Assembly (NCBI RefSeq): GCF_900105065.1
Contig: NZ_LT629749.1
Span: 1,612,001 to 1,676,000, forward strand
DNA: 64,000 nucleotides
Direction of reading: 5' to 3'
DNA from: Friedmanniella luteola
GTDB lineage: Bacteria; Actinomycetota; Actinomycetes; Propionibacteriales; Propionibacteriaceae
Both the position numbers and the translations under genes were made by a program. The notes beneath the pieces were generated by a model. It saw only the letters and a program-made list of their open reading frames with translations, made no database searches and was not told the origin of the DNA. Each line of letters starts with the position of its first letter. The stretch's first letter is position 1. Below, one piece after another: positions 1 to 64,000 of the stretch.

Positions 1-1419
1 CCGTACGCCGGGTACGCCCGCAACGCGGTGGCCCACCAGCGGGTCATGCGCAAGCACCAGGCGGCCAACGACTCGCTGCGCACCGTGGGCACGCTGGACA
101 CCCACGTGCAGCAGCGGGCGACCCGGGCCTGGGAGGCCGTGGTCAAGCTGGGCGAGACGAACGGCTACCGCAACGCGCAGGCGTCCGTGCTGGCCCCGAC
201 CGGGACCATCGGCTTCATGATGGACTGCGACACGACCGGCATCGAGCCGGACTTCTCGCTGGTCAAGTTCAAGAAGCTCGTCGGCGGTGGGTCCATGCAG
301 ATCGTCAACCAGACGATCCCGCGGGCGCTGCGGCGGATGGGCTACGCCACCGAGACCGTCGAGGCCATCGTCGAGTTCATCGCCGAGCGTGGCCACGTCA
401 TCGACGCCCCCGGCCTGAAGCCGGAGCACTACGAGGTGTTCGACACCGCGATGGGCGCCCGGGCCATCAAGCCCATGGGTCACGTACGGATGATGGCGGC
501 CGCCCAGCCGTTCCTGTCCGGCGCGATCTCCAAGACGGTCAACCTGCCCGAGACGGCCTCGGTCGAGGAGATCGCCGACGTCTACCTGCAGGGCTGGAAG
601 TACGGCCTCAAGGCGCTCGCCGTCTACCGCGACAACTGCAAGGTGGGTCAGCCGCTCAGCGACGGGGGCAAGAAGAAGGACGCGGCCCCGGTCGAGGCGG
701 CGGCCGCCGCCGAGCCGACCGTGGTCGAGAAGATCGTCTACCGGCCGACCCGCAACCGGCTGCCCAAGTCGCGGCCGAGCCGCACGACGTCCTTCTCCGT
801 GGGCGGCGCCGAGGGCTACATGACCTCGGGCTCCTACCCCGACGACGGCCTGGGCGAGGTGTTCCTCAAGCTCGGCAAGCAGGGCTCCACCCTGGCCGGC
901 GTGATGGACGCCTTCTCGATCGCGGTGTCCATCGGCCTGCAGTACGGCGTGCCGCTGGAGACCTTCGTGCAGAAGTTCACCAACCTGAAGTTCGAGCCGG
1001 CCGGTCTGACCGACGACTCCGACATCCGGATGGCGCAGTCGATCATGGACTACATCTTCCGCCGCCTGGCGCTGGACTACCTGTCCTTCGACGAGCGGTC
1101 CGAGCTGGGCATCTACACCGCCACCGAGCGGGCGCGTCAGGTCGAGACCGGGTCCTACCTGCCGGAGGAGGACGTCACCGAGGCCGACTCGCTCAAGAAC
1201 GACGCGGGCGACGAGGTCGACACCGACCTCCTCGACGAGCCGGACGTCGCCGTGGCGAAGCCCGCGCCGGCGACGGCCCGCACCACCTCGGAGCTGTTCG
1301 AGTCGCTCACCGGGACCAGCGTCGACGCGCCGCTGTGCCTGACCTGCGGCACGAAGATGCGGCCGAGCGGTTCCTGCTACGTCTGCGAGGGCTGCGGCTC
1401 CACCAGCGGCTGCAGCTGA
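1..1419 (+). CDS. nrdJ: Vitamin B12-dependent (class II) ribonucleotide reductase, C-terminal part
   Basis: This is the 3' end of a gene that begins upstream; the frame is open from base 1. The enzyme uses adenosylcobalamin to reduce ribonucleotides to deoxyribonucleotides for DNA synthesis in the cytoplasm. The visible part carries the end of the reductase barrel (for example LAPTGTIGFMMDCDTTGIEP and the MRM-like KPMGHVRMMAAAQPFLSGAISKTVN segment), an acidic linker, and a cysteine-rich tail (CLTCG...SCYVCEGCGSTSGCS). Such a zinc-ribbon-like tail is typical of actinobacterial NrdJ and supplies the reducing thiols. A strong hairpin follows 12 bases after the stop. The family call is firm; the N-terminal two thirds cannot be judged here. 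Confidence 0.95.
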   Translation, partial: PYAGYARNAVAHQRVMRKHQAANDSLRTVGTLDTHVQQRATRAWEAVVKLGETNGYRNAQASVLAPTGTIGFMMDCDTTGIEPDFSLVKFKKLVGGGSMQIVNQTIPRALRRMGYATETVEAIVEFIAERGHVIDAPGLKPEHYEVFDTAMGARAIKPMGHVRMMAAAQPFLSGAISKTVNLPETASVEEIADVYLQGWKYGLKALAVYRDNCKVGQPLSDGGKKKDAAPVEAAAAAEPTVVEKIVYRPTRNRLPKSRPSRTTSFSVGGAEGYMTSGSYPDDGLGEVFLKLGKQGSTLAGVMDAFSIAVSIGLQYGVPLETFVQKFTNLKFEPAGLTDDSDIRMAQSIMDYIFRRLALDYLSFDERSELGIYTATERARQVETGSYLPEEDVTEADSLKNDAGDEVDTDLLDEPDVAVAKPAPATARTTSELFESLTGTSVDAPLCLTCGTKMRPSGSCYVCEGCGSTSGCS

Positions 1420-1431
1420 CGTCGAGGCACC

Positions 1432-1470
1432 AGCACCGGCCCGGTCCCCTCGGGGGACCGGGCCGGTGCT
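1432..1470 (+). terminator. Strong intrinsic-type hairpin after nrdJ
   Basis: A perfect inverted repeat with 18-bp arms (left arm AGCACCGGCCCGGTCCCC) and a 3-base loop starts 12 bases after the nrdJ stop. It has no clear T-tract, which is common in high-GC actinobacteria. Confidence 0.85.
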
Positions 1471-1580
1471 CGTGGGGGGCTCACCGAGCAGGGTCGGGCC
1501 GCCACGTCGGCGCGCGACCCGGTCCAGCGATCGGGCGGGGCCGTTCCCCTGCGGTGACCGGACCCCCGAGGATGGGGCGC

Positions 1581-2987
1581 ATGGAGATCGCTGGCGACAC
1601 GCTGCAGAAGGCCCTGCGGATCAACCTCGACCCGCGCTGGTACGGGACGGTCGCCGAGATCGGGGCGGGCCAGGAGGTCGCCCGCTGGTTCTTCCGGGCG
1701 GGCGGGGCCGCGGGCACCATCGCCAAGTCGATGTCGGCGTACGACATGGCGGTCTCCGACGCCGTCTACGGCAAGTCCCAGCGCTACGTCTCCCTGGGTC
1801 GCCTGCAGGCGATGCTCGACTACGAGCTCGACCTCAACGTGGACCGGCTCTCCCACACCCGGGGTGACGACAGCTGCTTCTTCGCCTTCGCCGACACGGT
1901 GGTCGCCCGCAGCTACGCCGGCGGGAACGAGTGCCACGGCTGGATGGGCGTGCGCTTCCAGGCCCACCCGATGGACGAGCCGAACCAGATCGTCGTCCAC
2001 GTGCGGATGCTCGACGACGACGCCGGACTGCAGCAGGAAGCCCTCGGCATCGTCGGGGTGAACCTGCTGCACGCCGCGTTCTTCGAGCGCCAGGAGCCCG
2101 AGGAGATCGTCCAGCGCCTGCTGGACCGGCTGTCCACCGGGCGCATCGAGATCGACATGATCCAGTTCAAGGGGATCGAGTTCCGCCACGTCGACAACCG
2201 GCTGATGGCGCTGGAGCTGGTGCGCCTGGGTCTGTCGGGGGTGGCGATGTTCGGACCCGACCGGGAGGTCCTGCAGCCGAGCGAGGTGCTGCGCAAGCAC
2301 GCCGTGCTCGTCGAGCGCGGCAGCTTCCGCCCGCCCACCGTGGTGAACATCGACATGCTCGACTGCGCGCGGGAGAAGTTCCAGCAGGACCCCGCCGTCG
2401 CGGGCAAGCCCGTGCTGGCCCTGGCCGAGCTCTCGATGCGCAAACTCCTGGCCGGCGGCGCCGTCGACCGTCGGGACTTCCTCGCGCGCGCCGACCTGCT
2501 GGCCGCGTGCGGGATGACGGTGCTGATCTCCGACTACTTCGAGTACAACCGGCTGGCCCAGTACCTGGCCGCCCGCACGACCGAGCGGATCGGGATCGTC
2601 ATGGGGGTCCCCAGCCTGGCCGACCTCTTCGACGAGTCCAACCACACGCAGATGCAGGGCGGCCTCCTCGAGAGCCTGGGCCGGCTGTTCAAGAACGACC
2701 TCAAGCTGTTCGTCTACCCGATGAGGCGGCCCGAGGACGGTGCGGTCGTCACCGTCGAGGACCTCGACGTCGGTCATGGCACCCAGCTGCTCTTCGACTA
2801 CCTGGCCCAGCGCGGCAGCTTCGTCCACCTCGACCAGTTCAAGCCGGAGTACCTGCCGATCCTGTCGCGCGACGTGCTGCGCCGGATCGCCTGCGGCGAC
2901 CAGGCGTGGGAGCCCATGGTGCCGGCGGCCGTCGCCGAGCTGATCAAGAAGCGGGCCTTCTTCGAGTACCGCGAACCGGCCGGCTGA
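1581..2987 (+). CDS. Conserved hypothetical protein, 468 aa
   Basis: I do not recognise a domain of known function with certainty. The product is a soluble, evenly coded protein with no signal peptide or membrane helix. It opens MEIAGDTLQKALRINLDP and contains a repeated style of region around DRLSTGRIEIDMIQFKGIEF. Proteins of this type in databases often carry unreliable automatic names, so none is used here. The start at 1581 is preferred because GAGG lies 9 bases upstream; an in-frame ATG at 1572 directly abuts that GAGG. The frame stays open further upstream, but that extension overlaps nrdJ and its terminator and is low-complexity. The gene stands alone between the nrdJ terminator and the convergent ABC operon. 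Confidence 0.7.
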   Translation: MEIAGDTLQKALRINLDPRWYGTVAEIGAGQEVARWFFRAGGAAGTIAKSMSAYDMAVSDAVYGKSQRYVSLGRLQAMLDYELDLNVDRLSHTRGDDSCFFAFADTVVARSYAGGNECHGWMGVRFQAHPMDEPNQIVVHVRMLDDDAGLQQEALGIVGVNLLHAAFFERQEPEEIVQRLLDRLSTGRIEIDMIQFKGIEFRHVDNRLMALELVRLGLSGVAMFGPDREVLQPSEVLRKHAVLVERGSFRPPTVVNIDMLDCAREKFQQDPAVAGKPVLALAELSMRKLLAGGAVDRRDFLARADLLAACGMTVLISDYFEYNRLAQYLAARTTERIGIVMGVPSLADLFDESNHTQMQGGLLESLGRLFKNDLKLFVYPMRRPEDGAVVTVEDLDVGHGTQLLFDYLAQRGSFVHLDQFKPEYLPILSRDVLRRIACGDQAWEPMVPAAVAELIKKRAFFEYREPAG

Positions 2988-3014
2988 GGGGCTCGGCCGG
3001 CTCCGGCCCGCGGC

Positions 3015-3530
3015 TCACCCCGTCGGCGGCCCCGGGGCGGGCCCGCGGCGCACGTCGGTCCCCGCTCGGCGCCGGTCCGGCCGCTGTTGGTGCCACTCCT
3101 CCAGCAGCTCGGGCATCCGCCGCTCGAAGAACCGGAAGAAGTCGACCATCTCCTCGATCCGGTCCCGGGCGGCGGAGTCCTCGCCCATCCGCGCGGCCGC
3201 GGCGGCCAGCAGCTCCGTCAGGTTGCGGTAGAGCCCCGGCCGGGTGAGCGTCGCCGTGTACCAGGGGCTGTGGGGCAGCGTGTAGACGTGCCGCCGGGAA
3301 CCCGGCAGCGTCCCGGCCCGGATGAAGCCGAGCGTGCCCAGGTATCGGACGGCCCCGGAGATCGCGGCCGGGCTGGCGGTGAGTCGGGTGGCCAGCTCCT
3401 CCGCGGTCAGCCGGCCCTCCTCGCTGGCCGTCAGCGCCATGATCACCCGGGCCGGCATGGCCGGGAACCCCTGGTGGGCCAGCTCCGTGGCGGCGCCGGC
3501 CAGGAGCTCGGTGGGTGGCTCGGCGGTCAC
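3015..3530 (-). CDS. MarR/GbsR-like winged-helix transcriptional regulator
   Basis: A 171-aa DNA-binding regulator, last gene of a three-gene operon with an ABC exporter. Residues about 15-80 form a winged helix (PARVIMALTASEEGRLTAEE, then LATRLTASPAAISGAVRYL and LGFI), followed by a helical C-terminal region (DRIEEMVDFFRFFERRMPEL) typical of GbsR/MarR-type repressors. The GTG start at 3530 overlaps the permease stop by four bases (GTGA), implying translational coupling. The long upstream extension of this frame is only a shadow of the permease gene. The likely role is control of its own exporter operon, possibly in response to an exported compound; the ligand is unknown. Confidence 0.85.
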   Translation of the reverse strand: MTAEPPTELLAGAATELAHQGFPAMPARVIMALTASEEGRLTAEELATRLTASPAAISGAVRYLGTLGFIRAGTLPGSRRHVYTLPHSPWYTATLTRPGLYRNLTELLAAAAARMGEDSAARDRIEEMVDFFRFFERRMPELLEEWHQQRPDRRRAGTDVRRGPAPGPPTG

Positions 3531-5128
3531 GCGGTGAGGTCCCGCCGACGCAGGGCCAGGGCGGCCGCGCCGGCGAGAGCCAGCGCGACCAGGGTCATCG
3601 CGACGAGCGGGGACCAGTCCTGGACGGGCAGCGTCGGCAGGTGGCTGAAGGGGCTCAGGGTCCGGGCCGGGTCGGGCAGCCCCAGCAGCAGCCCGAAGAC
3701 GCCGCCGGCCACCGCCAGGCCGAAGAGCGCCCAGGACGTCGCGGCCGCCCACCGGGGCAGCACCGCCACGAGGGCGGACCCCAGGCCGACGAAGACGAGG
3801 GCCGCCGGCAGCCCGGCGAAGGCCTGCCGGGCGGCCAGCGAGGCGTGCGCGCCGTCCCCGAGGACCGCGAAGCCCAGGGCGGCCGTGACGGACACCCCGG
3901 CCAGCACGGCGAGGGCCGCCAGCCCGCCGAGGACCAGCCCGTCGACCAGCCAGCGCGCCCGCGAGACCGGACCGGCGAGCACCAGCTCGACCGTCCCGTC
4001 GGTCTCCTCGGAGCGCATCCGCAGCACGGACTGCAGTCCGGCGGCGGCGGCCAGCACCCCCACGAGGCTGAGGATCGCGGTCAGGAAGACCCCGACCAGG
4101 TCGCCGCCGGCGCCCGACGCCAGGCTGGCCAGCACCGCCCGGACCTGGGCGTTGTCGAGGGTCGCGTCGGCGACCGCCCGCGACAGCGAGCCGGTCGCCA
4201 GACCGAGCACCGCGGCGCCGGCCGCCCAGCCGAGCACGGCCGGCCACTGCAGCCGCCACGCCAGCCCGAGCCCGCTGCGGAGCCCGGGGCCGGCGGCGGC
4301 CCGACCGGTCCGCTGCGGGAGCAGGCTCTGGCCGAGGTCGCGGCGGGCCTGCAGCCGGAGCGCGACGGCGCCGGTGGAGGCCCCCAGCGCCAGGCCCAGC
4401 AGCAGGGGGGTCGGCCGGTCGGCGGTGAAGGCGAAGGTCTGCTCGCCCCAGCCGATGGGGGACAGCCACGACGGCCAGGCGGCCCGGGTGGTCAGCCGGT
4501 CCAGGTCCACCCGGCCCAGGGCGTCGCCGGCCGCGCGCAGCAGGTAGGCGGCCCCGACCACCGCGCCGGCCAGGCCGTTCGCGGACCGCGACGTCGGCGC
4601 GAGCTGGTTCACGAGCAGGCCGAGGCCGAGGAAGGCGAAACCCGTGACGCCGAGGGCGGCACCGGCGAGGAGGGCGCCCGCCGGCGGCAGCCCGAGGACC
4701 GTGAAGCCGGCCGCGGCGACGGCGGCGACCACGACGTCGACCGCGGTGCCCAGCACCCAGGTGGCGCTCACCGACGCCGTCCGCCCCACGGGGGCGGCGA
4801 GCAGCAGCTCGCTGCGACCGCGCTCCTCGTCCCCGCGCCCGTGCCGGGTGGCCAGGAAGGTGTTGAGCAGCGCGACCACGACCGCGATCCAGGAGAACAG
4901 CTGGAAGAACAGCAGGGAGCCCTCACCCGGCCCGTTGGGCACGCCGCGGAAGGCGAGCAGGGCCGGCGTCACCAGGGCCAGCCGCAGCAGCGGAGCCCGG
5001 TCGGCCTCGGTGGGGAACTCGGCGAGCACCGTCCGACCGGTGACGACGACCAGGAGCCCGATGGCCAGCACCCAGATCAGGAGCTGGCGTCGGTCGCGCC
5101 GGGCGCGGAAGCGCAGCAGGTGCGTCAC
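3527..5128 (-). CDS. ABC transporter permease (polyketide/antibiotic exporter type)
   Basis: A 533-aa integral membrane protein with about twelve hydrophobic segments in two similar halves (for example LLIWVLAIGLLVVVTGR near the N-terminus and LVAMTLVALALAGAAALAL near the C-terminus). This two-half ABC-2 architecture is typical of actinobacterial permeases annotated as TnrB3/polyketide antibiotic exporters. It would form the membrane pore for the ATPase encoded just upstream. The GTG start at 5128 overlaps the ATPase stop (GTGA), and its own stop overlaps the regulator start, so all three genes are translationally coupled. The substrate cannot be read from the sequence. Confidence 0.88.
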   Translation of the reverse strand: MTHLLRFRARRDRRQLLIWVLAIGLLVVVTGRTVLAEFPTEADRAPLLRLALVTPALLAFRGVPNGPGEGSLLFFQLFSWIAVVVALLNTFLATRHGRGDEERGRSELLLAAPVGRTASVSATWVLGTAVDVVVAAVAAAGFTVLGLPPAGALLAGAALGVTGFAFLGLGLLVNQLAPTSRSANGLAGAVVGAAYLLRAAGDALGRVDLDRLTTRAAWPSWLSPIGWGEQTFAFTADRPTPLLLGLALGASTGAVALRLQARRDLGQSLLPQRTGRAAAGPGLRSGLGLAWRLQWPAVLGWAAGAAVLGLATGSLSRAVADATLDNAQVRAVLASLASGAGGDLVGVFLTAILSLVGVLAAAAGLQSVLRMRSEETDGTVELVLAGPVSRARWLVDGLVLGGLAALAVLAGVSVTAALGFAVLGDGAHASLAARQAFAGLPAALVFVGLGSALVAVLPRWAAATSWALFGLAVAGGVFGLLLGLPDPARTLSPFSHLPTLPVQDWSPLVAMTLVALALAGAAALALRRRDLTA

Positions 5129-6030
5129 CGGACCTCCTGGAGGGCTGGTGCCGTCCCGTAGTGGCGCAGGAAGAGCTCCTCCAGCGACGGCGGCGACACC
5201 GTCAGGCCGGAGGCCCCGGACCGGCCGAGCGTGGCCAGCACCGCGTCCAGGGCGTCGTCGTCGGCGTCGAACACCAGCTGGCCGGCCTCTCGGTGCAGAC
5301 CGTGCACCCCCGGCAGCGCCGCGATCTCCGCCTCCCCGGCCGACGTTCCGACGCGGAAGGTGCTGCGCCGGAGGTGCCGGAGGTCGCTCAGCGCCCCGGT
5401 CTCCACCGTCACCCCGGCCCGGACGATGGTGACCCGGTCGCACAGCTGCTCGACCTCGCTCAGGATGTGGCTGGAGAGCAGCACGGTCGCCCCGTCGTCC
5501 CGCACCCGCTCGACCTCACGGCGGAACACCGACTCCATCAGCGGGTCGAGTCCGCTGGTCGGCTCGTCGAAGAGGTAGAGCGCGGCCGGACGGGCGAGAG
5601 CCGCCACCAGGACCACCTTCTGCCGGTTGCCCTTGGAGTAGGCGCGGCCCAGCTGGCGGGGGTCAAGCTCGAAGTCGGCCAGCAGCCGCCGCCGCAGCGC
5701 GGGGTCGGCGCCGCCGCGCAGGGCGGCGAGGAGGTCGATCATCTCGCCGCCGCTCAGGTTGGGCCACAGGCTGACGTCGCCGGGGACGTAGGCCAGGTCC
5801 GCGTGCACGGCCACCGCGTCCCGCCAGGGGTCGCGTCCCAGCACCCGCGCCGTGCCGGCGTCGGGGTGCAGCAGGCCCAGCAGGACCCGGAGGGTGGTGG
5901 ACTTCCCGGCTCCGTTGGGGCCGAGGAAGCCGTGGACCTCGCCCGCGGTGACGGAGAGGTCGAGCCCGTCGAGCGCGCGCCGGCGCCCGAACTTCTTCAC
6001 GAGGCCCGCGGCCTCGATCACTGCTGCCAT
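5125..6030 (-). CDS. ABC transporter ATP-binding protein
   Basis: A 301-aa nucleotide-binding subunit that energises export through the adjacent permease. It shows Walker A (GPNGAGKST, about residues 38-46), a signature region (YSKGNRQKV), Walker B with the catalytic glutamate (LYLFDEPTSGLD) and the switch histidine (LLSSHILSEVEQLCDRV). The C-terminal extension ending in SLEELFLRHYG is characteristic of the DrrA/NatA-type drug and antibiotic exporter group. It is the first gene of the operon; the promoter should lie in the about 70-bp gap before 6101. Confidence 0.95.
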   Translation of the reverse strand: MAAVIEAAGLVKKFGRRRALDGLDLSVTAGEVHGFLGPNGAGKSTTLRVLLGLLHPDAGTARVLGRDPWRDAVAVHADLAYVPGDVSLWPNLSGGEMIDLLAALRGGADPALRRRLLADFELDPRQLGRAYSKGNRQKVVLVAALARPAALYLFDEPTSGLDPLMESVFRREVERVRDDGATVLLSSHILSEVEQLCDRVTIVRAGVTVETGALSDLRHLRRSTFRVGTSAGEAEIAALPGVHGLHREAGQLVFDADDDALDAVLATLGRSGASGLTVSPPSLEELFLRHYGTAPALQEVR

Positions 6031-6100
6031 GCTCCGGACGGTACGCCGGATTCAGGAAGTTGTGAATGTTCTGCAGGTCACAGCCTGCCCGCCGGCGTGG

Positions 6101-6532
6101 TCACCCCGCCACGACGCCCTTCGTCACCAGGAAGCACGCGTAGCTGCGGGTGTCGCCGGTGAGGACGACGGCGAACGCGCCCCTGGCCTGCTGGTAGAAG
6201 GCTGTCCGTTCCAGGGGGGCCACGTCGACCTCACGGCCCTCGGTGGTGGCGAGGGCCTGCCCGAACGAGGCGTGGGCCCCGACGGCCGCGCCGGGGTCGC
6301 CGTCCGGGGCCATGGCGAAGACCGCCGGCTCGACGGCCCGGTCGACGGGCAGCAGGGCGCCGATCGCCGTGATGGCCTCGTCGATGCCGACGCCGGCGAG
6401 CGGCAGGACGCGGCCGTGCAGGGCGTGGGCCGGGTAGTTCGCGTCGCCCACCGCGAGCGTGTCGCCGTGACCCATCGCGGCGAGCGCCCAGAGGAGGTCG
6501 GGGGTGAGGACGGGAGGGATGGTCTTGAGCAT
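6101..6532 (-). CDS. RbsD/FucU family sugar mutarotase
   Basis: A 143-aa cytoplasmic protein of the RbsD/FucU family, which interconverts anomers of ribose or fucose. It begins MLKTIPPVLTPDLLWALAAM and has the family hallmark GHGDTLAVGDANYP, with the catalytic histidine at position 22 and aspartate in GDAN. It ends with the conserved aromatic/active-site strand DTRSYACFLVTKGV. The length is as expected for the family. An AAGGA Shine-Dalgarno sequence sits upstream of the ATG at 6532. No sugar kinase or transporter adjoins it, so its pathway is not evident; FucU rather than RbsD is suggested by length and the GHGD motif, with moderate certainty. Confidence 0.88.
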   Translation of the reverse strand: MLKTIPPVLTPDLLWALAAMGHGDTLAVGDANYPAHALHGRVLPLAGVGIDEAITAIGALLPVDRAVEPAVFAMAPDGDPGAAVGAHASFGQALATTEGREVDVAPLERTAFYQQARGAFAVVLTGDTRSYACFLVTKGVVAG

Positions 6533-6697
6533 CGGACGCGGGTCCTTTCTCGGTGGCGCAGCGGGGGTGGCGCGGGGGACCGCGCACCGGCCCAGTGTCC
6601 TGCCGCAGGGCAGGTGTTCGTGCACCTGCCGAGCCCGGCCCCGGTGGCTAGCGTCGGGAGCCGGGGCGAGGTCCGCCCCGCCTCGAGGGGGAGTGCC

Positions 6698-8080
6698 ATG
6701 ACCATCACCGACGACCTGCACGCGCAGCTGACCGGGTTCCAGGGACCCGTCACCAGCCGGGGGGACCGCGACTACGACGCCGCTCGCAGCGTCTACAACG
6801 CCATGATCGACAAGTCGCCGCTCATGGTCGCCCGGGCCCGGACGACGGCGGACGTCGCCCTCGCGGTGGAGGTCGCCCGTCGGGACGGGCTGCTCCTCGC
6901 CGTCCGGGGTGGCGGCCACAACGGCGGCGGCCTCGGCACCTGCGACGACGGGCTCGTCCTCGACCTCGGTGACCTGGACAGCGTCGAGGTCGACGCGGAG
7001 GCCCGGACGGCGACCGTCGGCGGGGGCTGCACCTGGGGACAGGTGGACGCGGCGACCGGTGCCCACGGCCTGGCCACCCCGAGCGGCATCATCTCCACGA
7101 CCGGCGTCGGCGGGCTCACCCTGGGCGGCGGGCTCGGGCACCTGACCCGCGCGTTCGGCCTCACCATCGACAACCTGCTGGGCGCCGACGTCGTGCTGGC
7201 GGACGGCCGTCAGGTCCGGGCCAGCGCCACGTCCGAGCCCGACCTCTTCTGGGCCCTGCGCGGCGGGGGCGGCAACTTCGGCGTGGTCACCTCCTTCACC
7301 TTCGCGCTGCACGACGTCTCCCGGTTCGTCGGCGGGCCCACGTTCTGGGCCGTCGAGCAGAGCGAGCAGGTGCTGGCCGCCTACCGCGAGTTCCTGCCCT
7401 CCGCACCGCGGACCCTGAACGGGTTCTTCGCCTACACCCAGGTCCCGCCGGCGCCGCCCTTCCCCGAGGAGCTGCACCTGCGGCCCGTCTGCGCCGTGGT
7501 CTGGGCCCACGTCGGCGACGAGGACGCGGCGCGTGCGGCCATGGCGCCGTTCCTCGACAGCCTGCCCGCGCCGCTGCTGCACGGGGTCGGCGCCCTCCCG
7601 CACGCCGGGCTCCAGTCCGCGTTCGACGCCCTCTACCCGCGCGGGCAGCAGTGGTACTGGCGGGCTGACTTCGTCCGCGAGATCCCCGACGAGGCCATCG
7701 CGATCCACCACGACTTCGGCAGCCGGCTGCCGACCTTCCAGTCGACGATGCATCTGTACCCGATCGACGGCGCCGCTCACGACGTCGGGCCCTCCGACAC
7801 CGCGTGGGGCTACCGGGACGCCACCTGGGGCTCGGTGTTCGCCGGGGTCGGTCCCGAGCCGGCGGACGCGCCCGCGGTCCGGCGCTGGTCGGTGGACTAC
7901 TTCGAGGCGCTGCACCCCTACTCCGCCGGCGGTGCCTACGTGAACATGATGATGGACGAGGGCCCGGAGCGGGTCCGGGCCAGCTACGGCCGCAACTACG
8001 AGCGGCTGGCCGCGGTCAAGGCCCACTACGACCCGGACAACCTCTTCCGGGTGAACCAGAACATCCCCCCGGCCGGCTGA
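6698..8080 (+). CDS. FAD-binding oxidoreductase with berberine-bridge (BBE) domain
   Basis: A 460-aa flavoprotein of the vanillyl-alcohol-oxidase/BBE superfamily, which oxidises sugars, alcohols or alkaloid-like compounds with O2. The FAD-binding half (about residues 35-210) contains RGGGHNGGGLG with the histidine expected to bind FAD covalently, then GGGCTWGQVD and TGVGGLTLGGGLGHL. The C-terminal BBE segment reads YVNMMMDEGPERVRASYG and PDNLFRVNQNIPP. The cysteine of bicovalent members (just before VGIGG) is replaced by threonine (ISTTGVGG), so single covalent attachment is inferred. The ATG at 6698 follows GAGGGGGA. The gene is divergent from the mutarotase; the substrate is unknown. Confidence 0.9.
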   Translation: MTITDDLHAQLTGFQGPVTSRGDRDYDAARSVYNAMIDKSPLMVARARTTADVALAVEVARRDGLLLAVRGGGHNGGGLGTCDDGLVLDLGDLDSVEVDAEARTATVGGGCTWGQVDAATGAHGLATPSGIISTTGVGGLTLGGGLGHLTRAFGLTIDNLLGADVVLADGRQVRASATSEPDLFWALRGGGGNFGVVTSFTFALHDVSRFVGGPTFWAVEQSEQVLAAYREFLPSAPRTLNGFFAYTQVPPAPPFPEELHLRPVCAVVWAHVGDEDAARAAMAPFLDSLPAPLLHGVGALPHAGLQSAFDALYPRGQQWYWRADFVREIPDEAIAIHHDFGSRLPTFQSTMHLYPIDGAAHDVGPSDTAWGYRDATWGSVFAGVGPEPADAPAVRRWSVDYFEALHPYSAGGAYVNMMMDEGPERVRASYGRNYERLAAVKAHYDPDNLFRVNQNIPPAG

Positions 8081-8163
8081 GGCGTCCTCGGACGGGGGCG
8101 TCCACAGCAGACCCACAGGCGGCTGAGGGCTCGCCGAGATCCTCCACCGGCAGGATCGTCGAC

Positions 8164-8574
8164 ATGAGCGAGCAGACGACGACGGGTGCGCCGGGTCCGT
8201 GGCGCAGCGGGTCCCGCTGGGAGCCGCTGACCGGTCCTGCGGAGGCCGCCGTCCGGGCGGCGCCCGGGACCGGAACGGGCACCCGGGGCCGTCGTCCCTC
8301 GCGGCTGCTGGTGCTGCTGTTCTCGGTGCTGGCCCTCGGGGGCGGGGCCGGCGGTCTGGCGGCCGCCCGGTCGTCCGCGCCGACGCCGGACCCCGTCCCG
8401 GCGGTGCCCGCCGCGGCCGCGCCCGGCGAGCGGGGCGACCAGCCGGTGGGCGGCCGTGACCACCGCGGCGGGTCGGGCCGCCACGGCGGTCCCGATGTCG
8501 GCGACGGCTGGGCCTCCGGCGACGACAGCGGCTCCGGCCACCCGCAGGACGGTTCCGCCGGGGTGGGGGCATGA
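8164..8574 (+). CDS. Small membrane protein heading the flavin electron-transfer operon
   Basis: A 136-aa protein with a charged N-terminus, one membrane span (about residues 47-68, LLVLLFSVLALGGGAGGLAAA) and a low-complexity Pro/Ala then Gly/Asp/His-rich exported tail. I recognise no domain. Its stop overlaps the start of the ferric-reductase-like gene (ATGA), so it is the first gene of a four-gene operon. A histidine- and aspartate-bearing tail near a redox module could bind a metal, but that is speculation. Confidence 0.65.
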   Translation: MSEQTTTGAPGPWRSGSRWEPLTGPAEAAVRAAPGTGTGTRGRRPSRLLVLLFSVLALGGGAGGLAAARSSAPTPDPVPAVPAAAAPGERGDQPVGGRDHRGGSGRHGGPDVGDGWASGDDSGSGHPQDGSAGVGA

Positions 8575-9989
8575 CCGCCCTGGCCGACACGCCCACGGCT
8601 CCGCTCCCCGTCCCGGCCGCCGCCCCCGGTCTCCCCGGGAACGCGTCCAGCCGGGCCGACGCGACGGTCCGGACGGCCGCCGCTCTGGTTCTCTGGCTCG
8701 GCCTGCTGCTCGTCACCTCCTGGTGGACGGCGGACGGCGGGGTCGGCGACCTGGCGCGCTGGGGCGACGGGCTCTCGGCGGTGGGCCGGCTCACCGGTCT
8801 CTGGTCGGCCGACCTGCTGCTGGTCCAGGTGCTCCTGATGTCCCGGCTGCCCCCGCTCGAGCACGCCTTCGGCCGTGACCGGCTGGCCAGGACCCACCGC
8901 GTCGTCGGCTTCCTCTCGTTCGACCTGATGCTGGTGCACATCGGCACGATCGTGCTCGGCTACGCCTCGGGTCGCTGGTCAGCGGTGCCAGGCACGGCCT
9001 GGGAGCTGGTCCGCGACGAGCCCGGCATCCTGCTCTCGGTCGCCGGGACGGTCTGCCTGGTCCTCGTCGTCGTCACCAGCCTGCGGGCCGCGCGCCGGAA
9101 GCTCCGCTACGAGTCCTGGCACCTGCTGCACCTCTACGCCTACCTGGGCGTGGGGCTGGCGCTGCCGCACCAGCTGTGGACGGGCACGGACTTCCTGGGC
9201 TCACCGGCGCGGACGCTCTACTGGTGGGGTCTGTGGGCGGCGGCCCTGGCCGCCGTGCTCGTCTGGCGGGTGGGCCTGCCCCTGGTCCGGAACCTGCGGC
9301 ACGGGCTGCGGGTCACGTCGGTGGCCCGGGAGTCCTCCGACGTCGTCTCGGTCTACATGACCGGGCGTCGGCTGGACCGGCTGCCGTTCCGGTCCGGCCA
9401 GTTCATCTCGGCCCGCTTCCTCGACGGACCGGGCTCCAGCCGGAGCAACCCGTTCTCCCTCTCCGCCGCCCCGGACGGCCGCAGCCTGCGCATCACGGCG
9501 AAGGGCCTCGGCGGCGGCAGCGCCCGGCTCGCCTCCCTGCGGCCCGGCACCCGCGTCCTGTTCGAGGGACCGTACGGCCGGCTGAGCAGCCGGGTGCGCA
9601 CGCGGCCGCGGGTCCTGCTGCTGGGCGCCGGGGTGGGCATCACCCCGCTCCGGGCGCTCGCCGAGGACCTCGAGGCCGGGCCCGGCGACATCACGGTGCT
9701 GCAGCGCTGCACCACCGAGCCGCTCTTCGTCCGGGAGCTCGAGGTCCTCGCCGCCGAGCGGGGCCTGCTCCTCGGGGTGCTCCCCGGCCCGCGCCCCCAC
9801 CCCGGCTCCGTCCTCGGCGCGGCGGCCGGGCCGGACGAGCTCGGCGCCCTGCTCACCTGGGTCCCCGACGTCGCCGACCGGGACGTGTTCCTCTGCGGCC
9901 CCACGGCGTGGACCGACGGTGCCGAACGGCTCCTGCACGCCGCGGGCGTTCCCCGTGACCACATCCACACCGAGAGCTTCGGATGGTGA
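8571..9989 (+). CDS. Ferric reductase-like transmembrane oxidoreductase (haem b, FAD, NAD(P)H)
   Basis: A 472-aa membrane flavohaem protein. The N-terminal half has about six helices with histidines positioned for bis-haem ligation (THRVVGFLSFDLMLVHIG and WHLLHLYAYLGVGLALPHQL). The C-terminal half is a ferredoxin-NADP reductase unit with an FAD motif (SNPFSLSAAPDG), a GPYGRL loop, an NAD(P) motif (LLLGAGVGITPLRALAEDL) and a terminal DVFLCGPTAW. It should carry electrons from cytoplasmic NAD(P)H across the membrane. The FMN-binding protein and ApbE encoded immediately downstream make an extracytoplasmic flavin the likely acceptor. It is translationally coupled to the upstream small membrane protein. 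Confidence 0.93.
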   Translation: MTALADTPTAPLPVPAAAPGLPGNASSRADATVRTAAALVLWLGLLLVTSWWTADGGVGDLARWGDGLSAVGRLTGLWSADLLLVQVLLMSRLPPLEHAFGRDRLARTHRVVGFLSFDLMLVHIGTIVLGYASGRWSAVPGTAWELVRDEPGILLSVAGTVCLVLVVVTSLRAARRKLRYESWHLLHLYAYLGVGLALPHQLWTGTDFLGSPARTLYWWGLWAAALAAVLVWRVGLPLVRNLRHGLRVTSVARESSDVVSVYMTGRRLDRLPFRSGQFISARFLDGPGSSRSNPFSLSAAPDGRSLRITAKGLGGGSARLASLRPGTRVLFEGPYGRLSSRVRTRPRVLLLGAGVGITPLRALAEDLEAGPGDITVLQRCTTEPLFVRELEVLAAERGLLLGVLPGPRPHPGSVLGAAAGPDELGALLTWVPDVADRDVFLCGPTAWTDGAERLLHAAGVPRDHIHTESFGW

Positions 9990-9993
9990 CACC

Positions 9994-10518
9994 GTGAGAA
10001 GAATCGTCCTCTGGCTGGCCTCGACGGTGACCGTCGTCGTCCTGCTCTTCAGCTACCACACCTCCACCGACTCCGCGGCCACGGCGCCGGCCAGCACGGC
10101 CAGCAGCCGGCCGACCAGCAGCGCCGCCGCGGGCAGCGGGTCCGGGACCGGTGGTAGCGGGAGCGGCGGCTCGCCGGTCCCGACCCCGACGGCGTCCCCC
10201 ACCCCGTCGCCGTCCAGCACCGCGTCGAGCGCCGGCCAGGCGTCGGGCACCTACACCGGCACGGTCGCCCAGACCCGGTGGGGCCCGGTCCAGGTGCAGA
10301 TCACCACCGCGGCCGGGAAGGTCACCGCGGTCGACGTGGTCGAGTACCCGACCGAGAACCCGCGCGACCAGGAGATCAACGCCCGGGCGGTCCCCGAGCT
10401 GGTCCGGGAGACCATCGACGCCCAGAGCGCCGACATCGACATGGTCAGCGGCGCCACGGTGACCAGCGAGGGCTACCTGCAGTCGCTGCAGTCCGCGCTG
10501 GACCAGGCTGGGATATGA
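9994..10518 (+). CDS. Exported FMN-binding domain protein (covalently flavinylated)
   Basis: A 174-aa protein with an N-terminal membrane anchor or signal (IVLWLASTVTVVVLLFS), a Ser/Thr/Pro/Gly-rich linker (about residues 24-82) and a C-terminal FMN-binding domain. The domain carries the flavinylation motif DIDMVSGATVTS; Thr155 in SGAT is the expected FMN attachment residue. The GTG at 9994 is chosen because it lies 4 bases after the upstream stop and directly precedes the signal-like segment. FMN would be attached by the ApbE encoded next, whose ATG overlaps this stop. Together with the ferric-reductase-like protein this forms a transmembrane electron relay; the final acceptor is unknown. 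Confidence 0.92.
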   Translation: MRRIVLWLASTVTVVVLLFSYHTSTDSAATAPASTASSRPTSSAAAGSGSGTGGSGSGGSPVPTPTASPTPSPSSTASSAGQASGTYTGTVAQTRWGPVQVQITTAAGKVTAVDVVEYPTENPRDQEINARAVPELVRETIDAQSADIDMVSGATVTSEGYLQSLQSALDQAGI

Positions 10519-11339
10519 CCGCCGCCGGCAGCGAGACCGCCGAGGTCGGGCCCGTGCCCGGGTCGCGCGGCCCGCTGCACCGGCGGGCTGCCGAGGTGAT
10601 GGGCACGGTCGTCAGCCTCGCCCTGCGCGGTCGGCACGCCGGCACCGCGACGGGGGAGGCGGCCTGGTCCGAGGCCATGGCCCGGCTCCGCCGCGCCGAG
10701 GCCATGTTCAGCACCTACCGTGCGGACTCCCTGGTCAGCCGCCTCGAGCGGGCCGAGCTGCTGCTCGCCGACTGCCCGCCCGAGGTGCACACGGTGCTGG
10801 CGCTCGCCGACCGGGCCGAGCAGGAGTCCGGCGGCGCGTTCGCCGTCCGCCGCCTGGACGCGACCGGGGTGGTCCGTCTCGACCCCAGCGGCGTGGTGAA
10901 GGGGTGGGCCGCCGACCGGGCCGCCGCCGCGCTGGCCGCCCTGGACGGCACCGACTTCTGCCTCTCCGTCGGCGGCGACCTCGTCTGTCGGACCCTGGAC
11001 CCGGCGTCGCCGCCGTGGCGGATCGGGATCGAGCACCCCCACGACCCGACGCGGCTGGTCGCCACGGTCCCGGTCCGGACGGGTGCCGTCGCCACGTCGG
11101 GGACCGCGCACCGCGGCGCGCACCTCGTGGACGCCCGGACCGGGACCGCGCCGGCGGGGGTGGCCTCGGTGACGGTCGTCGGGGCCGACCTCACCAGCGT
11201 GGACGTCGACGCGACCGCCGCCTACGCCCTCGGCCCGGAGGCCGCACGGTGGCTCCGCACCCGGCCGGGACGCACGGGGCTCGTCGTCTGGGCCGACGGC
11301 CGCCCGGAGCTGGTCACAGGTCCGACCGGTCGAGGCTGA
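10515..11339 (+). CDS. apbE: FAD:protein FMN transferase
   Basis: A 274-aa ApbE-family enzyme that transfers FMN from FAD to threonine in SGAT-type motifs. Family features are the EVMGTVVSLALRG start, FSTYRADSLVSRLER, the VVRLDPSGVVKGWAADRA region, the SVGGDLVC strand, and GAVATSGTAHRGAHLVDARTG with the metal- and FAD-binding loop. No lipoprotein signal is evident, so it may act in the cytoplasm before export or be a short-signal form. Its ATG overlaps the stop of the FMN-binding protein gene, strongly implying that protein is its substrate. The 3' end overlaps a convergent alcohol dehydrogenase remnant by 26 bp. Confidence 0.94.
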   Translation: MTAAGSETAEVGPVPGSRGPLHRRAAEVMGTVVSLALRGRHAGTATGEAAWSEAMARLRRAEAMFSTYRADSLVSRLERAELLLADCPPEVHTVLALADRAEQESGGAFAVRRLDATGVVRLDPSGVVKGWAADRAAAALAALDGTDFCLSVGGDLVCRTLDPASPPWRIGIEHPHDPTRLVATVPVRTGAVATSGTAHRGAHLVDARTGTAPAGVASVTVVGADLTSVDVDATAAYALGPEAARWLRTRPGRTGLVVWADGRPELVTGPTGRG

Positions 11340-11580
11340 AGCGGTAGCGCACGTCGTTCGAGCCACCCGGTGCAGGGCGGTCTGCACCCGGGCGGACGGC
11401 AGCACCCCGACGTCGGCGGTGATGCCGTGCCGGCCGCAGAGGTCCCGCAGGGTCTGGGTGGCCGGCCGCCGCTGCCGGACGAGCTGAGCCGCCTGCGACC
11501 GATGAGCAGGTCGAGGGTCTCCACGCCGACCCGCCCGAGGTGACCGACCGAGCAGACGAGGCGTCGAGACCCAGGCAGCG
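11314..11580 (-). pseudogene. Remnant of an NAD(P)-dependent alcohol dehydrogenase (C-terminus)
   Basis: Read on the minus strand, three short frames together resemble the last about 80 residues of a zinc-type alcohol dehydrogenase: HLGRVGVETLDLLIGRR, then TLRDLCGRHGITADVGVLP followed by SARVQTALHRVA, and finally GSNDVRYRFSLDRSDL with a stop at 11314. These lie in different frames, so at least two frameshifts separate them, and no upstream catalytic domain is present. The identification rests on the DVRYRF C-terminal signature and is moderate. Confidence 0.5.
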
Positions 11581-11639
11581 CAGGTGCGGGGCGAGGTCGT
11601 GAGCGGCGGAGGCGGTGTTCAGCCCCCCGGCTCCGCGGT

Positions 11640-11963
11640 GCGGCTCTCCGACGCGTACTGGGCGACCCGGTCCCGGTCCGGCTCACCGGGGCCCGGCTGG
11701 GGCGGACCCCGGCCGGCGACCTGTTCGGGCACTGGGCCGGCCACGACGTGGCCGAGCTGGCGCAGGTCGCCGCAGCGCAGCGGTCGGGGGTGCTCGTCGC
11801 GGACCTCGAGCCGGTCGACCTCTGGGCCCTGCTGATCGCGCTGGCCGGCACCTGGGCCCAGGCCTCGATCACCTGGACCGCCACCCCCGACGTGCCGGAG
11901 GTCGACCACGAGCGACGCCGGCGGGCGCTCGCCGCCACCGTCCGGCGGGCCCTCTGCCGCTGA
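11640..11963 (+). pseudogene. Truncated TetR-family regulator, C-terminal domain only
   Basis: The frame ending at 11963 encodes GDLFGHWAGHDVAELAQVAA, an acidic turn, then VDLWALLIALAGTWAQASIT and DHERRRRALAATVRRALCR, which matches the ligand-binding tail of TetR/AcrR regulators. The N-terminal helix-turn-helix is missing; upstream sequence in all frames is unrelated. With the neighbouring alcohol dehydrogenase remnant it looks like a decayed regulator/enzyme pair. An internal GTG at 11748 would give only 71 residues. Confidence 0.5.
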
Positions 11964-11974
11964 CCCCGGCCCGC

Positions 11975-13015
11975 CTACTGCAGCGGGAACGGCGGCTGCG
12001 CGACGGCAGGCCGGTCGTCGAGCTCGACCGACGCCACCCACTTCACCCACCAGAAGCCCCGCCGGCCGGGCGCGACGAGCCGGACCGGCGCTCCGGTGCC
12101 GGCGGTCAGCGGCCGGCCCTCGACCGCGGTGGCCAGCCAGAGGGCGCCGACCTCGGCGGCGGGGAAGCGGCGACGGTAGCCGGTCACGCTGGTGACGACG
12201 ACGCTCCGGGCGGCCGCCACCCGGCCCGGGTCCAGCAGGGCGGCGAGCGGCACGCCGGTCCAGGTCGCGTCGGCGAACCAGCCGCTCGTGCAGTCCAGGC
12301 GGGCGGCGACCGGGGTGCCGCGGCTCGTCAGCGCGGCCGCGGTCACGTCGACGCCGTCGACCCGCACCCGGTGCCGCGCGCGGTCCAGCGCCGGCACCCG
12401 GTCCAGGAGCCAGGTCGTCGCCGGGATGGCGGCCGGCGGGAGCCGGTGCGAGCCCGTCGCGATCCGGGCGGCGGCGCCGCGGCTGATCCGGCGGTCGGTC
12501 AGCTCCGCGACGGCCCAGGTCGCCGCCGCGGCCAGGCCGAAGGCGCCGCTGACCAGCAGCCGCCGCCGCGAGGCGTCCCGCCGGGACAGCCCGACGGGCC
12601 GGTGCCGCAGCACGTGCACCACGCCGAACCCGAGCAGGCCCACGGCCGAGCCGACGTGGACCTGGACCGGGCTGACGCCGAGGACGCGGCCGTACCCGCC
12701 GAGCACCTGGACCACCCCGGAGGCCAGGCAGACCGCCAGCAGGCCCAGCAGGGCCAGGCTGGCGCTGTGCAGCCGGGCGGCCCGCAGCACCACGACCGAC
12801 TTCCAGGGGGCGAGGACCAGCACGCCGAGGCCGGTGACGCCGTGCGCGACCCGGGCGGCGGTCGCCGGCCCCGGAGTGCCGGCCGCGAAGAGCAGCCCGC
12901 CACTGGCCAGGGCGCCGAGCAGGAGCAGGCCCAGGCCGAGGTTGGTCCGCCGACCGGCGCGCCGCAGCGGGCGCCACGCCCGGCGGCGGACCGCGCCGCT
13001 CGGCACCGCGCTCAC
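11975..13015 (-). CDS. Membrane-anchored molybdopterin-dependent (sulfite oxidase-fold) oxidoreductase
   Basis: A 346-aa protein with about four to five N-terminal hydrophobic segments (from LGLGLLLLGALASGGLLFAA to SGAFGLAAAATWAVAEL, about residues 28-175) followed by a molybdopterin-binding domain. The cysteine expected to ligate molybdenum is in ARLDCTSGWFADATWTGVPL, and the domain ends GFWWVKWVASVELDDRP, as in YedY/sulfite oxidase-fold proteins. Histidines in the membrane part could carry haem, so this may be a quinone-linked oxidoreductase with its active site outside the membrane. It stands 11 bp downstream of the PrsW protease gene, in the same direction. Confidence 0.88.
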   Translation of the reverse strand: MSAVPSGAVRRRAWRPLRRAGRRTNLGLGLLLLGALASGGLLFAAGTPGPATAARVAHGVTGLGVLVLAPWKSVVVLRAARLHSASLALLGLLAVCLASGVVQVLGGYGRVLGVSPVQVHVGSAVGLLGFGVVHVLRHRPVGLSRRDASRRRLLVSGAFGLAAAATWAVAELTDRRISRGAAARIATGSHRLPPAAIPATTWLLDRVPALDRARHRVRVDGVDVTAAALTSRGTPVAARLDCTSGWFADATWTGVPLAALLDPGRVAAARSVVVTSVTGYRRRFPAAEVGALWLATAVEGRPLTAGTGAPVRLVAPGRRGFWWVKWVASVELDDRPAVAQPPFPLQ

Positions 13016-13025
13016 GGCTCGGCCC

Positions 13026-14297
13026 TCAGCGGACGCCCGGCCAGCCGCCGGGCGGCGGCGGCCCGTACGCGGGCGGCGGGCTGACCGGCGGGGGAGGGGG
13101 CGGGGTCGCGGCCGGACCCGGCAGCGGCACCGACCGGGGCCAGGGGAGGGGCGGGCGGCCCGCCGTCGGCGGCAGGATCACCCAGGGCCGCAGCGCCTGC
13201 GCGTGCTGCAGCAGTCCGAGCATCCGCTGGTTGACGTCGGGCGGCGCGTGGCCGGACAGCGCCCGCAGGTGCAGGAAGGCGATCTCGGTCAGCGTCTGCT
13301 GGAACGCCCGCAGCGCCTCCGCGGCCGGCCGGCCGGCCCGCTGCCGCGCGTACCCGCGCGAGGAGACCCGGTCGCCGAGCCGGGCGACCCAGCGGATCTC
13401 CTCCGGCCGGGTCCAGCCCAGCTGCGTGGTCTGCAGCAGGGCGGCGGTGAGCATCCGGCCCTCGCGGACCCGCGCCCAGATCGCCACCGCCAGCAGCACC
13501 ACCAGCGCGGGCAGCATGATCGCCCCGTAGACGGTGGAGAACCCCTCGGTGCCGTAGTAGGTGCTGCCGTTCCAGACCCCGTGCAGCGTCACGGCGACGA
13601 GGAAGCCGAGCGCGGGGGCGAGCCAGCGCAGCACGGGCCGGCGGGTGCTCACCGCGATGCCGACCCCGAGGCCGGTGGCGGCGGTGAACAGCGGGTGCGC
13701 GAACGGGCTGATGATCCCGCGGACGATGAAGGTGAGCGTCAGCCCGATCCCGCCGCTCTGCACCAAGGCGGACAGGTAGTAGAGGATGTCCTCGACGAAG
13801 GCGAAGCCGATCCCCACCAGCCCCGCGTAGACGAGACCGTCCAGGACACCGTGCACCTGCTGACGCCGCAGCAGCACCACGGTGAGCAGGAAGAGGCCCT
13901 TGCCCGCCTCCTCGACCAGCGGCGCGATCACCGCCGTGTCGACGAAGGAGTCCGTGCCGGGCAGGGCGAAGAGCAGCTGCTCGCCGACGAAGGCGATCAC
14001 CACGGCGACGACGGCGCCCCAGCCGAGCGCGGCGACGCGGTAGCGGCCGGGCTCCGGCTCGTAGCGGTCCAACCAGAAGCAGATCCAGATCAGCAGCGGG
14101 AACGAGATCGCGGCCAGCAGGGTGGTGACCACCGCCGCGACCGGGCCGCCGAAGACCACGACGAGCACGGCGATCAGCAGCGCGCCGACCCCCAGCACCG
14201 CCATCGTCACCCGGGTCAGCACCGAGGAGCGTCGGCGCAGCAGCTCCGGGGGGACGACCGGCACGGGGGCTCCGGCCGGGTACGGCTGACCGGTCAT
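13026..14297 (-). CDS. PrsW-family intramembrane metalloprotease
   Basis: A 423-aa membrane protein with about nine helices. It carries the PrsW zinc signature: the glutamate pair in APLVEEAGKGLFLL, the histidine in ISPFAHPLFTAATGLG and the histidine in VTLHGVWNGS. PrsW proteases cut anti-sigma factors or other membrane proteins. The C-terminal about 60 residues are a cytoplasmic proline/glycine-rich tail (PPPPPPVSPPPAYGPPPPGG), common in actinobacterial members. The start at 14297 is the first methionine before the hydrophobic core and avoids overlap with the divergent gene at 14476. Its substrate is not evident. Confidence 0.93.
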   Translation of the reverse strand: MTGQPYPAGAPVPVVPPELLRRRSSVLTRVTMAVLGVGALLIAVLVVVFGGPVAAVVTTLLAAISFPLLIWICFWLDRYEPEPGRYRVAALGWGAVVAVVIAFVGEQLLFALPGTDSFVDTAVIAPLVEEAGKGLFLLTVVLLRRQQVHGVLDGLVYAGLVGIGFAFVEDILYYLSALVQSGGIGLTLTFIVRGIISPFAHPLFTAATGLGVGIAVSTRRPVLRWLAPALGFLVAVTLHGVWNGSTYYGTEGFSTVYGAIMLPALVVLLAVAIWARVREGRMLTAALLQTTQLGWTRPEEIRWVARLGDRVSSRGYARQRAGRPAAEALRAFQQTLTEIAFLHLRALSGHAPPDVNQRMLGLLQHAQALRPWVILPPTAGRPPLPWPRSVPLPGPAATPPPPPPVSPPPAYGPPPPGGWPGVR

Positions 14298-14475
14298 CGC
14301 TGCCTGCTCATGCTCGGCCGTCCTCTCTGGTGCCCCCGCGGGCGCGGTGCTGCGCCCCACCCTAGGCACGGCGGCCGACACCGCACCCGGACGCGGCCGC
14401 CCGCACCGCCGGTCCGGCGGCGCTCGCCCGGACCCGACAGCGGGGTGCGCTAGGTTCGGCGCGAGGAGGGAGGTG

Positions 14476-15366
14476 GTGGCTGACGTGGACGACTTCGACC
14501 TGGACCGCAGCACCGCGCAGGCCTGGACGGACTTCCAGGCCCGGCTGGCGGAGGTGGTGTCGGTGATGGACGACACGGCCGACCTGACCATCGGCGTCGA
14601 GTCGGTGAGCGAGGAGCCGGCGCCGTTCCTGCGCTTCAGCGCCCCGGCCCAGGACCGGATCCGCTGCGAGGCGGCCGGCAACGCCACCCTCGGCCCCGAC
14701 TTCCGGCTGGACGAGCAGCAGGTCGCGACCCTGACGGCGCTCGGCTGGCAGGCCCCGACGGCGGCGGGTCCACGGCCCAGCCCGAACTTCTGGGTGGAGG
14801 ACGAGCAGGAGCGCAGCGACCGGGTGAGCGCGCTCGCCGTCGCCGCCCTCCGGGACGTCTACGGCGTCCAGCACCCCGTGTTCCTCGCCCCCGACCAGCT
14901 GACCGAGGTCCTCCGGGGTCCGGCACCCGGGTCCCGGGCCGTCCTGGACCGCGCCCAGCAGCTCGACGCGCTGGTGGACGAGGAGCTGACCCGGATGTAC
15001 GGGCACCCGCCGATGCGCGACGCCGACGGCGACGTGGCCATCCGGGTCGGCTCGACGATGCTGTTCCTGCGCACCTCCCCGGACGGCCAGGAGGTGACGG
15101 TGTTCGCCGCGGTGGTGCACGACGTCGACGGTCGCTCCCGCGCCGCCGAGGTGCTCAACGACCTCAACGTCGAGGCCCGCTGGGTGAAGTTCCAGCTCAT
15201 CCGCGACCGGGTCTTCGTCACCTTCTCGGTGCTGGCCCGGCCGTTCGTGCCCGAGCACCTGCAGCACGCCGTCAGCATCCTCTCGGAGGTCGCCGACGGC
15301 ATCGACGAAGACCTGGCAGCCAAGCTGCACGGCCGGACCACCTTCAGCGAGCACGACGGGCCCTGA
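14476..15366 (+). CDS. YbjN/TY-Chap-like domain protein
   Basis: A 296-aa soluble acidic protein. The C-terminal part (about residues 170-285) resembles the YbjN/type III chaperone-like fold of actinobacteria: SRAAEVLNDLNVEARWVKFQ followed by VFVTFSVLARPFVPEHLQHA. The N-terminal half (FLRFSAPAQDRIRCEA...GWQAP) looks like a related chaperone-like domain. A strong GAGGAGGGAGG precedes the start; GTG at 14476 has the best spacing, with GTG at 14473 or 14485 as alternatives. It is divergent from prsW and convergent with the nickel permease. Its function is unknown. Confidence 0.75.
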   Translation: MADVDDFDLDRSTAQAWTDFQARLAEVVSVMDDTADLTIGVESVSEEPAPFLRFSAPAQDRIRCEAAGNATLGPDFRLDEQQVATLTALGWQAPTAAGPRPSPNFWVEDEQERSDRVSALAVAALRDVYGVQHPVFLAPDQLTEVLRGPAPGSRAVLDRAQQLDALVDEELTRMYGHPPMRDADGDVAIRVGSTMLFLRTSPDGQEVTVFAAVVHDVDGRSRAAEVLNDLNVEARWVKFQLIRDRVFVTFSVLARPFVPEHLQHAVSILSEVADGIDEDLAAKLHGRTTFSEHDGP

Positions 15367-15378
15367 CGACCCGCGACG

Positions 15379-16467
15379 TCAGGCCGACCGGGAGCCCCGT
15401 CCACGCCGCCACAGCAGCAGGGCGCTGAGCCCGACCAGGGCGAAGAACCCGGCCAGCCAGAACCCCGCGTGGGTGGTGTCCGTCGCGGCCAGCGCCTCCA
15501 GCAGCGCGGGCCGCCAGCCGAGGGCCTCGGTGAGCAGCGTCGCGACCGCCACCGCGCCGACGAGCAGGCCGCTGGCGATGCTCACGCCGGTGATCAGCAG
15601 GTTGTAGTCGATCTTGCGCGCGGGGTCCTCGTCGGCCGTGCGGTAGAGCCGCAGCATCATCAGCCCGTTCGAGGTGTCGCCGAGGGTCATCGCCGCCGTG
15701 AACAGGAACGGCAGGCACAGCAGCGACGCCGCGGGCGCCCCGGCCAGGGCGGTCCCGGCGGTCACCATCAGCAGTCCGATCTGGCTCGAGGTGTCGAAGC
15801 CCAGGGCGAACAGCAGCCCGACCACGTACACGTGCCGCGGGTGGCGGACCCGGCGCAGCGGTGCCGTCATGATCCGGGCGGCCGGTCCGCGGGGGCTCAG
15901 CGCCCCCGGCGGCAGCACCAGACCGGGGTCCGCGCGCAGGGCCCGGCGGAGCCGGAAGGCCTGCCGGAAGGTGGCGAGGTTCGCCACGGCGACCAGCAGC
16001 AGGTAGAGCCCGGAGACCGCGAGCCCGACGAACCCGAGCACGCGGGCCGCCCCGGTGCTCTCGTCCAGCGCCACCCGGACGAAGCCCGCGCCGGCGATCA
16101 CCAGCACCCCGGTCGCCACCACCACCGAGGAGTGCCCGAGGGAGAAGGCCAGCCCCACCGAGGCGGGGTCGCGGCCCTCGGCCACGAACTTCCGGGTGGA
16201 GTTGTCGATCATCGAGATGTGGTCGAAGTCGAAGGAGTGCACCAGACCACGGAAGTAGGCGAACGCGGCGGCGCCGACCGTCACCGCGCCGACGGCGCCC
16301 GACACGACCCCGTACCCGAGCAGCCCGAGGCCGACCACGTGCAGGACGGCGATGGCGACGAAGGCGGCGCGCACGCGGCGGCCGAACGGCTGCGCGGCCC
16401 GGCCCTCCGTGGTCAGCAGCGGGTGCCGGTGCCGAGGTCGTGCATCCGCTGCGGTGGTGCGGCTCAT
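15379..16467 (-). CDS. High-affinity nickel/cobalt permease (NiCoT family)
   Basis: A 362-aa transporter with about eight helices. The metal-binding signature reads HSFDFDHISMIDNSTRKF, a variant of the family's HxxDADHI motif, and helix-V motifs are recognisable (LGHSSVVV and LGFDTSSQIGLL). It ends in LLLWRRGRGSRSA. It imports Ni(II) or Co(II) for metalloenzymes or B12, which fits the B12-dependent reductase at the window start. It is transcribed divergently from an ArsR-type regulator across a 106-bp region containing two inverted repeats, so metal-responsive repression is likely. The substitution of DAD by DFD is unusual enough to note. Confidence 0.92.
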   Translation of the reverse strand: MSRTTAADARPRHRHPLLTTEGRAAQPFGRRVRAAFVAIAVLHVVGLGLLGYGVVSGAVGAVTVGAAAFAYFRGLVHSFDFDHISMIDNSTRKFVAEGRDPASVGLAFSLGHSSVVVATGVLVIAGAGFVRVALDESTGAARVLGFVGLAVSGLYLLLVAVANLATFRQAFRLRRALRADPGLVLPPGALSPRGPAARIMTAPLRRVRHPRHVYVVGLLFALGFDTSSQIGLLMVTAGTALAGAPAASLLCLPFLFTAAMTLGDTSNGLMMLRLYRTADEDPARKIDYNLLITGVSIASGLLVGAVAVATLLTEALGWRPALLEALAATDTTHAGFWLAGFFALVGLSALLLWRRGRGSRSA

Positions 16468-16488
16468 GTGTCGTAGCCTCGATCCCGG

Positions 16489-16536
16489 AGGGTGGCGTCC
16501 CGCCCACCCTACGGAACAGGTGTCCCGCGCGACACC
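16489..16536. promoter_or_regulatory. Candidate ArsR operators between the nickel permease and its regulator
   Basis: Two inverted repeats lie in the divergent promoter region. The first is AGGGTGG (16489-16495) with CCACCCT (16504-16510); the second is GGTGTC (16519-16524) with GACACC (16531-16536). Their position between the divergent genes supports operator function, but no binding data exist. Confidence 0.45.
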
Positions 16537-16573
16537 CGAGGTCCGGAGCGGGCGGCCGGGAGGAGGGACCGTG

Positions 16574-16909
16574 GTGGAACCGGAGCTGGTGGCCCGCGAG
16601 GCCCTGCTCGACGCCCGGGACGGCCTGCCCGACCTCGTCGACCGGCTCGCCGCGTTCTCCGACCCGACGCGGTTGCAGCTGCTCATCGCCGTCCACGCCG
16701 CGCCCGGGTCGCCCGTCAAGGCGCTGGCCGCCGCCACCGGACTGGCCCCGAACACCGTCACCCAGGCCCTGATCACGCTCCGGGAGGCCGGCCTGGTGGA
16801 GCGGGCCCGCGACGGCCGGCTGAGCCGGTGGACGCTCTCGAGCACGGCCGCCCACGCCCTGCTGCACCACCTCGGGGCGCCGCACTCCAGCCTGCACCCG
16901 CCGCACTGA
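16574..16909 (+). CDS. ArsR-family metal-sensing repressor (NmtR/KmtR-like)
   Basis: A 111-aa winged-helix regulator: FSDPTRLQLLIAVHAAPGSP, then VKALAAATGLAPNTVTQALI as the recognition region. The histidine-rich tail (HALLHHLGAPHSSLHPPH) is typical of actinobacterial Ni/Co sensors of the NmtR/KmtR type. It is divergent from a Ni/Co permease, which it most likely represses when metal is abundant. AGGAGG at 16561-16566 gives 7-base spacing to the GTG at 16574; the GTG at 16571 is an alternative. It is followed after 29 bp by hrpA on the same strand. Confidence 0.9.
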   Translation: MEPELVAREALLDARDGLPDLVDRLAAFSDPTRLQLLIAVHAAPGSPVKALAAATGLAPNTVTQALITLREAGLVERARDGRLSRWTLSSTAAHALLHHLGAPHSSLHPPH

Positions 16910-16938
16910 GCGCGGCCGACGTCCCGGCAGCGCCTACC

Positions 16939-19900
16939 ATGGAGCCGGTGTCCAGCACGGTAGTCCCGGAGGTCTCCTCCGTCGCCTCGATCTCCTTCGA
17001 CGAGGCGCTGCCGATCACCGCCTGGCACGACGAGATCGCCGCCACCATCGCCGCGCACCAGGTGGTCGTGGTGGCCGGCGAGACCGGGTCGGGCAAGACC
17101 ACCCAGCTGCCCAAGATCTGCCTCGAGCTGGGGCGCACCTCGATCGGGCACACCCAGCCGCGGCGGATCGCCGCCCGCACCGTCGCCGAGCGGATCGCCG
17201 AGGAGCTGCAGGTCGGGATCGGCCAGCTGGTCGGCTACCAGGTCCGGTTCACCCGGATGGCGTCGCGGCAGACCCGGCTCAAGGTGATGACCGACGGCGT
17301 GCTGCTGGCCGAGATCGCGCACGACCGCGACCTGCGCCGCTACGACACGATCATCATCGACGAGGCGCACGAGCGCAGCCTCAACATCGACTTCCTGCTC
17401 GGCTACCTCAAGCAGCTGCTGGTCCGCCGCCGCGACCTCAAGCTGGTGGTCACCTCCGCGACCATCGACACGGCCCGCTTCGCCGAGCACTTCGCGGAGC
17501 CCGACGGCACCCCGGCCCCGGTCATCGAGGTGTCCGGCCGCACCTTCCCGGTCGAGGTCCGCTACCGGCCGCTGCTCGACCCGGAGGCGGGCGGGGAGAC
17601 CGACCAGATCGCCGGCATCACCGAGGCGGTCAAGGAGCTCAGCGCCGTCGGCGGGGGCGACATCCTCGTCTTCCTGTCCGGGGAGCGGGAGATCCGCGAC
17701 ACCGCCGAGGCGATCAACGGGATGAAGCTGCGCGGCACCGAGGTGCTGCCGCTCTACGCGCGGCTGTCGGCGGCCGAGCAGCACAAGGTGTTCACCCCGC
17801 CCAGCTCCGCGGTCAAGGGCACCGCCGGCAGCACTCGGCGGATCGTGCTGGCCACCAACGTCGCCGAGACCTCCCTGACCGTGCCGGGCATCCGCTACGT
17901 CGTCGACACCGGCACCGCCCGCATCTCGCGCTACTCGGCGCGCACCAAGGTGCAGCGGCTGCCGATCGAGCCGATCTCCCAGGCCTCGGCCAACCAGCGG
18001 TCCGGCCGCTGCGGCCGGGTGGCGCCGGGGGTGGCCATCCGGCTCTACGACGAGGAGGACTTCGCCGCCCGGCCGGAGTTCACCGAGCCGGAGATCCTGC
18101 GCACCAACCTGGCGTCGGTCATCCTGCAGATGACGGCCGCGGGCCTCGGCGACATCGCCGCGTTCCCGTTCGTCGAAGCCCCCGACGGGTCCCAGATCGC
18201 CGACGGCCTCCGCCTGCTCGAGGAGCTCGGTGCCCTGGCCGAGGGCGGCAGCCGCAGCACGGTGACGCTCACCGAGGTGGGTCGCCGGCTGGCCGTGCTG
18301 CCCGTCGACCCCCGGATGGGTCGGATGCTGCTGGCGGCCGAGCAGCAGGGCTGCCTGCGGGAGATGCTCGTCATCGTCTCCGGGCTGAGCATCCAGGACC
18401 CGCGGGAGCGGCCCGCCGAGCACCGGGAGGCGGCGGACGCGCTGCACCGGCGCTTCTGGGCCCCTGCTGCACCACCGGTCCCCGAGCCTGTCGACGGGCG
18501 TCCTTCGACAGGCTCAGGGAACGCGAGAGGCTCAGGGAACGGACCAGGGGACCAGGGTCCCGACCCGGACGGCAGCGACTTCATCGCCCTGCTCCGGCTG
18601 TGGGACCACCTGAAGCAGTCCCAGCGCGACCTCTCCGGCAACGCCTTCCGGCGGATGTGCCGCGACGAGTTCCTGCACTTCCTCCGCATCCGGGAGTGGC
18701 AGGACCTGCACAGCCAGCTCAAGCAGATCACCCGCGACCTCGGGCTGCACCGCAACGAGAACGCCGCGGCGCCCTCCGCGGTGCACACGGCGGTGCTGAG
18801 CGGGCTGCTCTCCCACGTCGGCCTGGCCGACGTGCGGGAGGAGACCCCCGGCAAGCCCGGGGCCCGCCGCAAGGGCCGCGCGCCGGCGCGGGAGTACCTC
18901 GGTGCGCGCGGGACGCGCTTCGCGATCAACCCGGGCTCCAGCGTGGCCAGGAGCGCGCCGCCGCTGGTGATGGCGGCCGAGATCGTGGAGACGACGCGGC
19001 TGTGGGCCCGCACCGTGGCCGCCATCAGGGCCGAGCAGGTCGAGGAGGTCGGCCGGCACCTGCTGAAGCGGCAGTACTCCGAGCCGCACTGGTCGGCGCG
19101 CGCCGGGTCGGTGCTGGCGTACGAGCAGGTCAGCCTCTACGGGGTCCCGATCATCGCCCGCCGCCCGGTCTCCTACGGCCGGGTCGCGCCGGCCGAGGCC
19201 CGGGAGATCTTCCTCCGGTCCGCCCTGGTGGAGGGGCAGTGGCGGACCCGGCACCACTTCTTCCGCGACAACCAGGCGCTGCGCGCCGAGGCCGAGGCCC
19301 TGGAGGAGCGCGCCCGGCGCCGCGACCTCGTGGTGGACGACGACACGATCTTCGCCTTCTACGACGCCCGGGTGCCGGCCGGCACCACGTCGGTCGCGCA
19401 CTTCGACAGCTGGTGGAAGAAGGCCCGGCACGAGACGCCGGACCTGCTGACCATGACGCTGGACGACCTGACGACCGGGGCCGCCGACCTGCTGGACACC
19501 GACGCCTTCCCCGACACCTGGACCGTGCCGGGCAGCGAGGGGGCCGAGCACGAGCTCGCGGTCGCGTACCTCTTCGAGCCCGGGACGGCCCGGGACGGGG
19601 TGACCGTCCGGGTCCCGGTGACGGTGCTCAACCAGCTCGACGGGGCGCCGTTCAGCTGGCAGGTGCCGGGGCTGCGGGCCGAGCTGGCCACCGAGCTGGT
19701 CCGCTCGCTGCCCAAGGCGACGCGGCGGAACTTCGTGCCTGCGCCGGAGTTCGCCACCCGGGCCCTGGCCTGGCTGGCGCAGCACCCCGGCGCCCCGACC
19801 GAGACGCTGCCGGCCGCGCTGGGCCGGGCGCTGCGGGCGCTCACCGGCGAGGTCGTGGCGGCGGAGGAGTGGAACCCGGCGGCCGTGCCGACGCACCTGC

Positions 19901-20931
19901 GGGTCCGCTTCGTCGTGCTGGCCGAGGGGCGTGGTGCGGGGGAGCCGGGTGCCGGTGACCCCGCGGCCGGCGTGCTGGGCGCCGGCGAGGACCTCGAGGA
20001 GCTGAAGCAGACGCTGGCGCGCCAGGTCCGGCAGACGCTCTCCTCGGCCGCGTCCGAGCACACCCGGACCGGCCTGACCACGTGGGACCTCGGCGCGCTC
20101 CCCGAGCAGGTCCAGCTGAGCCGCGGCGGTCACGCCGTCGTGGGCTACCCGGCGCTCGTCGACGAGGGCGCGACCGTCGGCGTCACCGTCCTCGACACCC
20201 CGGAGCGTCAGGCCACCAGCCACGCCGCCGGACTGCGCCGGCTGGTGCTGCTGGGCACCCCTGACCCGACGAAGTGGGTCATCGCCCACCTCGGCAACGC
20301 CGAGAAGCTGGCGCTCGGTCAGAGCCCGTACCCCGGCGTGCCCCAGCTGCTGGCCGACGCCCGGCTCGCGTCGGTCGGCTCGCTCGTCGTCGCGGCCGGT
20401 GGCACGGCGGTCCGCGACGCGGCCGCGTTCCAGACCCTGTGCGACACCGTCCGGGCCGACAACGCCGACCGGATGCGGGAGGTCGTCCGGCTGGCCTCGA
20501 CCACGCTGGCCGGGTGGCGGGGCGTCCTGGCCGACCTGCCGCGCGTCGAGGCGGTCAGCCCGCCGGCGGCCGCCGACCTGCGCGAGCAGCTCGCCAACCT
20601 CGTCTTCCCGGGCTTCCTGGCCGTCACCGCCTACCCGCACCTGGTCGACCTGCCCCGCTACCTGCAGGCGGCCCGGATCCGCATCGACACGCTGCTGTCC
20701 ACGCCGGCGCGGGACGCGACCCCGCTCGCGACGATCAGCCGCTGCGAGGACGCGTACGCCGAGCTGTGCGGCGCCGTGCCCCCCGGACCGCTGCCGGCCC
20801 ACGTCGAGGAGGTCGGCTGGCTGCTCGAGGAGCTGCGGGTCGGCCTGTTCGCCCAGCCGCTGCGGACCAAGGTGCCCGCGTCGGAGAAGCGCGTGATGAG
20901 CGCGGTGCGGGCGGCCCGGGCCCGGCTCTGA
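16939..20931 (+). CDS. hrpA: ATP-dependent RNA helicase HrpA (DEAH box)
   Basis: A 1330-aa helicase. Motifs in order: I (GETGSGKTTQLPK), Ia (HTQPRRIAARTVAERI), II (DEAHERSLN), III (TSATID), IV (FLSGEREI), V (ATNVAETSLTVPGI) and VI (QRSGRCGRVAPG), followed by HA2, OB and the long HrpA-specific C-terminal region. HrpA unwinds structured RNA and helps release stalled ribosomes. At about residues 513-540 the frame crosses a mobile-looking hairpin repeat that adds a Pro/Gly/Ser linker without breaking the frame. The ATG at 16939 is the first methionine before SFDEALPITAW. Confidence 0.96.
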   Translation: MEPVSSTVVPEVSSVASISFDEALPITAWHDEIAATIAAHQVVVVAGETGSGKTTQLPKICLELGRTSIGHTQPRRIAARTVAERIAEELQVGIGQLVGYQVRFTRMASRQTRLKVMTDGVLLAEIAHDRDLRRYDTIIIDEAHERSLNIDFLLGYLKQLLVRRRDLKLVVTSATIDTARFAEHFAEPDGTPAPVIEVSGRTFPVEVRYRPLLDPEAGGETDQIAGITEAVKELSAVGGGDILVFLSGEREIRDTAEAINGMKLRGTEVLPLYARLSAAEQHKVFTPPSSAVKGTAGSTRRIVLATNVAETSLTVPGIRYVVDTGTARISRYSARTKVQRLPIEPISQASANQRSGRCGRVAPGVAIRLYDEEDFAARPEFTEPEILRTNLASVILQMTAAGLGDIAAFPFVEAPDGSQIADGLRLLEELGALAEGGSRSTVTLTEVGRRLAVLPVDPRMGRMLLAAEQQGCLREMLVIVSGLSIQDPRERPAEHREAADALHRRFWAPAAPPVPEPVDGRPSTGSGNARGSGNGPGDQGPDPDGSDFIALLRLWDHLKQSQRDLSGNAFRRMCRDEFLHFLRIREWQDLHSQLKQITRDLGLHRNENAAAPSAVHTAVLSGLLSHVGLADVREETPGKPGARRKGRAPAREYLGARGTRFAINPGSSVARSAPPLVMAAEIVETTRLWARTVAAIRAEQVEEVGRHLLKRQYSEPHWSARAGSVLAYEQVSLYGVPIIARRPVSYGRVAPAEAREIFLRSALVEGQWRTRHHFFRDNQALRAEAEALEERARRRDLVVDDDTIFAFYDARVPAGTTSVAHFDSWWKKARHETPDLLTMTLDDLTTGAADLLDTDAFPDTWTVPGSEGAEHELAVAYLFEPGTARDGVTVRVPVTVLNQLDGAPFSWQVPGLRAELATELVRSLPKATRRNFVPAPEFATRALAWLAQHPGAPTETLPAALGRALRALTGEVVAAEEWNPAAVPTHLRVRFVVLAEGRGAGEPGAGDPAAGVLGAGEDLEELKQTLARQVRQTLSSAASEHTRTGLTTWDLGALPEQVQLSRGGHAVVGYPALVDEGATVGVTVLDTPERQATSHAAGLRRLVLLGTPDPTKWVIAHLGNAEKLALGQSPYPGVPQLLADARLASVGSLVVAAGGTAVRDAAAFQTLCDTVRADNADRMREVVRLASTTLAGWRGVLADLPRVEAVSPPAAADLREQLANLVFPGFLAVTAYPHLVDLPRYLQAARIRIDTLLSTPARDATPLATISRCEDAYAELCGAVPPGPLPAHVEEVGWLLEELRVGLFAQPLRTKVPASEKRVMSAVRAARARL
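18478..18522. repeat. Hairpin repeat (REP-like) inserted in frame within hrpA
   Basis: An imperfect inverted repeat: left arm around GAGCCTGTCGACGG and right arm CCTTCGACAGGCTC. A second partial copy, GAGGCTCAGGGAACG, follows directly (about 18526-18540). It adds about 20 low-complexity residues to HrpA. The GAGCCTGTCGAAGG-type hairpin is a familiar dispersed element in high-GC actinobacteria (general knowledge, not searched). Confidence 0.7.
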
Positions 20932-21046
20932 CGGGGTGAGGTGGGTCGTCCCCCTCCCGGACACGGGCGGCGCCGAGCCCGGGCGAGCCGTCCGTCGCGG
21001 CCTCGTCCGACCGGTCGGGCGGGTCGGCGCGGGTAGATTGGTGCGC

Positions 21047-21937
21047 ATGATGGACCCGGCCGACCTCTACACCGTGGACGAGGCCGTCGTGGCCAAGATG
21101 GCGCAGGCCCACCCGGTGCTGATCACCCAGCTCGACGGGTTCGTGGACGCCGGGCAGGCCGGTCGGCTGCTGTCGGCGCACCTGCTGGAGCACCTCGACC
21201 ACGAGGTCCTCGCCGAGTTCGACCACGACCAGCTGCACGACTACCGCAGCCGCCGGCCGGCCATGATCTTCGACACCGACCGGTGGAAGTCCTACGCCGA
21301 CCTGCACCTGCGGCTGCACCGCGTCGTCGACGAGCAGGGCGAGGTGTTCCTGCTGCTCAGCGGCCCGGAGCCCGACGTCCAGTGGGAGCGGTTCTCGGCG
21401 GCGCTCGTCCAGCTGGTCGAGCGGCTGGGTGTCCGGCTCACCGTCAGCGTGCACGGCATCCCGATGGCGGTCCCGCACACCCGGCCGGTCACCCTGACGG
21501 CGCACGCGACCGACCCCGCGCTGGTCCAGGGCTACCGCAGCTGGATCGACCGGGTGGAGGTGCCGGCGAGCTTCACCGGCCTGCTCGAGTTCCGGCTGGG
21601 CCAGCTGGACCGCAAGGCCATGGGCTTCGCCGCCCACGTGCCGCACTACCTGGCGCAGGCGGCCTTCCCGGAGGCCGCGCTGACGCTGGTCCGCTCGCTC
21701 AACCAGGCGACCGGGCTGGCCGTGCCCCTCGACGCGCTGGAGAGGTCCTCGGCCGGCAACCTCGCCGACATCGCCGGGGAGATGGCCGGCTCGGCCGAGG
21801 TGCAGGAGCTGGTCGGCACCCTCGAGCAGCAGTACGACGCCCTGAAGGCCGAGCAGCAGAACGACCCGGTGCCCAGCGCCGAGGAGATCGCAGCCGAGTT
21901 CGAGAAGTTCCTCGCCGACCGCGAGAAGGACGTCTGA
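21047..21937 (+). CDS. PAC2-family protein (proteasome assembly chaperone-like)
   Basis: A 296-aa soluble protein of the PAC2 family, related to eukaryotic proteasome-assembly chaperones and to ATP-grasp-associated actinobacterial proteins. Typical features are LITQLDGFVDAGQAG near the start, FDHDQLHDYRSRRP, LLLSGPEPDVQWERF, GVRLTVSVHGIPMAVPHTRP and GFAAHVPHYLAQ. The C-terminal helix (EEIAAEFEKFLADREKD) is also conserved. Two tandem ATGs (21047, 21050) are possible; the first is given. It is transcribed alone and converges on the flavin reductase gene, with a hairpin between them. Confidence 0.88.
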   Translation: MMDPADLYTVDEAVVAKMAQAHPVLITQLDGFVDAGQAGRLLSAHLLEHLDHEVLAEFDHDQLHDYRSRRPAMIFDTDRWKSYADLHLRLHRVVDEQGEVFLLLSGPEPDVQWERFSAALVQLVERLGVRLTVSVHGIPMAVPHTRPVTLTAHATDPALVQGYRSWIDRVEVPASFTGLLEFRLGQLDRKAMGFAAHVPHYLAQAAFPEAALTLVRSLNQATGLAVPLDALERSSAGNLADIAGEMAGSAEVQELVGTLEQQYDALKAEQQNDPVPSAEEIAAEFEKFLADREKDV

Positions 21938-21946
21938 CCGCCCCCT

Positions 21947-21964
21947 GAGCCCGTCGGAGGGCTC
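21947..21964. terminator. Short hairpin between convergent genes
   Basis: GAGCCC and GGGCTC arms separated by 6 bases, 10 bp after the PAC2 stop. The sequence up to about 22010 (GGGCCTTCGACGAG and neighbours) resembles a decayed copy of the hairpin repeat seen in hrpA. Confidence 0.5.
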
Positions 21965-22046
21965 GTTCGCCGGGCCTGTCGCCGGGCCTTCGACGAGTCA
22001 GCCCGCAGGGGACAGGGGCGCTGTCCGGGCCAGGCCCGCCCTCAGG

Positions 22047-22748
22047 TCAGCCGCTCGCGCCGAAGCGCTCCACCCGGACCCGGCCGGGGTCGACGCCGAG
22101 ACCGACCAGCAGGTCGCTGGCGCCGCCCGCGAACGGCGCCGAGCCGCAGACGAAGCACGTGGCGGCGTCGTCCAGCAGGGGGGCCAGCTCGCTGGCCAGC
22201 AGCCGGCCGGCGGACCGCCCGTCGGGGCCGGCCTCCCGGGACAGCGCGACCAGCGCGCCGGCCGCCCGCAGCTCGTCGGCGTAGGGGAGACCGTCCAGCG
22301 TCCGGGCGGCGACGGCCAGCCGCAGCAGCTCGGGGCGTCCCACGTCGGCGGCGTGCCGGAGCATCGCCACCAGCGGGACGACGCCGCTGCCGCCGGCCAC
22401 CCCGAGCGCCGGGCCGGTGGCGTCCCAGACGAACCAGCCGCCGATCGGTCCCCGGACCTCGAGCTGGTCACCGGGACCGACCGCCTGGGCCAGGTAGGGC
22501 GACACCTCGCCGTCGGGCAGCTCCTCGACGTACAGCTCGACCAGCGGGTCGGACGGCGCCGAGGCCAGGGAGTACGAGCGGGTGGCGGTGTAGCCGTCCT
22601 CGGCGGTCAGCCGGAGCACGTAGTGCTGGCCGGGGAGGTGGTCGACGCGGTCGGGCACCTCGAGCCGCAGCACCACCCCGTGCGGGTGCGGGTGCGCGAC
22701 CTCGCGGACGGTGGCCGTGCGCCAGGGTCCGGCGGTCGGGGCGAGCAC
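22047..22748 (-). CDS. FAD/NAD(P)-binding ferredoxin reductase-like oxidoreductase
   Basis: A 233-aa reductase: an FAD-binding barrel (GQHYVLRLTAEDG, then ATRSYSLASAPSD), GGWFVWD, and an NAD(P)-binding domain (LGVAGGSGVVPLVAMLRHA) ending CFVCGSAPFAGGASDLLVGLG and RVERFG. No 2Fe-2S domain follows. The start is GTG at 22748, two bases after the stop of the upstream molybdopterin oxidoreductase gene, so the two are co-transcribed. It most likely passes electrons between NAD(P)H and the molybdenum enzyme. No ATG is available near the N-terminus. Confidence 0.9.
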   Translation of the reverse strand: MLAPTAGPWRTATVREVAHPHPHGVVLRLEVPDRVDHLPGQHYVLRLTAEDGYTATRSYSLASAPSDPLVELYVEELPDGEVSPYLAQAVGPGDQLEVRGPIGGWFVWDATGPALGVAGGSGVVPLVAMLRHAADVGRPELLRLAVAARTLDGLPYADELRAAGALVALSREAGPDGRSAGRLLASELAPLLDDAATCFVCGSAPFAGGASDLLVGLGVDPGRVRVERFGASG

Positions 22749-22750
22749 CC

Positions 22751-23353
22751 TCAGTCGCCCTGGTAGCGCTGCTCGCGCCACGGGTCGCCGAGGTCGTGGT
22801 AGCCGTTGCGCTCCCAGAAGCCGTGCTGGTCGTGGTCCAGCAGGGTCAGCCGGGTGATCCACTTGGCCGACTTCCAGAAGTACAGGTGCGGCACCAGCAG
22901 CCGGACGGGGCCGCCGTGGTCGCGGGCCAGCGGCTGGCCGTCGAAGCTCCAGACCACCCAGGCCTGGCCGCCGCGGACGTGCTCGAGGGGCAAGTTGGTG
23001 GTGTAGCCGGTCGTCGAGGTGGCCAGCACGTGGGTCGCCGCGGACGTCGGGCCGGCAGCGTCGAGCAGCAGGTCGACGCTGACCCCGGCGAAGCGGGTGT
23101 CGAACTTGGACCAGGTCGTGACGCAGTGGATGGGGCCCCGGTACTCGGTCTCGGGCAGGGCGTGCAGGTCGTCCCAGCTCCAGGTCTGCGGGTGCTCGAC
23201 GAGGCCGTCGACGGTCATCGTCCAGCGCTGCGGGTCGATACGGGGCGTCACCTCCGCCGTCAGCACCGGCCAGTCGTCGCCGGTGTCGTACTGGCCGGGC
23301 GGCAGGTCCTCCCGCGGCGGCCGCCGCCGGCCCACGAAACCGAACTGCGCCAT
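22751..23353 (-). CDS. Sulfite oxidase-like molybdopterin oxidoreductase
   Basis: A 200-aa single-domain molybdopterin protein. The cysteine expected to bind molybdenum lies in RGPIHCVTTWSKFDTRFAGV. Cofactor-binding segments include STTGYTTNLPLEHV, HGGPVRLLVPHLYFWKSAKW and a terminal GFWERNGYHDLGDPW. It lacks the haem and dimerisation domains of true sulfite oxidases and lacks a signal peptide, so it is probably cytoplasmic and partnered by the reductase encoded next. The substrate is unknown. Its length is typical of this soluble actinobacterial subgroup. Confidence 0.92.
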   Translation of the reverse strand: MAQFGFVGRRRPPREDLPPGQYDTGDDWPVLTAEVTPRIDPQRWTMTVDGLVEHPQTWSWDDLHALPETEYRGPIHCVTTWSKFDTRFAGVSVDLLLDAAGPTSAATHVLATSTTGYTTNLPLEHVRGGQAWVVWSFDGQPLARDHGGPVRLLVPHLYFWKSAKWITRLTLLDHDQHGFWERNGYHDLGDPWREQRYQGD

Positions 23354-23419
23354 CTCGTCCTCCTCGTCTGCGGTCCTGGGTCCATCCTGGCGCACGGGGC
23401 TCTCGATAGGCTGCGCCGC

Positions 23420-24304
23420 ATGCCCCAGTCCGTGGACGAGCTGATCGCGCTGCTGGACCTCGAGGAGATCGAGGTCGGCCTCTACCGCGCCCGTCAGCCG
23501 CGCAGCAGGCTGCAGCGCGTGTTCGGGGGCCAGGTGCTGGCGCAGGCGCTGCTCGCCGCGAGCCGGACCGTCCCGCCGGACCGGACGGTGCACTCGCTGC
23601 ACGCCTACTTCCTGGTCGCCGGGCGGACGGACCTGCCGTTGGTCTACGACGTCGAGGCGGTCCGCGACGGCGGCTCCTTCTCCTCCCGCCGGGTGGTGGC
23701 CCGGCAGGCCGGGAAGGTGATCTTCTACCTGTCGGCGTCGTTCCACCTGCTCGAGGACGGCTACGAGCACGCCGACCCGGTGCCCGACGGCGTCCCGGCT
23801 CCCGAAAACTGCCCCCGGCTCAGCGAGGCCCTGGCGAAGGCATCGGGGCGGCCCGCGTCGGCCTGGGAGGAGGAGTGGGGCGCGATCGACGCCCGCTACG
23901 TCGGCGACTCCCGGCTGGGCGGCCTGCCACTGGACCCGGAGCACCCGGCCCGCGCCCGCGTCTGGGTCCGGACCAGCAGCGCCCTCCCCGACGACCCCCG
24001 GCTGCACGAGGCGGCGCTGGCCTTCATCAGCGACCTGACCCTGCTCTCGGCCAGCACCGTCCCGCACGGCGTGCTCATCGGCCAGGACGTCCAGGCGGCC
24101 TCCATCGACCACGCGATGTGGTTCCACCGCCCCTTCCGGGCCGACGAGTGGCTCCTCTACGACCAGATCTCCCCCTCCGCCAACCGGGCGCTGGGCCTCT
24201 CGACGGCCCGCCTCTTCCAGCACGGCACCCTGGTCAGCGACGTGGCCCAGGAAGGCCTGATCCGGCCCCTTTCCCCGGAACGGCGCTCGCGCGGGCGCGC
24301 CTAG
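23420..24304 (+). CDS. tesB: Acyl-CoA thioesterase II
   Basis: A 294-aa double hot-dog thioesterase that hydrolyses medium- and long-chain acyl-CoA. Features are FGGQVLAQALLAASRTV and HSLHAYFLVAGR with GGSFSSRRVVARQ in the first repeat, and the second repeat with LAFISDLTLLSAS followed by SIDHAMWFHRPFRADEWLLY. The catalytic Asp-Thr/Ser-Gln set is consistent: D in FISDLT, S/T in LLSAST, and Q in ARLFQHGTLVSDVAQEGLIR. The ATG at 23420 is the natural start. It converges on the sigma factor gene, with a strong terminator between. Confidence 0.95.
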   Translation: MPQSVDELIALLDLEEIEVGLYRARQPRSRLQRVFGGQVLAQALLAASRTVPPDRTVHSLHAYFLVAGRTDLPLVYDVEAVRDGGSFSSRRVVARQAGKVIFYLSASFHLLEDGYEHADPVPDGVPAPENCPRLSEALAKASGRPASAWEEEWGAIDARYVGDSRLGGLPLDPEHPARARVWVRTSSALPDDPRLHEAALAFISDLTLLSASTVPHGVLIGQDVQAASIDHAMWFHRPFRADEWLLYDQISPSANRALGLSTARLFQHGTLVSDVAQEGLIRPLSPERRSRGRA

Positions 24305-24502
24305 ACCCCGTCGACGGCGTCAGGACGGAACGACGAGCGTGTTCCGTCCTTCCTTCTTCCGACGGGGCCGCGCGACCCTCGACGCTCACGCCGCGGGGCG
24401 AGCACCGCGAGGAGGGCTCGACCGATGCAGCGTCGGCGAGCGTCGAGGGAGGCTCACGAGAACGTCTCAGCGCCCCCGCGCGAGCAGGCTGCCCAGAAAG
24501 CA

Positions 24503-24537
24503 CAAGACCACCCGGAGGGGGGCTCCGGGTGGTCTTG
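24503..24537 (-). terminator. Terminator between tesB and the SigB-like gene
   Basis: A perfect 15-bp stem (CAAGACCACCCGGAG and its complement) with a GGGGG loop, 25 bp past the stop of the minus-strand sigma factor gene. It may serve both convergent genes. The 198 bp from tesB to this hairpin hold no gene that I can see. Confidence 0.85.
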
Positions 24538-24562
24538 GGTGCGGTACTGGCCGCGAGGGGGA

Positions 24563-25546
24563 TCAGGCAGCCAGTACGGACTTGCCGCGCAGCTTGGCGA
24601 TGGCGTGACGCTCGATCTGGCGCACCCGCTCGGCGGTGATGCCCCACACGGCACCGATGTCGGCGAGCTTGGCCTGACGGCCGTCGACCAGACCGTAGCG
24701 GCGTCGTACGACGTCGGCTGAGCGGTCGTCCAGGGTGGAGAGCATCGCCTCGAGGCGGGCGTGCTCCTCGGCGTCGAGGAAGACCTCGTCCGGGCCGGGC
24801 ATCGGCTCGCGGGCGATCAGGTCGCCCAGAGCGGTGTCCCCACCCTCCTCGACCGGGGCGTCGAGGCTGACGTGGTCACGGCCGTAGCGGATCAGGTCCA
24901 GCACCCGCTCGGGCGTGAGGTCCATCTCGGTGGCGATCTCGGTGATCTCGGGGTCCCGTCCGAGACGGCGCTCCAGGGTGCGCCGGACGGCGCCGACCTG
25001 GTTGACCTGCTCGGCGACGTGAACCGGGAGCCGGACGATGCGACCCTGCTGGGCGATACCGCGGCTGATCGACTGCCGCACCCACCAGGTGCCGTACGTG
25101 GAGAACTTGAAACCCTTGGTGTAGTCGAACTTCTCGACCGCCCGGATGAGTCCGGTGTTGCCCTCCTGCACCAGGTCGAGCAGCGGCATCTGCGACCGGC
25201 CGTACTTGCGGGCGACTGAGACGACCAGGCGGAGGTTGGCGGTGACGAAACGCTGCATGGCGCGCTGACCCTCTTCGGCCAGGAACCCCAGCTCGGCGCG
25301 GGTGGGACGCTTGGCCCCCTTGCCGCGCTCGGCGGCGGTGACGTCGCCGTTCAGGATGTGCTCGGCGTAGAGCCCGACCTCGATGGTCTTGGCGAGCTCG
25401 ACCTCTTCCTCGGCCGTCAGCAGCGGCGTCTTGGCGATGCCTTCCAGATATAGACCGACTGCATCCTTGCCATCGATGCCTTCGGAAACTCGCGAACGAG
25501 CAGTTGCTGCCACGGTGGCCCCTTTCGTTGCCTTCGACAGATTCAA
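24563..25546 (-). CDS. sigB: Group 2 RNA polymerase sigma-70 factor (SigB-like)
   Basis: A 327-aa sigma factor. Region 1.2 (DAVGLYLEGIAKTPLLTAEE), region 2 (NLRLVVSVARKYGRSQMP, then FDYTKGFKFSTYGTWWVRQS), region 3 and region 4 with its HTH (LADIGAVWGITAERVRQIE) are complete. It lacks the long basic N-terminal extension of the principal factor at 30625, which makes it the non-essential SigB/HrdD-type paralogue used in stress or stationary phase (inference from length and domain set). It is transcribed alone from a promoter in 25547-25734, and no anti-sigma gene is adjacent. Confidence 0.94.
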   Translation of the reverse strand: MNLSKATKGATVAATARSRVSEGIDGKDAVGLYLEGIAKTPLLTAEEEVELAKTIEVGLYAEHILNGDVTAAERGKGAKRPTRAELGFLAEEGQRAMQRFVTANLRLVVSVARKYGRSQMPLLDLVQEGNTGLIRAVEKFDYTKGFKFSTYGTWWVRQSISRGIAQQGRIVRLPVHVAEQVNQVGAVRRTLERRLGRDPEITEIATEMDLTPERVLDLIRYGRDHVSLDAPVEEGGDTALGDLIAREPMPGPDEVFLDAEEHARLEAMLSTLDDRSADVVRRRYGLVDGRQAKLADIGAVWGITAERVRQIERHAIAKLRGKSVLAA

Positions 25547-25692
25547 CGTCCGGGACGGCGAGAAGGATTCCTCGGGAGCCCTGAAGAATCCCTGAGACGT
25601 CCTGCTGTTGAACCCTCGGTCCTAGTTCGGAGCCGATGCAGACACTGGATGCATACCCATCGGAGGCACCCTCAGCGTCGTCACAGCGAAAT

Positions 25693-25720
25693 GCCGCCCT
25701 CCCGGTGGCAGGAGGGCGGC
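25693..25720 (-). terminator. Terminator after the oligopeptidase gene
   Basis: GCCGCCCTCC and GGAGGGCGGC arms around an 8-base loop, 14 bp beyond the minus-strand oligopeptidase stop. The remaining bases to 25547 should hold the SigB promoter; I see no gene there. Confidence 0.75.
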
Positions 25721-25734
25721 GTCGGGGCCGGTGG

Positions 25735-27879
25735 TCAGCCGGTGATCTGGTCCAGGATCCAGGCGTACTCGAACGCCGTCTCGCGCCAGCTCTTGTAGCG
25801 CCCGCTGACGCCGCCGTGACCGGCCGTCATCTCGGTCTTGAGCAGGATCGGCCGGTCGTCGGGGTTGGTGGCGGTGTGCCGCAGGGCGGCCACCCACTTG
25901 GCCGGCTCGACGTAGTAGACGCGGGTGTCGTTGAGGCTGGTGGTGGCCAGGATCGACGGGTAGTCCTGGGCGCTCACGTTCTCGTAGGGCGAGTAGCTCT
26001 TCATGTAGGCGTAGACCTCGGGATCGTGCAGCGGGTCGCCCCACTCCTCCCACTCGATGACGGTGAGCGGGAGCTCGGGGTCGAGGATCGTGGTGAGGGC
26101 GTCGACGAACGGCACCCCGGCGTGGATCGCCCGGAAGGTGCCCGGCGCCAGGTTGGCGACGGCACCCATCAGCAGGCCGCCGGCGCTGGCCCCGCGGGCC
26201 GCCAGCCGGTCGCTGCTGGTGTAGCCGTTCTCCAGCAGGTGGTGGGCGGCCGCGATGAAGTCGGTGAACGTGTTGCGCTTGGTGAGGGTCTTGCCGTCCT
26301 CGTACCAGCGCCGGCCGAGCTCCCCACCGCCGCGCACGTGCGCGATCGCGAAGACCACACCCCGGTCCAGCAGCGACAGCCGGGCCAGCGAGAAGGTCGG
26401 GTCGATGCTGATCTCGTAGGAGCCGTAGCCGTACAGCACGGCGGGGGCGCGGCCGTCGAGTGCGACGTCGGCGCGGCGGACGATGGACAGCGGCACCCGC
26501 GTCCCGTCCTCCGCGGTCGCCCAGGCCCGCTCCTGGACGTAGCGGGCGGGGTCGAAGGGGCCGAACGTCGGGTCGTCCAGCACCGGGGTGCGCTTGAGCA
26601 GCGTCAGCTCCCCGGTGGCCAGGGTGTAGTCGTAGACCGAGTCCGGGGTCAGCATCGAGGCGTAGCTGAGCCGGATGGTCGGCGTCTCGTACTCGGACTC
26701 CCCGGGGGCGTCGACGACGTGCAGGATCTCGTCGAAGGCGATGTCGGCGCCGGGGCCGAAGTCACCGGCCGCGTCGCGGGGGAGGACGTGCAGCGCGGTC
26801 AGGCCGTCGCGCCGCAGCGAGACGACGGCGTGGCCGGCGTAGGCGCTGACGCCCAGCAGCCGGACCCCCGGCTGGTGGGGGAGCACGGTCTCCCACTGCT
26901 CGGGACCCGTGGCGTCCAGCGGCGCCTGGGCCAGGGTGAAGTCCTCGGCGCCGCCGTCGTTGTGCACGACGAGCAGCCGGTCGCCGGCGGGCTCGACGTC
27001 GTACTCGACGCCCTCACGCCGGGGCGCCACCAGCCGGGGCGTGCTCTCCGGCTCGTCGGTCGGCAGCAGGTGGTACTCCGAGGTGAGCTTGGAGCCCATC
27101 CCGATCACGATCCAGCGCTCGTCCCGGCTGGTGTCGACGCCGACCCAGAACCGCTCGTCGGGCTCGGTGATCACCTCGGCGTCCCCGGCGGGGTCGCTGC
27201 CCAGCCGGTGCCGGAGGACGACGTAGGGCCGCCAGGCCTCGTCGGCGCGGGTGTAGAAGAGGTGGCTGTTGCCGGCCCAGGCCACGCCGTAGGCGGTGTC
27301 GTCGATCTGGTCGGGCAGCTCGGACCCGGTGCTCAGGTCGCGGACCCGCAGCGTGAAGCGCTCCCCGCCGGTGGTGTCCACCGAGTAGGCCAGCAGCCGG
27401 CCGTCCTCGGAGACGCTGAACGCACCGACGGAGAAGAAGTCGTGGCCCTCGGCCTCGGCGTTGCCGTCGAGCAGGACCTGCTCCCCGACGATCTGCTGCC
27501 CGGGGTCGGGCGGCGTACCGCGGTCCGCGGCCTCGACCCGGCAGAAGATCGCGTACTCCGAGCCCTCGACGGTGCGGCTGTAGTACCAGTACGCGCCGCC
27601 GCCGCGGTGCGCGGCGTAGCTGGGCACCGACAGGTCGGTCTCCTGCGTGCGGGCCTTGATCTCCCCGAACACGGCGTCGGTCAGGTCGGCCAGGTGGGCG
27701 GTGCGGGCCTCGGTGTAGCGGTTCTCGGCCTCGAGGTGGGCGATGACCTCGGGGTCCTCCTTGTCCCGCAGCCACTCGTAGTGGTCGGTGACCGTGTCAC
27801 CGTGGTGGGTCCGCTGGTGCGGCCGCCGGTCGGCGGTCGGCGGCAGCGGCGTGGCGGTGGGGTCGGGCACGGGAGGCAT
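25735..27879 (-). CDS. ptrB: S9 family serine oligopeptidase (oligopeptidase B type)
   Basis: A 714-aa prolyl-oligopeptidase-family enzyme with an N-terminal beta-propeller (about residues 80-420) and a C-terminal alpha/beta hydrolase domain. The catalytic serine is in RGASAGGLLMGAVANLAP, the aspartate in SLNDTRVYYVEPAKWVAALR and the histidine in TAGHGGVSGRYKSW. The start (TVTDHYEWLRDKEDPEVIAH) and EWEEWGDP match oligopeptidase B, which cleaves short peptides after Lys/Arg. No signal peptide is seen, so it is cytoplasmic. A single gene; its 5' end lies 41 bp from the nucleotidyltransferase stop. Confidence 0.95.
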   Translation of the reverse strand: MPPVPDPTATPLPPTADRRPHQRTHHGDTVTDHYEWLRDKEDPEVIAHLEAENRYTEARTAHLADLTDAVFGEIKARTQETDLSVPSYAAHRGGGAYWYYSRTVEGSEYAIFCRVEAADRGTPPDPGQQIVGEQVLLDGNAEAEGHDFFSVGAFSVSEDGRLLAYSVDTTGGERFTLRVRDLSTGSELPDQIDDTAYGVAWAGNSHLFYTRADEAWRPYVVLRHRLGSDPAGDAEVITEPDERFWVGVDTSRDERWIVIGMGSKLTSEYHLLPTDEPESTPRLVAPRREGVEYDVEPAGDRLLVVHNDGGAEDFTLAQAPLDATGPEQWETVLPHQPGVRLLGVSAYAGHAVVSLRRDGLTALHVLPRDAAGDFGPGADIAFDEILHVVDAPGESEYETPTIRLSYASMLTPDSVYDYTLATGELTLLKRTPVLDDPTFGPFDPARYVQERAWATAEDGTRVPLSIVRRADVALDGRAPAVLYGYGSYEISIDPTFSLARLSLLDRGVVFAIAHVRGGGELGRRWYEDGKTLTKRNTFTDFIAAAHHLLENGYTSSDRLAARGASAGGLLMGAVANLAPGTFRAIHAGVPFVDALTTILDPELPLTVIEWEEWGDPLHDPEVYAYMKSYSPYENVSAQDYPSILATTSLNDTRVYYVEPAKWVAALRHTATNPDDRPILLKTEMTAGHGGVSGRYKSWRETAFEYAWILDQITG

Positions 27880-27920
27880 GATCCACCGACCTTAACCGGC
27901 GCTGCCGGGCGCGGCGGCGC

Positions 27921-28439
27921 TCAGCCCGAGGGGGCGACGAGATCGCGCAGCAGGGCGAGGTCGTGCCGGTCCTGGGGCCGGGGCGGGTAACCGGTGTGGA
28001 AGCGCTGCTGCCGGGCCGCGGACAGGCATGGCAACGGGTGGTCGGCGAGCACCCCCAGCACCAGGTCGGCCGCGGGGTAGTGGAAGGTGGCGCCGTCGAG
28101 CCCCGCCTGGACGCCGTCGCCCCAGGCGTCGAAGACGACGGGGTGCAGGTCGACCCAGCGGTCCTGCGGCGCGGCGAGCTCCAGCCGGACGGGCAACCAG
28201 TCGGTCTCGGGGGCGTAGCCGAGGGCGGCGAGCGTCTCCACGGCGGCGTCGAGGTGCTCGGCGTCGACGGCCAGGTCGAGGTCGCGGTGCGGCCGCGTGA
28301 CCCGGCCCACCAGCGCGTCGACGCCCCAGCCGCCCGCGACCCAGTGCGGCACCGCCGCCTCGTCCAGGGCCCCGGTGACGGCCAGCACGTCGGTGAGCAG
28401 CACGGACGTCACGCTAGCCGGGTCCGTGGTCGGCGCCAC
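27921..28439 (-). CDS. Nucleotidyltransferase of the aminoglycoside/lincosamide (ANT(2'')/Lin) fold
   Basis: A 172-aa protein with the signature of small antibiotic-type nucleotidyltransferases: WVAGGWGVDALVGRVTRPHR followed by DLDLAVDAEHLD, giving the GG(W)...DxD metal site, and WVDLHPVVFD supplying the third acid. Homologues include AadB and LinB, but many chromosomal relatives have no shown resistance role. The start is GTG at 28439; a GTG at 28412 would place the start just before LLTDVLAVTGAL and is equally plausible. It is divergent from the carboxylate-amine ligase gene. No mobile element adjoins it. Confidence 0.8.
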   Translation of the reverse strand: MAPTTDPASVTSVLLTDVLAVTGALDEAAVPHWVAGGWGVDALVGRVTRPHRDLDLAVDAEHLDAAVETLAALGYAPETDWLPVRLELAAPQDRWVDLHPVVFDAWGDGVQAGLDGATFHYPAADLVLGVLADHPLPCLSAARQQRFHTGYPPRPQDRHDLALLRDLVAPSG

Positions 28440-28477
28440 GGCGTTGACGGTGGGGACCTTTACGACAGGATGTGCGC

Positions 28478-29953
28478 ATGGGAGCCGAGGTCGACCAGAC
28501 CACGTTCACGCGCGAGGACCGCAAGCGGCACCGGGAGAAGGTGCGCCGGGGCCTCGACGTGCTCGCGCGGATGCTCACCGAGTCGCGCTTCGACTTCGAG
28601 CGGCCCATGGTGGGGCTGGAGATCGAGCTGAACCTGGTGGACGAGCAGTGCGAGCCGGCGATGCGGAACGCCGAGGTCCTGCAGGCGATCGCCGACCCGG
28701 CCTTCGTCACCGAGCTCGGCCGGTTCAACATCGAGATCAACGTGCCGCCCCACCGGCTCAACGAGTCGGGCTTCACCCGCTTCGAGGAGTCGGTGCGCGC
28801 GGCGCTGAACGCCGCCGACCCGAAGGCGCAGGAGATCGGGGCGCAGACCGTGATGGTCGGCATCCTGCCGACGCTGCGCCCCGAGCACGTGCGGGCCGGC
28901 AACCTCAGCGAGAACCCGCGCTACTCGCTGCTGGACCAGCAGATCTTCGCCGCCCGCGGGGAGGACCTCGAGATCGTCATCGACGGCGTCGAGCGGCTGC
29001 AGATGGTGTCCGACACCATCACACCGGAGGCCGCCTGCACCTCCACGCAGGTGCACCTGCAGGTCAGCCCGGACGACTTCGCGGGCTACTGGAACGCCGC
29101 GCAGGCCATCGCCGGGGTGCAGGTGGCGGTCGGGGCGAACTCGCCCTACCTGTTCGGCCACGAGCTGTACTCCGAGTCCCGGATCCCGCTCTTCGAGCAG
29201 AGCACCGACACCCGGCCCGAGGAGCTGAAGGTGCAGGGCGTGCGCCCCCGCGTCTGGTTCGGGGAGCGCTGGGTCACCTCGATCTTCGACCTGTTCGAGG
29301 AGAACTCGCGGTACTTCCCGGCGCTGCTGCCGGTCACCAGCGACGAGGACCCGGCGGCGGTGCTGGACGAGGGCGGGGTCCCGCGGCTCGAGGAGCTGAA
29401 GGTGCACAACGGCACCGTGTACCGGTGGAACCGGCCGGTCTACGACGTCTCCGACGGCAAGCCGCACCTGCGGGTCGAGAACCGCGTGCTGCCCGCCGGC
29501 CCCACCGTCGTCGACACCCTCGCCAACGCGGCGTTCTTCGCGGGACTGGTCCGGGCGCTGGCCGACGACGACCGTCCGCTGTGGAGCCAGATGTCGTTCC
29601 AGGCCGCCCAGGACAACTTCGTCGCCGGCGCCCGGCACGGCATCGGCGCGGAGGTGTACTGGCCGCGGGTCGGCCAGGTGCCGGCCGCGGAGCTGGTGGT
29701 CCGCAAGCTGCTGCCGCGCGCCGCCGAAGGGCTCGCGCTGTGGGGCGTCTCGGACGCCGAGAGCGGTCGCCTGCTGGACATCGTGGAGCGCCGGTGCTTG
29801 ACCGGGGTCAACGGGGCCACGTGGCAGACTGCCGAGGTGCACCGTCGGGAGCGGGCGGGGGAGTCCCGCGAGGCGGCCCTGCGCGGCATGCTCAGCCGTT
29901 ACCTGGACGGGATGCACAGCAACGAGCCCGTACACACGTGGGAGGCGGACTGA
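28478..29953 (+). CDS. Glutamate-cysteine ligase-like carboxylate-amine ligase
   Basis: A 491-aa enzyme of the GCS2/carboxylate-amine ligase fold. Active-site segments include MVGLEIELNLVDEQCEPAMR, FNIEINVPPHRLNESGFTRF, AACTSTQVHLQV, VAVGANSPYLFG and LRVENRVLPAGPT. Such proteins form a peptide-like bond between glutamate and an amine with ATP. Actinobacteria make mycothiol rather than glutathione, so the substrate here is uncertain. ACAGGA lies 7 bases before the ATG at 28478. The stop overlaps the ATG of the universal stress protein by one base (TGATG), so the two are coupled, hinting at a stress role. Confidence 0.85.
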   Translation: MGAEVDQTTFTREDRKRHREKVRRGLDVLARMLTESRFDFERPMVGLEIELNLVDEQCEPAMRNAEVLQAIADPAFVTELGRFNIEINVPPHRLNESGFTRFEESVRAALNAADPKAQEIGAQTVMVGILPTLRPEHVRAGNLSENPRYSLLDQQIFAARGEDLEIVIDGVERLQMVSDTITPEAACTSTQVHLQVSPDDFAGYWNAAQAIAGVQVAVGANSPYLFGHELYSESRIPLFEQSTDTRPEELKVQGVRPRVWFGERWVTSIFDLFEENSRYFPALLPVTSDEDPAAVLDEGGVPRLEELKVHNGTVYRWNRPVYDVSDGKPHLRVENRVLPAGPTVVDTLANAAFFAGLVRALADDDRPLWSQMSFQAAQDNFVAGARHGIGAEVYWPRVGQVPAAELVVRKLLPRAAEGLALWGVSDAESGRLLDIVERRCLTGVNGATWQTAEVHRRERAGESREAALRGMLSRYLDGMHSNEPVHTWEAD

Positions 29954-30393
29954 TGTCCGAGACGCAGCAGACCGGGTCGCCGCGGACCTCGCCCGGGACC
30001 GGCACGTCCGGCGCGGCCGCGGCGCCGCGGGTGATCGTCGTCGGCTACTCCTCCAAGCCCGAGGGCCGCGCGGCGCTCGCCCGCGCGCTGACCGAGGCCC
30101 GGGCCCGGAACGCCGAGGTCGTCGTCGTGCACAGCTCGCCCGACTCCGAGCTCGCCGGGCTGCGGGCGGAGCTGGCTGCGTCGGGGGTGCCCCATGAGAT
30201 CAAGGAGGCCGCCGACGCGCTCGACCCGGCGGAGGAGCTGATCACGACCGCGGACGCCCGCGCCGCCGAGTTCATCGTCATCGGGCTCCGCAGGCGCTCC
30301 CCGGTCGGGAAGCTGCTGCTGGGGAGCAACGCCCAGCGGGTGCTCCTGGACGCCGCCTGCCCGGTGCTGGCGGTCAAGGCCGAGACCGTCTGA
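29953..30393 (+). CDS. Universal stress protein (UspA family)
   Basis: A 146-aa single-domain Usp. After a flexible 25-residue N-terminus come VIVVGYSSKPEGRAALARAL, VVVVHSS, and the ATP-binding loop region EFIVIGLRRRSPVGKLLLGS followed by NAQRVLLDAACPVLAVK. The G-x2-G-x9-G(S/T) motif (GLRRRSPVGKLLLGSNAQ) is recognisable, so ATP binding is likely. It is translationally coupled to the carboxylate-amine ligase. A small GGCTCG/CGAGCC hairpin follows right after the stop (30395-30409) and may end the operon. Confidence 0.9.
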   Translation: MSETQQTGSPRTSPGTGTSGAAAAPRVIVVGYSSKPEGRAALARALTEARARNAEVVVVHSSPDSELAGLRAELAASGVPHEIKEAADALDPAEELITTADARAAEFIVIGLRRRSPVGKLLLGSNAQRVLLDAACPVLAVKAETV

Positions 30394-30492
30394 AGGCTCG
30401 CCGCGAGCCCTCCCCCGCGCGCCCGGCGCGGGTGCCGCTGGCTCGAGGGTTGCTCCCGCGCGCGTACGCTGGACGCAGACCCTGCAGATGCA

Positions 30493-30522
30493 CACTGAGG
30501 AACTCTCCGTGAATCCTCAGTG
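30493..30522 (+). promoter_or_regulatory. Stem-loop in the leader of the principal sigma factor gene
   Basis: CACTGAGGA (30493-30501) and TCCTCAGTG (30514-30522) form a perfect 9-bp stem with a 12-base loop, about 100 bp before the start codon. It could be an operator or an RNA structure in a long leader. The 231-bp gap holds no other gene. Confidence 0.45.
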
Positions 30523-30624
30523 CGATGTTTGGAGGGCCGTGACAGACTACGTCCTGGAGCTCCTGTTGACATCCGCGGGGCTCTGCCTGCCCTTGTTCCA
30601 CCTCGCAAGCCCGAGAGGTACTTT

Positions 30625-32031
<1,407 letters not shown>

Positions 32032-32176
32032 GATCTCGGGCTCAAACCGCGCCTGGCTAGGTGTTCAGCGGCCTTCGGCCGAGTCCGCTACCTCGCCCAG
32101 CGCTCTAGTCCAGAGATAGTGCGGTAGGTCAGGACGTGCCAGAGCGCGTCCTGTCCCTACTGCTGTCCTCGCCGAG

Positions 32177-33049
32177 GTGCTCGGCTCCTGGAAGCTGCAC
32201 CTGCGCGCCGAGCGGAAGTCGCCGCAGACCGTCAAGGCCTACGGAGACGGCGTCCGGGCCTATCTGGCCTGGTGCGCCCGGGCCGAGCGGTCTGCGGTGA
32301 TCGACCGTCGGCAGTTCCGCGAGTTCGTCGACGACCTGCTCAGCGACGGCGCCCGGCCCGCGACCGCGGTTTCACGGCAGCTCGCCGTCCGGCGCTTCTC
32401 GGCCTGGCTGACCGAGGAGGGTGAGCAGGCCAGCGACCCGCTGCTGGGGCTGAAGGCCCCCAAGCTCGACAAGCCGGTGGTCGAACCCTTGAGCGACGAC
32501 CAGCTCCGCGCTCTGCTCAAGGCGTGCCGCGGACCCGAGGTCCGCGACAAGCGCGACGAAGTCATCGTGCGGCTGGTGTTCACCACCGGTGCCCGGGCCG
32601 GTGAGGTCGTCGCCCTGCAGACCGGTGACCTCAGCCTGCGGTCCGACCCGCCCACCGCCACCATCCGTCGGGGCAAGGGCGGCACCGGCCGGGTCCCCTT
32701 GGCCGTCGAGACGGCCGCCGCGATCGACCGCTACCTGAGGGCCCGCAAGGGCCACCGGCTGGCGGGGGAGTCGGCCCTCTGGGTGGGCGATCGCGGCAAG
32801 GGCTTCACCTGTGACGCCCTGCACAAGACCCTCGCGATGCGGGCCCAGGCGGCCGGCATCGCGGGTTTCCACCCACCCCTGCTCCGGCACACCGCGGCCC
32901 ACCGCTGGCTTGCCAAGGGCGGTTCGGAGGGCGGGCTGATGGCGGTGGCCGGCTGGACCCGGCCCGACATGCTGCTGCGCTGCACCAAGGCCCAGGCGTC
33001 GGTCCGCGCCGCCGAGGAGGCACGGCGGCTCAACCTGGGGGAACTTTGA
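32177..33049 (+). pseudogene. Tyrosine recombinase/integrase with lost catalytic residues
   Basis: A full-length 290-aa open frame with the N-terminal SAM-like core-binding domain (KSPQTVKAYGDGVRAYLAW) and the catalytic domain. The first arginine is in TTGARAGEVV (R140), the lysine in RRGKGGTG (K167), the second arginine in LLRHTAAHRWL (R237), and tryptophan in the VAGW position (W260). The HxxR histidine is proline (FHPPLLR) and the nucleophilic tyrosine is cysteine (C269, codon TGC, in DMLLRCTKAQAS). It is therefore probably inactive in strand exchange. The sequence TAVLAE upstream of the GTG start suggests an eroded original start. It sits 145 bp after rpoD. Confidence 0.75.
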
Positions 33050-34232
33050 TCTGACCTGGTCAGTGGCGTCTTCGGCAACGTTCCCCCGGTCTTCGGGGTG
33101 GTGACTCGCAGCGGAGGGAGCCCGGGATCGTCGGCCCTTCAACGTCTGGCGGTGTCCCCGGGCCGGGCTGGCTCGTCCCAGCGGCGGCGGCACCCTCTCG
33201 TCCTGGTGGACCCCTTTGCTCGGGTCGCCCACGCGTCAGCGGTGGTGACTGGTCGAGCGCTCCTGAGCAGCCCTGCAGGTGACGAGTTGGCGCTGCCGGA
33301 GGCCCGAGCTCGGGGCCCAAGTTGTCCACAGGTCCGACAATGCAAGAGGTGTGTGGCACTTCGATCTTTGGGTCGTACCCCTGCTGGTCGCGTCGAAGAC
33401 TGCGAAGCTGCGTCGCCGGTGTGCCGGCTCAGGGGCAGGCTCCGGCCGCTGACGACAGCCGAGTCAGAGCAATTGAGATGCTGGGCACACCGTGCCTCTG
33501 CTGTGGGCCGTAGGTGCGGGAAGGTCCTGACTCCCGGGCCGAACGCGGTGTCGGTGCTGATGGCCACCACCGACGACTGGGCGGTGTTCGGCGAACCGCC
33601 GGGGCGGAGGGGCCGGCTAGTGGTGGGGTGGGACCGGATGCAGCTGGTCGTCGATAACCAGGCTCTGCTAGACGACCTCAACCGCTACGCCCCTGACGGC
33701 CTGTGGGCGGCGAGGACGCCCTCCACGGCAAGTGTGTGGTCGTCATCGCCTGAGACGGTGACGTCGACTTCGCCCACCACGACGCCGGCGCCCAGTTCGC
33801 CGCGCTGACGGGCATCGGCCAGGCCGTGTTCGCCGTACTCCCGCTGCCAGCGGTCCTACAGGAGCAGTCGACAAAGTGCTCTAAATCCTGCGGGTGGGAC
33901 GGTCTTGGTCCAATCCGCACAGCGGCAGCTGCGTCCGACCCCTCGGTTGACCGGTCGGCCGGTTGACCGGTGGGGCCTGCGTCGGTGCGTCACAGACGTT
34001 GGGTCACCCGCCCGGCGGACGTCTCTCGGCGAGTGGACGCTCGAAGCAGCATGAGGTGAGGCCCAGGGGTCACGCACCGGACGGCAAAGTAGGGCAGAGG
34101 CGGAACACTCCCCACCGCGTCACTGATGCTTCCGGTCCCTCCTGACCCTTTTCGCAGCCCCCCGAGCAGGCCTATGAGGGTTGAGCCGGGGAAGGTTGCA
34201 GGGGTGGCAGGCTCCAAAATCGAGCACTCAGC
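33050..34232. other. Gene-poor region after the recombinase
   Basis: No convincing gene. The plus-strand stretch from about 33550 to 33710 reads VLMATTDDWAVFGEPPGRRG and VVDNQALLDDLNRYAPDGLW. A second frame from about 33705 reads GEDALHGKCVVVIA, then after a stop DGDVDFAHHDAGAQFAALTG, which suggests a decayed protein of unknown family. The rest shows mixed codon use and many stops. Confidence 0.4.
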
Positions 34233-34952
34233 CTACTTCACGCTGATGTGTACGTGGTTCTTGTGGTTGGCGGAGTCGCCGCCGCGGTTGGCCATGGCGC
34301 GCCAGCCCTCACTGCTGCGTCTGGCACTCCAGATGTGTTGGTTCCAGATCACGTAGGTGATCCCCAGCGTCTTGGCGTTGGTCCTGGCCCAGGCGGCGAC
34401 CTTCCCGCCGAGCTGCTTGCCGGATGTGGACCTGTAGGCGGGGATCATGAGATCCACCGCCCGCCCGGTCGCGTGGTCGCCTCCACCAGGACGGACTCCG
34501 TAGACGGTCTTGATCCTGGGGAACTTCGCTACCGCCGCGTTGGAAGTCCTGGCGGCGTTCGGCTTGAGCCCTCTCGGCGTGACCGACGACCTTGGTGCCG
34601 GCGCCGACCTGGTGGACACTTTGGAGGTCGACAGGTACTTGGTGCTCACCCAGCCGATCGCGTTGGCGTTCTGCACTCGGGCAAACCCGTTGCTCGACCG
34701 GCCGGTCAGGGTCACTCTCACGCCTTTCCGCAACACCTTGATCACCCCGTAGGACCGGCCAGGGCCTTTGCGCAGGTTGAGGTTGGCAGTGGTGGTCCGC
34801 GCTGTGCCATCGGTCGCCTTACTGGCGCTGGCGCTGGCGCTTGTCGCAGCAGCAGCCGTGGGAGCTGTCGTTGGCAGCGGTGCTGCCCCAGCGAACAGCA
34901 GGGCAGTGGTTACGGCGCTTGCCGCGATGGCACGGCTCAGTCTGGTGTCCAC
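34233..34952 (-). CDS. Secreted bacterial SH3-domain protein with C-terminal hydrolase-like domain
   Basis: A 239-aa exported protein. It has a signal peptide (about residues 1-37, IAASAVTTALLFAGAAP), a bacterial SH3 domain (about residues 53-108; TTANLNLRKGPGRSYGVIKV...GWVSTKYL) and a C-terminal domain with HATGRAVDLMIP and NHKNHVHISV. The histidine and aspartate pattern of that domain is the ARB_07466/peptidase M15-like arrangement found in actinobacterial cell-wall proteins. It probably binds and trims peptidoglycan outside the cell. GTG at 34952 with GAGGAG upstream is the start. It is a single gene with flanking gaps on both sides. Confidence 0.85.
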   Translation of the reverse strand: MDTRLSRAIAASAVTTALLFAGAAPLPTTAPTAAAATSASASASKATDGTARTTTANLNLRKGPGRSYGVIKVLRKGVRVTLTGRSSNGFARVQNANAIGWVSTKYLSTSKVSTRSAPAPRSSVTPRGLKPNAARTSNAAVAKFPRIKTVYGVRPGGGDHATGRAVDLMIPAYRSTSGKQLGGKVAAWARTNAKTLGITYVIWNQHIWSARRSSEGWRAMANRGGDSANHKNHVHISVK

Positions 34953-35939
34953 GGTGACTCCTCGCGGCCCGAGGGCCAGGTTGGTAGAGGTGGTGCGTGT
35001 TTCGGTGTGTCAGTCCGACTCCGTCTGCAGCGACAACCCGACGTTCCCCGGGACCCTAGGCGTTATAGAACCGTTACCACAAGCTCAGCGTTGGAACGTG
35101 CCATTACGGTGTCGTCGGTGTTCTTTTCTCACTTCGGAGGGCTGCGACGTGCTGGTAATCACCATGTCTGCTGGCTGCTCCGTCCGCGCCGCTGTCCACG
35201 TCGTCCTCCACGTCAGGGCGGACCCGGCGGGGCGCTTCAACCGCAGTTGTCACCACAACGACGGTTCGCCGCCATGCCGCGGAGTAAGCCGCTGCAGTCG
35301 GGTGAGGGCTCAGCTAGTTGCCGGCCGACGACACCAGCCTCAGCCAGCGATGCCTCCGGGCCTGAAATTGTTCAGAGGTTCACTTGCCCTGAGCGCGCTG
35401 TGCTTCTGCTGCGACGTCGTGGCCTACCGACAGCTGGTGAATGCCAATAAGCCCGGACACCCGAAGGGTGTCCGGGCTTCCTGCTCAGTCGAGCTTGTTT
35501 CTCAGCCTTTGCAAGAACGAGGTCAGCGCAGGACGCCGCAGACTGCGCGGTCGGTGGCCTCGGCGGACAGGGCAGCGTTGAGCTCGACCAGCCTCGGAAC
35601 TTCCACGCCTGACCCTGGCGCATGATGCCCCACCTGCCAGCCGTGACAGGACCAGCCCAAGCGCGCAGCTACCGCGACGAGTGCAACTTGAGCCAAGGTC
35701 GATCACGACGGCCATCGAGCCAGTGGCGGCGTCTCCAGGGAACGGACGCTGGGCTCACCACCAACGCTCTCACGGTCGGTAGCAACTTCAGCCATCCGCA
35801 CGGGCGCCCACCGGCGGCTGCTCTGTCATGGGGCCGACCAATCCTTTCCGTGGTCGGTGTCGAACCTTTTTCGGTGAGGCCGTGCGGCTCGGAACATCCG
35901 GGCGTGACGCCGGAGCCTCCACCCTTTCAAGGAGGAAAG
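34953..35939. other. Long gap with an orphan terminator
   Basis: No confident gene in almost 1 kb. On the minus strand around 35520-35620 the sequence EVPRLVELNAALSAEATDRA ending in a stop, followed by the hairpin at 35449-35479, looks like the 3' end of a decayed gene. The last 60 bases should hold the promoter of the CHRD gene, which has a strong AAGGAGGA ribosome-binding site. Confidence 0.4.
35449..35479. terminator. Perfect orphan hairpin terminator
   Basis: AAGCCCGGACACCC and GGGTGTCCGGGCTT form a 14-bp perfect stem with a GAA loop. No intact gene ends nearby on either strand; it probably served a minus-strand gene now degraded. Confidence 0.75.
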
Positions 35940-36701
35940 ATGCGGAATATTCAGAGACTTGCTGGGGTGGCGTGCGGTGCGGCGGCTCTGGCCGCGTTCG
36001 GGGCCGGTCCGGCGCTGGCGGCGACGGGCAGTGTGCACGCGAACCTACGGCCGGTCGCGGAGAACGGCGTCGACGGCAGTGGCACGGCGATGGTGAAGGT
36101 GAGCGGCAACTCGATCACCGTGACGATGGCCGCCATGGGTCTGCTGGCCGACGCCCCGCACGCCGCGCACATCCACTTCGGCGCTGACGCCCGGCACGAG
36201 TGCCCGACCGCCTCCGACGACAGCGACGGCAACGGCCGCCTGAACACCACCGAGGGTGGCCCGGCCTACGGTGCCATCGTGGTGTCGCTGACCAAGACCG
36301 GGGACACCAGCCCCGACAGCGGACTGGCGGTCGACCGGTTCGACACCGCCAAGGGCGGCAAGATCAGCTACGAGCGCGGCAGCATCAAGGTCTCCGACGA
36401 CGTGGCCAAGGCCATCACCGACGGCCAGTCGGTGGTCGTCATCCACGGCGTGGACCACAACCACGACGGCAAGTACAGCGGCAAGGCCAAGAGCGACCTC
36501 AACCCCGACCTCCCGACCGAGGCCACCGACCCCGCGCTGTGCGGGGTGTTGAGCACCGCCCCCGACGGAGGGATGGCCACGGGTGGTGGCGCGACCGCCG
36601 CCGGACCGAACACCACGATGATCGCCCTCGGTGGTGGCGCCCTCCTGGCCGCCGCTGGCAGCGGGTTCGTCGCCGTCCGACGGTTCCGCACCCAGGCCTG
36701 A
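35940..36701 (+). CDS. Exported CHRD-domain protein with C-terminal membrane anchor
   Basis: A 253-aa cell-surface protein: signal peptide (about residues 1-28, ending GAGPALAATG), a CHRD-like domain with SVHANLRPVAENGVDGSG and APHAAHIHFGADARHECP, then VVVIHGVDHNHDGKYSG, a Gly/Thr-rich linker and a C-terminal hydrophobic helix (MIALGGGALLAAAGSGFVAV) with a basic tail (RRFRTQA). That tail resembles a sortase sorting signal, though no clear LPXTG is present. A class F-type sortase is encoded 11 bp downstream, suggesting the two work together. CHRD proteins are surface proteins of mostly unknown role. The ATG follows AAGGAGGA. Confidence 0.9.
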   Translation: MRNIQRLAGVACGAAALAAFGAGPALAATGSVHANLRPVAENGVDGSGTAMVKVSGNSITVTMAAMGLLADAPHAAHIHFGADARHECPTASDDSDGNGRLNTTEGGPAYGAIVVSLTKTGDTSPDSGLAVDRFDTAKGGKISYERGSIKVSDDVAKAITDGQSVVVIHGVDHNHDGKYSGKAKSDLNPDLPTEATDPALCGVLSTAPDGGMATGGGATAAGPNTTMIALGGGALLAAAGSGFVAVRRFRTQA

Positions 36702-36712
36702 GGGACGCAACC

Positions 36713-37432
36713 ATGGCAGACGGTGGCCGTCGCAGCGGACTGATCGCTGCGGCGGCTGCCGTCGTCCTGCTGCTCGTCGGGATCGTCGTCCTCACCCTCG
36801 GGGTACAGGGCCGGGCTGGACCCCCGCAACCGGCAGCCGCTGAACCCGTCGTCACCGTCAGCCCGACACCGGAACCGACGAGGAGCGCACCCAGCCCCAG
36901 CCCGGCGAGAAGCGGCGGAGGCCGGACCCCGGCGCGGCCCGCGCCGTCGGCTGAGCCCAAGACCCGGATCGGCGCCTTCCTGCCGGCCTCGGCACCGACG
37001 GCCCTCGACATCCCCTCGGTCGGCATCCGCTCCACCAGCTTCGTCGACCTCCAGGTGGCGAAGGACGGCACCCTGAACGTGCCCGGCAGCGCCGACGAGG
37101 TCGGCCTGTATGCCGACGGACCCACGCCCGGCCAGCTCGGACCGGCCGTTCTCGGCGCCCACGTCGACAGCAAGAAGGGGCCGGGCGTCTTCTACCGGCT
37201 CGGCGCGGTCGAGAAGGGCGACAAGATCCACGTCACCCGAAGGGACAAGACCCGGGTCACCTTCACCGTCGACAAGGTCGCCGTCTACCCCAAGGACGAC
37301 TTCCCCACCGACGAGGTCTACTACGGCGACTTCGACCAGCCCCAGATCCGGCTCGTCACCTGCGGCGGTCCCTTCGACCCCGTCGACCACTACCTCAGCA
37401 ACGTCATCGTCTTCGGCCACCGCACCAGCTGA
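36713..37432 (+). CDS. Class F-type sortase
   Basis: A 239-aa membrane-anchored transpeptidase. It has an N-terminal helix (LIAAAAAVVLLLVGIVVLTL), a Pro/Ser-rich linker (about residues 35-85) and the sortase fold from ALDIPSVGIRS. The catalytic histidine is in AVLGAHVDSKKGPGVFYRL, the cysteine in RLVTCGGPFDPVDHYLSN, and the C-terminal strand is NVIVFGHRTS; the usual arginine is probably in that tail or replaced by HR. Sortases attach surface proteins to the cell wall; the CHRD protein encoded upstream is the obvious candidate. After the stop the same frame continues with LIVVGHSGEPEETNFDLAVR, which may be a lost C-terminal extension. Confidence 0.9.
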   Translation: MADGGRRSGLIAAAAAVVLLLVGIVVLTLGVQGRAGPPQPAAAEPVVTVSPTPEPTRSAPSPSPARSGGGRTPARPAPSAEPKTRIGAFLPASAPTALDIPSVGIRSTSFVDLQVAKDGTLNVPGSADEVGLYADGPTPGQLGPAVLGAHVDSKKGPGVFYRLGAVEKGDKIHVTRRDKTRVTFTVDKVAVYPKDDFPTDEVYYGDFDQPQIRLVTCGGPFDPVDHYLSNVIVFGHRTS

Positions 37433-37449
37433 CTCATCGTGGTCGGCCA

Positions 37450-37465
37450 CTCGGGCGAGCCCGAG
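37450..37465 (+). terminator. Hairpin after the sortase gene
   Basis: CTCGGGC and GCCCGAG with a 2-base loop, 18 bp after the sortase stop. The stem is compact; function as a terminator is inferred from position. Confidence 0.45.
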
Positions 37466-37571
37466 GAGACCAACTTCGATCTGGCTGTCCGCTAGCGACC
37501 GCGAAGGCAAGTGCTGCTCCGACGTCGGCTGATGCCGGCTGGCGGGGAGTGCCGTGGAGTCGGCGGCAGCG

Positions 37572-37823
37572 TTACCGGTCCGAGCCGTGCAGGTGCGAGG
37601 CCGGCACGAGTCGGAGACTTTGGGCGCTGGACAGCTGCTGGCCCAGTGTGTCGGTGAGATCGTGCTCGAGCTCGTGGAAGCGTCCGACGGGCATGGCCGG
37701 GTCCGTGGTGACGGTGGCTTCGCTGTCGAGCTGGTGCCCGACCCAGCGGATCCTCACGGCGGTCACGCCAGCGATTCCGGGCGCGGCGGCGACCAGGTCT
37801 TCAGCGATGTGGACCAGGTCGTA
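37572..37823 (-). pseudogene. Fragment of a cation diffusion facilitator (CDF) C-terminal domain
   Basis: The minus-strand frame reads YDLVHIAEDLVAAAPGIAGV, then TAVRIRWVGHQLDSEATVTT and FHELEHDLTDTLGQQL, ending HGSDR and stop. This is the cytoplasmic dimerisation domain of CDF metal exporters (V-x-R-W-G-H pattern). No transmembrane part precedes it; instead it joins the end of the EAL gene, so it is a truncated leftover from a recombination event. Confidence 0.55.
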
Positions 37824-38739
37824 GGGCCTCGCGTTCGAGTTGCTTGCTCAGCTCGATCAGCAGCTTCTTGGGCGCGATCCGCAGCGCAGTGCCGATCGGT
37901 AGAGCGGCGAAGGGGGAGTCGGAAAGGTGTGAGCGGATTTCGATGGGCGGGCTCGGTAGCCGGAGGGGTGCCGGGATGTGCGCTGGGGCAGGTTTGCGGG
38001 TCGGCAGTTGGGCGGCCGAAGAGCAAGCCCTGACCCAGCCTGGCTCCGAGAGCGGCGGCGGTCTCGCAGTGGGTTCGGTTTCGATGCCTTCGGCGAGCAG
38101 CAGAGCACCGGACCGTTCGGCGTAGGCGTTGACCGCGTTCATGATTTCGGCGATAGCGCGCGAGGGCCGGTCCTGGACGAGTCGGAGGTCGAGCTTGACC
38201 ACGTCGGGCCGCAGGATCTCCATGAACGCAAGCGCAGCGGGGTTCGCGCCGACGTCGTCCAGGGCCACCCTCCAACCCAGCTCGCGTACCCGGCTCACCG
38301 TGCTGAGCAGTTCGGCGGGTCGGGCTGCCAGAGCCCGTTCTGTGATCTCCAGCACCACCAGTAGTCGGGGGTTCGCGTGGGCGAGCGCGGCCAACTCGGT
38401 CGCCGGAGCGCTGTCGAGAACTTCGGGCTCGACGTTGACGAAGAGGTGCAGCGGCGCGAACAGGCCTTGCTCGAGGGCTGCCGTCAGCGCCGCTGAGCGG
38501 CAGGCCCGGTCCAGCTCACCAAGGCGACCCGCCGCCCGGGCGGCGTCGAAGAGCGCGATCGGGCCCTCCAGCTCGGTGCCGGCCGGGCCGCGGGTGAGGG
38601 CCTCGTAGGCGACGACCGAGCGGTCCTCGAGAGCAACGATGGGCTGCCACACCGTCCGCAGACGGTGCTCGGTGAGCACCGCGTCGATCGTGACGGCAGT
38701 GGCTGATGGTCTGGCCGGATAGGACGTGGGGATGGTCAC
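37801..38739 (-). pseudogene. EAL-domain cyclic di-GMP phosphodiesterase with frameshifts
   Basis: The first about 220 codons encode a good EAL domain: VVAYEALTRG (EAL motif), LFVNVEP, LVVLEITERAL, RVALDDVGANPAALAFM, DVVKLDLRLVQD and LLLAEGIETE, so the metal- and substrate-binding residues are present. At about 38074 a one-base loss shifts the frame; the expected continuation (CETAAALGARLGQGLLFGRP) lies in the next frame. A second shift near 38005 restores the original frame, which ends IGTALRIAPKKLLIELSKQL. The open frame therefore has about 20 aberrant residues at the end of the domain, and the tail is fused to a CDF fragment. It is the third gene after the histidine kinase and DUF1059 genes. 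Confidence 0.8.
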
Positions 38740-38793
38740 TGTTCTCCGTCGACAGGTTGAGCGGCGGGTGGTGTTGGCCGGGTCGCGTGATGG

Positions 38794-38976
38794 TCAGGAG
38801 GCGGCTGTCTGGATGTGGTTGTCGAGGGCGGCGGTGATGTCGGGGGTGATGGTGGTGATGCCGTGGTGGGTGGCGGCGTGCTGGGCGATGTCGTTCATGA
38901 GGTGAGCGCGGTTGGTGTTCTCGAAGCGGGCGGAGCAGCCGGGCATGACGTCGCCGCAGGCAAGCTTGAAGATCAT
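38794..38976 (-). CDS. DUF1059 small protein
   Basis: A 60-residue protein matching DUF1059: MIFKLACGDVMPGCSARFEN, then MNDIAQHAATHHGIT and TPDITAALDNHI. The conserved CGD...PGC cysteines and the AAxHHG histidines are present, suggesting metal or redox chemistry, but the function is unknown. Its ATG overlaps the stop of the histidine kinase gene (ATGA), with GAGGAG upstream, so it is co-translated with the kinase. The EAL gene follows after 54 bp. Confidence 0.88.
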   Translation of the reverse strand: MIFKLACGDVMPGCSARFENTNRAHLMNDIAQHAATHHGITTITPDITAALDNHIQTAAS

Positions 38977-39893
38977 CGGGTCTCCTCGTTGAGGTCAGGG
39001 GTGGTGAATGGGTGGGCTGTGGTCGGGTGTGTGGGGTGGTGGGGGATGCGGACCCAGAAGGTGGCGTGCTGGTCGTCTTGGTCGACGCCGAGGGTGCCTC
39101 CGTGGGCGACTGTGAGGGCGCGGGCGAGGTAGAGACCGATGGTGACGCCGGTGCCGTCATGGTTGGCGTCGAAGGGGTCGAACAGGGCTTGCAGGATGTC
39201 GGGGCTGATCGGGTCGGCGTCGCGGACGACCCGGAACTCCATCCAGCCGCCGGCGGTCGGGTGGACGTGCAGGCTGCGGGCGCGGGGAACAGGCAGCGAG
39301 TTGGCGGCGTCCCACAGGTCACGCAGGATGCGGGAGAACCGGTCGGGATCGACCCACACTTGGGTGGTGGCGCCGGCCCCAGAGATCACTGGCAGACCGG
39401 TCAGATGGCCGGTCAGGGTGCTGATCGTGGTGAGCTGTTGGGTGAGGGTGAGGCGGCCCAGCGAACAGGAGGCGAGGAGCTCGACATCGAGGGTCCGTTC
39501 GGTCAGCCGATCCAAAGCCGCCCCCAGCTTGTCGAGAACGCTGGGGAGCGCGGACGGGGGTAGCGCGCCGCTGCGGAGCATGCTGGCCCAGCCGGTGGCC
39601 GTGGCCAGGGGGGTGCGCATCTCGTGGGCGAAGGCGGCCAGGAACCGGTCGCGTTGGTGGGCAGCGTCGGCGTCGGGCTGGTTGGTGACCTGGGCGGTCC
39701 CGGCCGCGAGGAAGTCCTCGGTCCAGCGGCGCAGCAACGCCAAGTCCACATCGCGCTGCTGTGCGACCGTGGCGATTGCCTGACCGGCCAGCACGTCCAG
39801 CACGGCGGCGACTCGTATGTCGCGGGCTTCGGCAGGCGTGGGAAGAGCGGGGACGAGATGGAGGCGGTTCAACGCCTTGTTCCTTTCCTGCAC
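38973..39893 (-). CDS. Soluble histidine kinase with N-terminal transposase-like helix-turn-helix
   Basis: A 306-aa protein without membrane segments. Residues about 23-72 (DIRVAAVLDVLAGQAIATVA, then QQRDVDLALLRRWTEDFLAA) resemble the helix-turn-helix of IS3-type transposase OrfA proteins. Residues 85-140 are a dimerisation/phosphoacceptor domain with the H-box RFLAAFAHEMRTPLATATGW (H90). The ATPase domain follows, with DPFDANHDGTGVTIGLYLAR and ALTVAHGGTLG. The N-box is degenerate (RILRDLWDAANSLP lacks the Asn), so kinase activity is uncertain. No response regulator is adjacent. It heads the DUF1059-EAL operon. Confidence 0.85.
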   Translation of the reverse strand: MQERNKALNRLHLVPALPTPAEARDIRVAAVLDVLAGQAIATVAQQRDVDLALLRRWTEDFLAAGTAQVTNQPDADAAHQRDRFLAAFAHEMRTPLATATGWASMLRSGALPPSALPSVLDKLGAALDRLTERTLDVELLASCSLGRLTLTQQLTTISTLTGHLTGLPVISGAGATTQVWVDPDRFSRILRDLWDAANSLPVPRARSLHVHPTAGGWMEFRVVRDADPISPDILQALFDPFDANHDGTGVTIGLYLARALTVAHGGTLGVDQDDQHATFWVRIPHHPTHPTTAHPFTTPDLNEETR

Positions 39894-39975
39894 GGTCGGC
39901 CCCGAGGCAGTCAGATCCTAGCCAGGGGTTGTCGGTGCTTGTTTGCGGTCGGGTTGCGCTTCGGGCGGTGGGGGG

Positions 39976-40851
39976 CTAGGTGGGGCGGCGTCCGGAGGTG
40001 TAGTGGTTGAGGGCGTCGGTGGCGGTGAGGGTGCGTCCGTAGACGGCGACGTCGTCGACGCTGGCGGCAAGAAAGCTGCTGGTGGGGGCGTTGGTCCAGC
40101 CGGTGAGGTTGTCGTACCCGACCCGGAAGTTGCCGCTGTAGGAGGCGGCGATCACCGTGGCGCTTGTCGTGACGGCGGTGCCGTCGACGTAGAGGGTGAG
40201 GCCGGTGGGGCCGGCGGTGGCCATGATGTGGTGCCAGGCGCCGTCGTTGTAGGGGTTGGGGGTCGTGAGGGTGGCTTTGGCGGCGTTGTTGACTCCGAAC
40301 GCGACCCGGCCGGTGTTGGTGAGGTAGAGGACGCGGTCGGTCGTGCTCGACGCGCCGGTGGCGGCGGCGCCGAACCCGGTGATCAGGCCGCCGCGGGCGG
40401 TGGTGGTCCGAATCCAGGCTTCGCTGGTGTAGCTGGTGTTGGTGGTCAGCGCTGTCGCGTAGTTCACGTAGCCGGTGGTCCCGTCGAGGGTGATGGCGGT
40501 GCCGGTGTCGCGAGTGCAGGCGCCAGCGACGCCTTTGGTGACCGCGCCCTGGTAGGTGCCGGTGCGGGCGCTGGCGCCCGAGTCAGCAGCCGTCGTCCCG
40601 GTGTCGTCGAGCTTGTAGTAGATGCCGGGGGTGTTGGCGGTGTAGGCGGCTGCGCAGGTGAAGTAGTCGGCAGCTTTGGTGCCGTTGGTGCCGTTGGTGA
40701 CTTGTGCGGTGATCGCAGCCCTTGAACCGGGCACGAGCGCGGCGGCAGCACTCAACACGAGCACCACAACCAGAGTGACCATCAGCAGGTGCCGGAGCGG
40801 CCCGCGCACTAGGTGCTGCCAGCGCCGCGCCACGGCTGGTCGGCGGGTCAC
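39976..40851 (-). CDS. Exported LamG (concanavalin-like) domain protein
   Basis: A 291-aa exported protein. The signal or anchor segment is LLMVTLVVVLVLSAAAALVP (about residues 22-42). The rest is a LamG/laminin-G-like jelly roll: GIYYKLDDTGTTAADSGASA, TAITLDGTTGYVNYATAL, TSYTSEAWIRTTTARGG, DGAWHHIMATAGPTGLTLYV and FLAASVDDVAVYGRTLTATD. Such domains bind glycans or proteins on the surface. The GTG at 40851 overlaps the signal peptidase stop (GTGA), so it is the third gene of the surface-protein operon. It is rich in Thr, Ala and Gly like the TasA-like protein. Confidence 0.88.
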   Translation of the reverse strand: MTRRPAVARRWQHLVRGPLRHLLMVTLVVVLVLSAAAALVPGSRAAITAQVTNGTNGTKAADYFTCAAAYTANTPGIYYKLDDTGTTAADSGASARTGTYQGAVTKGVAGACTRDTGTAITLDGTTGYVNYATALTTNTSYTSEAWIRTTTARGGLITGFGAAATGASSTTDRVLYLTNTGRVAFGVNNAAKATLTTPNPYNDGAWHHIMATAGPTGLTLYVDGTAVTTSATVIAASYSGNFRVGYDNLTGWTNAPTSSFLAASVDDVAVYGRTLTATDALNHYTSGRRPT

Positions 40852-41747
40852 GGCAGCCGCCCCTCGTCGGTGGGATAGGTGTCGGTGGGCAGCTCGGCTG
40901 TGAGGCCGACGATTGTGGTCCAGAGCAGGGGAATGAGGCAGACGACGATCATGGCGACCAGCCACCAGCCGGTCAGGTGGGGGGCACCGTTGACCATCAG
41001 CGGACCGCCGGCTGCGTTGGCGGCGACGGGAACGGAGCCGACCTCGCCGAGGTGGAGGTCGACATGATGCCCTGGTAGGCCGGTGACCCGGGTGGGGAGC
41101 AGGCCGCCAGACACGATGGTGGCGTGCAGCCCGTCGCCGGTGGCGGCCACGGTGACCAAGACGGGGTGCACGAACGGTCGAACGATCAGCGAGGTGACCG
41201 CCACCAGCATGGTGCTGCCGAGGATGCGGACGCTGGAACGCCACCGGGTCGGCACGTAGAGCGCAGACCCGATGACGAGGACGACGATCCCCAAGAGGAG
41301 AGTCGGCAGCCCGCGGACCAGCCAGCCCAGCCCCCGGTAGTGAGCGACGACCTCACCGACCAGGTCGTCCTGGGTGACCGGGAACGGGTCAACAGCGCCG
41401 TTGATGTCGCCGCGGACCTGCACCGACCCGTCGTCCAGGATGGCGACCACCCGGTGGGTGATGAGGTTGTCGGGCATGTTTCGCGGCCGGTAGGTGACGA
41501 TGTCCCCCACCGATAGGTCGGCCGGCAGGGCGGGGCGGGTCAAGATCAGCGTCCCGACCGGGGCGGCCACTCCCATCGAGGGAGTCTCGATGATCGCCCA
41601 CTTCCCGCCGGTGAGCCGCCACACCGTACCGGCGGTGACCAGCACCAGACACACCGCCAAACCCGCCAGCACCGCCGCCATCGAGGTACGAGCCGACCGC
41701 TGGTCGGCGGCACCGCCCAGTCCTTGGACGGTAGCGGTGTACGCCAT
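40848..41747 (-). CDS. SipW-type (ER-like) signal peptidase I
   Basis: A 299-aa membrane peptidase. The N-terminal helix (MAAVLAGLAVCLVLVTAGTV) is followed by the catalytic serine in IETPSMGVAAPVGTLILTR. The second catalytic residue is a histidine in DNLITHRVVAI rather than lysine, as in archaeal, eukaryotic and SipW peptidases, and VQVRGDINGAVDPFPV supplies the acid. C-terminal helices follow (LLLGIVVLVIGSALYVP; LVAMIVVCLIPLLWTTIVGL). Its dedicated substrate is very likely the TasA/camelysin-like protein encoded upstream. The stop overlaps the start of the LamG gene. Confidence 0.9.
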   Translation of the reverse strand: MAYTATVQGLGGAADQRSARTSMAAVLAGLAVCLVLVTAGTVWRLTGGKWAIIETPSMGVAAPVGTLILTRPALPADLSVGDIVTYRPRNMPDNLITHRVVAILDDGSVQVRGDINGAVDPFPVTQDDLVGEVVAHYRGLGWLVRGLPTLLLGIVVLVIGSALYVPTRWRSSVRILGSTMLVAVTSLIVRPFVHPVLVTVAATGDGLHATIVSGGLLPTRVTGLPGHHVDLHLGEVGSVPVAANAAGGPLMVNGAPHLTGWWLVAMIVVCLIPLLWTTIVGLTAELPTDTYPTDEGRLP

Positions 41748-41803
41748 GACGGCTCGAGCTCCCTCATCCCCGAGAGATCGTGTGGTGGACCCTGCGGCCC
41801 CGA

Positions 41804-41828
41804 CCCAACCCGTCGTGCTCAGGTTGGG
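41804..41828 (-). terminator. Attenuating hairpin inside the surface operon
   Basis: CCCAACC and GGTTGGG arms, with flanking C/G pairs, around an 11-base loop in the 111-bp gap between the TasA-like gene and the signal peptidase gene. It could lower expression of the downstream peptidase relative to the structural protein. Confidence 0.4.
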
Positions 41829-41858
41829 CCGGGACCGCTGGAGGTCTAGGTGGTTCGG

Positions 41859-42521
41859 TCAGGCGGTGAAGGTCCAGACCAACGGCTGCGAGGCGGCCAG
41901 ACCCTGGTAGGTGTTCCCCGCGCTGGCGGCCAGGGTGACGGCGAAGGTGAAGGAGACCGTGGCGCCGGCGGCGACCGGGGCGGCCAGGGTCAGCGCCCCG
42001 CCGGCAGCGAGGCTGGTCAGGCTCGACGACGCCGGGGTGATGGTGCTGGTGGTGGTGCCAGCGGTCTGAGTGATCACGATGCCGAGCTTGGCGCAGAAGT
42101 CGGTGGCGCTGCCCGACACGTTGCCGGACTGGGTGCAGGTGCCCGGAGCGAGCGTGAACGAGGTGGCGGCCGCGGTGCCGGTGTTCTTGATCGTGACCGT
42201 GGTCGAAACCGTCTGGCCCGGCACCATGGTGGTCGAGCCGCCGTACTTGTTGATCGTGGCGCAGGTGGCGGCGTTGGTGGCCACGTTGTTGCCGGTGCCG
42301 TCGGTGGAGAGGCAGGTCACGGTGCCGGCGGCGTTCTTCTCCTCCATGATCACGGTGCCGGCAGCGGCGGTGTTGACCGAGTTGGTGATAGAGGCGGTGA
42401 ACGCGGCCAGGCTGGAGTTCATGGACAGCGCCAATACCACCACCCCTAATACCCCGGTCAGCAAGGCAGCCAGGGTGAACCGGCGACGGGGGGAACCAAC
42501 CGAAGGTGACGACGTGGACAC
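41859..42521 (-). CDS. SipW-dependent secreted protein, TasA/camelysin-like
   Basis: A 220-aa exported protein whose N-terminus fits the SipW-dependent signal type: RRRFTLAALLTGVLGVVVLA followed by LSMNSSLAAFTASITNSVNT, with AAFTASI at the processing region. The mature part is Thr/Ala/Gly-rich with beta-strand pattern (GQTVSTTVTIKNTGTAAATS) and paired cysteines (CLSTDG, CATI, CTQSG, FCAKLG). TasA-type proteins assemble into biofilm matrix fibres; that role is inferred from the signal and the adjacent SipW peptidase. The GTG at 42521 has AGGAG 7 bases upstream. It is the first gene of the operon. Confidence 0.85.
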   Translation of the reverse strand: MSTSSPSVGSPRRRFTLAALLTGVLGVVVLALSMNSSLAAFTASITNSVNTAAAGTVIMEEKNAAGTVTCLSTDGTGNNVATNAATCATINKYGGSTTMVPGQTVSTTVTIKNTGTAAATSFTLAPGTCTQSGNVSGSATDFCAKLGIVITQTAGTTTSTITPASSSLTSLAAGGALTLAAPVAAGATVSFTFAVTLAASAGNTYQGLAASQPLVWTFTA

Positions 42522-42593
42522 GAACCAGCTCCTGACGGGAGAACGGTGGACATTTCGGAAGAGGCCGCCCCCGCCGCCTGCCAGGACTCTATG

Positions 42594-42612
42594 GATCACG
42601 CGTGAGGTTGAC
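42594..42612. promoter_or_regulatory. Second half-site of the shared MarR-type operator
   Basis: ATCACGCGTGAGGTTGAC upstream of the TasA-like gene shares the 10-mer CGCGTGAGGT with the palindrome at 42692-42713. The 215-bp divergent region 42522-42736 contains no gene. Confidence 0.4.
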
Positions 42613-42684
42613 AACGGTGTCCTGTCTGGTTGCGACCTTCGGCTCCTGAGGTCGGGACGAAGGTCCCGACTCCCGCTGTGGTCC

Positions 42685-42713
42685 TTGACACATCACTTCG
42701 CGCGTGAGGTGAT
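42685..42713 (+). promoter_or_regulatory. Promoter -35 and near-palindromic operator of the MarR/OhrR-type gene
   Basis: TTGACA (42685-42690) is followed at once by ATCACTTCGCG and CGTGAGGTGAT (42692-42713), a 22-bp palindrome matching at 9 of 11 positions. A repressor bound here would block the promoter. AAGGAGG at 42723-42729 is the ribosome-binding site of the gene at 42737. Confidence 0.6.
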
Positions 42714-42736
42714 ATGCGCTCGAAGGAGGCCTACCT

Positions 42737-43270
42737 GTGACTTCACTACCTGTGGCCGCTCCGCCCGTGAGCGTTGAACAGCACCTGGTGGTCGATGACC
42801 GGCCGGTCACCGCCGTTGCGCTTCCCGACCGGGTTGTGGTCGCCGACCGGCTGCGGTTGGATGAGCAGCTGTGTTTCGCCCTGTACGCGGCGACGAACGA
42901 GATCGTTCGTGCCTACCGGCCGCTGCTGGCCGAGCTGGGGCTGACCTACCCGCAGTACCTGCTGCTGATGGCGCTGTGGGAGCACGACGATCAGACCGTC
43001 ACCGAGTTGGCGGAGACTCTGCGCTTGCCTGCGCATGGGCTGCTGCCTGTGCTGACGCGTCTTGAGCAATCCGACCTCCTGCTCCGTAATCGCGACGCTG
43101 CTGACCGGCGGGTCGTGCGGATCACCCTCACCCCCGGCGGTCGAGCGCTCGAACGACGGGCAGCGCGGGTCCAACATCGGGTGGCGTGTCAGACCCGACT
43201 GCCCGCCGCCGCCCTGGCCGAGCTCCGCACCCAGCTGCATCACCTCAGCCAGGACCTGGGCGGCGACTGA
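42737..43270 (+). CDS. MarR/OhrR-family transcriptional regulator
   Basis: A 177-aa regulator with a 40-residue N-terminal extension. The MarR core starts at LRLDEQLCFALYAATNEIVR, where the cysteine in QLCFALYAA is at the peroxide-sensing position of OhrR proteins. The winged helix is LTYPQYLLLMALWEHDDQTV then ELAETLRLPAHGLLPVLTRL and DAADRRVVRITLTPGGRAL. No ohr gene is nearby; instead it faces the SipW/TasA-like operon and shares a control region with it. A peroxide- or redox-responsive repressor of itself and that operon is the simplest inference. The start is GTG after AAGGAGG. Confidence 0.88.
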   Translation: MTSLPVAAPPVSVEQHLVVDDRPVTAVALPDRVVVADRLRLDEQLCFALYAATNEIVRAYRPLLAELGLTYPQYLLLMALWEHDDQTVTELAETLRLPAHGLLPVLTRLEQSDLLLRNRDAADRRVVRITLTPGGRALERRAARVQHRVACQTRLPAAALAELRTQLHHLSQDLGGD

Positions 43271-43302
43271 TCACTGGGGACAAGGACCGGAACGGCGGGG
43301 TC

Positions 43303-44285
43303 ATGGTGGGCAGACAGGCGGCCGCGGTCAGGTTCGACGACCTCGACTCGACCGTGCTGGACGACGAACGCGGTAAGGTCTGCTTCGCACTCGAGGATGT
43401 CGACTACGAGAACGAGCTGAGCACCACCCACCAAGACCAGTTCCACGTCGGCATCGAGCCTTCTTCGGACTCTGCCGGTGTCGTCGACCAGGCCGAGGAG
43501 ACCCGGACGGACCGGCGACGCCGCGACAAGCCGGTCATTCCGCCCGAAGGTCATCACCAGATCGACGAGCTGGTCCGCCGCTACCAGGCCGGTGCGAGCA
43601 TGAGAGCCCTTGCAATCGAGCAGGGCTTGAGCCGCGGCACCATCCGCCGGCTCCTCCTCGCTGCCGGTGTGCAGCTACGTCAGCAGCGCCAGTTGCCTGC
43701 GGACCCCATCTGGTGGGCCGCTCGGATCGGCGGAGGTCGGACCGACGAAGAGGTCGCCGCCGAGTTGCAGGTCCACCCCTACACAGTCGCCCGCCATCTC
43801 AGGAATGCTGGCCTTCGCCAGCCTGCCGACCGCGGCGAGCAGCCGTTCGCCGAGTGGCTGAAGGCCCGCACTGCGGCTGACGGCGCCTGCCTGCGTTGGA
43901 TCGGCGGACACACCAGCAGCGGCTACGGTGAAGGCCGCTATCAAGGCGCAAACGTCTGGCCCACCGGGTCGTCTGGAAACACCACCACGGAGCGGTCCCC
44001 GACGGCCACGAGCTCACCCGCACCGCCGACTGCCCCCACCCCGATTGCGTCAATCCTTCACACCTGCAACCCATGACTCCTGCCGACCGAGTCCGCATCA
44101 AGACCGATGCCGGCGCCTTCGCCCACGGCGAGAAGCACTGGAACGCGCACCTCAGCGAAACCCAGGCTCGCACCATCAGGGCCAGCACCGATACCGTCGC
44201 CGCCCTCGCTGCCCGCCACGGCGTCAGCTTGCAAACCGTCGCTAGCATCCGCGCCAGCCGCCGCTGGGAACACCTCGGGACTTGA
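43303..44285 (+). pseudogene. Lsr2-like/HTH/HNH endonuclease gene, frameshifted
   Basis: The first 225 codons encode an Lsr2-like dimerisation segment (VRFDDLDSTVLDDERGKVCF, then ALEDVDYENELSTTHQDQF), a linker, and two helix-turn-helix units (ALAIEQGLSRGTIRRLLLAA and EEVAAELQVHPYTVARHLRN). The start of an HNH domain follows (ACLRWIGGHTSSGYGEGRYQ). At about 43950, in an A-run, the frame shifts by one base; the other frame continues KRLAHRVVWKHHHGAVPDGH, CPHPDCVNPSHLQPM, then a C-terminal HTH (VAALAARHGVSLQTVASIRA) to the stop at 44285. Restored, it would be a DNA-binding HNH_3-type nuclease of about 327 aa. Single-base loss or a sequencing error both explain it. Confidence 0.75.
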
Positions 44286-44625
44286 TTGATCCTGCCCCTG
44301 CGAAAGCAGTCATGGCCGCTCCACGGGCGAGGCGCACGAACTTGAACGATCCCGACTGTGTCGATCGTCAGCTGACTGGGAATGCTGCTGTGCAGTCTCG
44401 TCAATCAGTGCGCTCGACTACTGGACAGCGATCGGACCTGGTAGACGCACTGAGGGCAGGCTTAGCCTCATTGTCCATGATGTCTGGCCTTTCCGGTCGG
44501 GTCACCGGCATGATCGGGTAGAGGCACCTCATCGCGGCGGCAGGCGCAAGGGGCCGCGGGACTTCCACGGCTCGCCGCTCGGGGCCGTTGAGCGACGCGG
44601 TGGAATCTGTGGAGCCGAGCACGGC
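44286..44625. other. Gap without recognised gene
   Basis: Short frames on both strands have no recognisable domain and irregular codon use. The ORF on the minus strand across 44401-44928 is compositionally poor and overlaps the repeat cluster, so it is not called. Confidence 0.4.
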
Positions 44626-44817
44626 GTGGAGCCGAGGCTGCCGTCGCTCAAGGACGCGCGATCCATCGGAGCGCTGGTCGAGGGCTACGACGCTGATCCC
44701 GCCGAGGTGAGGGCCTGGTTTCCGCTCCACGCGGCGGAGCTCTGGTTCGCCGAAGCAGGACCGCCCGAGTACCTGCACCAGCTCACCGAGAGGCTGACAC
44801 GCGGGCCCGCCTTCTAG
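44626..44817 (+). CDS. Small hypothetical protein, 63 aa
   Basis: A short frame reading MEPRLPSLKDARSIGALVEG and LHAAELWFAEAGPPEYLHQL. Hydrophobic and acidic residues alternate as in a folded helical protein, and the frame stays open upstream to about 44590. The start is GTG at 44626. No domain is recognised. A hairpin-repeat cluster follows 34 bp after the stop. Confidence 0.4.
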   Translation: MEPRLPSLKDARSIGALVEGYDADPAEVRAWFPLHAAELWFAEAGPPEYLHQLTERLTRGPAF

Positions 44818-44850
44818 TCCATGTGCGAGCAATCGTCGCGAACCAGACGT

Positions 44851-44910
44851 GCACGCAGTGGACGACCCTCGTGCGGAGCGGGTCAGTGGACGACCCTTAA
44901 GCGGGACACT
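44851..44910. repeat. Hairpin-repeat cluster 1
   Basis: Two units starting AGTGGACGACCCT 28 bp apart (44857, 44885). The first has the core CGTGCGGAGC, the second is diverged (TTAAGCGGGACAC). Confidence 0.7.
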
Positions 44911-44950
44911 TCGAAGGTGCCTGTCCAATGCAGGTCGTGGCGGGTGGCGG

Positions 44951-45775
44951 TCAGGGGTCTACGTTCGTGCTGTTGCTTAGCTCGATCCAGGCGTCGAGTT
45001 CGGCTTGCTGGTTTGCCAGGTTGGTGCGGATCGACTCGACGGCGTCTGGACCCAGGGGGAGATGCAGTGGCGGGTTTGGCTGGGCGAGGGCGCTAATGAT
45101 GGCTGCGGCGGCCTTGGCAGGGTCGCCGGGCTGCTGGCCGTCGGCTTCGGCGAAGCGGTTCCGCAAGGGCCCGAGTTGGTTGTCATAGGCGTCGATGGGT
45201 GTCGAGGTACCAATAGCGCCTGCAGTGTTGAAGCCGGTTCGGAAGGCGCCGGGCTCGACGATGAGGACCTTGATGCCGAATGGTTGCAGCTCGGCGGCCA
45301 GCGCTTCCGACCATCCCTCAAGGGCGTACTTCGACGCGGAGTACGCCCCTACGCCCGGAAAGGTCGTGCGGCCACCCATGCTGCTCATTTGCACGATCGC
45401 ACCTGAGCGGCGGTCCCGCATGGACGGCAGGACGAGCCGCGTGAGTGCGGTCGGGCCGAAGAAGTGGAGGTCCATCAGTTGCCGCAGCTCGTCGTCGGTC
45501 GTTTCCTCGGCGGCTCCGAGGTGGCCGCGGCCCGCGTTGTTGACCAGGACATCGATGCGTCCGTGCTCCGCGAGGACCTGATCCACGACCCCCGGCATGG
45601 CGTCGAGGTCGGTGACATCGAGCTCGACTACCGACGCCTTCTCCGCGAGCTCGCCCAGGGCGTCCGGACGACGCACTGCTGCCACCACCGTGAACCCCTC
45701 GACCAGCGCCGCTTCGGCGACCGAGCGTCCGAAGCCCGACGACGCGCCGGTGATCAGCCACACCTGAGAGTCCAT
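44951..45775 (-). CDS. Short-chain dehydrogenase/reductase (SDR)
   Basis: A 274-aa classical SDR: cofactor motif LITGASSGFGRSVAEAALVE, LDVTDL, NNAGRGHLGAAEET, the catalytic serine in VQMSSMGGRTTFPG and YSASK (AYSASKYALEGWSEALAAEL), then VEPGAFRTGF. The sequence after the Rossmann core resembles the common retinol-dehydrogenase/YbbO-like actinobacterial group, which prefers NADP(H). The substrate is unknown. ATG at 45775 is chosen because a glycine-free N-terminal extension to 45823 lacks SDR character. It stands alone, ending 41 bp from a repeat cluster. Confidence 0.92.
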   Translation of the reverse strand: MDSQVWLITGASSGFGRSVAEAALVEGFTVVAAVRRPDALGELAEKASVVELDVTDLDAMPGVVDQVLAEHGRIDVLVNNAGRGHLGAAEETTDDELRQLMDLHFFGPTALTRLVLPSMRDRRSGAIVQMSSMGGRTTFPGVGAYSASKYALEGWSEALAAELQPFGIKVLIVEPGAFRTGFNTAGAIGTSTPIDAYDNQLGPLRNRFAEADGQQPGDPAKAAAAIISALAQPNPPLHLPLGPDAVESIRTNLANQQAELDAWIELSNSTNVDP

Positions 45776-46096
45776 ACCCCGAGTGCGCCACCTCCTCCAG
45801 CACGGTGTCAAGGGATGTCGCACGAGCGTCGCCCGACTGTCACGCCCTTGTCGCGAAGGAGGTCACTCACCAGTGTCAACGGCAACAACCAGTTCTCCTG
45901 GACCCCGGATAGCCGATCCCTATCTGAAGCACTAGCGGGGCCGCCCCTGAGGACGAAGACTGCAATGACCGATTCAGCAGGCAGCAAAGGTCCGGCGTGA
46001 CCCAACCAGCAAGGGTGCGATGAGTTGACCTACCAAGTAGCAAGCCCCTAGCACTACTGTGCGGCGGACAGTACCGTCGGCTCATGCCGGTGGCTG
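45776..46096. other. Divergent intergenic region
   Basis: Separates the SDR and PadR genes. No coding frame has domain character; it should hold both promoters. Confidence 0.4.
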
Positions 46097-46474
46097 ATGA
46101 CCCGCGAACCGCGCCGCAGCCTGTTGCATCGAGGCGTGCTGGATATGTGCGTGTTGTCGATGGTGGGTCGACAGCCCGACCGCGTGTACGCGCTTGTCGG
46201 CCGGATGGCGGACCGAGGACTGGAGCCGTGAGCTTCGGCAGCCTCTACCCTGTGGGCAACCGGCTACGCCAGCAGGGCCCTGCTGGACGAGACCAGTGTG
46301 ACGAGTCTGGTCGGGTCTCCTCGCACGGTGCTCTCGCTGACCAGCGCCGGTGAGGCAGCACTGGCACGCTGGTCAAGGCAGTGGCGAAACCTGAATGCCG
46401 TGGTGGGGCGTCTGCTCGAGCAGCTTGAAGCCGGCCAGGGCACGGTCCAGCTGCAGGCGGCGAGTGCGCTGTGA
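46097..46474 (+). pseudogene. PadR-family regulator with two compensating frameshifts
   Basis: From the ATG at 46097 the frame reads LLHRGVLDMCVLSMVGRQPD, RVYALVGRMADRGLEP and stops. A one-base change there moves the reading to FGSLYPVGNRLRQQG (the PadR GTLYP motif); one extra C near 46281 returns it to the first frame: LLDETSVTSLVGSPRTVLSL, TSAGEAALARWSRQW. So the whole PadR winged helix is present but broken twice. The frame then ends in TGA overlapping a GTG start (GTGA at 46471), showing the ancestral coupling to the next gene. PadR proteins repress stress or efflux genes. Confidence 0.7.
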
Positions 46475-46830
46475 TCAAGCCGGAGCTGGAGTGGCTTCTT
46501 GCGTCGTGGGTCCGGCTGGTCCGGTCGCGGTGGGCCGCGACCGGCATGTCCCGAGAAGATCGGGCGGTGCTGCTGCGCCAGCGGCTGAAGGACCTGGCGG
46601 CGGCGCGAGCGGTCGGGGCGACGATCAACGAGCTGGTCGCCACCGTCGCGCTGGCTCGGCTTCGAGCTGGTCCTGAGCAACCTCGCGGACCCCAGCCGCT
46701 GCCCGATGTGCTGACCCTGACCATGGGAAGCGCGTGGATCGGCGGTCCTGACCGGTATCCATCTCCGAACGTCGTGTCCGATGCCTGGCGAGCCCGAATC
46801 GAGGAGACGTCATGCGCTACCTGCTATTGA
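46471..46830 (+). CDS. Hypothetical protein coupled to PadR
   Basis: A 119-aa protein beginning VIKPELEWLLASWVRLVRSR. The region DRAVLLRQRLKDLAAARAVG and ATINELVATVALA is helical and recalls the small DUF1048/HAAS-type partners often encoded after PadR regulators, but the match is weak and no membrane helix follows. The GTG overlaps the PadR stop. The 3' end overlaps the YCII start by 19 bp, so the C-terminal residues may have arisen by a frameshift. I do not assign a function. Confidence 0.5.
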   Translation: MIKPELEWLLASWVRLVRSRWAATGMSREDRAVLLRQRLKDLAAARAVGATINELVATVALARLRAGPEQPRGPQPLPDVLTLTMGSAWIGGPDRYPSPNVVSDAWRARIEETSCATCY

Positions 46831-47147
46831 TCTGCTTTGAGGCGTCTGCGGCGGCGAACGCACAGCCAGGGTTGACCGCCGACTCCCAAGCGTGGGCCAA
46901 GGCGTTGGAGGAGCAGGGGATCCGCACTGTCGGCGGCCCCTTGGGACCGATCAGCGATGCACGGTCGGTGCGGGTGCGAGATGATCAGGTCCTGCTCGAG
47001 GATGGCCCGTTCACCGAGACATCGGAGCAGATCGGCGGCTTCGAGCTGATCAACTGCGCCGACCTGGACGAGGCGGTGGCGGTGGCCGCCCAGCATCCGG
47101 TCGCCAAACTGGGCACAGTTCAGGTGCGCCCACTGGGCGAGGAATGA
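46812..47147 (+). CDS. YCII-family (DGPF) protein
   Basis: A 111-aa YCII/DGPF-domain protein: MRYLLLICFEASAAANAQPG, then GGPLGPISDARSVRVRDDQV and LEDGPFTETSEQIGGFELI, giving the DGPF signature and the conserved acidic residues. The fold is ferredoxin-like. Members are often encoded with ECF sigma factors or other regulators and are thought to bind small ligands or act as weak enzymes; the exact role is unknown. GAGGAG lies before the ATG at 46812. It is followed after 46 bp by a VOC protein gene. Confidence 0.92.
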   Translation: MRYLLLICFEASAAANAQPGLTADSQAWAKALEEQGIRTVGGPLGPISDARSVRVRDDQVLLEDGPFTETSEQIGGFELINCADLDEAVAVAAQHPVAKLGTVQVRPLGEE

Positions 47148-47193
47148 GAGTTCTCCGCTCCAGAAATACCCTTCGATCGGTGAGGAGCCAGAA

Positions 47194-47592
47194 GTGGGAC
47201 TAAGTGAACACAAGGTCGAGGTCGTCATTGCCGTGTCAGACCTCGATCAGGCCCGAGCGTTCTATGAGGACCAGCTCGGCCTGCGACTTGGCCCGAGGCA
47301 GGACGTGGAGGACCAAGGGGTGCGCTATACCTGCGCAGCGGGGACGGGGATTTTCGTATACCTCTCGCCAGACAACGCAGGCAAGTCCTCGGCAACCCTG
47401 GCGGGCTGGTTCGTTGACGACCTCGACGAGACCATGACCGACCTCTCGTCGCGAGGAGTTACCTTCGAGCACTACGACCTGCCCGGGATCAGCACTGATG
47501 CCCGCGGAGTGTTCGACGACGGCCGACTCAAAGCCGCCTGGGTCAAAGACCCCGACGGCAACACCATTGCCCTTACCGAGCTGTCCACCTAG
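47194..47592 (+). CDS. VOC-superfamily (glyoxalase-like) protein
   Basis: A 132-aa single VOC protein with the two beta-alpha-beta-beta-beta repeats: VEVVIAVSDLDQARAFYEDQ, then LGLRLGPRQDVEDQGVRYTC, and in the second half WFVDDLDETMTDLSSRGVTF with AAWVKDPDGNTIALTEL. The KDPDGN segment is typical of glyoxalase/bleomycin-resistance-like proteins, which use a metal to act on diverse small molecules or bind them. The GTG at 47194 follows GGAG. It appears co-transcribed with YCII. A repeat cluster begins about 20 bp after the stop. Confidence 0.92.
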   Translation: MGLSEHKVEVVIAVSDLDQARAFYEDQLGLRLGPRQDVEDQGVRYTCAAGTGIFVYLSPDNAGKSSATLAGWFVDDLDETMTDLSSRGVTFEHYDLPGISTDARGVFDDGRLKAAWVKDPDGNTIALTELST

Positions 47593-47611
47593 CTACGACG
47601 GATGCGGACGC

Positions 47612-47690
47612 ATCATCGTCAGTTGCCGACCCTCGTGCTGAGACGTCAGTGGACGACCCTCGTGCGGGACGCACGCAGTGGCCTACTCCC
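47612..47690. repeat. Hairpin-repeat cluster 2
   Basis: Units start at 47621, 47648 and 47677 (27-29 bp apart) after a gene end. The middle unit has the longer core CGTGCGGGACGCACG, a 6-bp stem with a GGA loop. Confidence 0.75.
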
Positions 47691-47813
47691 TAGCGGCTGA
47701 GTGAGCATGGCAGGTGCGGCCCGCGGAGTCGCTGACAACAACTGGCTGAGTGACGCTGATAACCCTGCTAGACAACTCCAGCGCCGTCGCGGCAGACACC
47801 GTAGGTTATCGAC

Positions 47814-48047
47814 GTGGTGCAGAGAACACCTCGCGTCGGCTTCTTGGAGTCCTTCAACGAGCCTGAGCAGCGACGCGCTATGCGCGCCATCGCGACCAAC
47901 GACACGTTGGTTGAGATTGCGGCCGGACTCCGAGCGCTCTATGCGCTGAGCGAGCAGCAGCTGTCTGTGTCCCGCGACATCGCAGCCATGCTTCAGCGCG
48001 CAGAGCAAAGAGATCTGAGGAGAGCCGGCTACCCCCCACATCACTAG
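47814..48047 (+). CDS. Small hypothetical protein, 77 aa
   Basis: A helical soluble protein: VGFLESFNEPEQRRAMRAIA followed by TNDTLVEIAAGLRALYALSE, then QQLSVSRDIAAMLQRAEQRD. The amphipathic repeats look like coiled coils. Codon use is coherent across the frame, which supports a real gene. GTG at 47814 or 47817. No known domain. Confidence 0.5.
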   Translation: MVQRTPRVGFLESFNEPEQRRAMRAIATNDTLVEIAAGLRALYALSEQQLSVSRDIAAMLQRAEQRDLRRAGYPPHH

Positions 48048-48157
48048 TCTCCCAGCGAACGTCGGGTGCATTCGGGGCCAGTAGGCCCTGGCGATCCCTT
48101 GCTGGGGCGTGGGTTCTCAAGGTGTCGCCTGGGACGGGAGGCACGCAAGCCGACCGG

Positions 48158-48391
48158 CTATTGCGACTCCGGCCAGAGGAGCACGCGCCGATAGAGCTCC
48201 GCGTCGCTGGCGTCACGCATCTGCCGGAATTGTCGGCGAGCCCTGGGATTGCGACCGATGCCCGGGGCGTCGGCGGATCGCTCTTGGGCCTCAGCCCAGT
48301 CCCTCATTCTATGAACGCGCGGATCGGTCACGCCCTTGAGGTCACGCTCAAACTCCTCCAAGGATCGCCACCACAACTTGGCCATGGGCAT
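48158..48391 (-). CDS. Small hypothetical protein, 77 aa
   Basis: Sequence LWWRSLEEFERDLKGVTDPR followed by VHRMRDWAEAQERSADAPGI, then ASDAELYRRVLLWP. The charged, tryptophan-rich pattern is protein-like but unfamiliar. Two starts are possible: ATG at 48391 (given) or 48385. A repeat cluster lies upstream. Confidence 0.45.
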   Translation of the reverse strand: MPMAKLWWRSLEEFERDLKGVTDPRVHRMRDWAEAQERSADAPGIGRNPRARRQFRQMRDASDAELYRRVLLWPESQ

Positions 48392-48440
48392 CAGAGTAGG
48401 AGGCGAACCTCAAAGCGGCTCACCGTTGCGCGAAGCGCAT

Positions 48441-48600
48441 GCGGTGGCCGACCTCCGTGCGGAGCACGTCAGTGACCGACCCTCGTGCGGAGCACGTCAG
48501 TGACCGACCCTCGTGCGGAGCACGTCAGTGACCGACCCTCGTGCGGAGCAGGTTCGTGGCCGACCGTGGTACGGGACGCATGCGTTGGCTGCAGCGGGAG
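48441..48600. repeat. Hairpin-repeat cluster 3 (three exact tandem units)
   Basis: AGTGACCGACCCTCG, TGCGGAGCACGTC repeated at 48471, 48499 and 48527 with exactly 28-bp spacing, flanked by diverged units to about 48600. Each unit carries a CGTGC/GCACG stem with a GGA loop. Confidence 0.9.
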
Positions 48601-48688
48601 GCTCGTTGAAACTGCGGGCGAAGCGGCGTGTGGGGACGAGGTTTTCTCGACTCGGTGAGGGTCGCTAAGAGGTTGTGATGGTGGTGGG

Positions 48689-49240
48689 TCAGGGTTGGAA
48701 GGGGTCGCGGTCGTCGGCCAGGAGGTCTTCGCCTTCGCCGGGGAGCAGCCATCGTTGGGTGTTGAGCTGGGCGGATCGGGTGAGGTAGGCGTTGCGGCGT
48801 TCGGCGCTGGTGGGGGGGTGCTCGTCGGCTCGGGGGAGGCGTAGCTCGGTGGCTGGTGTGCCGAGGTAGCTGATCTGTTCGGTGAAGCCGCCAGGGGTGT
48901 AGAGGTTGAGGACCCGGGCGGTGTCGCTGGCGACGGCGAAGCCGTGGACGGTGCCAGCGGGGATGGACAGCAGCGTGCCGGTGTGGGCGGTTGTCACCTC
49001 TTGCCGGATCTGGAAGTGGATGGCGCCGTCGAGGACGTAGAAGTACTCGTGCAGCCGATCGTGGACGTGGGGTGGGGGGCCGCTGCGGCGGGGCATCAGT
49101 TGGTCGAGGACGGTGAGTGCGCCGCCGGTGGCTTCGGCGGGGGCGAGGACGGACCACAAGGAGTCGACCATCCAGTAGCTGGGGACGTCCTGACGTGTGG
49201 TGAGGAAGGGTTCGAGGGTGTTGGAGGGTGTGTTCGGCAT
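48689..49240 (-). CDS. Cupin-domain protein (quercetin dioxygenase-like)
   Basis: A 183-aa cupin: first motif GPPPHVHDRLHEYFYVLDGA (HxH...E), second motif IPAGTVHGFAVASDTARVLN, with a GGFTEQISYLG loop following. It resembles quercetin 2,3-dioxygenase-type actinobacterial proteins that bind a metal through the HxHxxxxE set. A function as an oxygenase or as a ligand-binding protein is equally likely. The ATG at 49240 has a GGTCCC leader and the NmrA gene lies 32 bp upstream in the same direction, so they form an operon. Confidence 0.88.
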   Translation of the reverse strand: MPNTPSNTLEPFLTTRQDVPSYWMVDSLWSVLAPAEATGGALTVLDQLMPRRSGPPPHVHDRLHEYFYVLDGAIHFQIRQEVTTAHTGTLLSIPAGTVHGFAVASDTARVLNLYTPGGFTEQISYLGTPATELRLPRADEHPPTSAERRNAYLTRSAQLNTQRWLLPGEGEDLLADDRDPFQP

Positions 49241-49272
49241 GGGACCGGTCTCCTGCTGATGGTGGGGTTGGG

Positions 49273-50175
49273 TCAGGACTGTGAGGCGTGGTGGGCGGCG
49301 GTGAGGTAGTCGTCGAGGGTGGTGAGCTGGAGGTCGGGGTAGCGGTCGGTGTCGGTGGTCGCGAATGGCGGCACGGTGATCATCGACAGGAAGTACCACT
49401 CCGTGAGCACTGACCAGGGGTCCTGCGCGGCGGCGGTGATGCGCCGGAGGTCGTCGGCGTCGCCGAGGACCTGGATGGTGAGCGGGCGGCCGGTGAGCGT
49501 CCCGGTCTTGGCGATGATCGTGTTGAACGTGGTCTCGGCGCCCGAGACCCGGCGGACGCCGGAGATGTCGTCGGGGTCGGTGGCCAGTCGCGCCGTGAAC
49601 TGGGCGGTGTCGTCGACGGTGGTGAGGTTGAACGGTTCGTCGCCGGTGCCCCATAGCCGGGCGGTGTCGGTGTGGAGGTCGACGATGCCGGCGGTCTGCG
49701 GGTAGAGCATCATGTCCATGAATGCGCCGTTGAGGATGTGGACGACTTGGAGCGGCATAGCGTCGATGGCGGCGTCAGCCTGGCGGCGCATCGCGAACTG
49801 GGGGGCACCTTCGGGGGCGGCGAACAGGTCGAGGGCGAAGTCCGAGGCGATGAACCGGCGTGCGCCGTTGCCTACTGCGGCTTCTGCCAGCGCGACCTGC
49901 CCGTCGATGATGACCGTCGGCCCGCCCTGGAGCGCTGAGACGACGACGTCGACGCCGCGGGTTGCCTCCGCCAGGGAGGCCGGATCGTTGACATCGCCTG
50001 GTACCAGTACTGCGCCGCGAGCGGTCAGGCCCTCCAGAGCGGCGGCCTTCTCAGGATCGGGACGGGTCGAGTCGCGCGCCATCAGACGCACCTCGACTCC
50101 GTCCTGGTCGAGCAGATGGGCGGCGATCAACTTCCCGAGCATGCCGGTTGAGCCGGCGATCAGCACTGTCGTCAT
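49273..50175 (-). CDS. NmrA-like NAD(P)-binding family protein
   Basis: A 300-aa atypical SDR: MTTVLIAGSTGMLGKLIAAH with the GxxGxxG dinucleotide motif, RLMARDSTRPDPEKAAALEG, VPGDVNDPASLAEATRGVDV and FIASDFALDLFAAPEGAP. The C-terminal half has few catalytic residues (no YxxxK), as in NmrA/isoflavone reductase-like proteins that act as redox sensors or reductases. GGAGG 5 bases before the ATG at 50175 decides the start. It heads an operon with the cupin and is divergent from the TetR gene across a perfect palindrome. Confidence 0.9.
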   Translation of the reverse strand: MTTVLIAGSTGMLGKLIAAHLLDQDGVEVRLMARDSTRPDPEKAAALEGLTARGAVLVPGDVNDPASLAEATRGVDVVVSALQGGPTVIIDGQVALAEAAVGNGARRFIASDFALDLFAAPEGAPQFAMRRQADAAIDAMPLQVVHILNGAFMDMMLYPQTAGIVDLHTDTARLWGTGDEPFNLTTVDDTAQFTARLATDPDDISGVRRVSGAETTFNTIIAKTGTLTGRPLTIQVLGDADDLRRITAAAQDPWSVLTEWYFLSMITVPPFATTDTDRYPDLQLTTLDDYLTAAHHASQS

Positions 50176-50222
50176 CAAGACCTCCATCGGTTGGACCCTC
50201 ATCTAGGAGCCGCTGCTAATCT

Positions 50223-50243
50223 AATACGCTACCGTAGCGTATT
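50223..50243. promoter_or_regulatory. Perfect TetR operator palindrome
   Basis: AATACGCTA, CCG, TAGCGTATT: 9-bp perfect arms around a 3-bp centre, in the 88-bp region between the divergent NmrA and TetR genes. Classic architecture for an autoregulating TetR repressor. Confidence 0.85.
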
Positions 50244-50263
50244 GCAACTGGTAGGATGGGGTC

Positions 50264-50842
50264 ATGGCCGAGGCAGTGGTGCGGGGGGCGGGTCGCCCGC
50301 GAGACGTCACCGTGGACGCTGCTGTGCTGCGTGCGACGCAGGATCTGTTGCTGGAGCAGGGCTTCGACCGGTTGTCGGTGGAGGGGGTGGCCGCCCGGGC
50401 GGGGGTGGCCAAAGCCACGATCTATCGGCGGTGGCCCGGTAAGACGGCTCTGGTCGTGGCCGCGGTCGCCGAGCTGTACCACGTGCCACCAGTCCCTGAC
50501 ACCGGCGATCTGCGCGAGGACCTCCTGGCGTGTGGACGGACCTACGTCCACCAAGGAAGAACCCAGGCCGTCCTGGCAGGGCTGATGACCGCGATGGTGC
50601 ACGAGGACGAGCTGCGTACTGCAGCCACCGCAGCCATCGGCGGCCCCTACACAGCCCTCTTCCACCAGGTCATCAGCCGCGCCGTCGAACGCGGCGAAGC
50701 GCAACCGGACACCGACGTGACCTCGGTCAGCGAGGTGTTCCCCGCTCTGGCCTTCCACCGCGGAGCCGCCCTCGGACTCGCCGTCGACGAGCAGATGGTC
50801 GTCCGGGTCGTCGACCGCCTCCTCCTCCCCCTCCTGCGCTGA
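50264..50842 (+). CDS. TetR-family transcriptional repressor
   Basis: A 192-aa regulator. The N-terminal HTH is VLRATQDLLLEQGFDRLSVE then GVAARAGVAKATIYRRWPGK, a canonical TetR DNA-binding domain. The C-terminal domain has TAMVHEDELRTAATAAIGGP and ALFHQVISRAVERGEAQPDT. It is divergent from the NmrA-cupin operon, with a perfect 21-bp palindrome between, so it very likely represses both directions and is released by a small molecule that the two enzymes handle. The ATG is at 50264. Confidence 0.93.
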   Translation: MAEAVVRGAGRPRDVTVDAAVLRATQDLLLEQGFDRLSVEGVAARAGVAKATIYRRWPGKTALVVAAVAELYHVPPVPDTGDLREDLLACGRTYVHQGRTQAVLAGLMTAMVHEDELRTAATAAIGGPYTALFHQVISRAVERGEAQPDTDVTSVSEVFPALAFHRGAALGLAVDEQMVVRVVDRLLLPLLR

Positions 50843-50942
50843 CCTCGCGGGCGCGTCACCCCGCCGCGCGGCCGGGCGGAGATCATGAGAACGGTGTTCG
50901 CCGGCCGAATCTGATCGGTGCGCAACAAGCGCTGCCCCCGAA

Positions 50943-50980
50943 AGCGACCCTCGTGCGGAGCGCGTCAGTGGCCGACGCCT
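50943..50980. repeat. Hairpin-repeat cluster 4
   Basis: One full unit (GCGACCCTCGTGCGGAGCG, then CGTCAGTGGCCGAC) about 100 bp after the TetR stop, inside the 396-bp gap before the next gene. No gene is seen in the rest of that gap. Confidence 0.65.
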
Positions 50981-51238
50981 TAGTCGACAGTCTGACCGGC
51001 GGTCGGCCTCACTGCGGTAGGCGTCAGTTCCGTCCGCGCCGAGCCTGACAGCTGACCGCGCAAACCTGCCTAGGCCAGCCCGGTCACGGCACCTGCCCGG
51101 GCAGATCTAGGCTTCACAACGAGGCCGGTGACGGTGCATAGCCGAGGTCGTCGCCAGCTGTGCCGTGCGGGCTCGCTCCAGCGTCGCCGGCCAGATCGTC
51201 AGCTCTGTTGAAACTCATCATGCGAGGGAGAGAGAACC

Positions 51239-51664
51239 GTGAGCATATTTTCCAAAACTAAGGACACCAACCTGGCTGCGCAGACGGCCTTCGGGGAGGC
51301 GGTGAACTCGGGCAGCCTAGCCTTCGACGACCTCGTTGCTGCCGCCTCGGTGGACCATGACCCAGCACCGGGTCAGGTGCCGGGGCCGCAGGGGTACCGC
51401 ACGATGTTTGCCGAGCTGCGGGCGGCGTTCCCGGATCTGAAGATCGAGGTCGAGCATCTCGTGGCTGACGACGACAACGTCGCCTTCGCCTACGCCGTCT
51501 CCGGTACTCACTCCGGACCGTTCCAGGGCCACGAGCCGACCGGCCGAACCTTCCGTGTCCGCGGGATGCAGATCAGCCGTTTCGCCGACGGCAAGCTCGT
51601 CGAACGGTGGGGCAGCAGCGACCAGCTCGGCATCCTCACCCAACTCGGTCTCTCCACTACATGA
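51239..51664 (+). CDS. SnoaL-like/ester cyclase family protein
   Basis: A 141-aa NTF2-fold protein: AFGEAVNSGSLAFDDLVAAA, DHDPAPGQVPGPQGYRTMFA, then ELRAAFPDLKIEVEHLVADD with FAYAVSGTHSGPFQGHEPTG and RFADGKLVERWGSSDQLGIL. This is the SnoaL polyketide-cyclase-like arrangement (histidine in SVDHDP, aspartates in the pocket), a group that also includes many enzymes of unknown function. GTG start at 51239 after GAGGGAGAGAG. It stands alone on the plus strand. Confidence 0.9.
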   Translation: MSIFSKTKDTNLAAQTAFGEAVNSGSLAFDDLVAAASVDHDPAPGQVPGPQGYRTMFAELRAAFPDLKIEVEHLVADDDNVAFAYAVSGTHSGPFQGHEPTGRTFRVRGMQISRFADGKLVERWGSSDQLGILTQLGLSTT

Positions 51665-51999
51665 GGCTGCCGACGGGGGCACTACTCGAGGCCGCCCGCG
51701 ATGCACGGGCGTACCGGTCGGTTTCTCGGCCGGCGTCCTAACCGACCAAATCTTCAGGCTCGCCTCCAGCCACGGTGCGCCCGTAGCGTCAAGACCTCGG
51801 TCCAGGCCCACGACTACCAAGGTCAGCCAGTCCTACTTCGCCGACATCGACAACCACCCGAAAGCCGACCGTCCAGCGGTGCACCGCAGGCGGAATGGCG
51901 TGCAGTGAGCACCAGGTTGCCCCAACAAGCCGCACAGGTCACCGCAAGGGATGCGCCGACTGCGAGGGGTGCTGTCATGGGCCGGCCGAGCAACCGGCC
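51665..51999. other. Gap without recognised gene
   Basis: Between the SnoaL-like gene and the convergent hydrolase. Frames here are low-complexity and share no domain; no hairpin repeat is present either. Confidence 0.4.
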
Positions 52000-52782
52000 T
52001 CAATTGGTGCCGCCCAGGATCAGCCGGGCCGCTTCGTGCGGTGCGTCCCATTGCGGAAAGTGACCGCACCGCTCGAACCAATGCAGAACGGCGTCGGGGA
52101 ACAACTCCGTGGCACGTGCGGCCTGTCTAGGCACCGTCACCAAGTCACGACGCCCCCAACCGATCGTGACCCGGCCGGGCACTGTGCCCGCCGGGGCGCC
52201 CCGCTGCTTGGGCCCTTTGGTCAGGGCGTCCATGGCGGCGTTCGTCGACGGGGCGTCAGCCAGCCCGCTCAGGTCCGGCAGCACGGTCTCTCGCGAGAGC
52301 GCCCAGGGTCGCGCCGAGAACTGCGCCAACAGCAAAGTTCTGCCTACGGTGCTGTCAAGCAGTGACGGCAACCTTCCGCGCAGCGCTCGGACCAAGGAGA
52401 TCGACGGTCGCAGCGTGGCGCCGAACACGAGGCGTTCTCGGTCGCTCCAGAAGCCGCCTGGGTCTAGGGACACGGTGTCGCCGCCGACTCCCCGCCGCGC
52501 GAGCTCGAGCACGATTCGGCCGCCCATCGACTGGCCGACTGTGGCGACCCCGTCCAGCCCCTGCTCGCGGATGAACTCGGCGACAGAGTCGGTCAAAGTG
52601 GCGATCGAGACCTCGCCGGTCAAGGGTGGCGTGTTGCCGAACCCCGGTAGGTCGACGGCCACCACTTCGCGGCGCTCCGCCAGTTCGTCCATCAGCGGGG
52701 ACCAAGATCGCCATCCTGCGCCTAGACCGTGCACCAGCAACAGCGGGCTGCCGCTTCCGCGTCTCACGTAACTCAACGTCAC
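52000..52782 (-). CDS. Alpha/beta-fold hydrolase
   Basis: A 260-aa alpha/beta hydrolase: oxyanion region LLLVHGLGAGWRSWSPLMDE, VAVDLPGFGNTPPL, the nucleophile serine in VATVGQSMGGRIVLELARRG, the acid in IGWGRRDLVTVPR and the histidine in WFERCGHFPQWDAPHEAARL. The layout matches epoxide-hydrolase/haloalkane-type or esterase relatives; the substrate cannot be told from the motifs. GTG at 52782 is the only start before the family N-terminus (TLSYVRRGSGSPLLLVHG). Single gene. Confidence 0.92.
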   Translation of the reverse strand: MTLSYVRRGSGSPLLLVHGLGAGWRSWSPLMDELAERREVVAVDLPGFGNTPPLTGEVSIATLTDSVAEFIREQGLDGVATVGQSMGGRIVLELARRGVGGDTVSLDPGGFWSDRERLVFGATLRPSISLVRALRGRLPSLLDSTVGRTLLLAQFSARPWALSRETVLPDLSGLADAPSTNAAMDALTKGPKQRGAPAGTVPGRVTIGWGRRDLVTVPRQAARATELFPDAVLHWFERCGHFPQWDAPHEAARLILGGTN

Positions 52783-53274
52783 GCTCGGAACGCTATCTCA
52801 CGCCGATCTCGGCCAACGTGGTCACAACACGCGGATGCCCTCGCGGCACACGACCGTAGCGGCCACGGTGAGGCGGGCCCTCGGGGGTAGAGGCATGGCC
52901 ACCACCCTGCCGATCGGGTTCAGATGCGGCCGCATCTGATCATGCTTCAGTGGAAATTCGAGCGCCCGTACGCCCACCCTCGTGCGGTGCATGTCGGGGC
53001 CGACCCTCGTGCGGGGCACGTCAGTGACCGACCGACGCGCGGGACGGAGCAGTCAGTGACCCTTCTGCCGAAGGAGCCGGCATGGCCAAGAGGGGGCTAA
53101 TTCGGGTCCGCCCTTGAACATGTGCCCGACGCATCAGCTCGTCGCGGCCGATTCGGTTGCGTACGACCGGTTGGATGCTATGTTCCTTGTGCTTGATCTT
53201 GGCTCGGGGATTCGCGGTGCTGCGGTGCTTCTCGCTGGCAGTTTGTTTGGCGGTTTAACCGCTGTGAAAGCTGA
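52783..53274. other. Gap with repeat cluster and sortase promoter region
   Basis: Contains repeat cluster 5 and, before the sortase, a possible promoter: TTGCGT (53157-53162) and TATGTT (53179-53184) with 16-bp spacing. The long plus-strand frame starting at 53114 overlaps the sortase in another frame and is not considered real. Confidence 0.4.
52972..53062. repeat. Hairpin-repeat cluster 5
   Basis: Two good units (CCACCCTCGTGCGGTGCATG; CGACCCTCGTGCGGGGCACG) and diverged copies (ACGCGCGGGACG) spanning 90 bp upstream of the sortase-ferritin block. Confidence 0.7.
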
Positions 53275-54039
53275 GTGCTGGTGGAGATCCCCCCGCCGCT
53301 GTCTGCGGCACGTCCCCGGCGTCGTGTCCCGTCGTGGGTGCTGGCGCTGCTGGTCCCGGTGTGCGCGGTGGCCCCGTGGGCGATTTCCTGGCAGGCGCCG
53401 GTGGCGAATCCCTCGGCTGATCCGTCGGCGGTGATCAAGCAGGCGGTAGCGGCGCAGGGGCCGAAGAAGCGAGTGCCGGTGGCGCCCTCGGCCGCGGTGG
53501 TTGCGGCGTTGTCCAAGGAGCTCGCGGACCCGGCCGGTCAGGGCTACGACAAGCCGGTGTCGTCAAAGCAGGCGGCCGCGGTGCGGACGACTCCGGGCCG
53601 GTACCAGACGGTCGGCCGCATCCAGATCCCGCGGATCGGGTTGGACGTCGCCTACGGCGAGGGCGTGCACGAGTCGGTGCTGGAGCGCGGCCCCGGCCAC
53701 TGGCCAGGGACCGCACTGCCTGGCGGCGCCGGCACCGCGGTGCTGTCGGGGCACCGCAACACCCACACCGCGCCGTTCAAGGAGCTGGACATGCTGCGGC
53801 CGGGCGACAAGATCCGCGTCTCGGTCGGCAAGGGCAAGCCGACGACGTTCCGGGTCCTCGACACCACGATCGTGCCGGAGGCGAAGTACCCCGCATTCGT
53901 GCTGAAGCCGGCGAAGGACCCCGCGAGCCGCAATCTCACGGTGTTCGCCTGCCATCCCGAGGGCCACCCCATCTTCCGGATCGTGGTGCGGGCCAGCACC
54001 ACCGGTCCGGTCAAGAAGTCCGACGAGGGCGGGAGGTAG
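53275..54039 (+). CDS. Class E-type sortase
   Basis: A 254-aa membrane-anchored transpeptidase: N-terminal helix SWVLALLVPVCAVAPWAISW, linker, then the fold from IQIPRIGLDVAYGEGVHESV. Histidine in AVLSGHRNTHTAPF, cysteine in VFACHPEGHPIF and arginine in FRIVVRAST complete the active site; the CHP after the cysteine is typical of class E sortases of high-GC actinobacteria. GTG at 53275 or 53281. Substrates are not evident, though the two exported ferritin-like proteins downstream are the nearest candidates for co-function. Confidence 0.9.
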   Translation: MLVEIPPPLSAARPRRRVPSWVLALLVPVCAVAPWAISWQAPVANPSADPSAVIKQAVAAQGPKKRVPVAPSAAVVAALSKELADPAGQGYDKPVSSKQAAAVRTTPGRYQTVGRIQIPRIGLDVAYGEGVHESVLERGPGHWPGTALPGGAGTAVLSGHRNTHTAPFKELDMLRPGDKIRVSVGKGKPTTFRVLDTTIVPEAKYPAFVLKPAKDPASRNLTVFACHPEGHPIFRIVVRASTTGPVKKSDEGGR

Positions 54040-54132
54040 CTCCGGGACGTCGTCAACGTAGCGCCAGCTCTCGGGGAGCCGGCCGATGGCCACCACGCTC
54101 ATCTGCACTGCCCCTCACAGAGAGATCTCTGC

Positions 54133-54810
54133 ATGAACCACGAGAACCTTCCCCCGACTCCCGTCGACGAGTCCGACCCGGCCCGCCACGTGTTCGGCGG
54201 CCAGCCGGTGATGACCTTCGCCGACGAGGGCCAGCGCCGCAAGTTCCTCCGGGCGGCCGCCGTCGTCGGCTTCGGCTCGACGCTGGTGGCGCTGTCCCAG
54301 CGCGACAAGTTCGCGCTGGCCGACGCCTCAGCCAACGACCTCGAGATCCTGAACTACGCCCTCACCCTGGAGTACCTCGAGGCCGACTTCTACACGAAGG
54401 GTGTCAAGGGTGGCGCCTTGAAGGGCCGCGACCTGGAGCTGGTGACTCCGATCCGCGATCACGAGCAGGACCACGTCAGCGTGCTCACCGACACGGTGAA
54501 GTCTCTCGGCGGCAAGCCGGCGGCGAAGCCGAAGTTCACGTACCCCGACGGGACCTTTGACGACAAGGAGACCTTCCTGAAGACGGCGTCGACGTTCGAG
54601 GAGCTCGGCGTCACCGCCTACCACGGGCAGGTCGCCCTGATCGAGGATGGCGACATCCTCGCCGCCGCTGCCTCCATCGCGGGGGTCGAGTCCCGGCACG
54701 CCGCGGTCGTCGCGGACCTGCTGGGCGGCAACCCGTTCCCGTCGTCGTTCGAGAAGAACAAGTCCATGAAGGCCGTGCTCAAGGCCGCCGGCCCGTTCAT
54801 CGAGTCCTGA
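54133..54810 (+). CDS. Tat-exported ferritin-like domain protein
   Basis: A 225-aa protein of the Ferritin_2 (desiccation-related/Rds1-like) family. After a 35-residue N-terminal segment comes a Tat-like signal: QRRKFLRAAAVVGFGSTLVA. The four-helix domain begins LEILNYALTLEYLEADFYTK, where the E and Y residues line the di-iron-like site, and continues with IRDHEQDHVSVLTDTVKSLG and IAGVESRHAAVVADLLGG. Paralogue of the next gene. It may protect the envelope from oxidative damage or bind iron; this is inference. It lies 93 bp after the sortase. Confidence 0.92.
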   Translation: MNHENLPPTPVDESDPARHVFGGQPVMTFADEGQRRKFLRAAAVVGFGSTLVALSQRDKFALADASANDLEILNYALTLEYLEADFYTKGVKGGALKGRDLELVTPIRDHEQDHVSVLTDTVKSLGGKPAAKPKFTYPDGTFDDKETFLKTASTFEELGVTAYHGQVALIEDGDILAAAASIAGVESRHAAVVADLLGGNPFPSSFEKNKSMKAVLKAAGPFIES

Positions 54811-54828
54811 GAGAAGGCAGACCACATC

Positions 54829-55437
54829 ATGATCAACCGCAGAGACCTGATCAAGGGCACCGCCGCCGTCATCCCCGCGGCCGTCGGCCTGCAGATGCTG
54901 GGCACCAAGTGGGCCTTCGCTGCCGACGACTTCGGCGGACCCGTCGACGTCCTCAACTACGCCCTCACGCTGGAGTACCTGGAGGCGGAGTTCTACCGCC
55001 AGGGCAACCAGGCCGACCTGCTCACGGGCAAGGCGAAGAAGTACCTGGAGGACATCCAGAAAGACGAGGAGGCGCACGTCGTCGCCCTGAAGGACACCAT
55101 CACCAGCCTCGGCGCCACCCCGGTCGCCGCCCCGCAGGTGGACTTCGGGTCGGCGTTCAAGTCGAAGGCCAGCTACCTGGAGACCGCCTACACCTTCGAG
55201 AACCTCGGGGTGTCGGCCTACCTCGGCGCTGCCCCGAGCCTGCTGAAGGAGAAGGGGCTGCTGACGGCCGCCGCCAGCATCTTCGGCGTCGAGGCCCGGC
55301 ACGCCGCCATCCTCGGCGTCCTCGGAAAGAAGGAGGCCGAGGGCGGGGTCTACCAGGGCTCGTTCGAGAAGCCCGCCACCCGGGCAGCGGTCCTCAAGGC
55401 CGCCAGCCCGTTCCTCGTCAAGGCGCAGACCCTCTAG
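54829..55437 (+). CDS. Tat-exported ferritin-like domain protein (tandem paralogue)
   Basis: A 202-aa protein with a clean Tat signal (MINRRDLIKGTAAVIPAAVG) and the same ferritin-like domain: VDVLNYALTLEYLEAEFYRQ, DIQKDEEAHVVALKDTITSL and ASIFGVEARHAAILGVLGKK. The glutamates and histidines of helices 1-4 match those of the upstream gene, showing gene duplication. It starts 18 bp after that gene, with AGAAGG before the ATG, so the two are co-transcribed. A strong terminator follows, then the Nramp transporter gene. Confidence 0.92.
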   Translation: MINRRDLIKGTAAVIPAAVGLQMLGTKWAFAADDFGGPVDVLNYALTLEYLEAEFYRQGNQADLLTGKAKKYLEDIQKDEEAHVVALKDTITSLGATPVAAPQVDFGSAFKSKASYLETAYTFENLGVSAYLGAAPSLLKEKGLLTAAASIFGVEARHAAILGVLGKKEAEGGVYQGSFEKPATRAAVLKAASPFLVKAQTL

Positions 55438-55483
55438 AACCGGCGCGCCGGCCCGGACGTCGTCCAGGCCAGCTTTCGGGATG

Positions 55484-55514
55484 GAGGCCCCGGCACTCGT
55501 GGTGCCGGGGCCTC
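55484..55514 (+). terminator. Terminator after the ferritin-like genes
   Basis: GAGGCCCCGGCAC and GTGCCGGGGCCTC, a perfect 13-bp stem with a 5-base loop, 46 bp after the second ferritin-like stop and 33 bp before the Nramp start. Confidence 0.85.
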
Positions 55515-55547
55515 TGCCTGCCGCCCACCACCCGAGAAGGGCCGACG

Positions 55548-56783
55548 ATGGTGCTGCAGACACTGACTGCGCCGACTTCCCGAACGGCTCTGCTGGGCCG
55601 CACCCGCCTGCTCGGCCCGGCCTTCGTGGCGGCCGTCGCCTACGTCGACCCGGGCAACGTCGCGACCAACACCACCGCCGGGGCCACCTACCAGTACCTG
55701 CTGCTCTGGGTCCTGGTCGGCGCCACCTTGATGGCCGGGCTCATCCAGTACCTGTCGGCCAAGGTCGGCTGGCTGACCGGGGAGTCGCTGCCCGCCCTCG
55801 TCGGCGCCCGCACCCGCCGTCCGGTGCGGCTCGCCTACTGGGTGCAGGCCGAGCTGGTCGCCGTCGCCACCGACATCGCCGAGATCGTCGGCGGCGCCCT
55901 GGCCCTGCAGCTGCTCTTCGACCTGCCGCTGGTGGCCGGCGCCCTGGTCACCACGACCGTCTCCACCGCCCTGCTCTACGTCCAGCGGCACGGCCAGCCC
56001 ACCTTCGAGAAGGTCATCACCGCCCTGCTGGCCGTGGTCACCGTCGGCTTCCTCGCCGGGCTGGTCGTCGACCCGCCGGCAGCGGGCGAGGCCGCCCGCG
56101 GGCTCGTGCCCCGCCTCGCCGGCGTCGACAGCGCCCTGCTGGCCGTCGGCATGCTGGGCGCCACCGTCATGCCGCACGCGGTCTACCTGCACTCGGCGCT
56201 GGTCCGTGACCGGCACGGCCGGGCCGACGCGACCAACGCCCGCCCGGTGCTCGGCGCGGTCAAGGCCGACGTGGTGCTGGCCATGGTCGTCGCCGGCAGC
56301 GTGAACATCGGGATGCTGCTGCTGTCCGGCAGCGCGCTGTTCGGCCTGCAGCTGGACGGGCTGAGCGAGGTGCACGCGGCGATCGGGGCCGGGCTCGGCC
56401 CGCTGGTGGCGGTCCTGTTCGCCCTCGCGCTGCTGGCGTCCGGACTGGCCTCCACCTCGGTCGGCGGCTACGCCGGTGCGGTGATCATGGACGGCCTGCT
56501 GCACCGCCGGATCCCGCTGCTCTGGCGCCGCCTCGCCACCGCCATCCCGGCCCTGGTGCTGCTCGCCCTCGGCGCCGACCCCACCCAGCTGCTGATCCTG
56601 TCCCAGGTGGTGCTGTCCTTCGGCATCCCCTTCGCCCTGGTCCCGCTGGTCCGGATCGCCCGTGACCGCCGGCTGATGGCCCTGGTCCCCACCCGGGGCG
56701 CGACGATCGTCCTCACCTGGGCCGTCGTCGCGGCCATCGTCGCCCTCAACGCCCTGCTGGTGGTCCTGCTCGTCCTGGCCTGA
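55548..56783 (+). CDS. Nramp-family divalent metal transporter (MntH-like)
   Basis: A 411-aa proton-coupled Mn(II)/Fe(II) importer with eleven predicted helices. The DPGN motif of helix 1 is in AVAYVDPGNVATNTTAGATY, the helix-6 motif is MPHAVYLHSALVRDRHG, and SGLASTSVGGYAGAVIMDGL is also conserved. The methionine usual before PHA/PHN in helix 6 is present. It ends with LVVLLVLA. The ATG at 55548 follows GAGAAGGG. Placed after the ferritin-like genes, it points to metal and oxidative-stress handling in this block. Confidence 0.94.
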   Translation: MVLQTLTAPTSRTALLGRTRLLGPAFVAAVAYVDPGNVATNTTAGATYQYLLLWVLVGATLMAGLIQYLSAKVGWLTGESLPALVGARTRRPVRLAYWVQAELVAVATDIAEIVGGALALQLLFDLPLVAGALVTTTVSTALLYVQRHGQPTFEKVITALLAVVTVGFLAGLVVDPPAAGEAARGLVPRLAGVDSALLAVGMLGATVMPHAVYLHSALVRDRHGRADATNARPVLGAVKADVVLAMVVAGSVNIGMLLLSGSALFGLQLDGLSEVHAAIGAGLGPLVAVLFALALLASGLASTSVGGYAGAVIMDGLLHRRIPLLWRRLATAIPALVLLALGADPTQLLILSQVVLSFGIPFALVPLVRIARDRRLMALVPTRGATIVLTWAVVAAIVALNALLVVLLVLA

Positions 56784-56797
56784 CAAGAGCAGAGACG

Positions 56798-56824
56798 GCC
56801 CCGACGCCTGCCTGGTGTCGGGGC
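56798..56824 (+). terminator. Terminator after the Nramp gene
   Basis: GCCCCGACGCC and GGTGTCGGGGC (one G-T pair) around a 5-base loop, 14 bp after the stop. The next 430 bp hold no gene but include repeat cluster 6. Confidence 0.75.
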
Positions 56825-57099
56825 TTGCTGCTGGGAGTGTCAGCGTCCGACGAGGTCGATCAGCGCAGCGGTTGAACCCCTCGGCGTGCACATGTCTCCA
56901 AAATGGGTTGGGGGCGACTGAACAGGTGACCCGGCAGCATTCGGGTACAACAGAGATGGGTTCGCGCTGGGAAATGGCGAGACCCTGGTCGCGGGGGTTC
57001 AGCAGAGCAGCCCTCCCGGCTCGTCCGCCAGCTGCCGGCAACGCAGCCGGCGCTGGCCGGACCTTACCTCTGCATCCGAATTCCGAGAGTCGTAATTCG

Positions 57100-57165
57100 A
57101 CCCGATGCGGAGCACGTCAGTGGCCGACCCTCGTACGAGACGCGCACTGGCCGCCCCTCGTGTGG
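57100..57165. repeat. Hairpin-repeat cluster 6
   Basis: Units around CGATGCGGAGCACGTCAG, CCGACCCTCGTACGAGACG and GCCCCTCGTGTGG, ahead of a VOC gene. Confidence 0.65.
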
Positions 57166-57255
57166 CTTGACCTCTTCTGGGCGGGCCACTGTCCTGAGCC
57201 TGACCGCCTCAACCAGGCGACGAGGTGTCCAGCCGCTCGGCCTGACCTGGGCGGC

Positions 57256-57651
57256 ATGGCTACTTACTGGACCATCGGCGCTGACGCCGACGACCCAGCC
57301 GCCCTGGCTGCGTTCTGGGCCTTCGCGCTCGACTACGTGCTTGAGCCGGGCTATGACGACCCTGATGGTGCGTCCATCGTCGACCCCGCCGGCATCGGCT
57401 CTGCGATCGGGTTCCTGCGCGTACCCGAGGCAAAGACGGCCAAGAACCGCTTCCACATAGATATCCGGGTAGCAGGCGAGCCTCCGTGGGACTGGACTGA
57501 GCGCGCTGACCTGATGCGAGCGACGGTCGATCGACTGGTCACTCGTGGTGGCACCAAGGTCCGGGAAGAGTTCTACAGCGAGGGAGCCGGCAACGTGCTA
57601 GGTCACGTGGTCATGCTGGATCCCGAGGGCAACGAGTTTTGCGTGGCCTGA
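57256..57651 (+). CDS. Glyoxalase-like (VOC) domain protein
   Basis: A 131-aa protein of the Glyoxalase_6-like VOC group: IGADADDPAALAAFWAFALD, VDPAGIGSAIGFLRVPEAKT, NRFHIDIRVAG and HVVMLDPEGNEFCVA. The FHID...MLDPEGNEFCV pattern is the hallmark of this small actinobacterial family, of unknown substrate. The ATG at 57256 follows a GGCGGC leader. A four-unit repeat array lies directly after it. Confidence 0.9.
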   Translation: MATYWTIGADADDPAALAAFWAFALDYVLEPGYDDPDGASIVDPAGIGSAIGFLRVPEAKTAKNRFHIDIRVAGEPPWDWTERADLMRATVDRLVTRGGTKVREEFYSEGAGNVLGHVVMLDPEGNEFCVA

Positions 57652-57673
57652 GTCCCGTTGAAGCTTGCCACCG

Positions 57674-57835
57674 AGACGTGCGGAGCATGCGATAGCCGCC
57701 CCTTCGCCCGGGGCGCACGCAGTGGCCGACCCTCGTGCGGAGCATGTCAGTGAGCGACCCTCGTGTGGAGCACGTCAGTGGACGACCCTCGTGTGGAGCA
57801 CGTCAGTGGACGACCCTCGTACGGGACGCAGCCTT
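57674..57835. repeat. Hairpin-repeat cluster 7 (four tandem units)
   Basis: AGTG marks unit starts at 57721, 57749, 57777 and 57805, exactly 28 bp apart; cores CGTGCGGAGCATG and CGTGTGGAGCACG vary by single bases. An extra diverged unit lies at each end. Confidence 0.9.
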
Positions 57836-57935
57836 GGTCGGACGGGTTGGTACTCGACGCGTCAGGCAGCGGCCAAGACACGCCGACATGGCTTGATCAG
57901 CTTCGCGGTGAGCCGGCCCTTGGGATGATCCGAGC

Positions 57936-58232
57936 GTGAAGTTCAGGGTTCAGCAGATAGCCCGTGGCTTCTGGCGCGAGCGGTACCTCTTCTGCATCCA
58001 GGCCTCGACTAGCGAGGAGTGGCAGTGCCGCGATGTCGGCCCGCGTGAGCTCGACAAGGAGCTGCGCCAACTTGGCTTTGCGGACCATCGCGACTCCTAC
58101 GACATCTACACCAAACTTCGCTTCGCTGTTCGCCACTACGGCCTCGGCCATGGATACGTCGAGTGCGACCTGAGTGCTGATGTGACCGGTCCGGAACGGT
58201 TCGAGGGAGACCCTCGGCTCGACCGTGCCTAG
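57936..58232 (+). CDS. Hypothetical protein, 98 aa
   Basis: Reads VQQIARGFWRERYLFCIQAS, then DKELRQLGFADHRDSYDIYT, LRFAVRHYGLGHGYVECDLS. The mixed alpha/beta pattern with aromatics looks like a genuine soluble protein, but no family is recognised. The GTG at 57936 follows CGAG. A repeat cluster is 124 bp downstream. Confidence 0.6.
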   Translation: MKFRVQQIARGFWRERYLFCIQASTSEEWQCRDVGPRELDKELRQLGFADHRDSYDIYTKLRFAVRHYGLGHGYVECDLSADVTGPERFEGDPRLDRA

Positions 58233-58355
58233 CTGCCAGCGGTCGAACCTCGACGGCCAGAGGCGACCGCGTGCTCGCCAACCCAACATGTCGGACCAAG
58301 GCCACGGGGCGAACGTGGGTGGCCCGAGCTGAACCCGACGGCCGCGACGGCGACT

Positions 58356-58415
58356 TGCTGGACGACCCTCGTGCGGAGCACGTCAGTGGACCGTTGTGCG
58401 GACGCATGCAGTGGA
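58356..58415. repeat. Hairpin-repeat cluster 8
   Basis: One full unit with core CGTGCGGAGCACG and a diverged unit (CCGTTGTGCGGACGCATG) next to the 3' end of a minus-strand gene. Confidence 0.7.
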
Positions 58416-58422
58416 GAGGGAG

Positions 58423-58695
58423 CTAGCGGTTGTGCGGCAGGTCGGACTTGGTGGCATCGCGTTGACCAAGGCGTTGAGGCACGAACCAGCCAAGGAACCA
58501 CGTCAGCAGCGTCCAGAACGCCACTCGAACCAAGTCGCCGATCAGGCGCACACTAATGCCATCGAGGACGCCGACGATCGGGATGGCGATCGCCCCGATG
58601 ATGCAGAAGAGCAGCACTGTGCGAACTAGCTGGACGTGCGCTGCAATCCACCTCGCAGCTGAGCGTGCTGCACGGCGAAGCTCCGGGTTGGCCAC
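58423..58695 (-). CDS. Small membrane protein, 90 aa
   Basis: Two hydrophobic helices, VLLFCIIGAIAIPIVGVL (about residues 27-44) and VAFWTLLTWFLGWFV (about 58-72), with a basic N-terminus (LRRAARSAARW) and a short charged tail. GTG at 58695. No family is recognised. Confidence 0.55.
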   Translation of the reverse strand: MANPELRRAARSAARWIAAHVQLVRTVLLFCIIGAIAIPIVGVLDGISVRLIGDLVRVAFWTLLTWFLGWFVPQRLGQRDATKSDLPHNR

Positions 58696-58773
58696 CCGCC
58701 GATCCTAGGGTCGTGTCTCCTCGGCCGCGGGCGATCTGCGCCAACCGGAAGTTGCCGCATGGCTGACGCTCTG

Positions 58774-58828
58774 CAGTACGCGACCCTCGTGCGGAGCACG
58801 TAAGTGACCGACGCCCGTGCGGGTCGGA
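58774..58828. repeat. Hairpin-repeat cluster 9
   Basis: One full unit (CGACCCTCGTGCGGAGCACG) and one diverged (CCGACGCCCGTGCGGGTCGG), upstream of the membrane protein gene. Confidence 0.65.
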
Positions 58829-58978
58829 CCAGAAGAGGCCGCTCGTTCCGATCTCGGTCGCATAGGCGCGGCCGGTCGAATCGCCTCCGCACGATCGGTC
58901 CAAGCTCGAGGACGGCGTCACCGTGGAGGCTCGAGCGGTTGCACCGAGCGCGGATCTCGAACCGCTTCTGGGCGACGT

Positions 58979-59329
58979 CTAGTCCAGGACGGCGTAGAGG
59001 CGGGTGATGCGACCGTTGCGGACAATGGCGACGTCGCTGCCCCCCAGGACCGGGTCATCGTCCGGCGTTCCGAGCTGCCAGTGGAAGACCAGGAGGTCGT
59101 CAACTCCTTGGGCCGGTCTCTTCAGCGAGAAGAGCGTTGCCGGACCCATCAACGCGGCGAGGTCATCGATACGCCTGATGAACGCCTCACGGCCATCAAC
59201 AGGGCCGTCTTGGTCGACGTAGCGGATCGCCTCGTCGAAGAGGCCTTCGATGGCTTTCCGGCGCCGTTCAGGGTCGCGTTCGTTCGACACCTCGGTCAGG
59301 TAGCGGGTCGCCAGGTCTCCTGAGGTCAT
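58979..59329 (-). CDS. NTF2-like (SnoaL) family protein
   Basis: A 116-aa NTF2-fold protein: LATRYLTEVSNERDPERRRK, AIEGLFDEAIRYVDQDGPVD, GREAFIRRIDDLA and FHWQLGTPDDDPVLGGSDVA ending RNGRITRLYAVLD. Aspartates in the pocket could bind a small molecule or catalyse a cyclisation; the substrate is unknown. ATG at 59329. Repeat clusters lie upstream and downstream. Confidence 0.85.
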   Translation of the reverse strand: MTSGDLATRYLTEVSNERDPERRRKAIEGLFDEAIRYVDQDGPVDGREAFIRRIDDLAALMGPATLFSLKRPAQGVDDLLVFHWQLGTPDDDPVLGGSDVAIVRNGRITRLYAVLD

Positions 59330-59439
59330 GTCTCACCATGCCGTGTCCACAGGCTCTCGCGCTCGCCTCCCACAAATTCGTCGCTGAAATTGGCGCCGAT
59401 CCCGCTATCGGGCGTGAACCGGTGTCCTCTAGAGCCTCT

Positions 59440-59552
59440 GCACACGCACGAGGGTGGCCACTGCGTGCGTCCCTGTTGAAGTGGTCGCAAGGATCGGCCG
59501 GAGCACGTCAGTGGTCGACCCTCGTGCGGAGCACGTCAGTGACCGACCCTTG
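59440..59552. repeat. Hairpin-repeat cluster 10 (both orientations)
   Basis: First an inverted copy (CACGCACGAGGGTGGCCACT, then GCGTGCGTCCC), then two direct units (AGCACGTCAGTGGTCGACCC; CTCGTGCGGAGCACGTCAG). The only clear case of opposite orientation inside one cluster. Confidence 0.75.
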
Positions 59553-59618
59553 GGCAAAGCGCGGGGTGGCCGACCAATCTTCCGAGACAGCCGGCCCGTT
59601 GAGCCTGAGGATGGCTCT

Positions 59619-60011
59619 ATGACTCCCGAGTCCGCCGCCATCGCCGAGGCGTTCAGCCGACCGGTGCGCGCTGCCGGGCTGGAAGTGCGATCCGGCCAGG
59701 TGACCGAGCCAATGATGGTGCAAGTTGCCGTCACTGACAGTCGAAAAGGTGGCCACCTGGTTGCCCTATTCGAAGCGGCGACCAATGACTACGTGGGCGT
59801 ATGGCTCGACAACGGCGCAGACTTCTGGGAGCACGAGTGGCACCAGCCGGGCCGAGAAGAGTTCGCGGCTGAGCTCGGGGGAGTGGTTGTGGCGCACGTT
59901 GCGGGCGATGGGACGTACGAGAAGGGTGGCCGTCACTACCGCGTGACAGTCGGCGATGGGTCCATTCGGACCCGCTTCCGCGTAGACCGCGAGCGGGTGC
60001 TGGAGCTGTAG
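59619..60011 (+). CDS. Hypothetical protein, 130 aa
   Basis: Reads AIAEAFSRPVRAAGLEVRSG, VQVAVTDSRKGGHLVALFEA, NDYVGVWLDNGADFWEHEWH and GRHYRVTVGDGSIRTRFRVD. The beta-rich pattern is coherent but unfamiliar. The ATG at 59619 is chosen because 59611 is out of frame. A repeat cluster begins 33 bp after the stop. Confidence 0.6.
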   Translation: MTPESAAIAEAFSRPVRAAGLEVRSGQVTEPMMVQVAVTDSRKGGHLVALFEAATNDYVGVWLDNGADFWEHEWHQPGREEFAAELGGVVVAHVAGDGTYEKGGRHYRVTVGDGSIRTRFRVDRERVLEL

Positions 60012-60044
60012 GAGGACGGGCGATCCGATGGCTCCACCAGCGGA

Positions 60045-60150
60045 GCCTCATGCGGGGCATGTCAGTGGCCGACCGTTGTGCGGGACGCACGTCAGTGGAC
60101 GACCCTCGTGCGGGACGCACGGATCGGCCGACCGTTGTGCGGGACGAGTG
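60045..60150. repeat. Hairpin-repeat cluster 11
   Basis: Three units with 29-30-bp spacing whose cores are the longer GTGCGGGACGCAC form (loop GGA, 5- to 6-bp stem), between a plus-strand gene end and a minus-strand gene end. Confidence 0.85.
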
Positions 60151-60191
60151 GCCAGCTGGGGTAGCGAAAGGGCTCGCAGGAGATCCGGGTT

Positions 60192-60938
60192 TCAGTGGTT
60201 GGTGAGGAAACCTCCGTCGACGGGCAGGGTGTGGCCGGTGATCCAGGCGGCGTCGTCCGAGGCGAGGAACGCGACGGCTGCCGCGATGTCGTCGGGCTCA
60301 CCTACTCGGCCCAGCGGGTACAGCGGCTGCAGTCGGTCGGCGCCACCTTCTTGGTCGTCCCAGACTCGGGTCCTGATGGTGCCAGGGGCTACACCGTTCA
60401 CTCGGATGTGGCCGGGCCCGAGGGAGAGCGCAAGATTGGTGGTCAAGGAGACTACCCCGGCCTTGGCCGCGGAGTAGGGCTCACTTCCCAAAGAGGTGTG
60501 AGCGTTGATCGAACCGACGTTGACGATCGCTGCCCGGCTGCGCCGTCGTAGGTGGGGGATCGCGGCCCGGCAGCAGCGGACAACCCCAATCAGGTTGAGT
60601 TGGATCATCTGGTGCCACACCTCGTCGCCGGTGTCTTCGAACGACCCGTGCTGGGTGTCGCCCCCGGCGACGTTGACCAGCACGTCAAGCCCTTCGCCTC
60701 CGACTGTTTGGAATGCCTCGTCGACTGACTCGGGCTTCGTGACGTCCAGCGCGACGGCTCGATGGCCGTCACCGGGAAGTCGGAGAGCGACCTCGTTAGC
60801 TTCGCCCCCGTCGAGGTCGGCCACCACGACGCGTGCGCCTTCAGCGGCTAGACGGCCGGCACAGGCTCGACCTATGCCGTGGGCCGCACCGGTGACCAGG
60901 ACCACGGAGTCGACGAAGCGGCGGCTGTTGAGTTGCAC
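60192..60938 (-). CDS. Short-chain dehydrogenase/reductase (SDR)
   Basis: A 248-aa classical SDR: VVLVTGAAHGIGRACAGRLA, DVTKPESVDEAFQTVGG, VNVAGGDTQHGSFED, the serine in IVNVGSINAHTSLGSEPY, YSAAKAGVVSLTTNLALSLG and the tail HTLPVDGGFLTNH. This pattern is close to 3-oxoacyl-ACP reductase/glucose dehydrogenase-type SDRs. GTG at 60938 gives the natural N-terminus; further upstream the frame passes through a repeat cluster. Single gene. Confidence 0.92.
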   Translation of the reverse strand: MQLNSRRFVDSVVLVTGAAHGIGRACAGRLAAEGARVVVADLDGGEANEVALRLPGDGHRAVALDVTKPESVDEAFQTVGGEGLDVLVNVAGGDTQHGSFEDTGDEVWHQMIQLNLIGVVRCCRAAIPHLRRRSRAAIVNVGSINAHTSLGSEPYSAAKAGVVSLTTNLALSLGPGHIRVNGVAPGTIRTRVWDDQEGGADRLQPLYPLGRVGEPDDIAAAVAFLASDDAAWITGHTLPVDGGFLTNH

Positions 60939-60970
60939 ATCTGGAGCCTGGCACAACAAGAGCATCTCGA

Positions 60971-61022
60971 CCGCGCACTGTTGTGCGGGACGCACGCAAG
61001 CCGACCCTCGTGCGAAGCAGCC
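60971..61022. repeat. Hairpin-repeat cluster 12
   Basis: GTTGTGCGGGACGCACGC and CCGACCCTCGTGCGAAGC units between the SDR start and a small gene end. Confidence 0.7.
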
Positions 61023-61024
61023 GA

Positions 61025-61213
61025 TCAGTTGACGAGGTTGGAGCTGCAGCCGGCTTCCTTCTGCGCAATGCAGGGGCCTGACTTCTCCGGGTAGTCCGAC
61101 CACAGCCGGTCGACCCGCAGGTTGAGCAACAGCGTCCCGACCACAAGGAGCGCCACAACGATGGCAGCCGCGACCTGCCCACGGGTGAGTGCCCGAGTGC
61201 GCGCCTGTCTCAT
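61025..61213 (-). CDS. Small single-pass membrane protein, 62 aa
   Basis: A basic N-terminus (RQARTRALTRGQ), one helix (VAAAIVVALLVVGTLLLNL) and an exported tail with two cysteines (GPCIAQKEAGCSSNLVN). Such tails can form a disulfide. No family recognised. ATG at 61213. The 240 bp upstream hold no other gene. Confidence 0.5.
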   Translation of the reverse strand: MRQARTRALTRGQVAAAIVVALLVVGTLLLNLRVDRLWSDYPEKSGPCIAQKEAGCSSNLVN

Positions 61214-61453
61214 GTGCTGACGGTAGATCGGCGAAGGACCGTAGGGAAGAGGTGCGCAAGCCGACCGGCTACCGGTTCAACGCAAGCGGAACGGTCACCG
61301 GCACCTAGCCGCTATTTTTGCGCCGCCGACAGGCACTTCGGCCGGCGCTGTACAGCGCGGTGCCGGACACATTCGGGGACACCGCGTCATCAAGTGCCCG
61401 ACTCGACCGTTGCTCCGTCGCTAGGCAACAAAGAACGTGCCGAACGTATCAAG

Positions 61454-62023
61454 TCAACCGGCGATGAGCGCGGGCCGGCAGCGTATGGCGACAGCTCCGG
61501 ACCGGAACTCATGGCGATCCACGAGCTCGAGTTGGATGCGCTCGCGCAGCCCGGCGAGCAGTGTGGGACCGTGTCCGGCAAGTACCGGGTGCACGACGAA
61601 CTCGTACTCGTCGATCAGTCCCAGATCTGCCAACGCCAAGGGCAGCGTCACGCCACCCACCGACAGCCCCTCGCCTGGCTCCTGTTTGAGCCGCTGAACC
61701 GCTTCCCGCAGGTCGCCTCGCACCAGCTCGGCGTTCCAATCGACCTCGTTCAACGTGCTCGAGACGACGTGCTTCTTCGCCCGGTCGATCGTCTCGGCGA
61801 ACGGGATGTCCCACTCACCCATCCAGTCAGGCCACCTGCCAGTGGCTGGCTTCCGCCACGCGGACTCCATCATCTCGTAGGTCACCCGACCGTAGAGCAG
61901 GGCATCGGCCCGTTCCACCTGAGCGGTCCAGTAGTGCATCGACTCCTCGTCCGGGGGGAGCCCTGCCTCGTGGTGGCAGCAGCCGTCTAGCGAGACGTTG
62001 ATCGAGTATCGGAGTGGTCTCAC
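61454..62023 (-). CDS. Dihydrofolate reductase-like (RibD C-terminal) family protein
   Basis: A 189-aa DHFR-fold protein: RPLRYSINVSLDGCCHHEAG, RADALLYGRVTYEMMESAW, VDWNAELVRGDLREAVQRLK, LSVGGVTLPLALADLGLID and VVHPVLAGHGPTLLAG. The LYGRVTYE and GGVTL segments are the standard marks of RibD-C/YyaP-type reductases, which use NADPH on unknown substrates rather than folate. GTG at 62023 with GGGAG upstream. Single gene. Confidence 0.92.
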   Translation of the reverse strand: MRPLRYSINVSLDGCCHHEAGLPPDEESMHYWTAQVERADALLYGRVTYEMMESAWRKPATGRWPDWMGEWDIPFAETIDRAKKHVVSSTLNEVDWNAELVRGDLREAVQRLKQEPGEGLSVGGVTLPLALADLGLIDEYEFVVHPVLAGHGPTLLAGLRERIQLELVDRHEFRSGAVAIRCRPALIAG

Positions 62024-62299
62024 CTGGTTGTTCTCCCTAGCTGCCTGCCGCGCTTTGACCTGACCCTACTGAGACCGCTGGGGCGGCCAATTCTCATCGG
62101 CGCCGTGATCGCGCCGACTCGCCACGCCGCCGCGCCCGTGTCGCGAGCCAAACCGCAGAGGTGCCCGAGGGCCCGGCGGGTGCAGAAGACGTGGCCGTAG
62201 TGGCTGGGCACACGGGCCGGCGGTTGTACCGGGCACGAGGCGGCCAACGCCGGTCCTCTACCTCAAGTCTCACCGGACCCGCCACTCGGCGTGATCCCA

Positions 62300-62384
62300 T
62301 GGTCGACCGTTGTGCGGGACGCACGGCAGTAGCCGACCCTCGTGCGGGGCACGTCAGTGGACGACGCTGTTGCGGGACGTCCCA
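62300..62384. repeat. Hairpin-repeat cluster 13
   Basis: Units GTTGTGCGGGACGCACGGC, CGACCCTCGTGCGGGGCACG and a diverged CTGTTGCGGGACGTCCC, in the 429-bp gap between the reductase and the leucine-rich gene. No gene in the rest of the gap. Confidence 0.75.
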
Positions 62385-62452
62385 GCCTGTTTCGGACGAC
62401 GGCTGAGCAGCGGTTGTCGAGTGGCTCTCTCCGCACCAGTTACGGTCTGGTC

Positions 62453-63047
62453 ATGGCTCGGGCAACTCCGGTGGTTCATGAGGTGAGGCAGGACGCCGGC
62501 CAACCCGTCGTCGAGGTCTTCGCTACCCAGCTAGATGACCGCTACAGCGCGTCTCAGACGCGCTCGGTGCTCGCGGGGTGGGTCGAGTTCCTCGCAGCCG
62601 GACCGACGCCCATTCGCGAACTCGAGTTCGTGACGAGGACCCCAAAGCGTCTGTTCGCGGCACTGGCCGCCCAAGTTCAGCTAAAGGCGCTGCGCATGAA
62701 GTGGGGGGACTACGACGACCTACAGGTTCTTTGCAGGTCTCACCGAGCTCCACACGCTCGTGCTGGGCGGGGTGTCAGCAGTGCGATCGTTTGAGCCCCT
62801 GAAGGCCCTGAAGAGGCTGTCGAGCCTCGAGGTCGATGGCTTGCAGCACGTTCAAGGCCTGGCCCCGCTCGCGCAGCTGCCCGTGCTGACCTCTCTGACG
62901 ATCGGAGGTAGGTGGGCCAGTTTCAAGAACGTGCACGTGGACTCGCTGTCCTTCCTTCGCGCGATGCCGCAGCTGGAGCACTTGGTGCTGCATACTGCGG
63001 TCGTTGACGATGGTGACTACTCGCCTCTGCTTCAGCTTCCGAAGTAG
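62453..63047 (+). pseudogene. Leucine-rich-repeat-like protein, frameshifted
   Basis: From the ATG at 62453 the frame reads VEVFATQLDDRYSASQTRSV and RLFAALAAQVQLKALRMKWG. At about 62730 one extra base moves the reading to FAGLTELHTLVLGGVSAVRS, LKALKRLSSLEVDGLQHVQG, LPVLTSLTIGG and MPQLEHLVLHTAVVDDGDYS, ending at 63047. The L-x-x-L-x-x-L-x-L spacing is leucine-rich-repeat-like. Restored, the protein would be about 197 aa. The gap to 63300 shows nothing further. Confidence 0.65.
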
Positions 63048-63299
63048 CAAAGCGTCCGCGTGATGGCAAGCCGTGGCATGCGGCCGAGTATCGACCAGCT
63101 GCGATCTGCCCTCCCTTGGGACGGCTGACTTTAGACCCGAAGGCGTCCCGCGGTGGACCGTTCAGCGGGCCGGGTGCCGAACGCACCGAGGGGGTCGATC
63201 ATTCTCGGACGCCTGGCAGTGGTGGATCTCCCCACCAACGACTCCAGTGCTGTCCCGGATGAGCCGTCGTGCGAACGTGCCGAGTGGTTCGGCGATTGC

Positions 63300-63610
63300 C
63301 TAGTCAGCGATCTCCACCGCGAAGGCGGCTGGCTCGGGGTCGGCGCCGAAGACGTCACGATCGAAAAAGAACGGCGCCCCACTTCCTGTGCGTCGAGACA
63401 CCCGTGCGCCGATCCGGTCGCCATGCATCTGGTAGACGACGCAGAATCCCTCAGCGACCAGCCAGGCATCGACGATGGTTACATCTCGCCAGAGTGTGGG
63501 ACCGCCGTCGCGGAGGCGCTCTAGGCAGTGTAGGAGTGCTTGACTTCCCAGGAAAGCTCAGGACGAGAGCTGAGGCCCTCGATGAGGCGCTCGTGCGAGA
63601 TCGAGAACAC
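63300..63610 (-). pseudogene. Small conserved-looking protein gene split by a frameshift
   Basis: On the minus strand a GTG at 63610 with GGAGGT 7-8 bases upstream starts FSISHERLIEGLSSRPELSW, EVKHSYTA and then meets TAG. One missing base near 63523 would continue LERLRDGGPTLWRDVTIVDA, then WLVAEGFCVVYQMHGDRIGA, GSGAPFFFDRDVFGADPEPA and stop at 63300. The joined protein (about 103 aa) has a strong Shine-Dalgarno and coherent composition; I recall similar actinobacterial proteins of unknown function ending in FGxDPxPxxxAxEIAD. Confidence 0.6.
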
Positions 63611-63684
63611 GGCGTCACCTCCTCAACGGCCGCTCGTGTCGCGGCATCGTCGCAGCCATGGTCGCAGACGCGACCCGCTCGGGC

Positions 63685-63740
63685 AGTGCCCAAGCCGACA
63701 GTTGTGCGAAGCATCCAGTAGCCGACCCTCCTCGGGACGG
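63685..63740. repeat. Hairpin-repeat cluster 14
   Basis: Diverged units (CCGACAGTTGTGCGAAGCAT; AGCCGACCCTCCTCGGGACG) between the split gene and the nitronate monooxygenase end. Confidence 0.6.
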
Positions 63741-63770
63741 CTGGAGGCGCTGCCTGGACGCTCTGCTGGA

Positions 63771-64000
63771 CTACTTGAGGCGGTGGTTGGCTCGGGTGAT
63801 TGCGGCTGCCGCCTCTTGGGCCAGCTCGACCACCAACTGCCCGGCGGGGGTCGCTTCGGCGAATTCGTGTGCTTGCCCTGCCCACAGGCTGATCCGTTCC
63901 GCGTCCCCGTTCTCGCGGGCCCGGGCGCGCAATGGCGCGGTCAGGTGGTGTAGCTCCGGGTAGGCGATGGGGGCGATTGTCGTGTGCTCGGTTTGGAAGG
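63771..64000 (-). CDS. Nitronate monooxygenase, C-terminal part (runs off the window)
   Basis: The minus-strand frame is open to the window edge and ends at 63771. It reads TTIAPIAYPELHHLTAPLRA, GDAERISLWAGQAHEFAEAT and PAGQLVVELAQEAAAAITRA ending NHRLK. The SLWAGQAHxxAEATPA segment is the C-terminal signature of FMN-dependent nitronate monooxygenases (2-nitropropane dioxygenase family), which oxidise alkyl nitronates. The N-terminal barrel with the flavin site lies beyond the window. Family call is good, function of this member inferred. Confidence 0.8.
   Translation of the reverse strand, partial: FQTEHTTIAPIAYPELHHLTAPLRARARENGDAERISLWAGQAHEFAEATPAGQLVVELAQEAAAAITRANHRLK

Follow-up and report, generated by a model that had tools for sequence, protein, structure and literature searches.

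What are the short palindrome-centred repeats that lie between the genes in the right-hand part of this stretch of the Friedmanniella luteola genome, and are they elements in their own right, signals at gene ends, or boundaries at which genes are exchanged? In the window (the whole stretch of DNA analyzed, 64,000 nucleotides of a 4.72-Mb genome designated G000; G0xx designations refer to related genomes of the family), a 22-nt weight matrix detects 34 units of at least 12 bits in 15 clusters, all on the + strand at positions 44861-63715. The pattern CGACCCTCGTGCG, with up to two mismatches, matches 31 times in the window against 11.4 matches expected, a count reached by none of 100 shuffles, so the repeat family claimed in an earlier note on this DNA is real. 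The 14 exact matches are all on the + strand, at 44.86 to 62.35 kb. Five matches are on the − strand, two of them inside the repeat region (45819 and 59445, with 1 mismatch each) and three, with 2 mismatches each, before 44.8 kb. The tandem period of 27 to 30 bp is as claimed, 28 of the 38 spacings in this array (array A) being 28 bp. The claimed extent describes the window correctly (+ repeats at 44.86 to 63.72 kb) and falls short of the array, which continues to ~1682.24 kb of the genome (70.2 kb in window coordinates) and includes, beyond the window, a 19-unit run at 1677.94-1678.46 kb. The conserved part of the site comprises ~22 to 28 bp, with two forms of the right half that differ by 2 bp; GTT is found at unit positions 6 to 10 in 21 of 239 units. 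Site spacing is mostly typical of the species: 28 bp in arrays A and C of G000 and in G018, and 25 bp in G014. Neighboring units inside one run resemble each other, a sign of local duplication.

Array A occupies part of an accessory hotspot that begins where collinearity with G018 ends (window position 32039). The left part of the hotspot (32040..44860), whose first gene encodes a XerC/D-like tyrosine recombinase (32177..33049, +), carries no sites of at least 12 bits. The sites to its right, all located with the weight matrix on the + strand, alternate with genes referred to here as putative cassette genes (coordinates from a gene caller made for this analysis). A cluster of two units (44861..44910; 24.7 and 17.7 bits) precedes genes for a short-chain dehydrogenase (44951..45763, −; PF00106, 3.8e-48) and for a YCII protein and a glyoxalase-family protein (46812..47592, +). 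Clusters of two units (47625..47673) and six units, mostly with a 28-bp period (48418..48580), are followed by a putative multi-gene cassette encoding a cupin (−), an NmrA protein (−), and a TetR regulator (+) (48689..50842), with no unit of at least 12 bits between the genes. Next come a single unit (50943..50964; 25.4 bits), a SnoaL-like gene (51239..51664, +; PF07366, 6.7e-34), a weak single unit (51864..51885; 14.1 bits), an alpha/beta hydrolase gene (52000..52692, −), a cluster of three units (52972..53048), and a second multi-gene cassette, which encodes a sortase, two Ferritin_2 proteins, and an Nramp transporter (53431..56783, +). Beyond a single unit with a weaker copy after it (57123..57144) lie a glyoxalase_6 gene (57256..57651, +; PF18029, 3.5e-23), four units (57725..57830), a gene for a 98-aa protein without a Pfam family (57936..58232, +), a single unit (58361..58382; 27.6 bits), two units (58779..58828), a SnoaL_2 gene (58979..59329, −), two units (59514..59563), and a gene for a 130-aa protein, also without a Pfam family (59619..60011, +). 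The remainder of the window holds four units (60040..60148), a short-chain dehydrogenase gene (60192..60938, −; PF13561, 1.7e-60), two units (60973..61021), a gene for a RibD_C domain protein (61454..61939, −), two units (62302..62353), and the single unit (63694..63715) after which the array goes on past the window.

Two more islands of the G000 genome carry the repeat family, island B at ~1.97-2.07 Mb and island C at 2.913-2.945 Mb, and all 76 copies of the exact 14-mer core (40 on the + strand and 36 on the − strand) are confined to these three islands. This count is free of the limit of the search of the same genome with model R1 (98 of 108 distinct units, ten having been excluded by hand), which scored 150 of 6108 first-look candidates, so that weak copies elsewhere may be missed. 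The 369 kb of G000 core whose order broadly follows that of a related species, with 153 intergenic gaps, contains no unit of at least 17 bits; 159 such units lie in the remainder of the two G000 stretches. Clusters are rarely found inside genes: 0 of 18 in A (random mean, 9.7), 1 of 34 in B (23.0), 0 of 14 in C (7.5), 0 of 18 in G018b (8.7), and 0 of 4 in G018a (3.3). The sites are thereby shown to be confined to islands and to avoid genes. Strong units (at least 17 bits) lie on one strand per island, 104 + and 0 − or 0 + and 55 − in the G000 stretches and 22 + and 0 − in the G018a stretch, with 47 + and 1 − in the 505-kb stretch holding G018b; directions are mixed in G014 (108 + and 81 −). 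Opposite-strand units appear at 12 bits, a level at which a reversed-sequence control gives 8 positions: 2 − in A, 4 − in B, 3 + in C, 1 − in G018a, and 2 − in G018b. The strand of the genes does not follow that of the sites, 15 of 24, 38 of 92, 10 of 22, 8 of 14, and 6 of 7 genes in the five arrays being on the site strand. The single direction of the strong units was absent from the account in the earlier note. Searches for oriC with DnaA boxes gave no cluster, and an rpmH-like motif was taken instead. Among the 198 genomes of the Propionibacteriaceae searched, the site-rich ones all belong to one genus, in which 5 of 20 genomes have at least 10 R1 matches, the largest number (139) being in G014; 12 of the genomes searched with R1 have none.

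The hotspot holding array A is common to G000 (1644-1754 kb; 109.7 kb long) and G018 (4122-4169 kb; 46.8 kb long), its content having been replaced, as the two arrays carry different genes (the comparison covered rows of at least 400 bp, or of at least 700 bp and at least 74%). Two clear blocks, plus some partial ones, appear as site-bounded mobile units. One block of 454 bp is present three times in G018 (4135752, 4148024, and 4151606); when its copies are compared in pairs with the site halves included, 490, 487, and 488 of 491 positions match, and their flanks differ beyond the site runs, some of the block ends being single or double units. On the left, the copies have ..GTGCGGGACCGC in common and differ inside the site; on the right, they share ..CATGCG, after which one copy diverges inside the site. 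If equal at both ends, the exchange point would fall at unit positions 10 to 16, the palindrome center. The other block, at 2917782-2918101 in array C, is 92% identical to G018 positions 4137412-4137732 and is flanked in each genome by site clusters at both ends, with other neighbors beyond. Unmasked, the homology crosses both site clusters and ends near their outer edges (2917564-2918158); the adjoining cassettes show no homology at an E value of 1e-12, and only one other block is common to C and that G018 stretch, 22 kb away and 75% identical. Among the partial cases, a 240-bp block of array A (genome positions 1656642 and 1680705-1680945) diverges directly after CGACCCTCGTGCGG on the right, inside the cluster at window positions 44861..44910, and has a left end that is not at a site, and a block common to G014a (1397235) and G014b (2189753) has a site as its left end. 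Sites at both ends of both copies are seen in 4 rows of 57 homologous pairs (E value of 1e-10; self-matches within one repetitive gene left out), and 3 of these rows are the same G018 block. The pairwise block searches masked every unit together with the 8 bp to its left and right, and this mask accounts for end distances of 19 to 21 nt; breakpoints were judged from unmasked views only. Four site-flanked G000 blocks (2002193-2002920, 1665173-1668774, 2067978-2068904, and 2037505-2038315) are related to G018 sequences that have no strong sites close by, so existing genes may also gain sites; the second of these, the sortase/Ferritin_2/Nramp cassette, is 83 to 86% identical to an inverted G018 stretch elsewhere that has no units of at least 17 bits. 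The unit in G018a is a whole transporter operon, which is large for a cassette; in a search for the empty site, its flanking transporter protein had a close relative in G008 alone, at a contig edge. Gene units bounded by sites and recurring in new contexts, together with a hotspot common to related species, support the proposal in the earlier note that a recombination hot spot had assembled the island.

Judging from these sequence comparisons, the repeats are probably boundary sites of mobile gene cassettes in an array that is integron-like but made of neither attC nor dif sites. Each cassette would open with a right half-site (GGACGCAC or GGAGCACG), carry one to a few genes on either strand, and close with a left half-site (AGCCGACC[C/G]TCGTGCG), the two halves contributed by adjacent cassettes forming the palindrome-centred site CGTGCG-GGA-CGCACG or CGTGC-GGA-GCACG. 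Cassettes may be excised and inserted, or copied, as a whole by conservative site-specific recombination; an exchange near the palindrome center would keep the sites, and not the genes, in one direction. Since they lie on either strand, the cassette genes presumably have their own promoters. The tandem 28-bp runs (25-bp runs in G014) would be gene-less units multiplied by local duplication, and the enzyme may be supplied in trans or have since been lost. The existence of two right-half forms differing by 2 bp is odd for one strand-exchange geometry.

Among the tyrosine and serine recombinases compared, none tracks the arrays. The tyrosine recombinase encoded in the window, 12 kb from the first site, has relatives (38 to 41% identity) in G018, in G016 (site-rich), and in a second G000 copy, and pieces 61 to 89% identical to it form a broken copy in the site-rich G013, a distribution that was persuasive at first sight and was then outweighed. 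No close relative is found in G014, the genome richest in R1 matches; the second G000 copy adjoins a tRNA-Met gene, the G018 relative lies in a small prophage-like insertion of ~2.8 kb, next to the duplicated tail of a gene, and the remaining genomes with a match have Xer-like proteins (29 to 37%). The window protein also has Cys at the place of the catalytic Tyr of its relatives, and on all these grounds it is judged unlikely to be the array enzyme. The serine recombinase of array C, also rejected, has homologs between opposed blocks of G014 and in G003 and none in G018. Viral or plasmid carriers were also rejected: viral_contigs gave one exact match, in a 14.9-kb locus that lacks a further unit of at least 13 bits, the other site form had no match there, and the 19-unit array had no plasmid match. 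A literature search, including a direct one with three core strings, found no description of the repeat.

Four alternatives are less probable. That the repeats are transcription terminators or structured RNAs at gene ends, one of the roles offered in the earlier note, is barely credible. The claimed bias to gene 3′ ends is present and weak: of 156 gene ends adjoining clusters within 800 bp in the five arrays of G000 and G018, 87 are 3′ ends (54 of them no more than 130 bp from a cluster), but 69 are 5′ ends (25 within that distance), and the site strand is constant whatever the strand of the genes. Folding is near the shuffle level in the four stretches tested (z scores of +0.37, −1.15, and −0.23 for units and −0.60 for the longest, 121 nt), and Rfam gives no match at the sites of the stretches searched. 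Distinct cores, 150 of A type and 94 of B type, show no covariation, a weak test given that several stem columns hardly vary; the column information itself comes from units picked by a matrix over those very columns. The palindrome in the claimed hairpin core is real, while the hairpin as a functional form is unsupported. Insertion of mobile palindromes of the REP or MITE type between genes, which the earlier note had also suggested, is very improbable. REP/BIME elements are short palindromic extragenic repeats found in clusters and associated with Y1 (TnpA_REP) transposases of the RAYT type, and the many short palindromic intergenic copies seen here, as well as the four site-flanked genes with siteless G018 relatives, would fit such elements. 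However, the G000 genome has no match to PF01797 (a control search matched in 5 of 14 known genomes), strong units are absent from the 153 core gaps and share an orientation within each G000 or G018 island, and the clear homologous blocks end at the repeat, where the neighbor changes with no continuation across.

Recombination of the sites by the host XerC and XerD, by analogy with dif modules, appears improbable. The site of a dif module measures 28 bp (11 + 6 + 11 bp) and resembles chromosomal dif. Xer-type recombinases are present here, and the length of the unit (28 bp), its inner palindrome, and the small number of genes per module recall the pdif modules of Acinetobacter as portrayed in PMC6449649. 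The sites differ in sequence, GC content, and spacing (25 or 27 to 30 bp), and form chromosomal arrays of tens of units; strong sites in G000 and G018 have one direction, whereas a reference title cited in PMC6449649 mentions inversely oriented pdif. The dif-like sequence TCCGATAAGCGACATTATGTCAG, 3 mismatches from a dif consensus, has AT-rich arms, unlike the GC-rich site, and is found in G000 and G018 and not in G014; Xer-like proteins match in 15 of the 20 genus genomes, against the five with at least 10 site matches. A less remote, still rather unlikely alternative is that intergenic satellites spread first and that RecA-dependent homologous recombination between runs then shuffled the genes with no site-specific enzyme. 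MIRU/VNTR-type repeats form tandem runs between genes that seemingly grow by local duplication, as the repeats described here also seem to do, the difference being that the latter also mark the ends of mobile gene blocks. The absence of an array-tracking recombinase among those compared, the near-identical tandem runs of up to 19 units, which are substrates for homologous recombination, and the likeness of neighboring units all favor shuffling by RecA. However, the G018 block present in three copies has a single or double unit at some of its ends, which is little length for homologous recombination to work efficiently, and it would fit a single exchange point at the palindrome center; nor do the 153 core gaps, with no strong units, bear any trace of a spreading satellite.

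A close parallel is offered by sedentary chromosomal integrons and CALINs (attC cassette arrays), with which the arrays share gene-sized cassettes, one repeated site in fixed direction, accessory genes, mostly species-typical site spacing, and arrays without a linked integrase. The attC site is recognized as a folded single strand, and IntI is absent from CALINs by definition. Here, folding of four stretches and the weak covariation test gave no fold signal. In contrast to integrons, array genes lie on both strands, the site straddles two cassettes, taking in the 3′ end of the first and the 5′ start of the second, and none of 91 clusters contains an attC box pair (RYYYAAC ... GTTRRRY, the R′′/R′ boxes; random control, also 0 of 91). 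The hotspot part tested encodes no IntI-like protein, the tyrosine recombinase of the window scoring 24 bits with TIGR02249 against a cut-off of 265. The IntegronFinder 2.0 paper (PMC9024848) reports no complete integron in Actinobacteria, and PMC8946536 treats how integron arrays are oriented with respect to replication. It can be proposed, tentatively, that the arrays represent an integron-independent actinobacterial gene-capture system, with oriented arrays, a split palindrome-centred site, an unrecognized recombinase, and an ori-to-ter direction like that of large integron arrays. If they do work as a cassette system, they would store genes much as integrons do, using an unrelated site, in a phylum where integrons hardly occur, and the G000, G018, and G014 arrays could serve directly in the search for the enzyme of this system. 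If homologous recombination alone shuffles the genes, the same arrays would show how a simple repeat makes ordinary genes exchangeable units.

The repeat family described in the earlier note is real and larger than first noted, with 34 units of at least 12 bits (weight-matrix score) in 15 clusters in the window (1612001-1676000 of the single-contig 4.72-Mb Friedmanniella luteola genome) and three islands genome-wide. The unit core of ∼22 nt reads GCCGACC[C/G]TCGTGCGG, followed by AGCACG or GACGCAC. The exact 14-mer CGACCCTCGTGCGG has 76 copies in the 4.72-Mb genome, 32 of them in array A (1656.9 to 1680.9 kb), which starts in the window, 8 in array B (1996 to 2045 kb), and 36 in array C (2915 to 2935 kb); its reversed control has none. 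Searching this genome with a 40-nt profile based on 98 units yielded 154 matches at E ≤ 1, and those listed belong to A (+ strand), B (+), or C (−), apart from one at 3243175 (−), which points the same way as C. That lone site lies, together with an integrase at 3250084, in a ∼16-kb insertion at a tRNA-Ala gene (3234768-3250840), bordered by 80-bp direct repeats (94%).

Within the genus, profile matches at E ≤ 0.01 were found in 8 of 20 genomes, five of which have at least 10: F. luteola (129) and the genomes designated G014 (139), G018 (57), G013 (18), and G016 (10). At the family level, 10 of 198 genomes have matches at E ≤ 0.001, the three from outside the genus having one match each. A contig collection of 84,980 species, from which the window's own genome was possibly left out, contained one exact form only in Propionibacteriaceae bacterium RYN_202. 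Both F. luteola contig ends share similar stretches at unequal offsets (∼2.1 and ∼11.4 kb in stretch L019; 4704436 and 4712656 in L020), representing either a terminal repeat or duplicated genes.

All 18 clusters of array A are intergenic, none lying inside a gene, and the 369 kb of F. luteola DNA broadly collinear with G018 (153 intergenic gaps) contain no unit of at least 17 bits, while the remainder of the two genome stretches scanned holds 159. No unit of this strength runs against its own island (104+/0− in A and B combined, 0+/55− in C), while the genes of these spans face both ways, 15 of 24 in A, 38 of 92 in B, and 10 of 22 in C being encoded on the strand of the sites. A sequence at 2.211 Mb has 3 mismatches to the dif (terminus recombination site) consensus, and a motif resembling rpmH, taken as an origin marker from the gene order around the origin, lies at 4.627 Mb. 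Together they would divide the chromosome into arms of ∼2.3 and ∼2.4 Mb, with all strong F. luteola sites then pointing from origin to terminus. Both G018 arrays would do likewise if the origin of that genome lies opposite its dif-like site. The G014 array breaks the rule, being mixed block by block (108+/81−), and G018 has one lone unit on the − strand, at 4201129.

A role for the repeats as hairpins or RNA is not supported. The 516 units of at least 13 bits pooled from all island stretches analyzed include 150 distinct cores of A-type and 94 of B-type; at the 5% level, none of their stem pairs covaried more than in column shuffles (lowest fraction, 0.069), a weak test given several nearly invariant columns, and single-strand folding was near shuffle level. 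The palindrome looks conserved as a sequence in itself, like a putative protein-binding center. Conservation is stronger in the left half, where most columns carry 1.3 to 1.8 bits; the right half occurs in two forms differing by 2 bp. Tandem units are usually spaced by 28 bp in A, C, and G018; array B has 28 to 29 bp and G014 has 25 bp.

The reading that we favor, with a confidence somewhat above even, is that the repeats are the boundary sites peculiar to an oriented array of gene cassettes, which functions in the manner of an integron array yet is not itself one. Evidence for cassette behavior comes from a few clear cases, obtained by pairwise comparison of the islands of five genomes with units masked and block ends then viewed unmasked. 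The clearest is a 454-bp block with three copies in array G018b, with 1 to 4 differences between copies across 491 bp, site halves included; its best open frame (103 aa, hydrophobic) is on the other strand from the sites. To the left of the block, ACCGACC, ACCGACA, and GCCGACC each precede CTCGTGC, and rightwards all have GGGACCGC; at their right ends, CTCATGCG is common to all three, after which one diverges. If identical at both block ends, the exchange point would fall in unit positions 10 to 16, the palindrome center. Between a block of C (2917782-2918101) and one of G018 (4137412-4137732), 92% identical, the homology, viewed unmasked, extends through the flanking site clusters at left and right and ends near their outer edges. 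Two cases are partial: a 240-bp block repeated within A has a site at its right end only, and a G014 block has one at its left start.

Homologous recombination as the gene shuffler instead seems to us a rather unlikely alternative. Only 4 of the 57 homologous pairs from the masked comparison had each copy flanked by sites at its two ends, 3 of these being one block; because the end distances in that comparison are set by the mask, we rate the cassette reading slightly lower, and homologous recombination slightly higher, than we otherwise would. Also counting against the cassette reading, the G018 relatives of four F. luteola blocks (2002193-2002920, 1665173-1668774, 2067978-2068904, and 2037505-2038315) lack strong sites nearby; the genes of these blocks either became cassettes in one lineage or gained sites later. 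Genes found between sites include one of the APH(6)/hydroxyurea-kinase family in array C (L018:357-1082; 2935357-2936082) and one of the beta-lactamase family in array G018a (L046, from 19200).

No dedicated enzyme was found among the tyrosine and serine recombinases examined. The XerC/D-like tyrosine recombinase that opens the hotspot (window 32177-33049) has relatives in phage-like settings and is probably inactive, judging from a Cys at the expected catalytic Tyr (LLRCTKAQ versus LLRYTKAQ in a G013 fragment). For the serine recombinase adjoining array C, relatives occur in G014 and in the genome designated G003, but none in G018. Host Xer proteins are possible candidates. Arrays lacking a linked integrase are frequent among integrons as well, for which PMC9024848 gives counts of 2,961 such arrays (CALIN) and 2,760 complete integrons. 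In G014, a serine recombinase gene (1444014) lies between a + and a − block of the array with opposite-direction blocks (1393 to 1511 kb; L050 to L056). G018 carries a ∼2.8-kb prophage-like insertion (4261544-4264342; L136) with an integrase at a gene's 3′ end and the gene tail duplicated at the far end.

The protein encoded just before the first site (window 43303-44076) weakly matches Lsr2 dimerization and contains a helix-turn-helix that weakly matches the resolvase and CRISPR-repeat-binding families. Array A lies inside a 109.7-kb accessory stretch, from window position 32039 to genome position 1753690, whose left-border core gene encodes a protein with a C-terminal sequence resembling that of a principal sigma factor. 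The G018 counterpart, 46.8 kb long, contains array G018b. Since the two arrays occupy matching accessory stretches, the site has been retained at this hotspot through replacement of the genes there.
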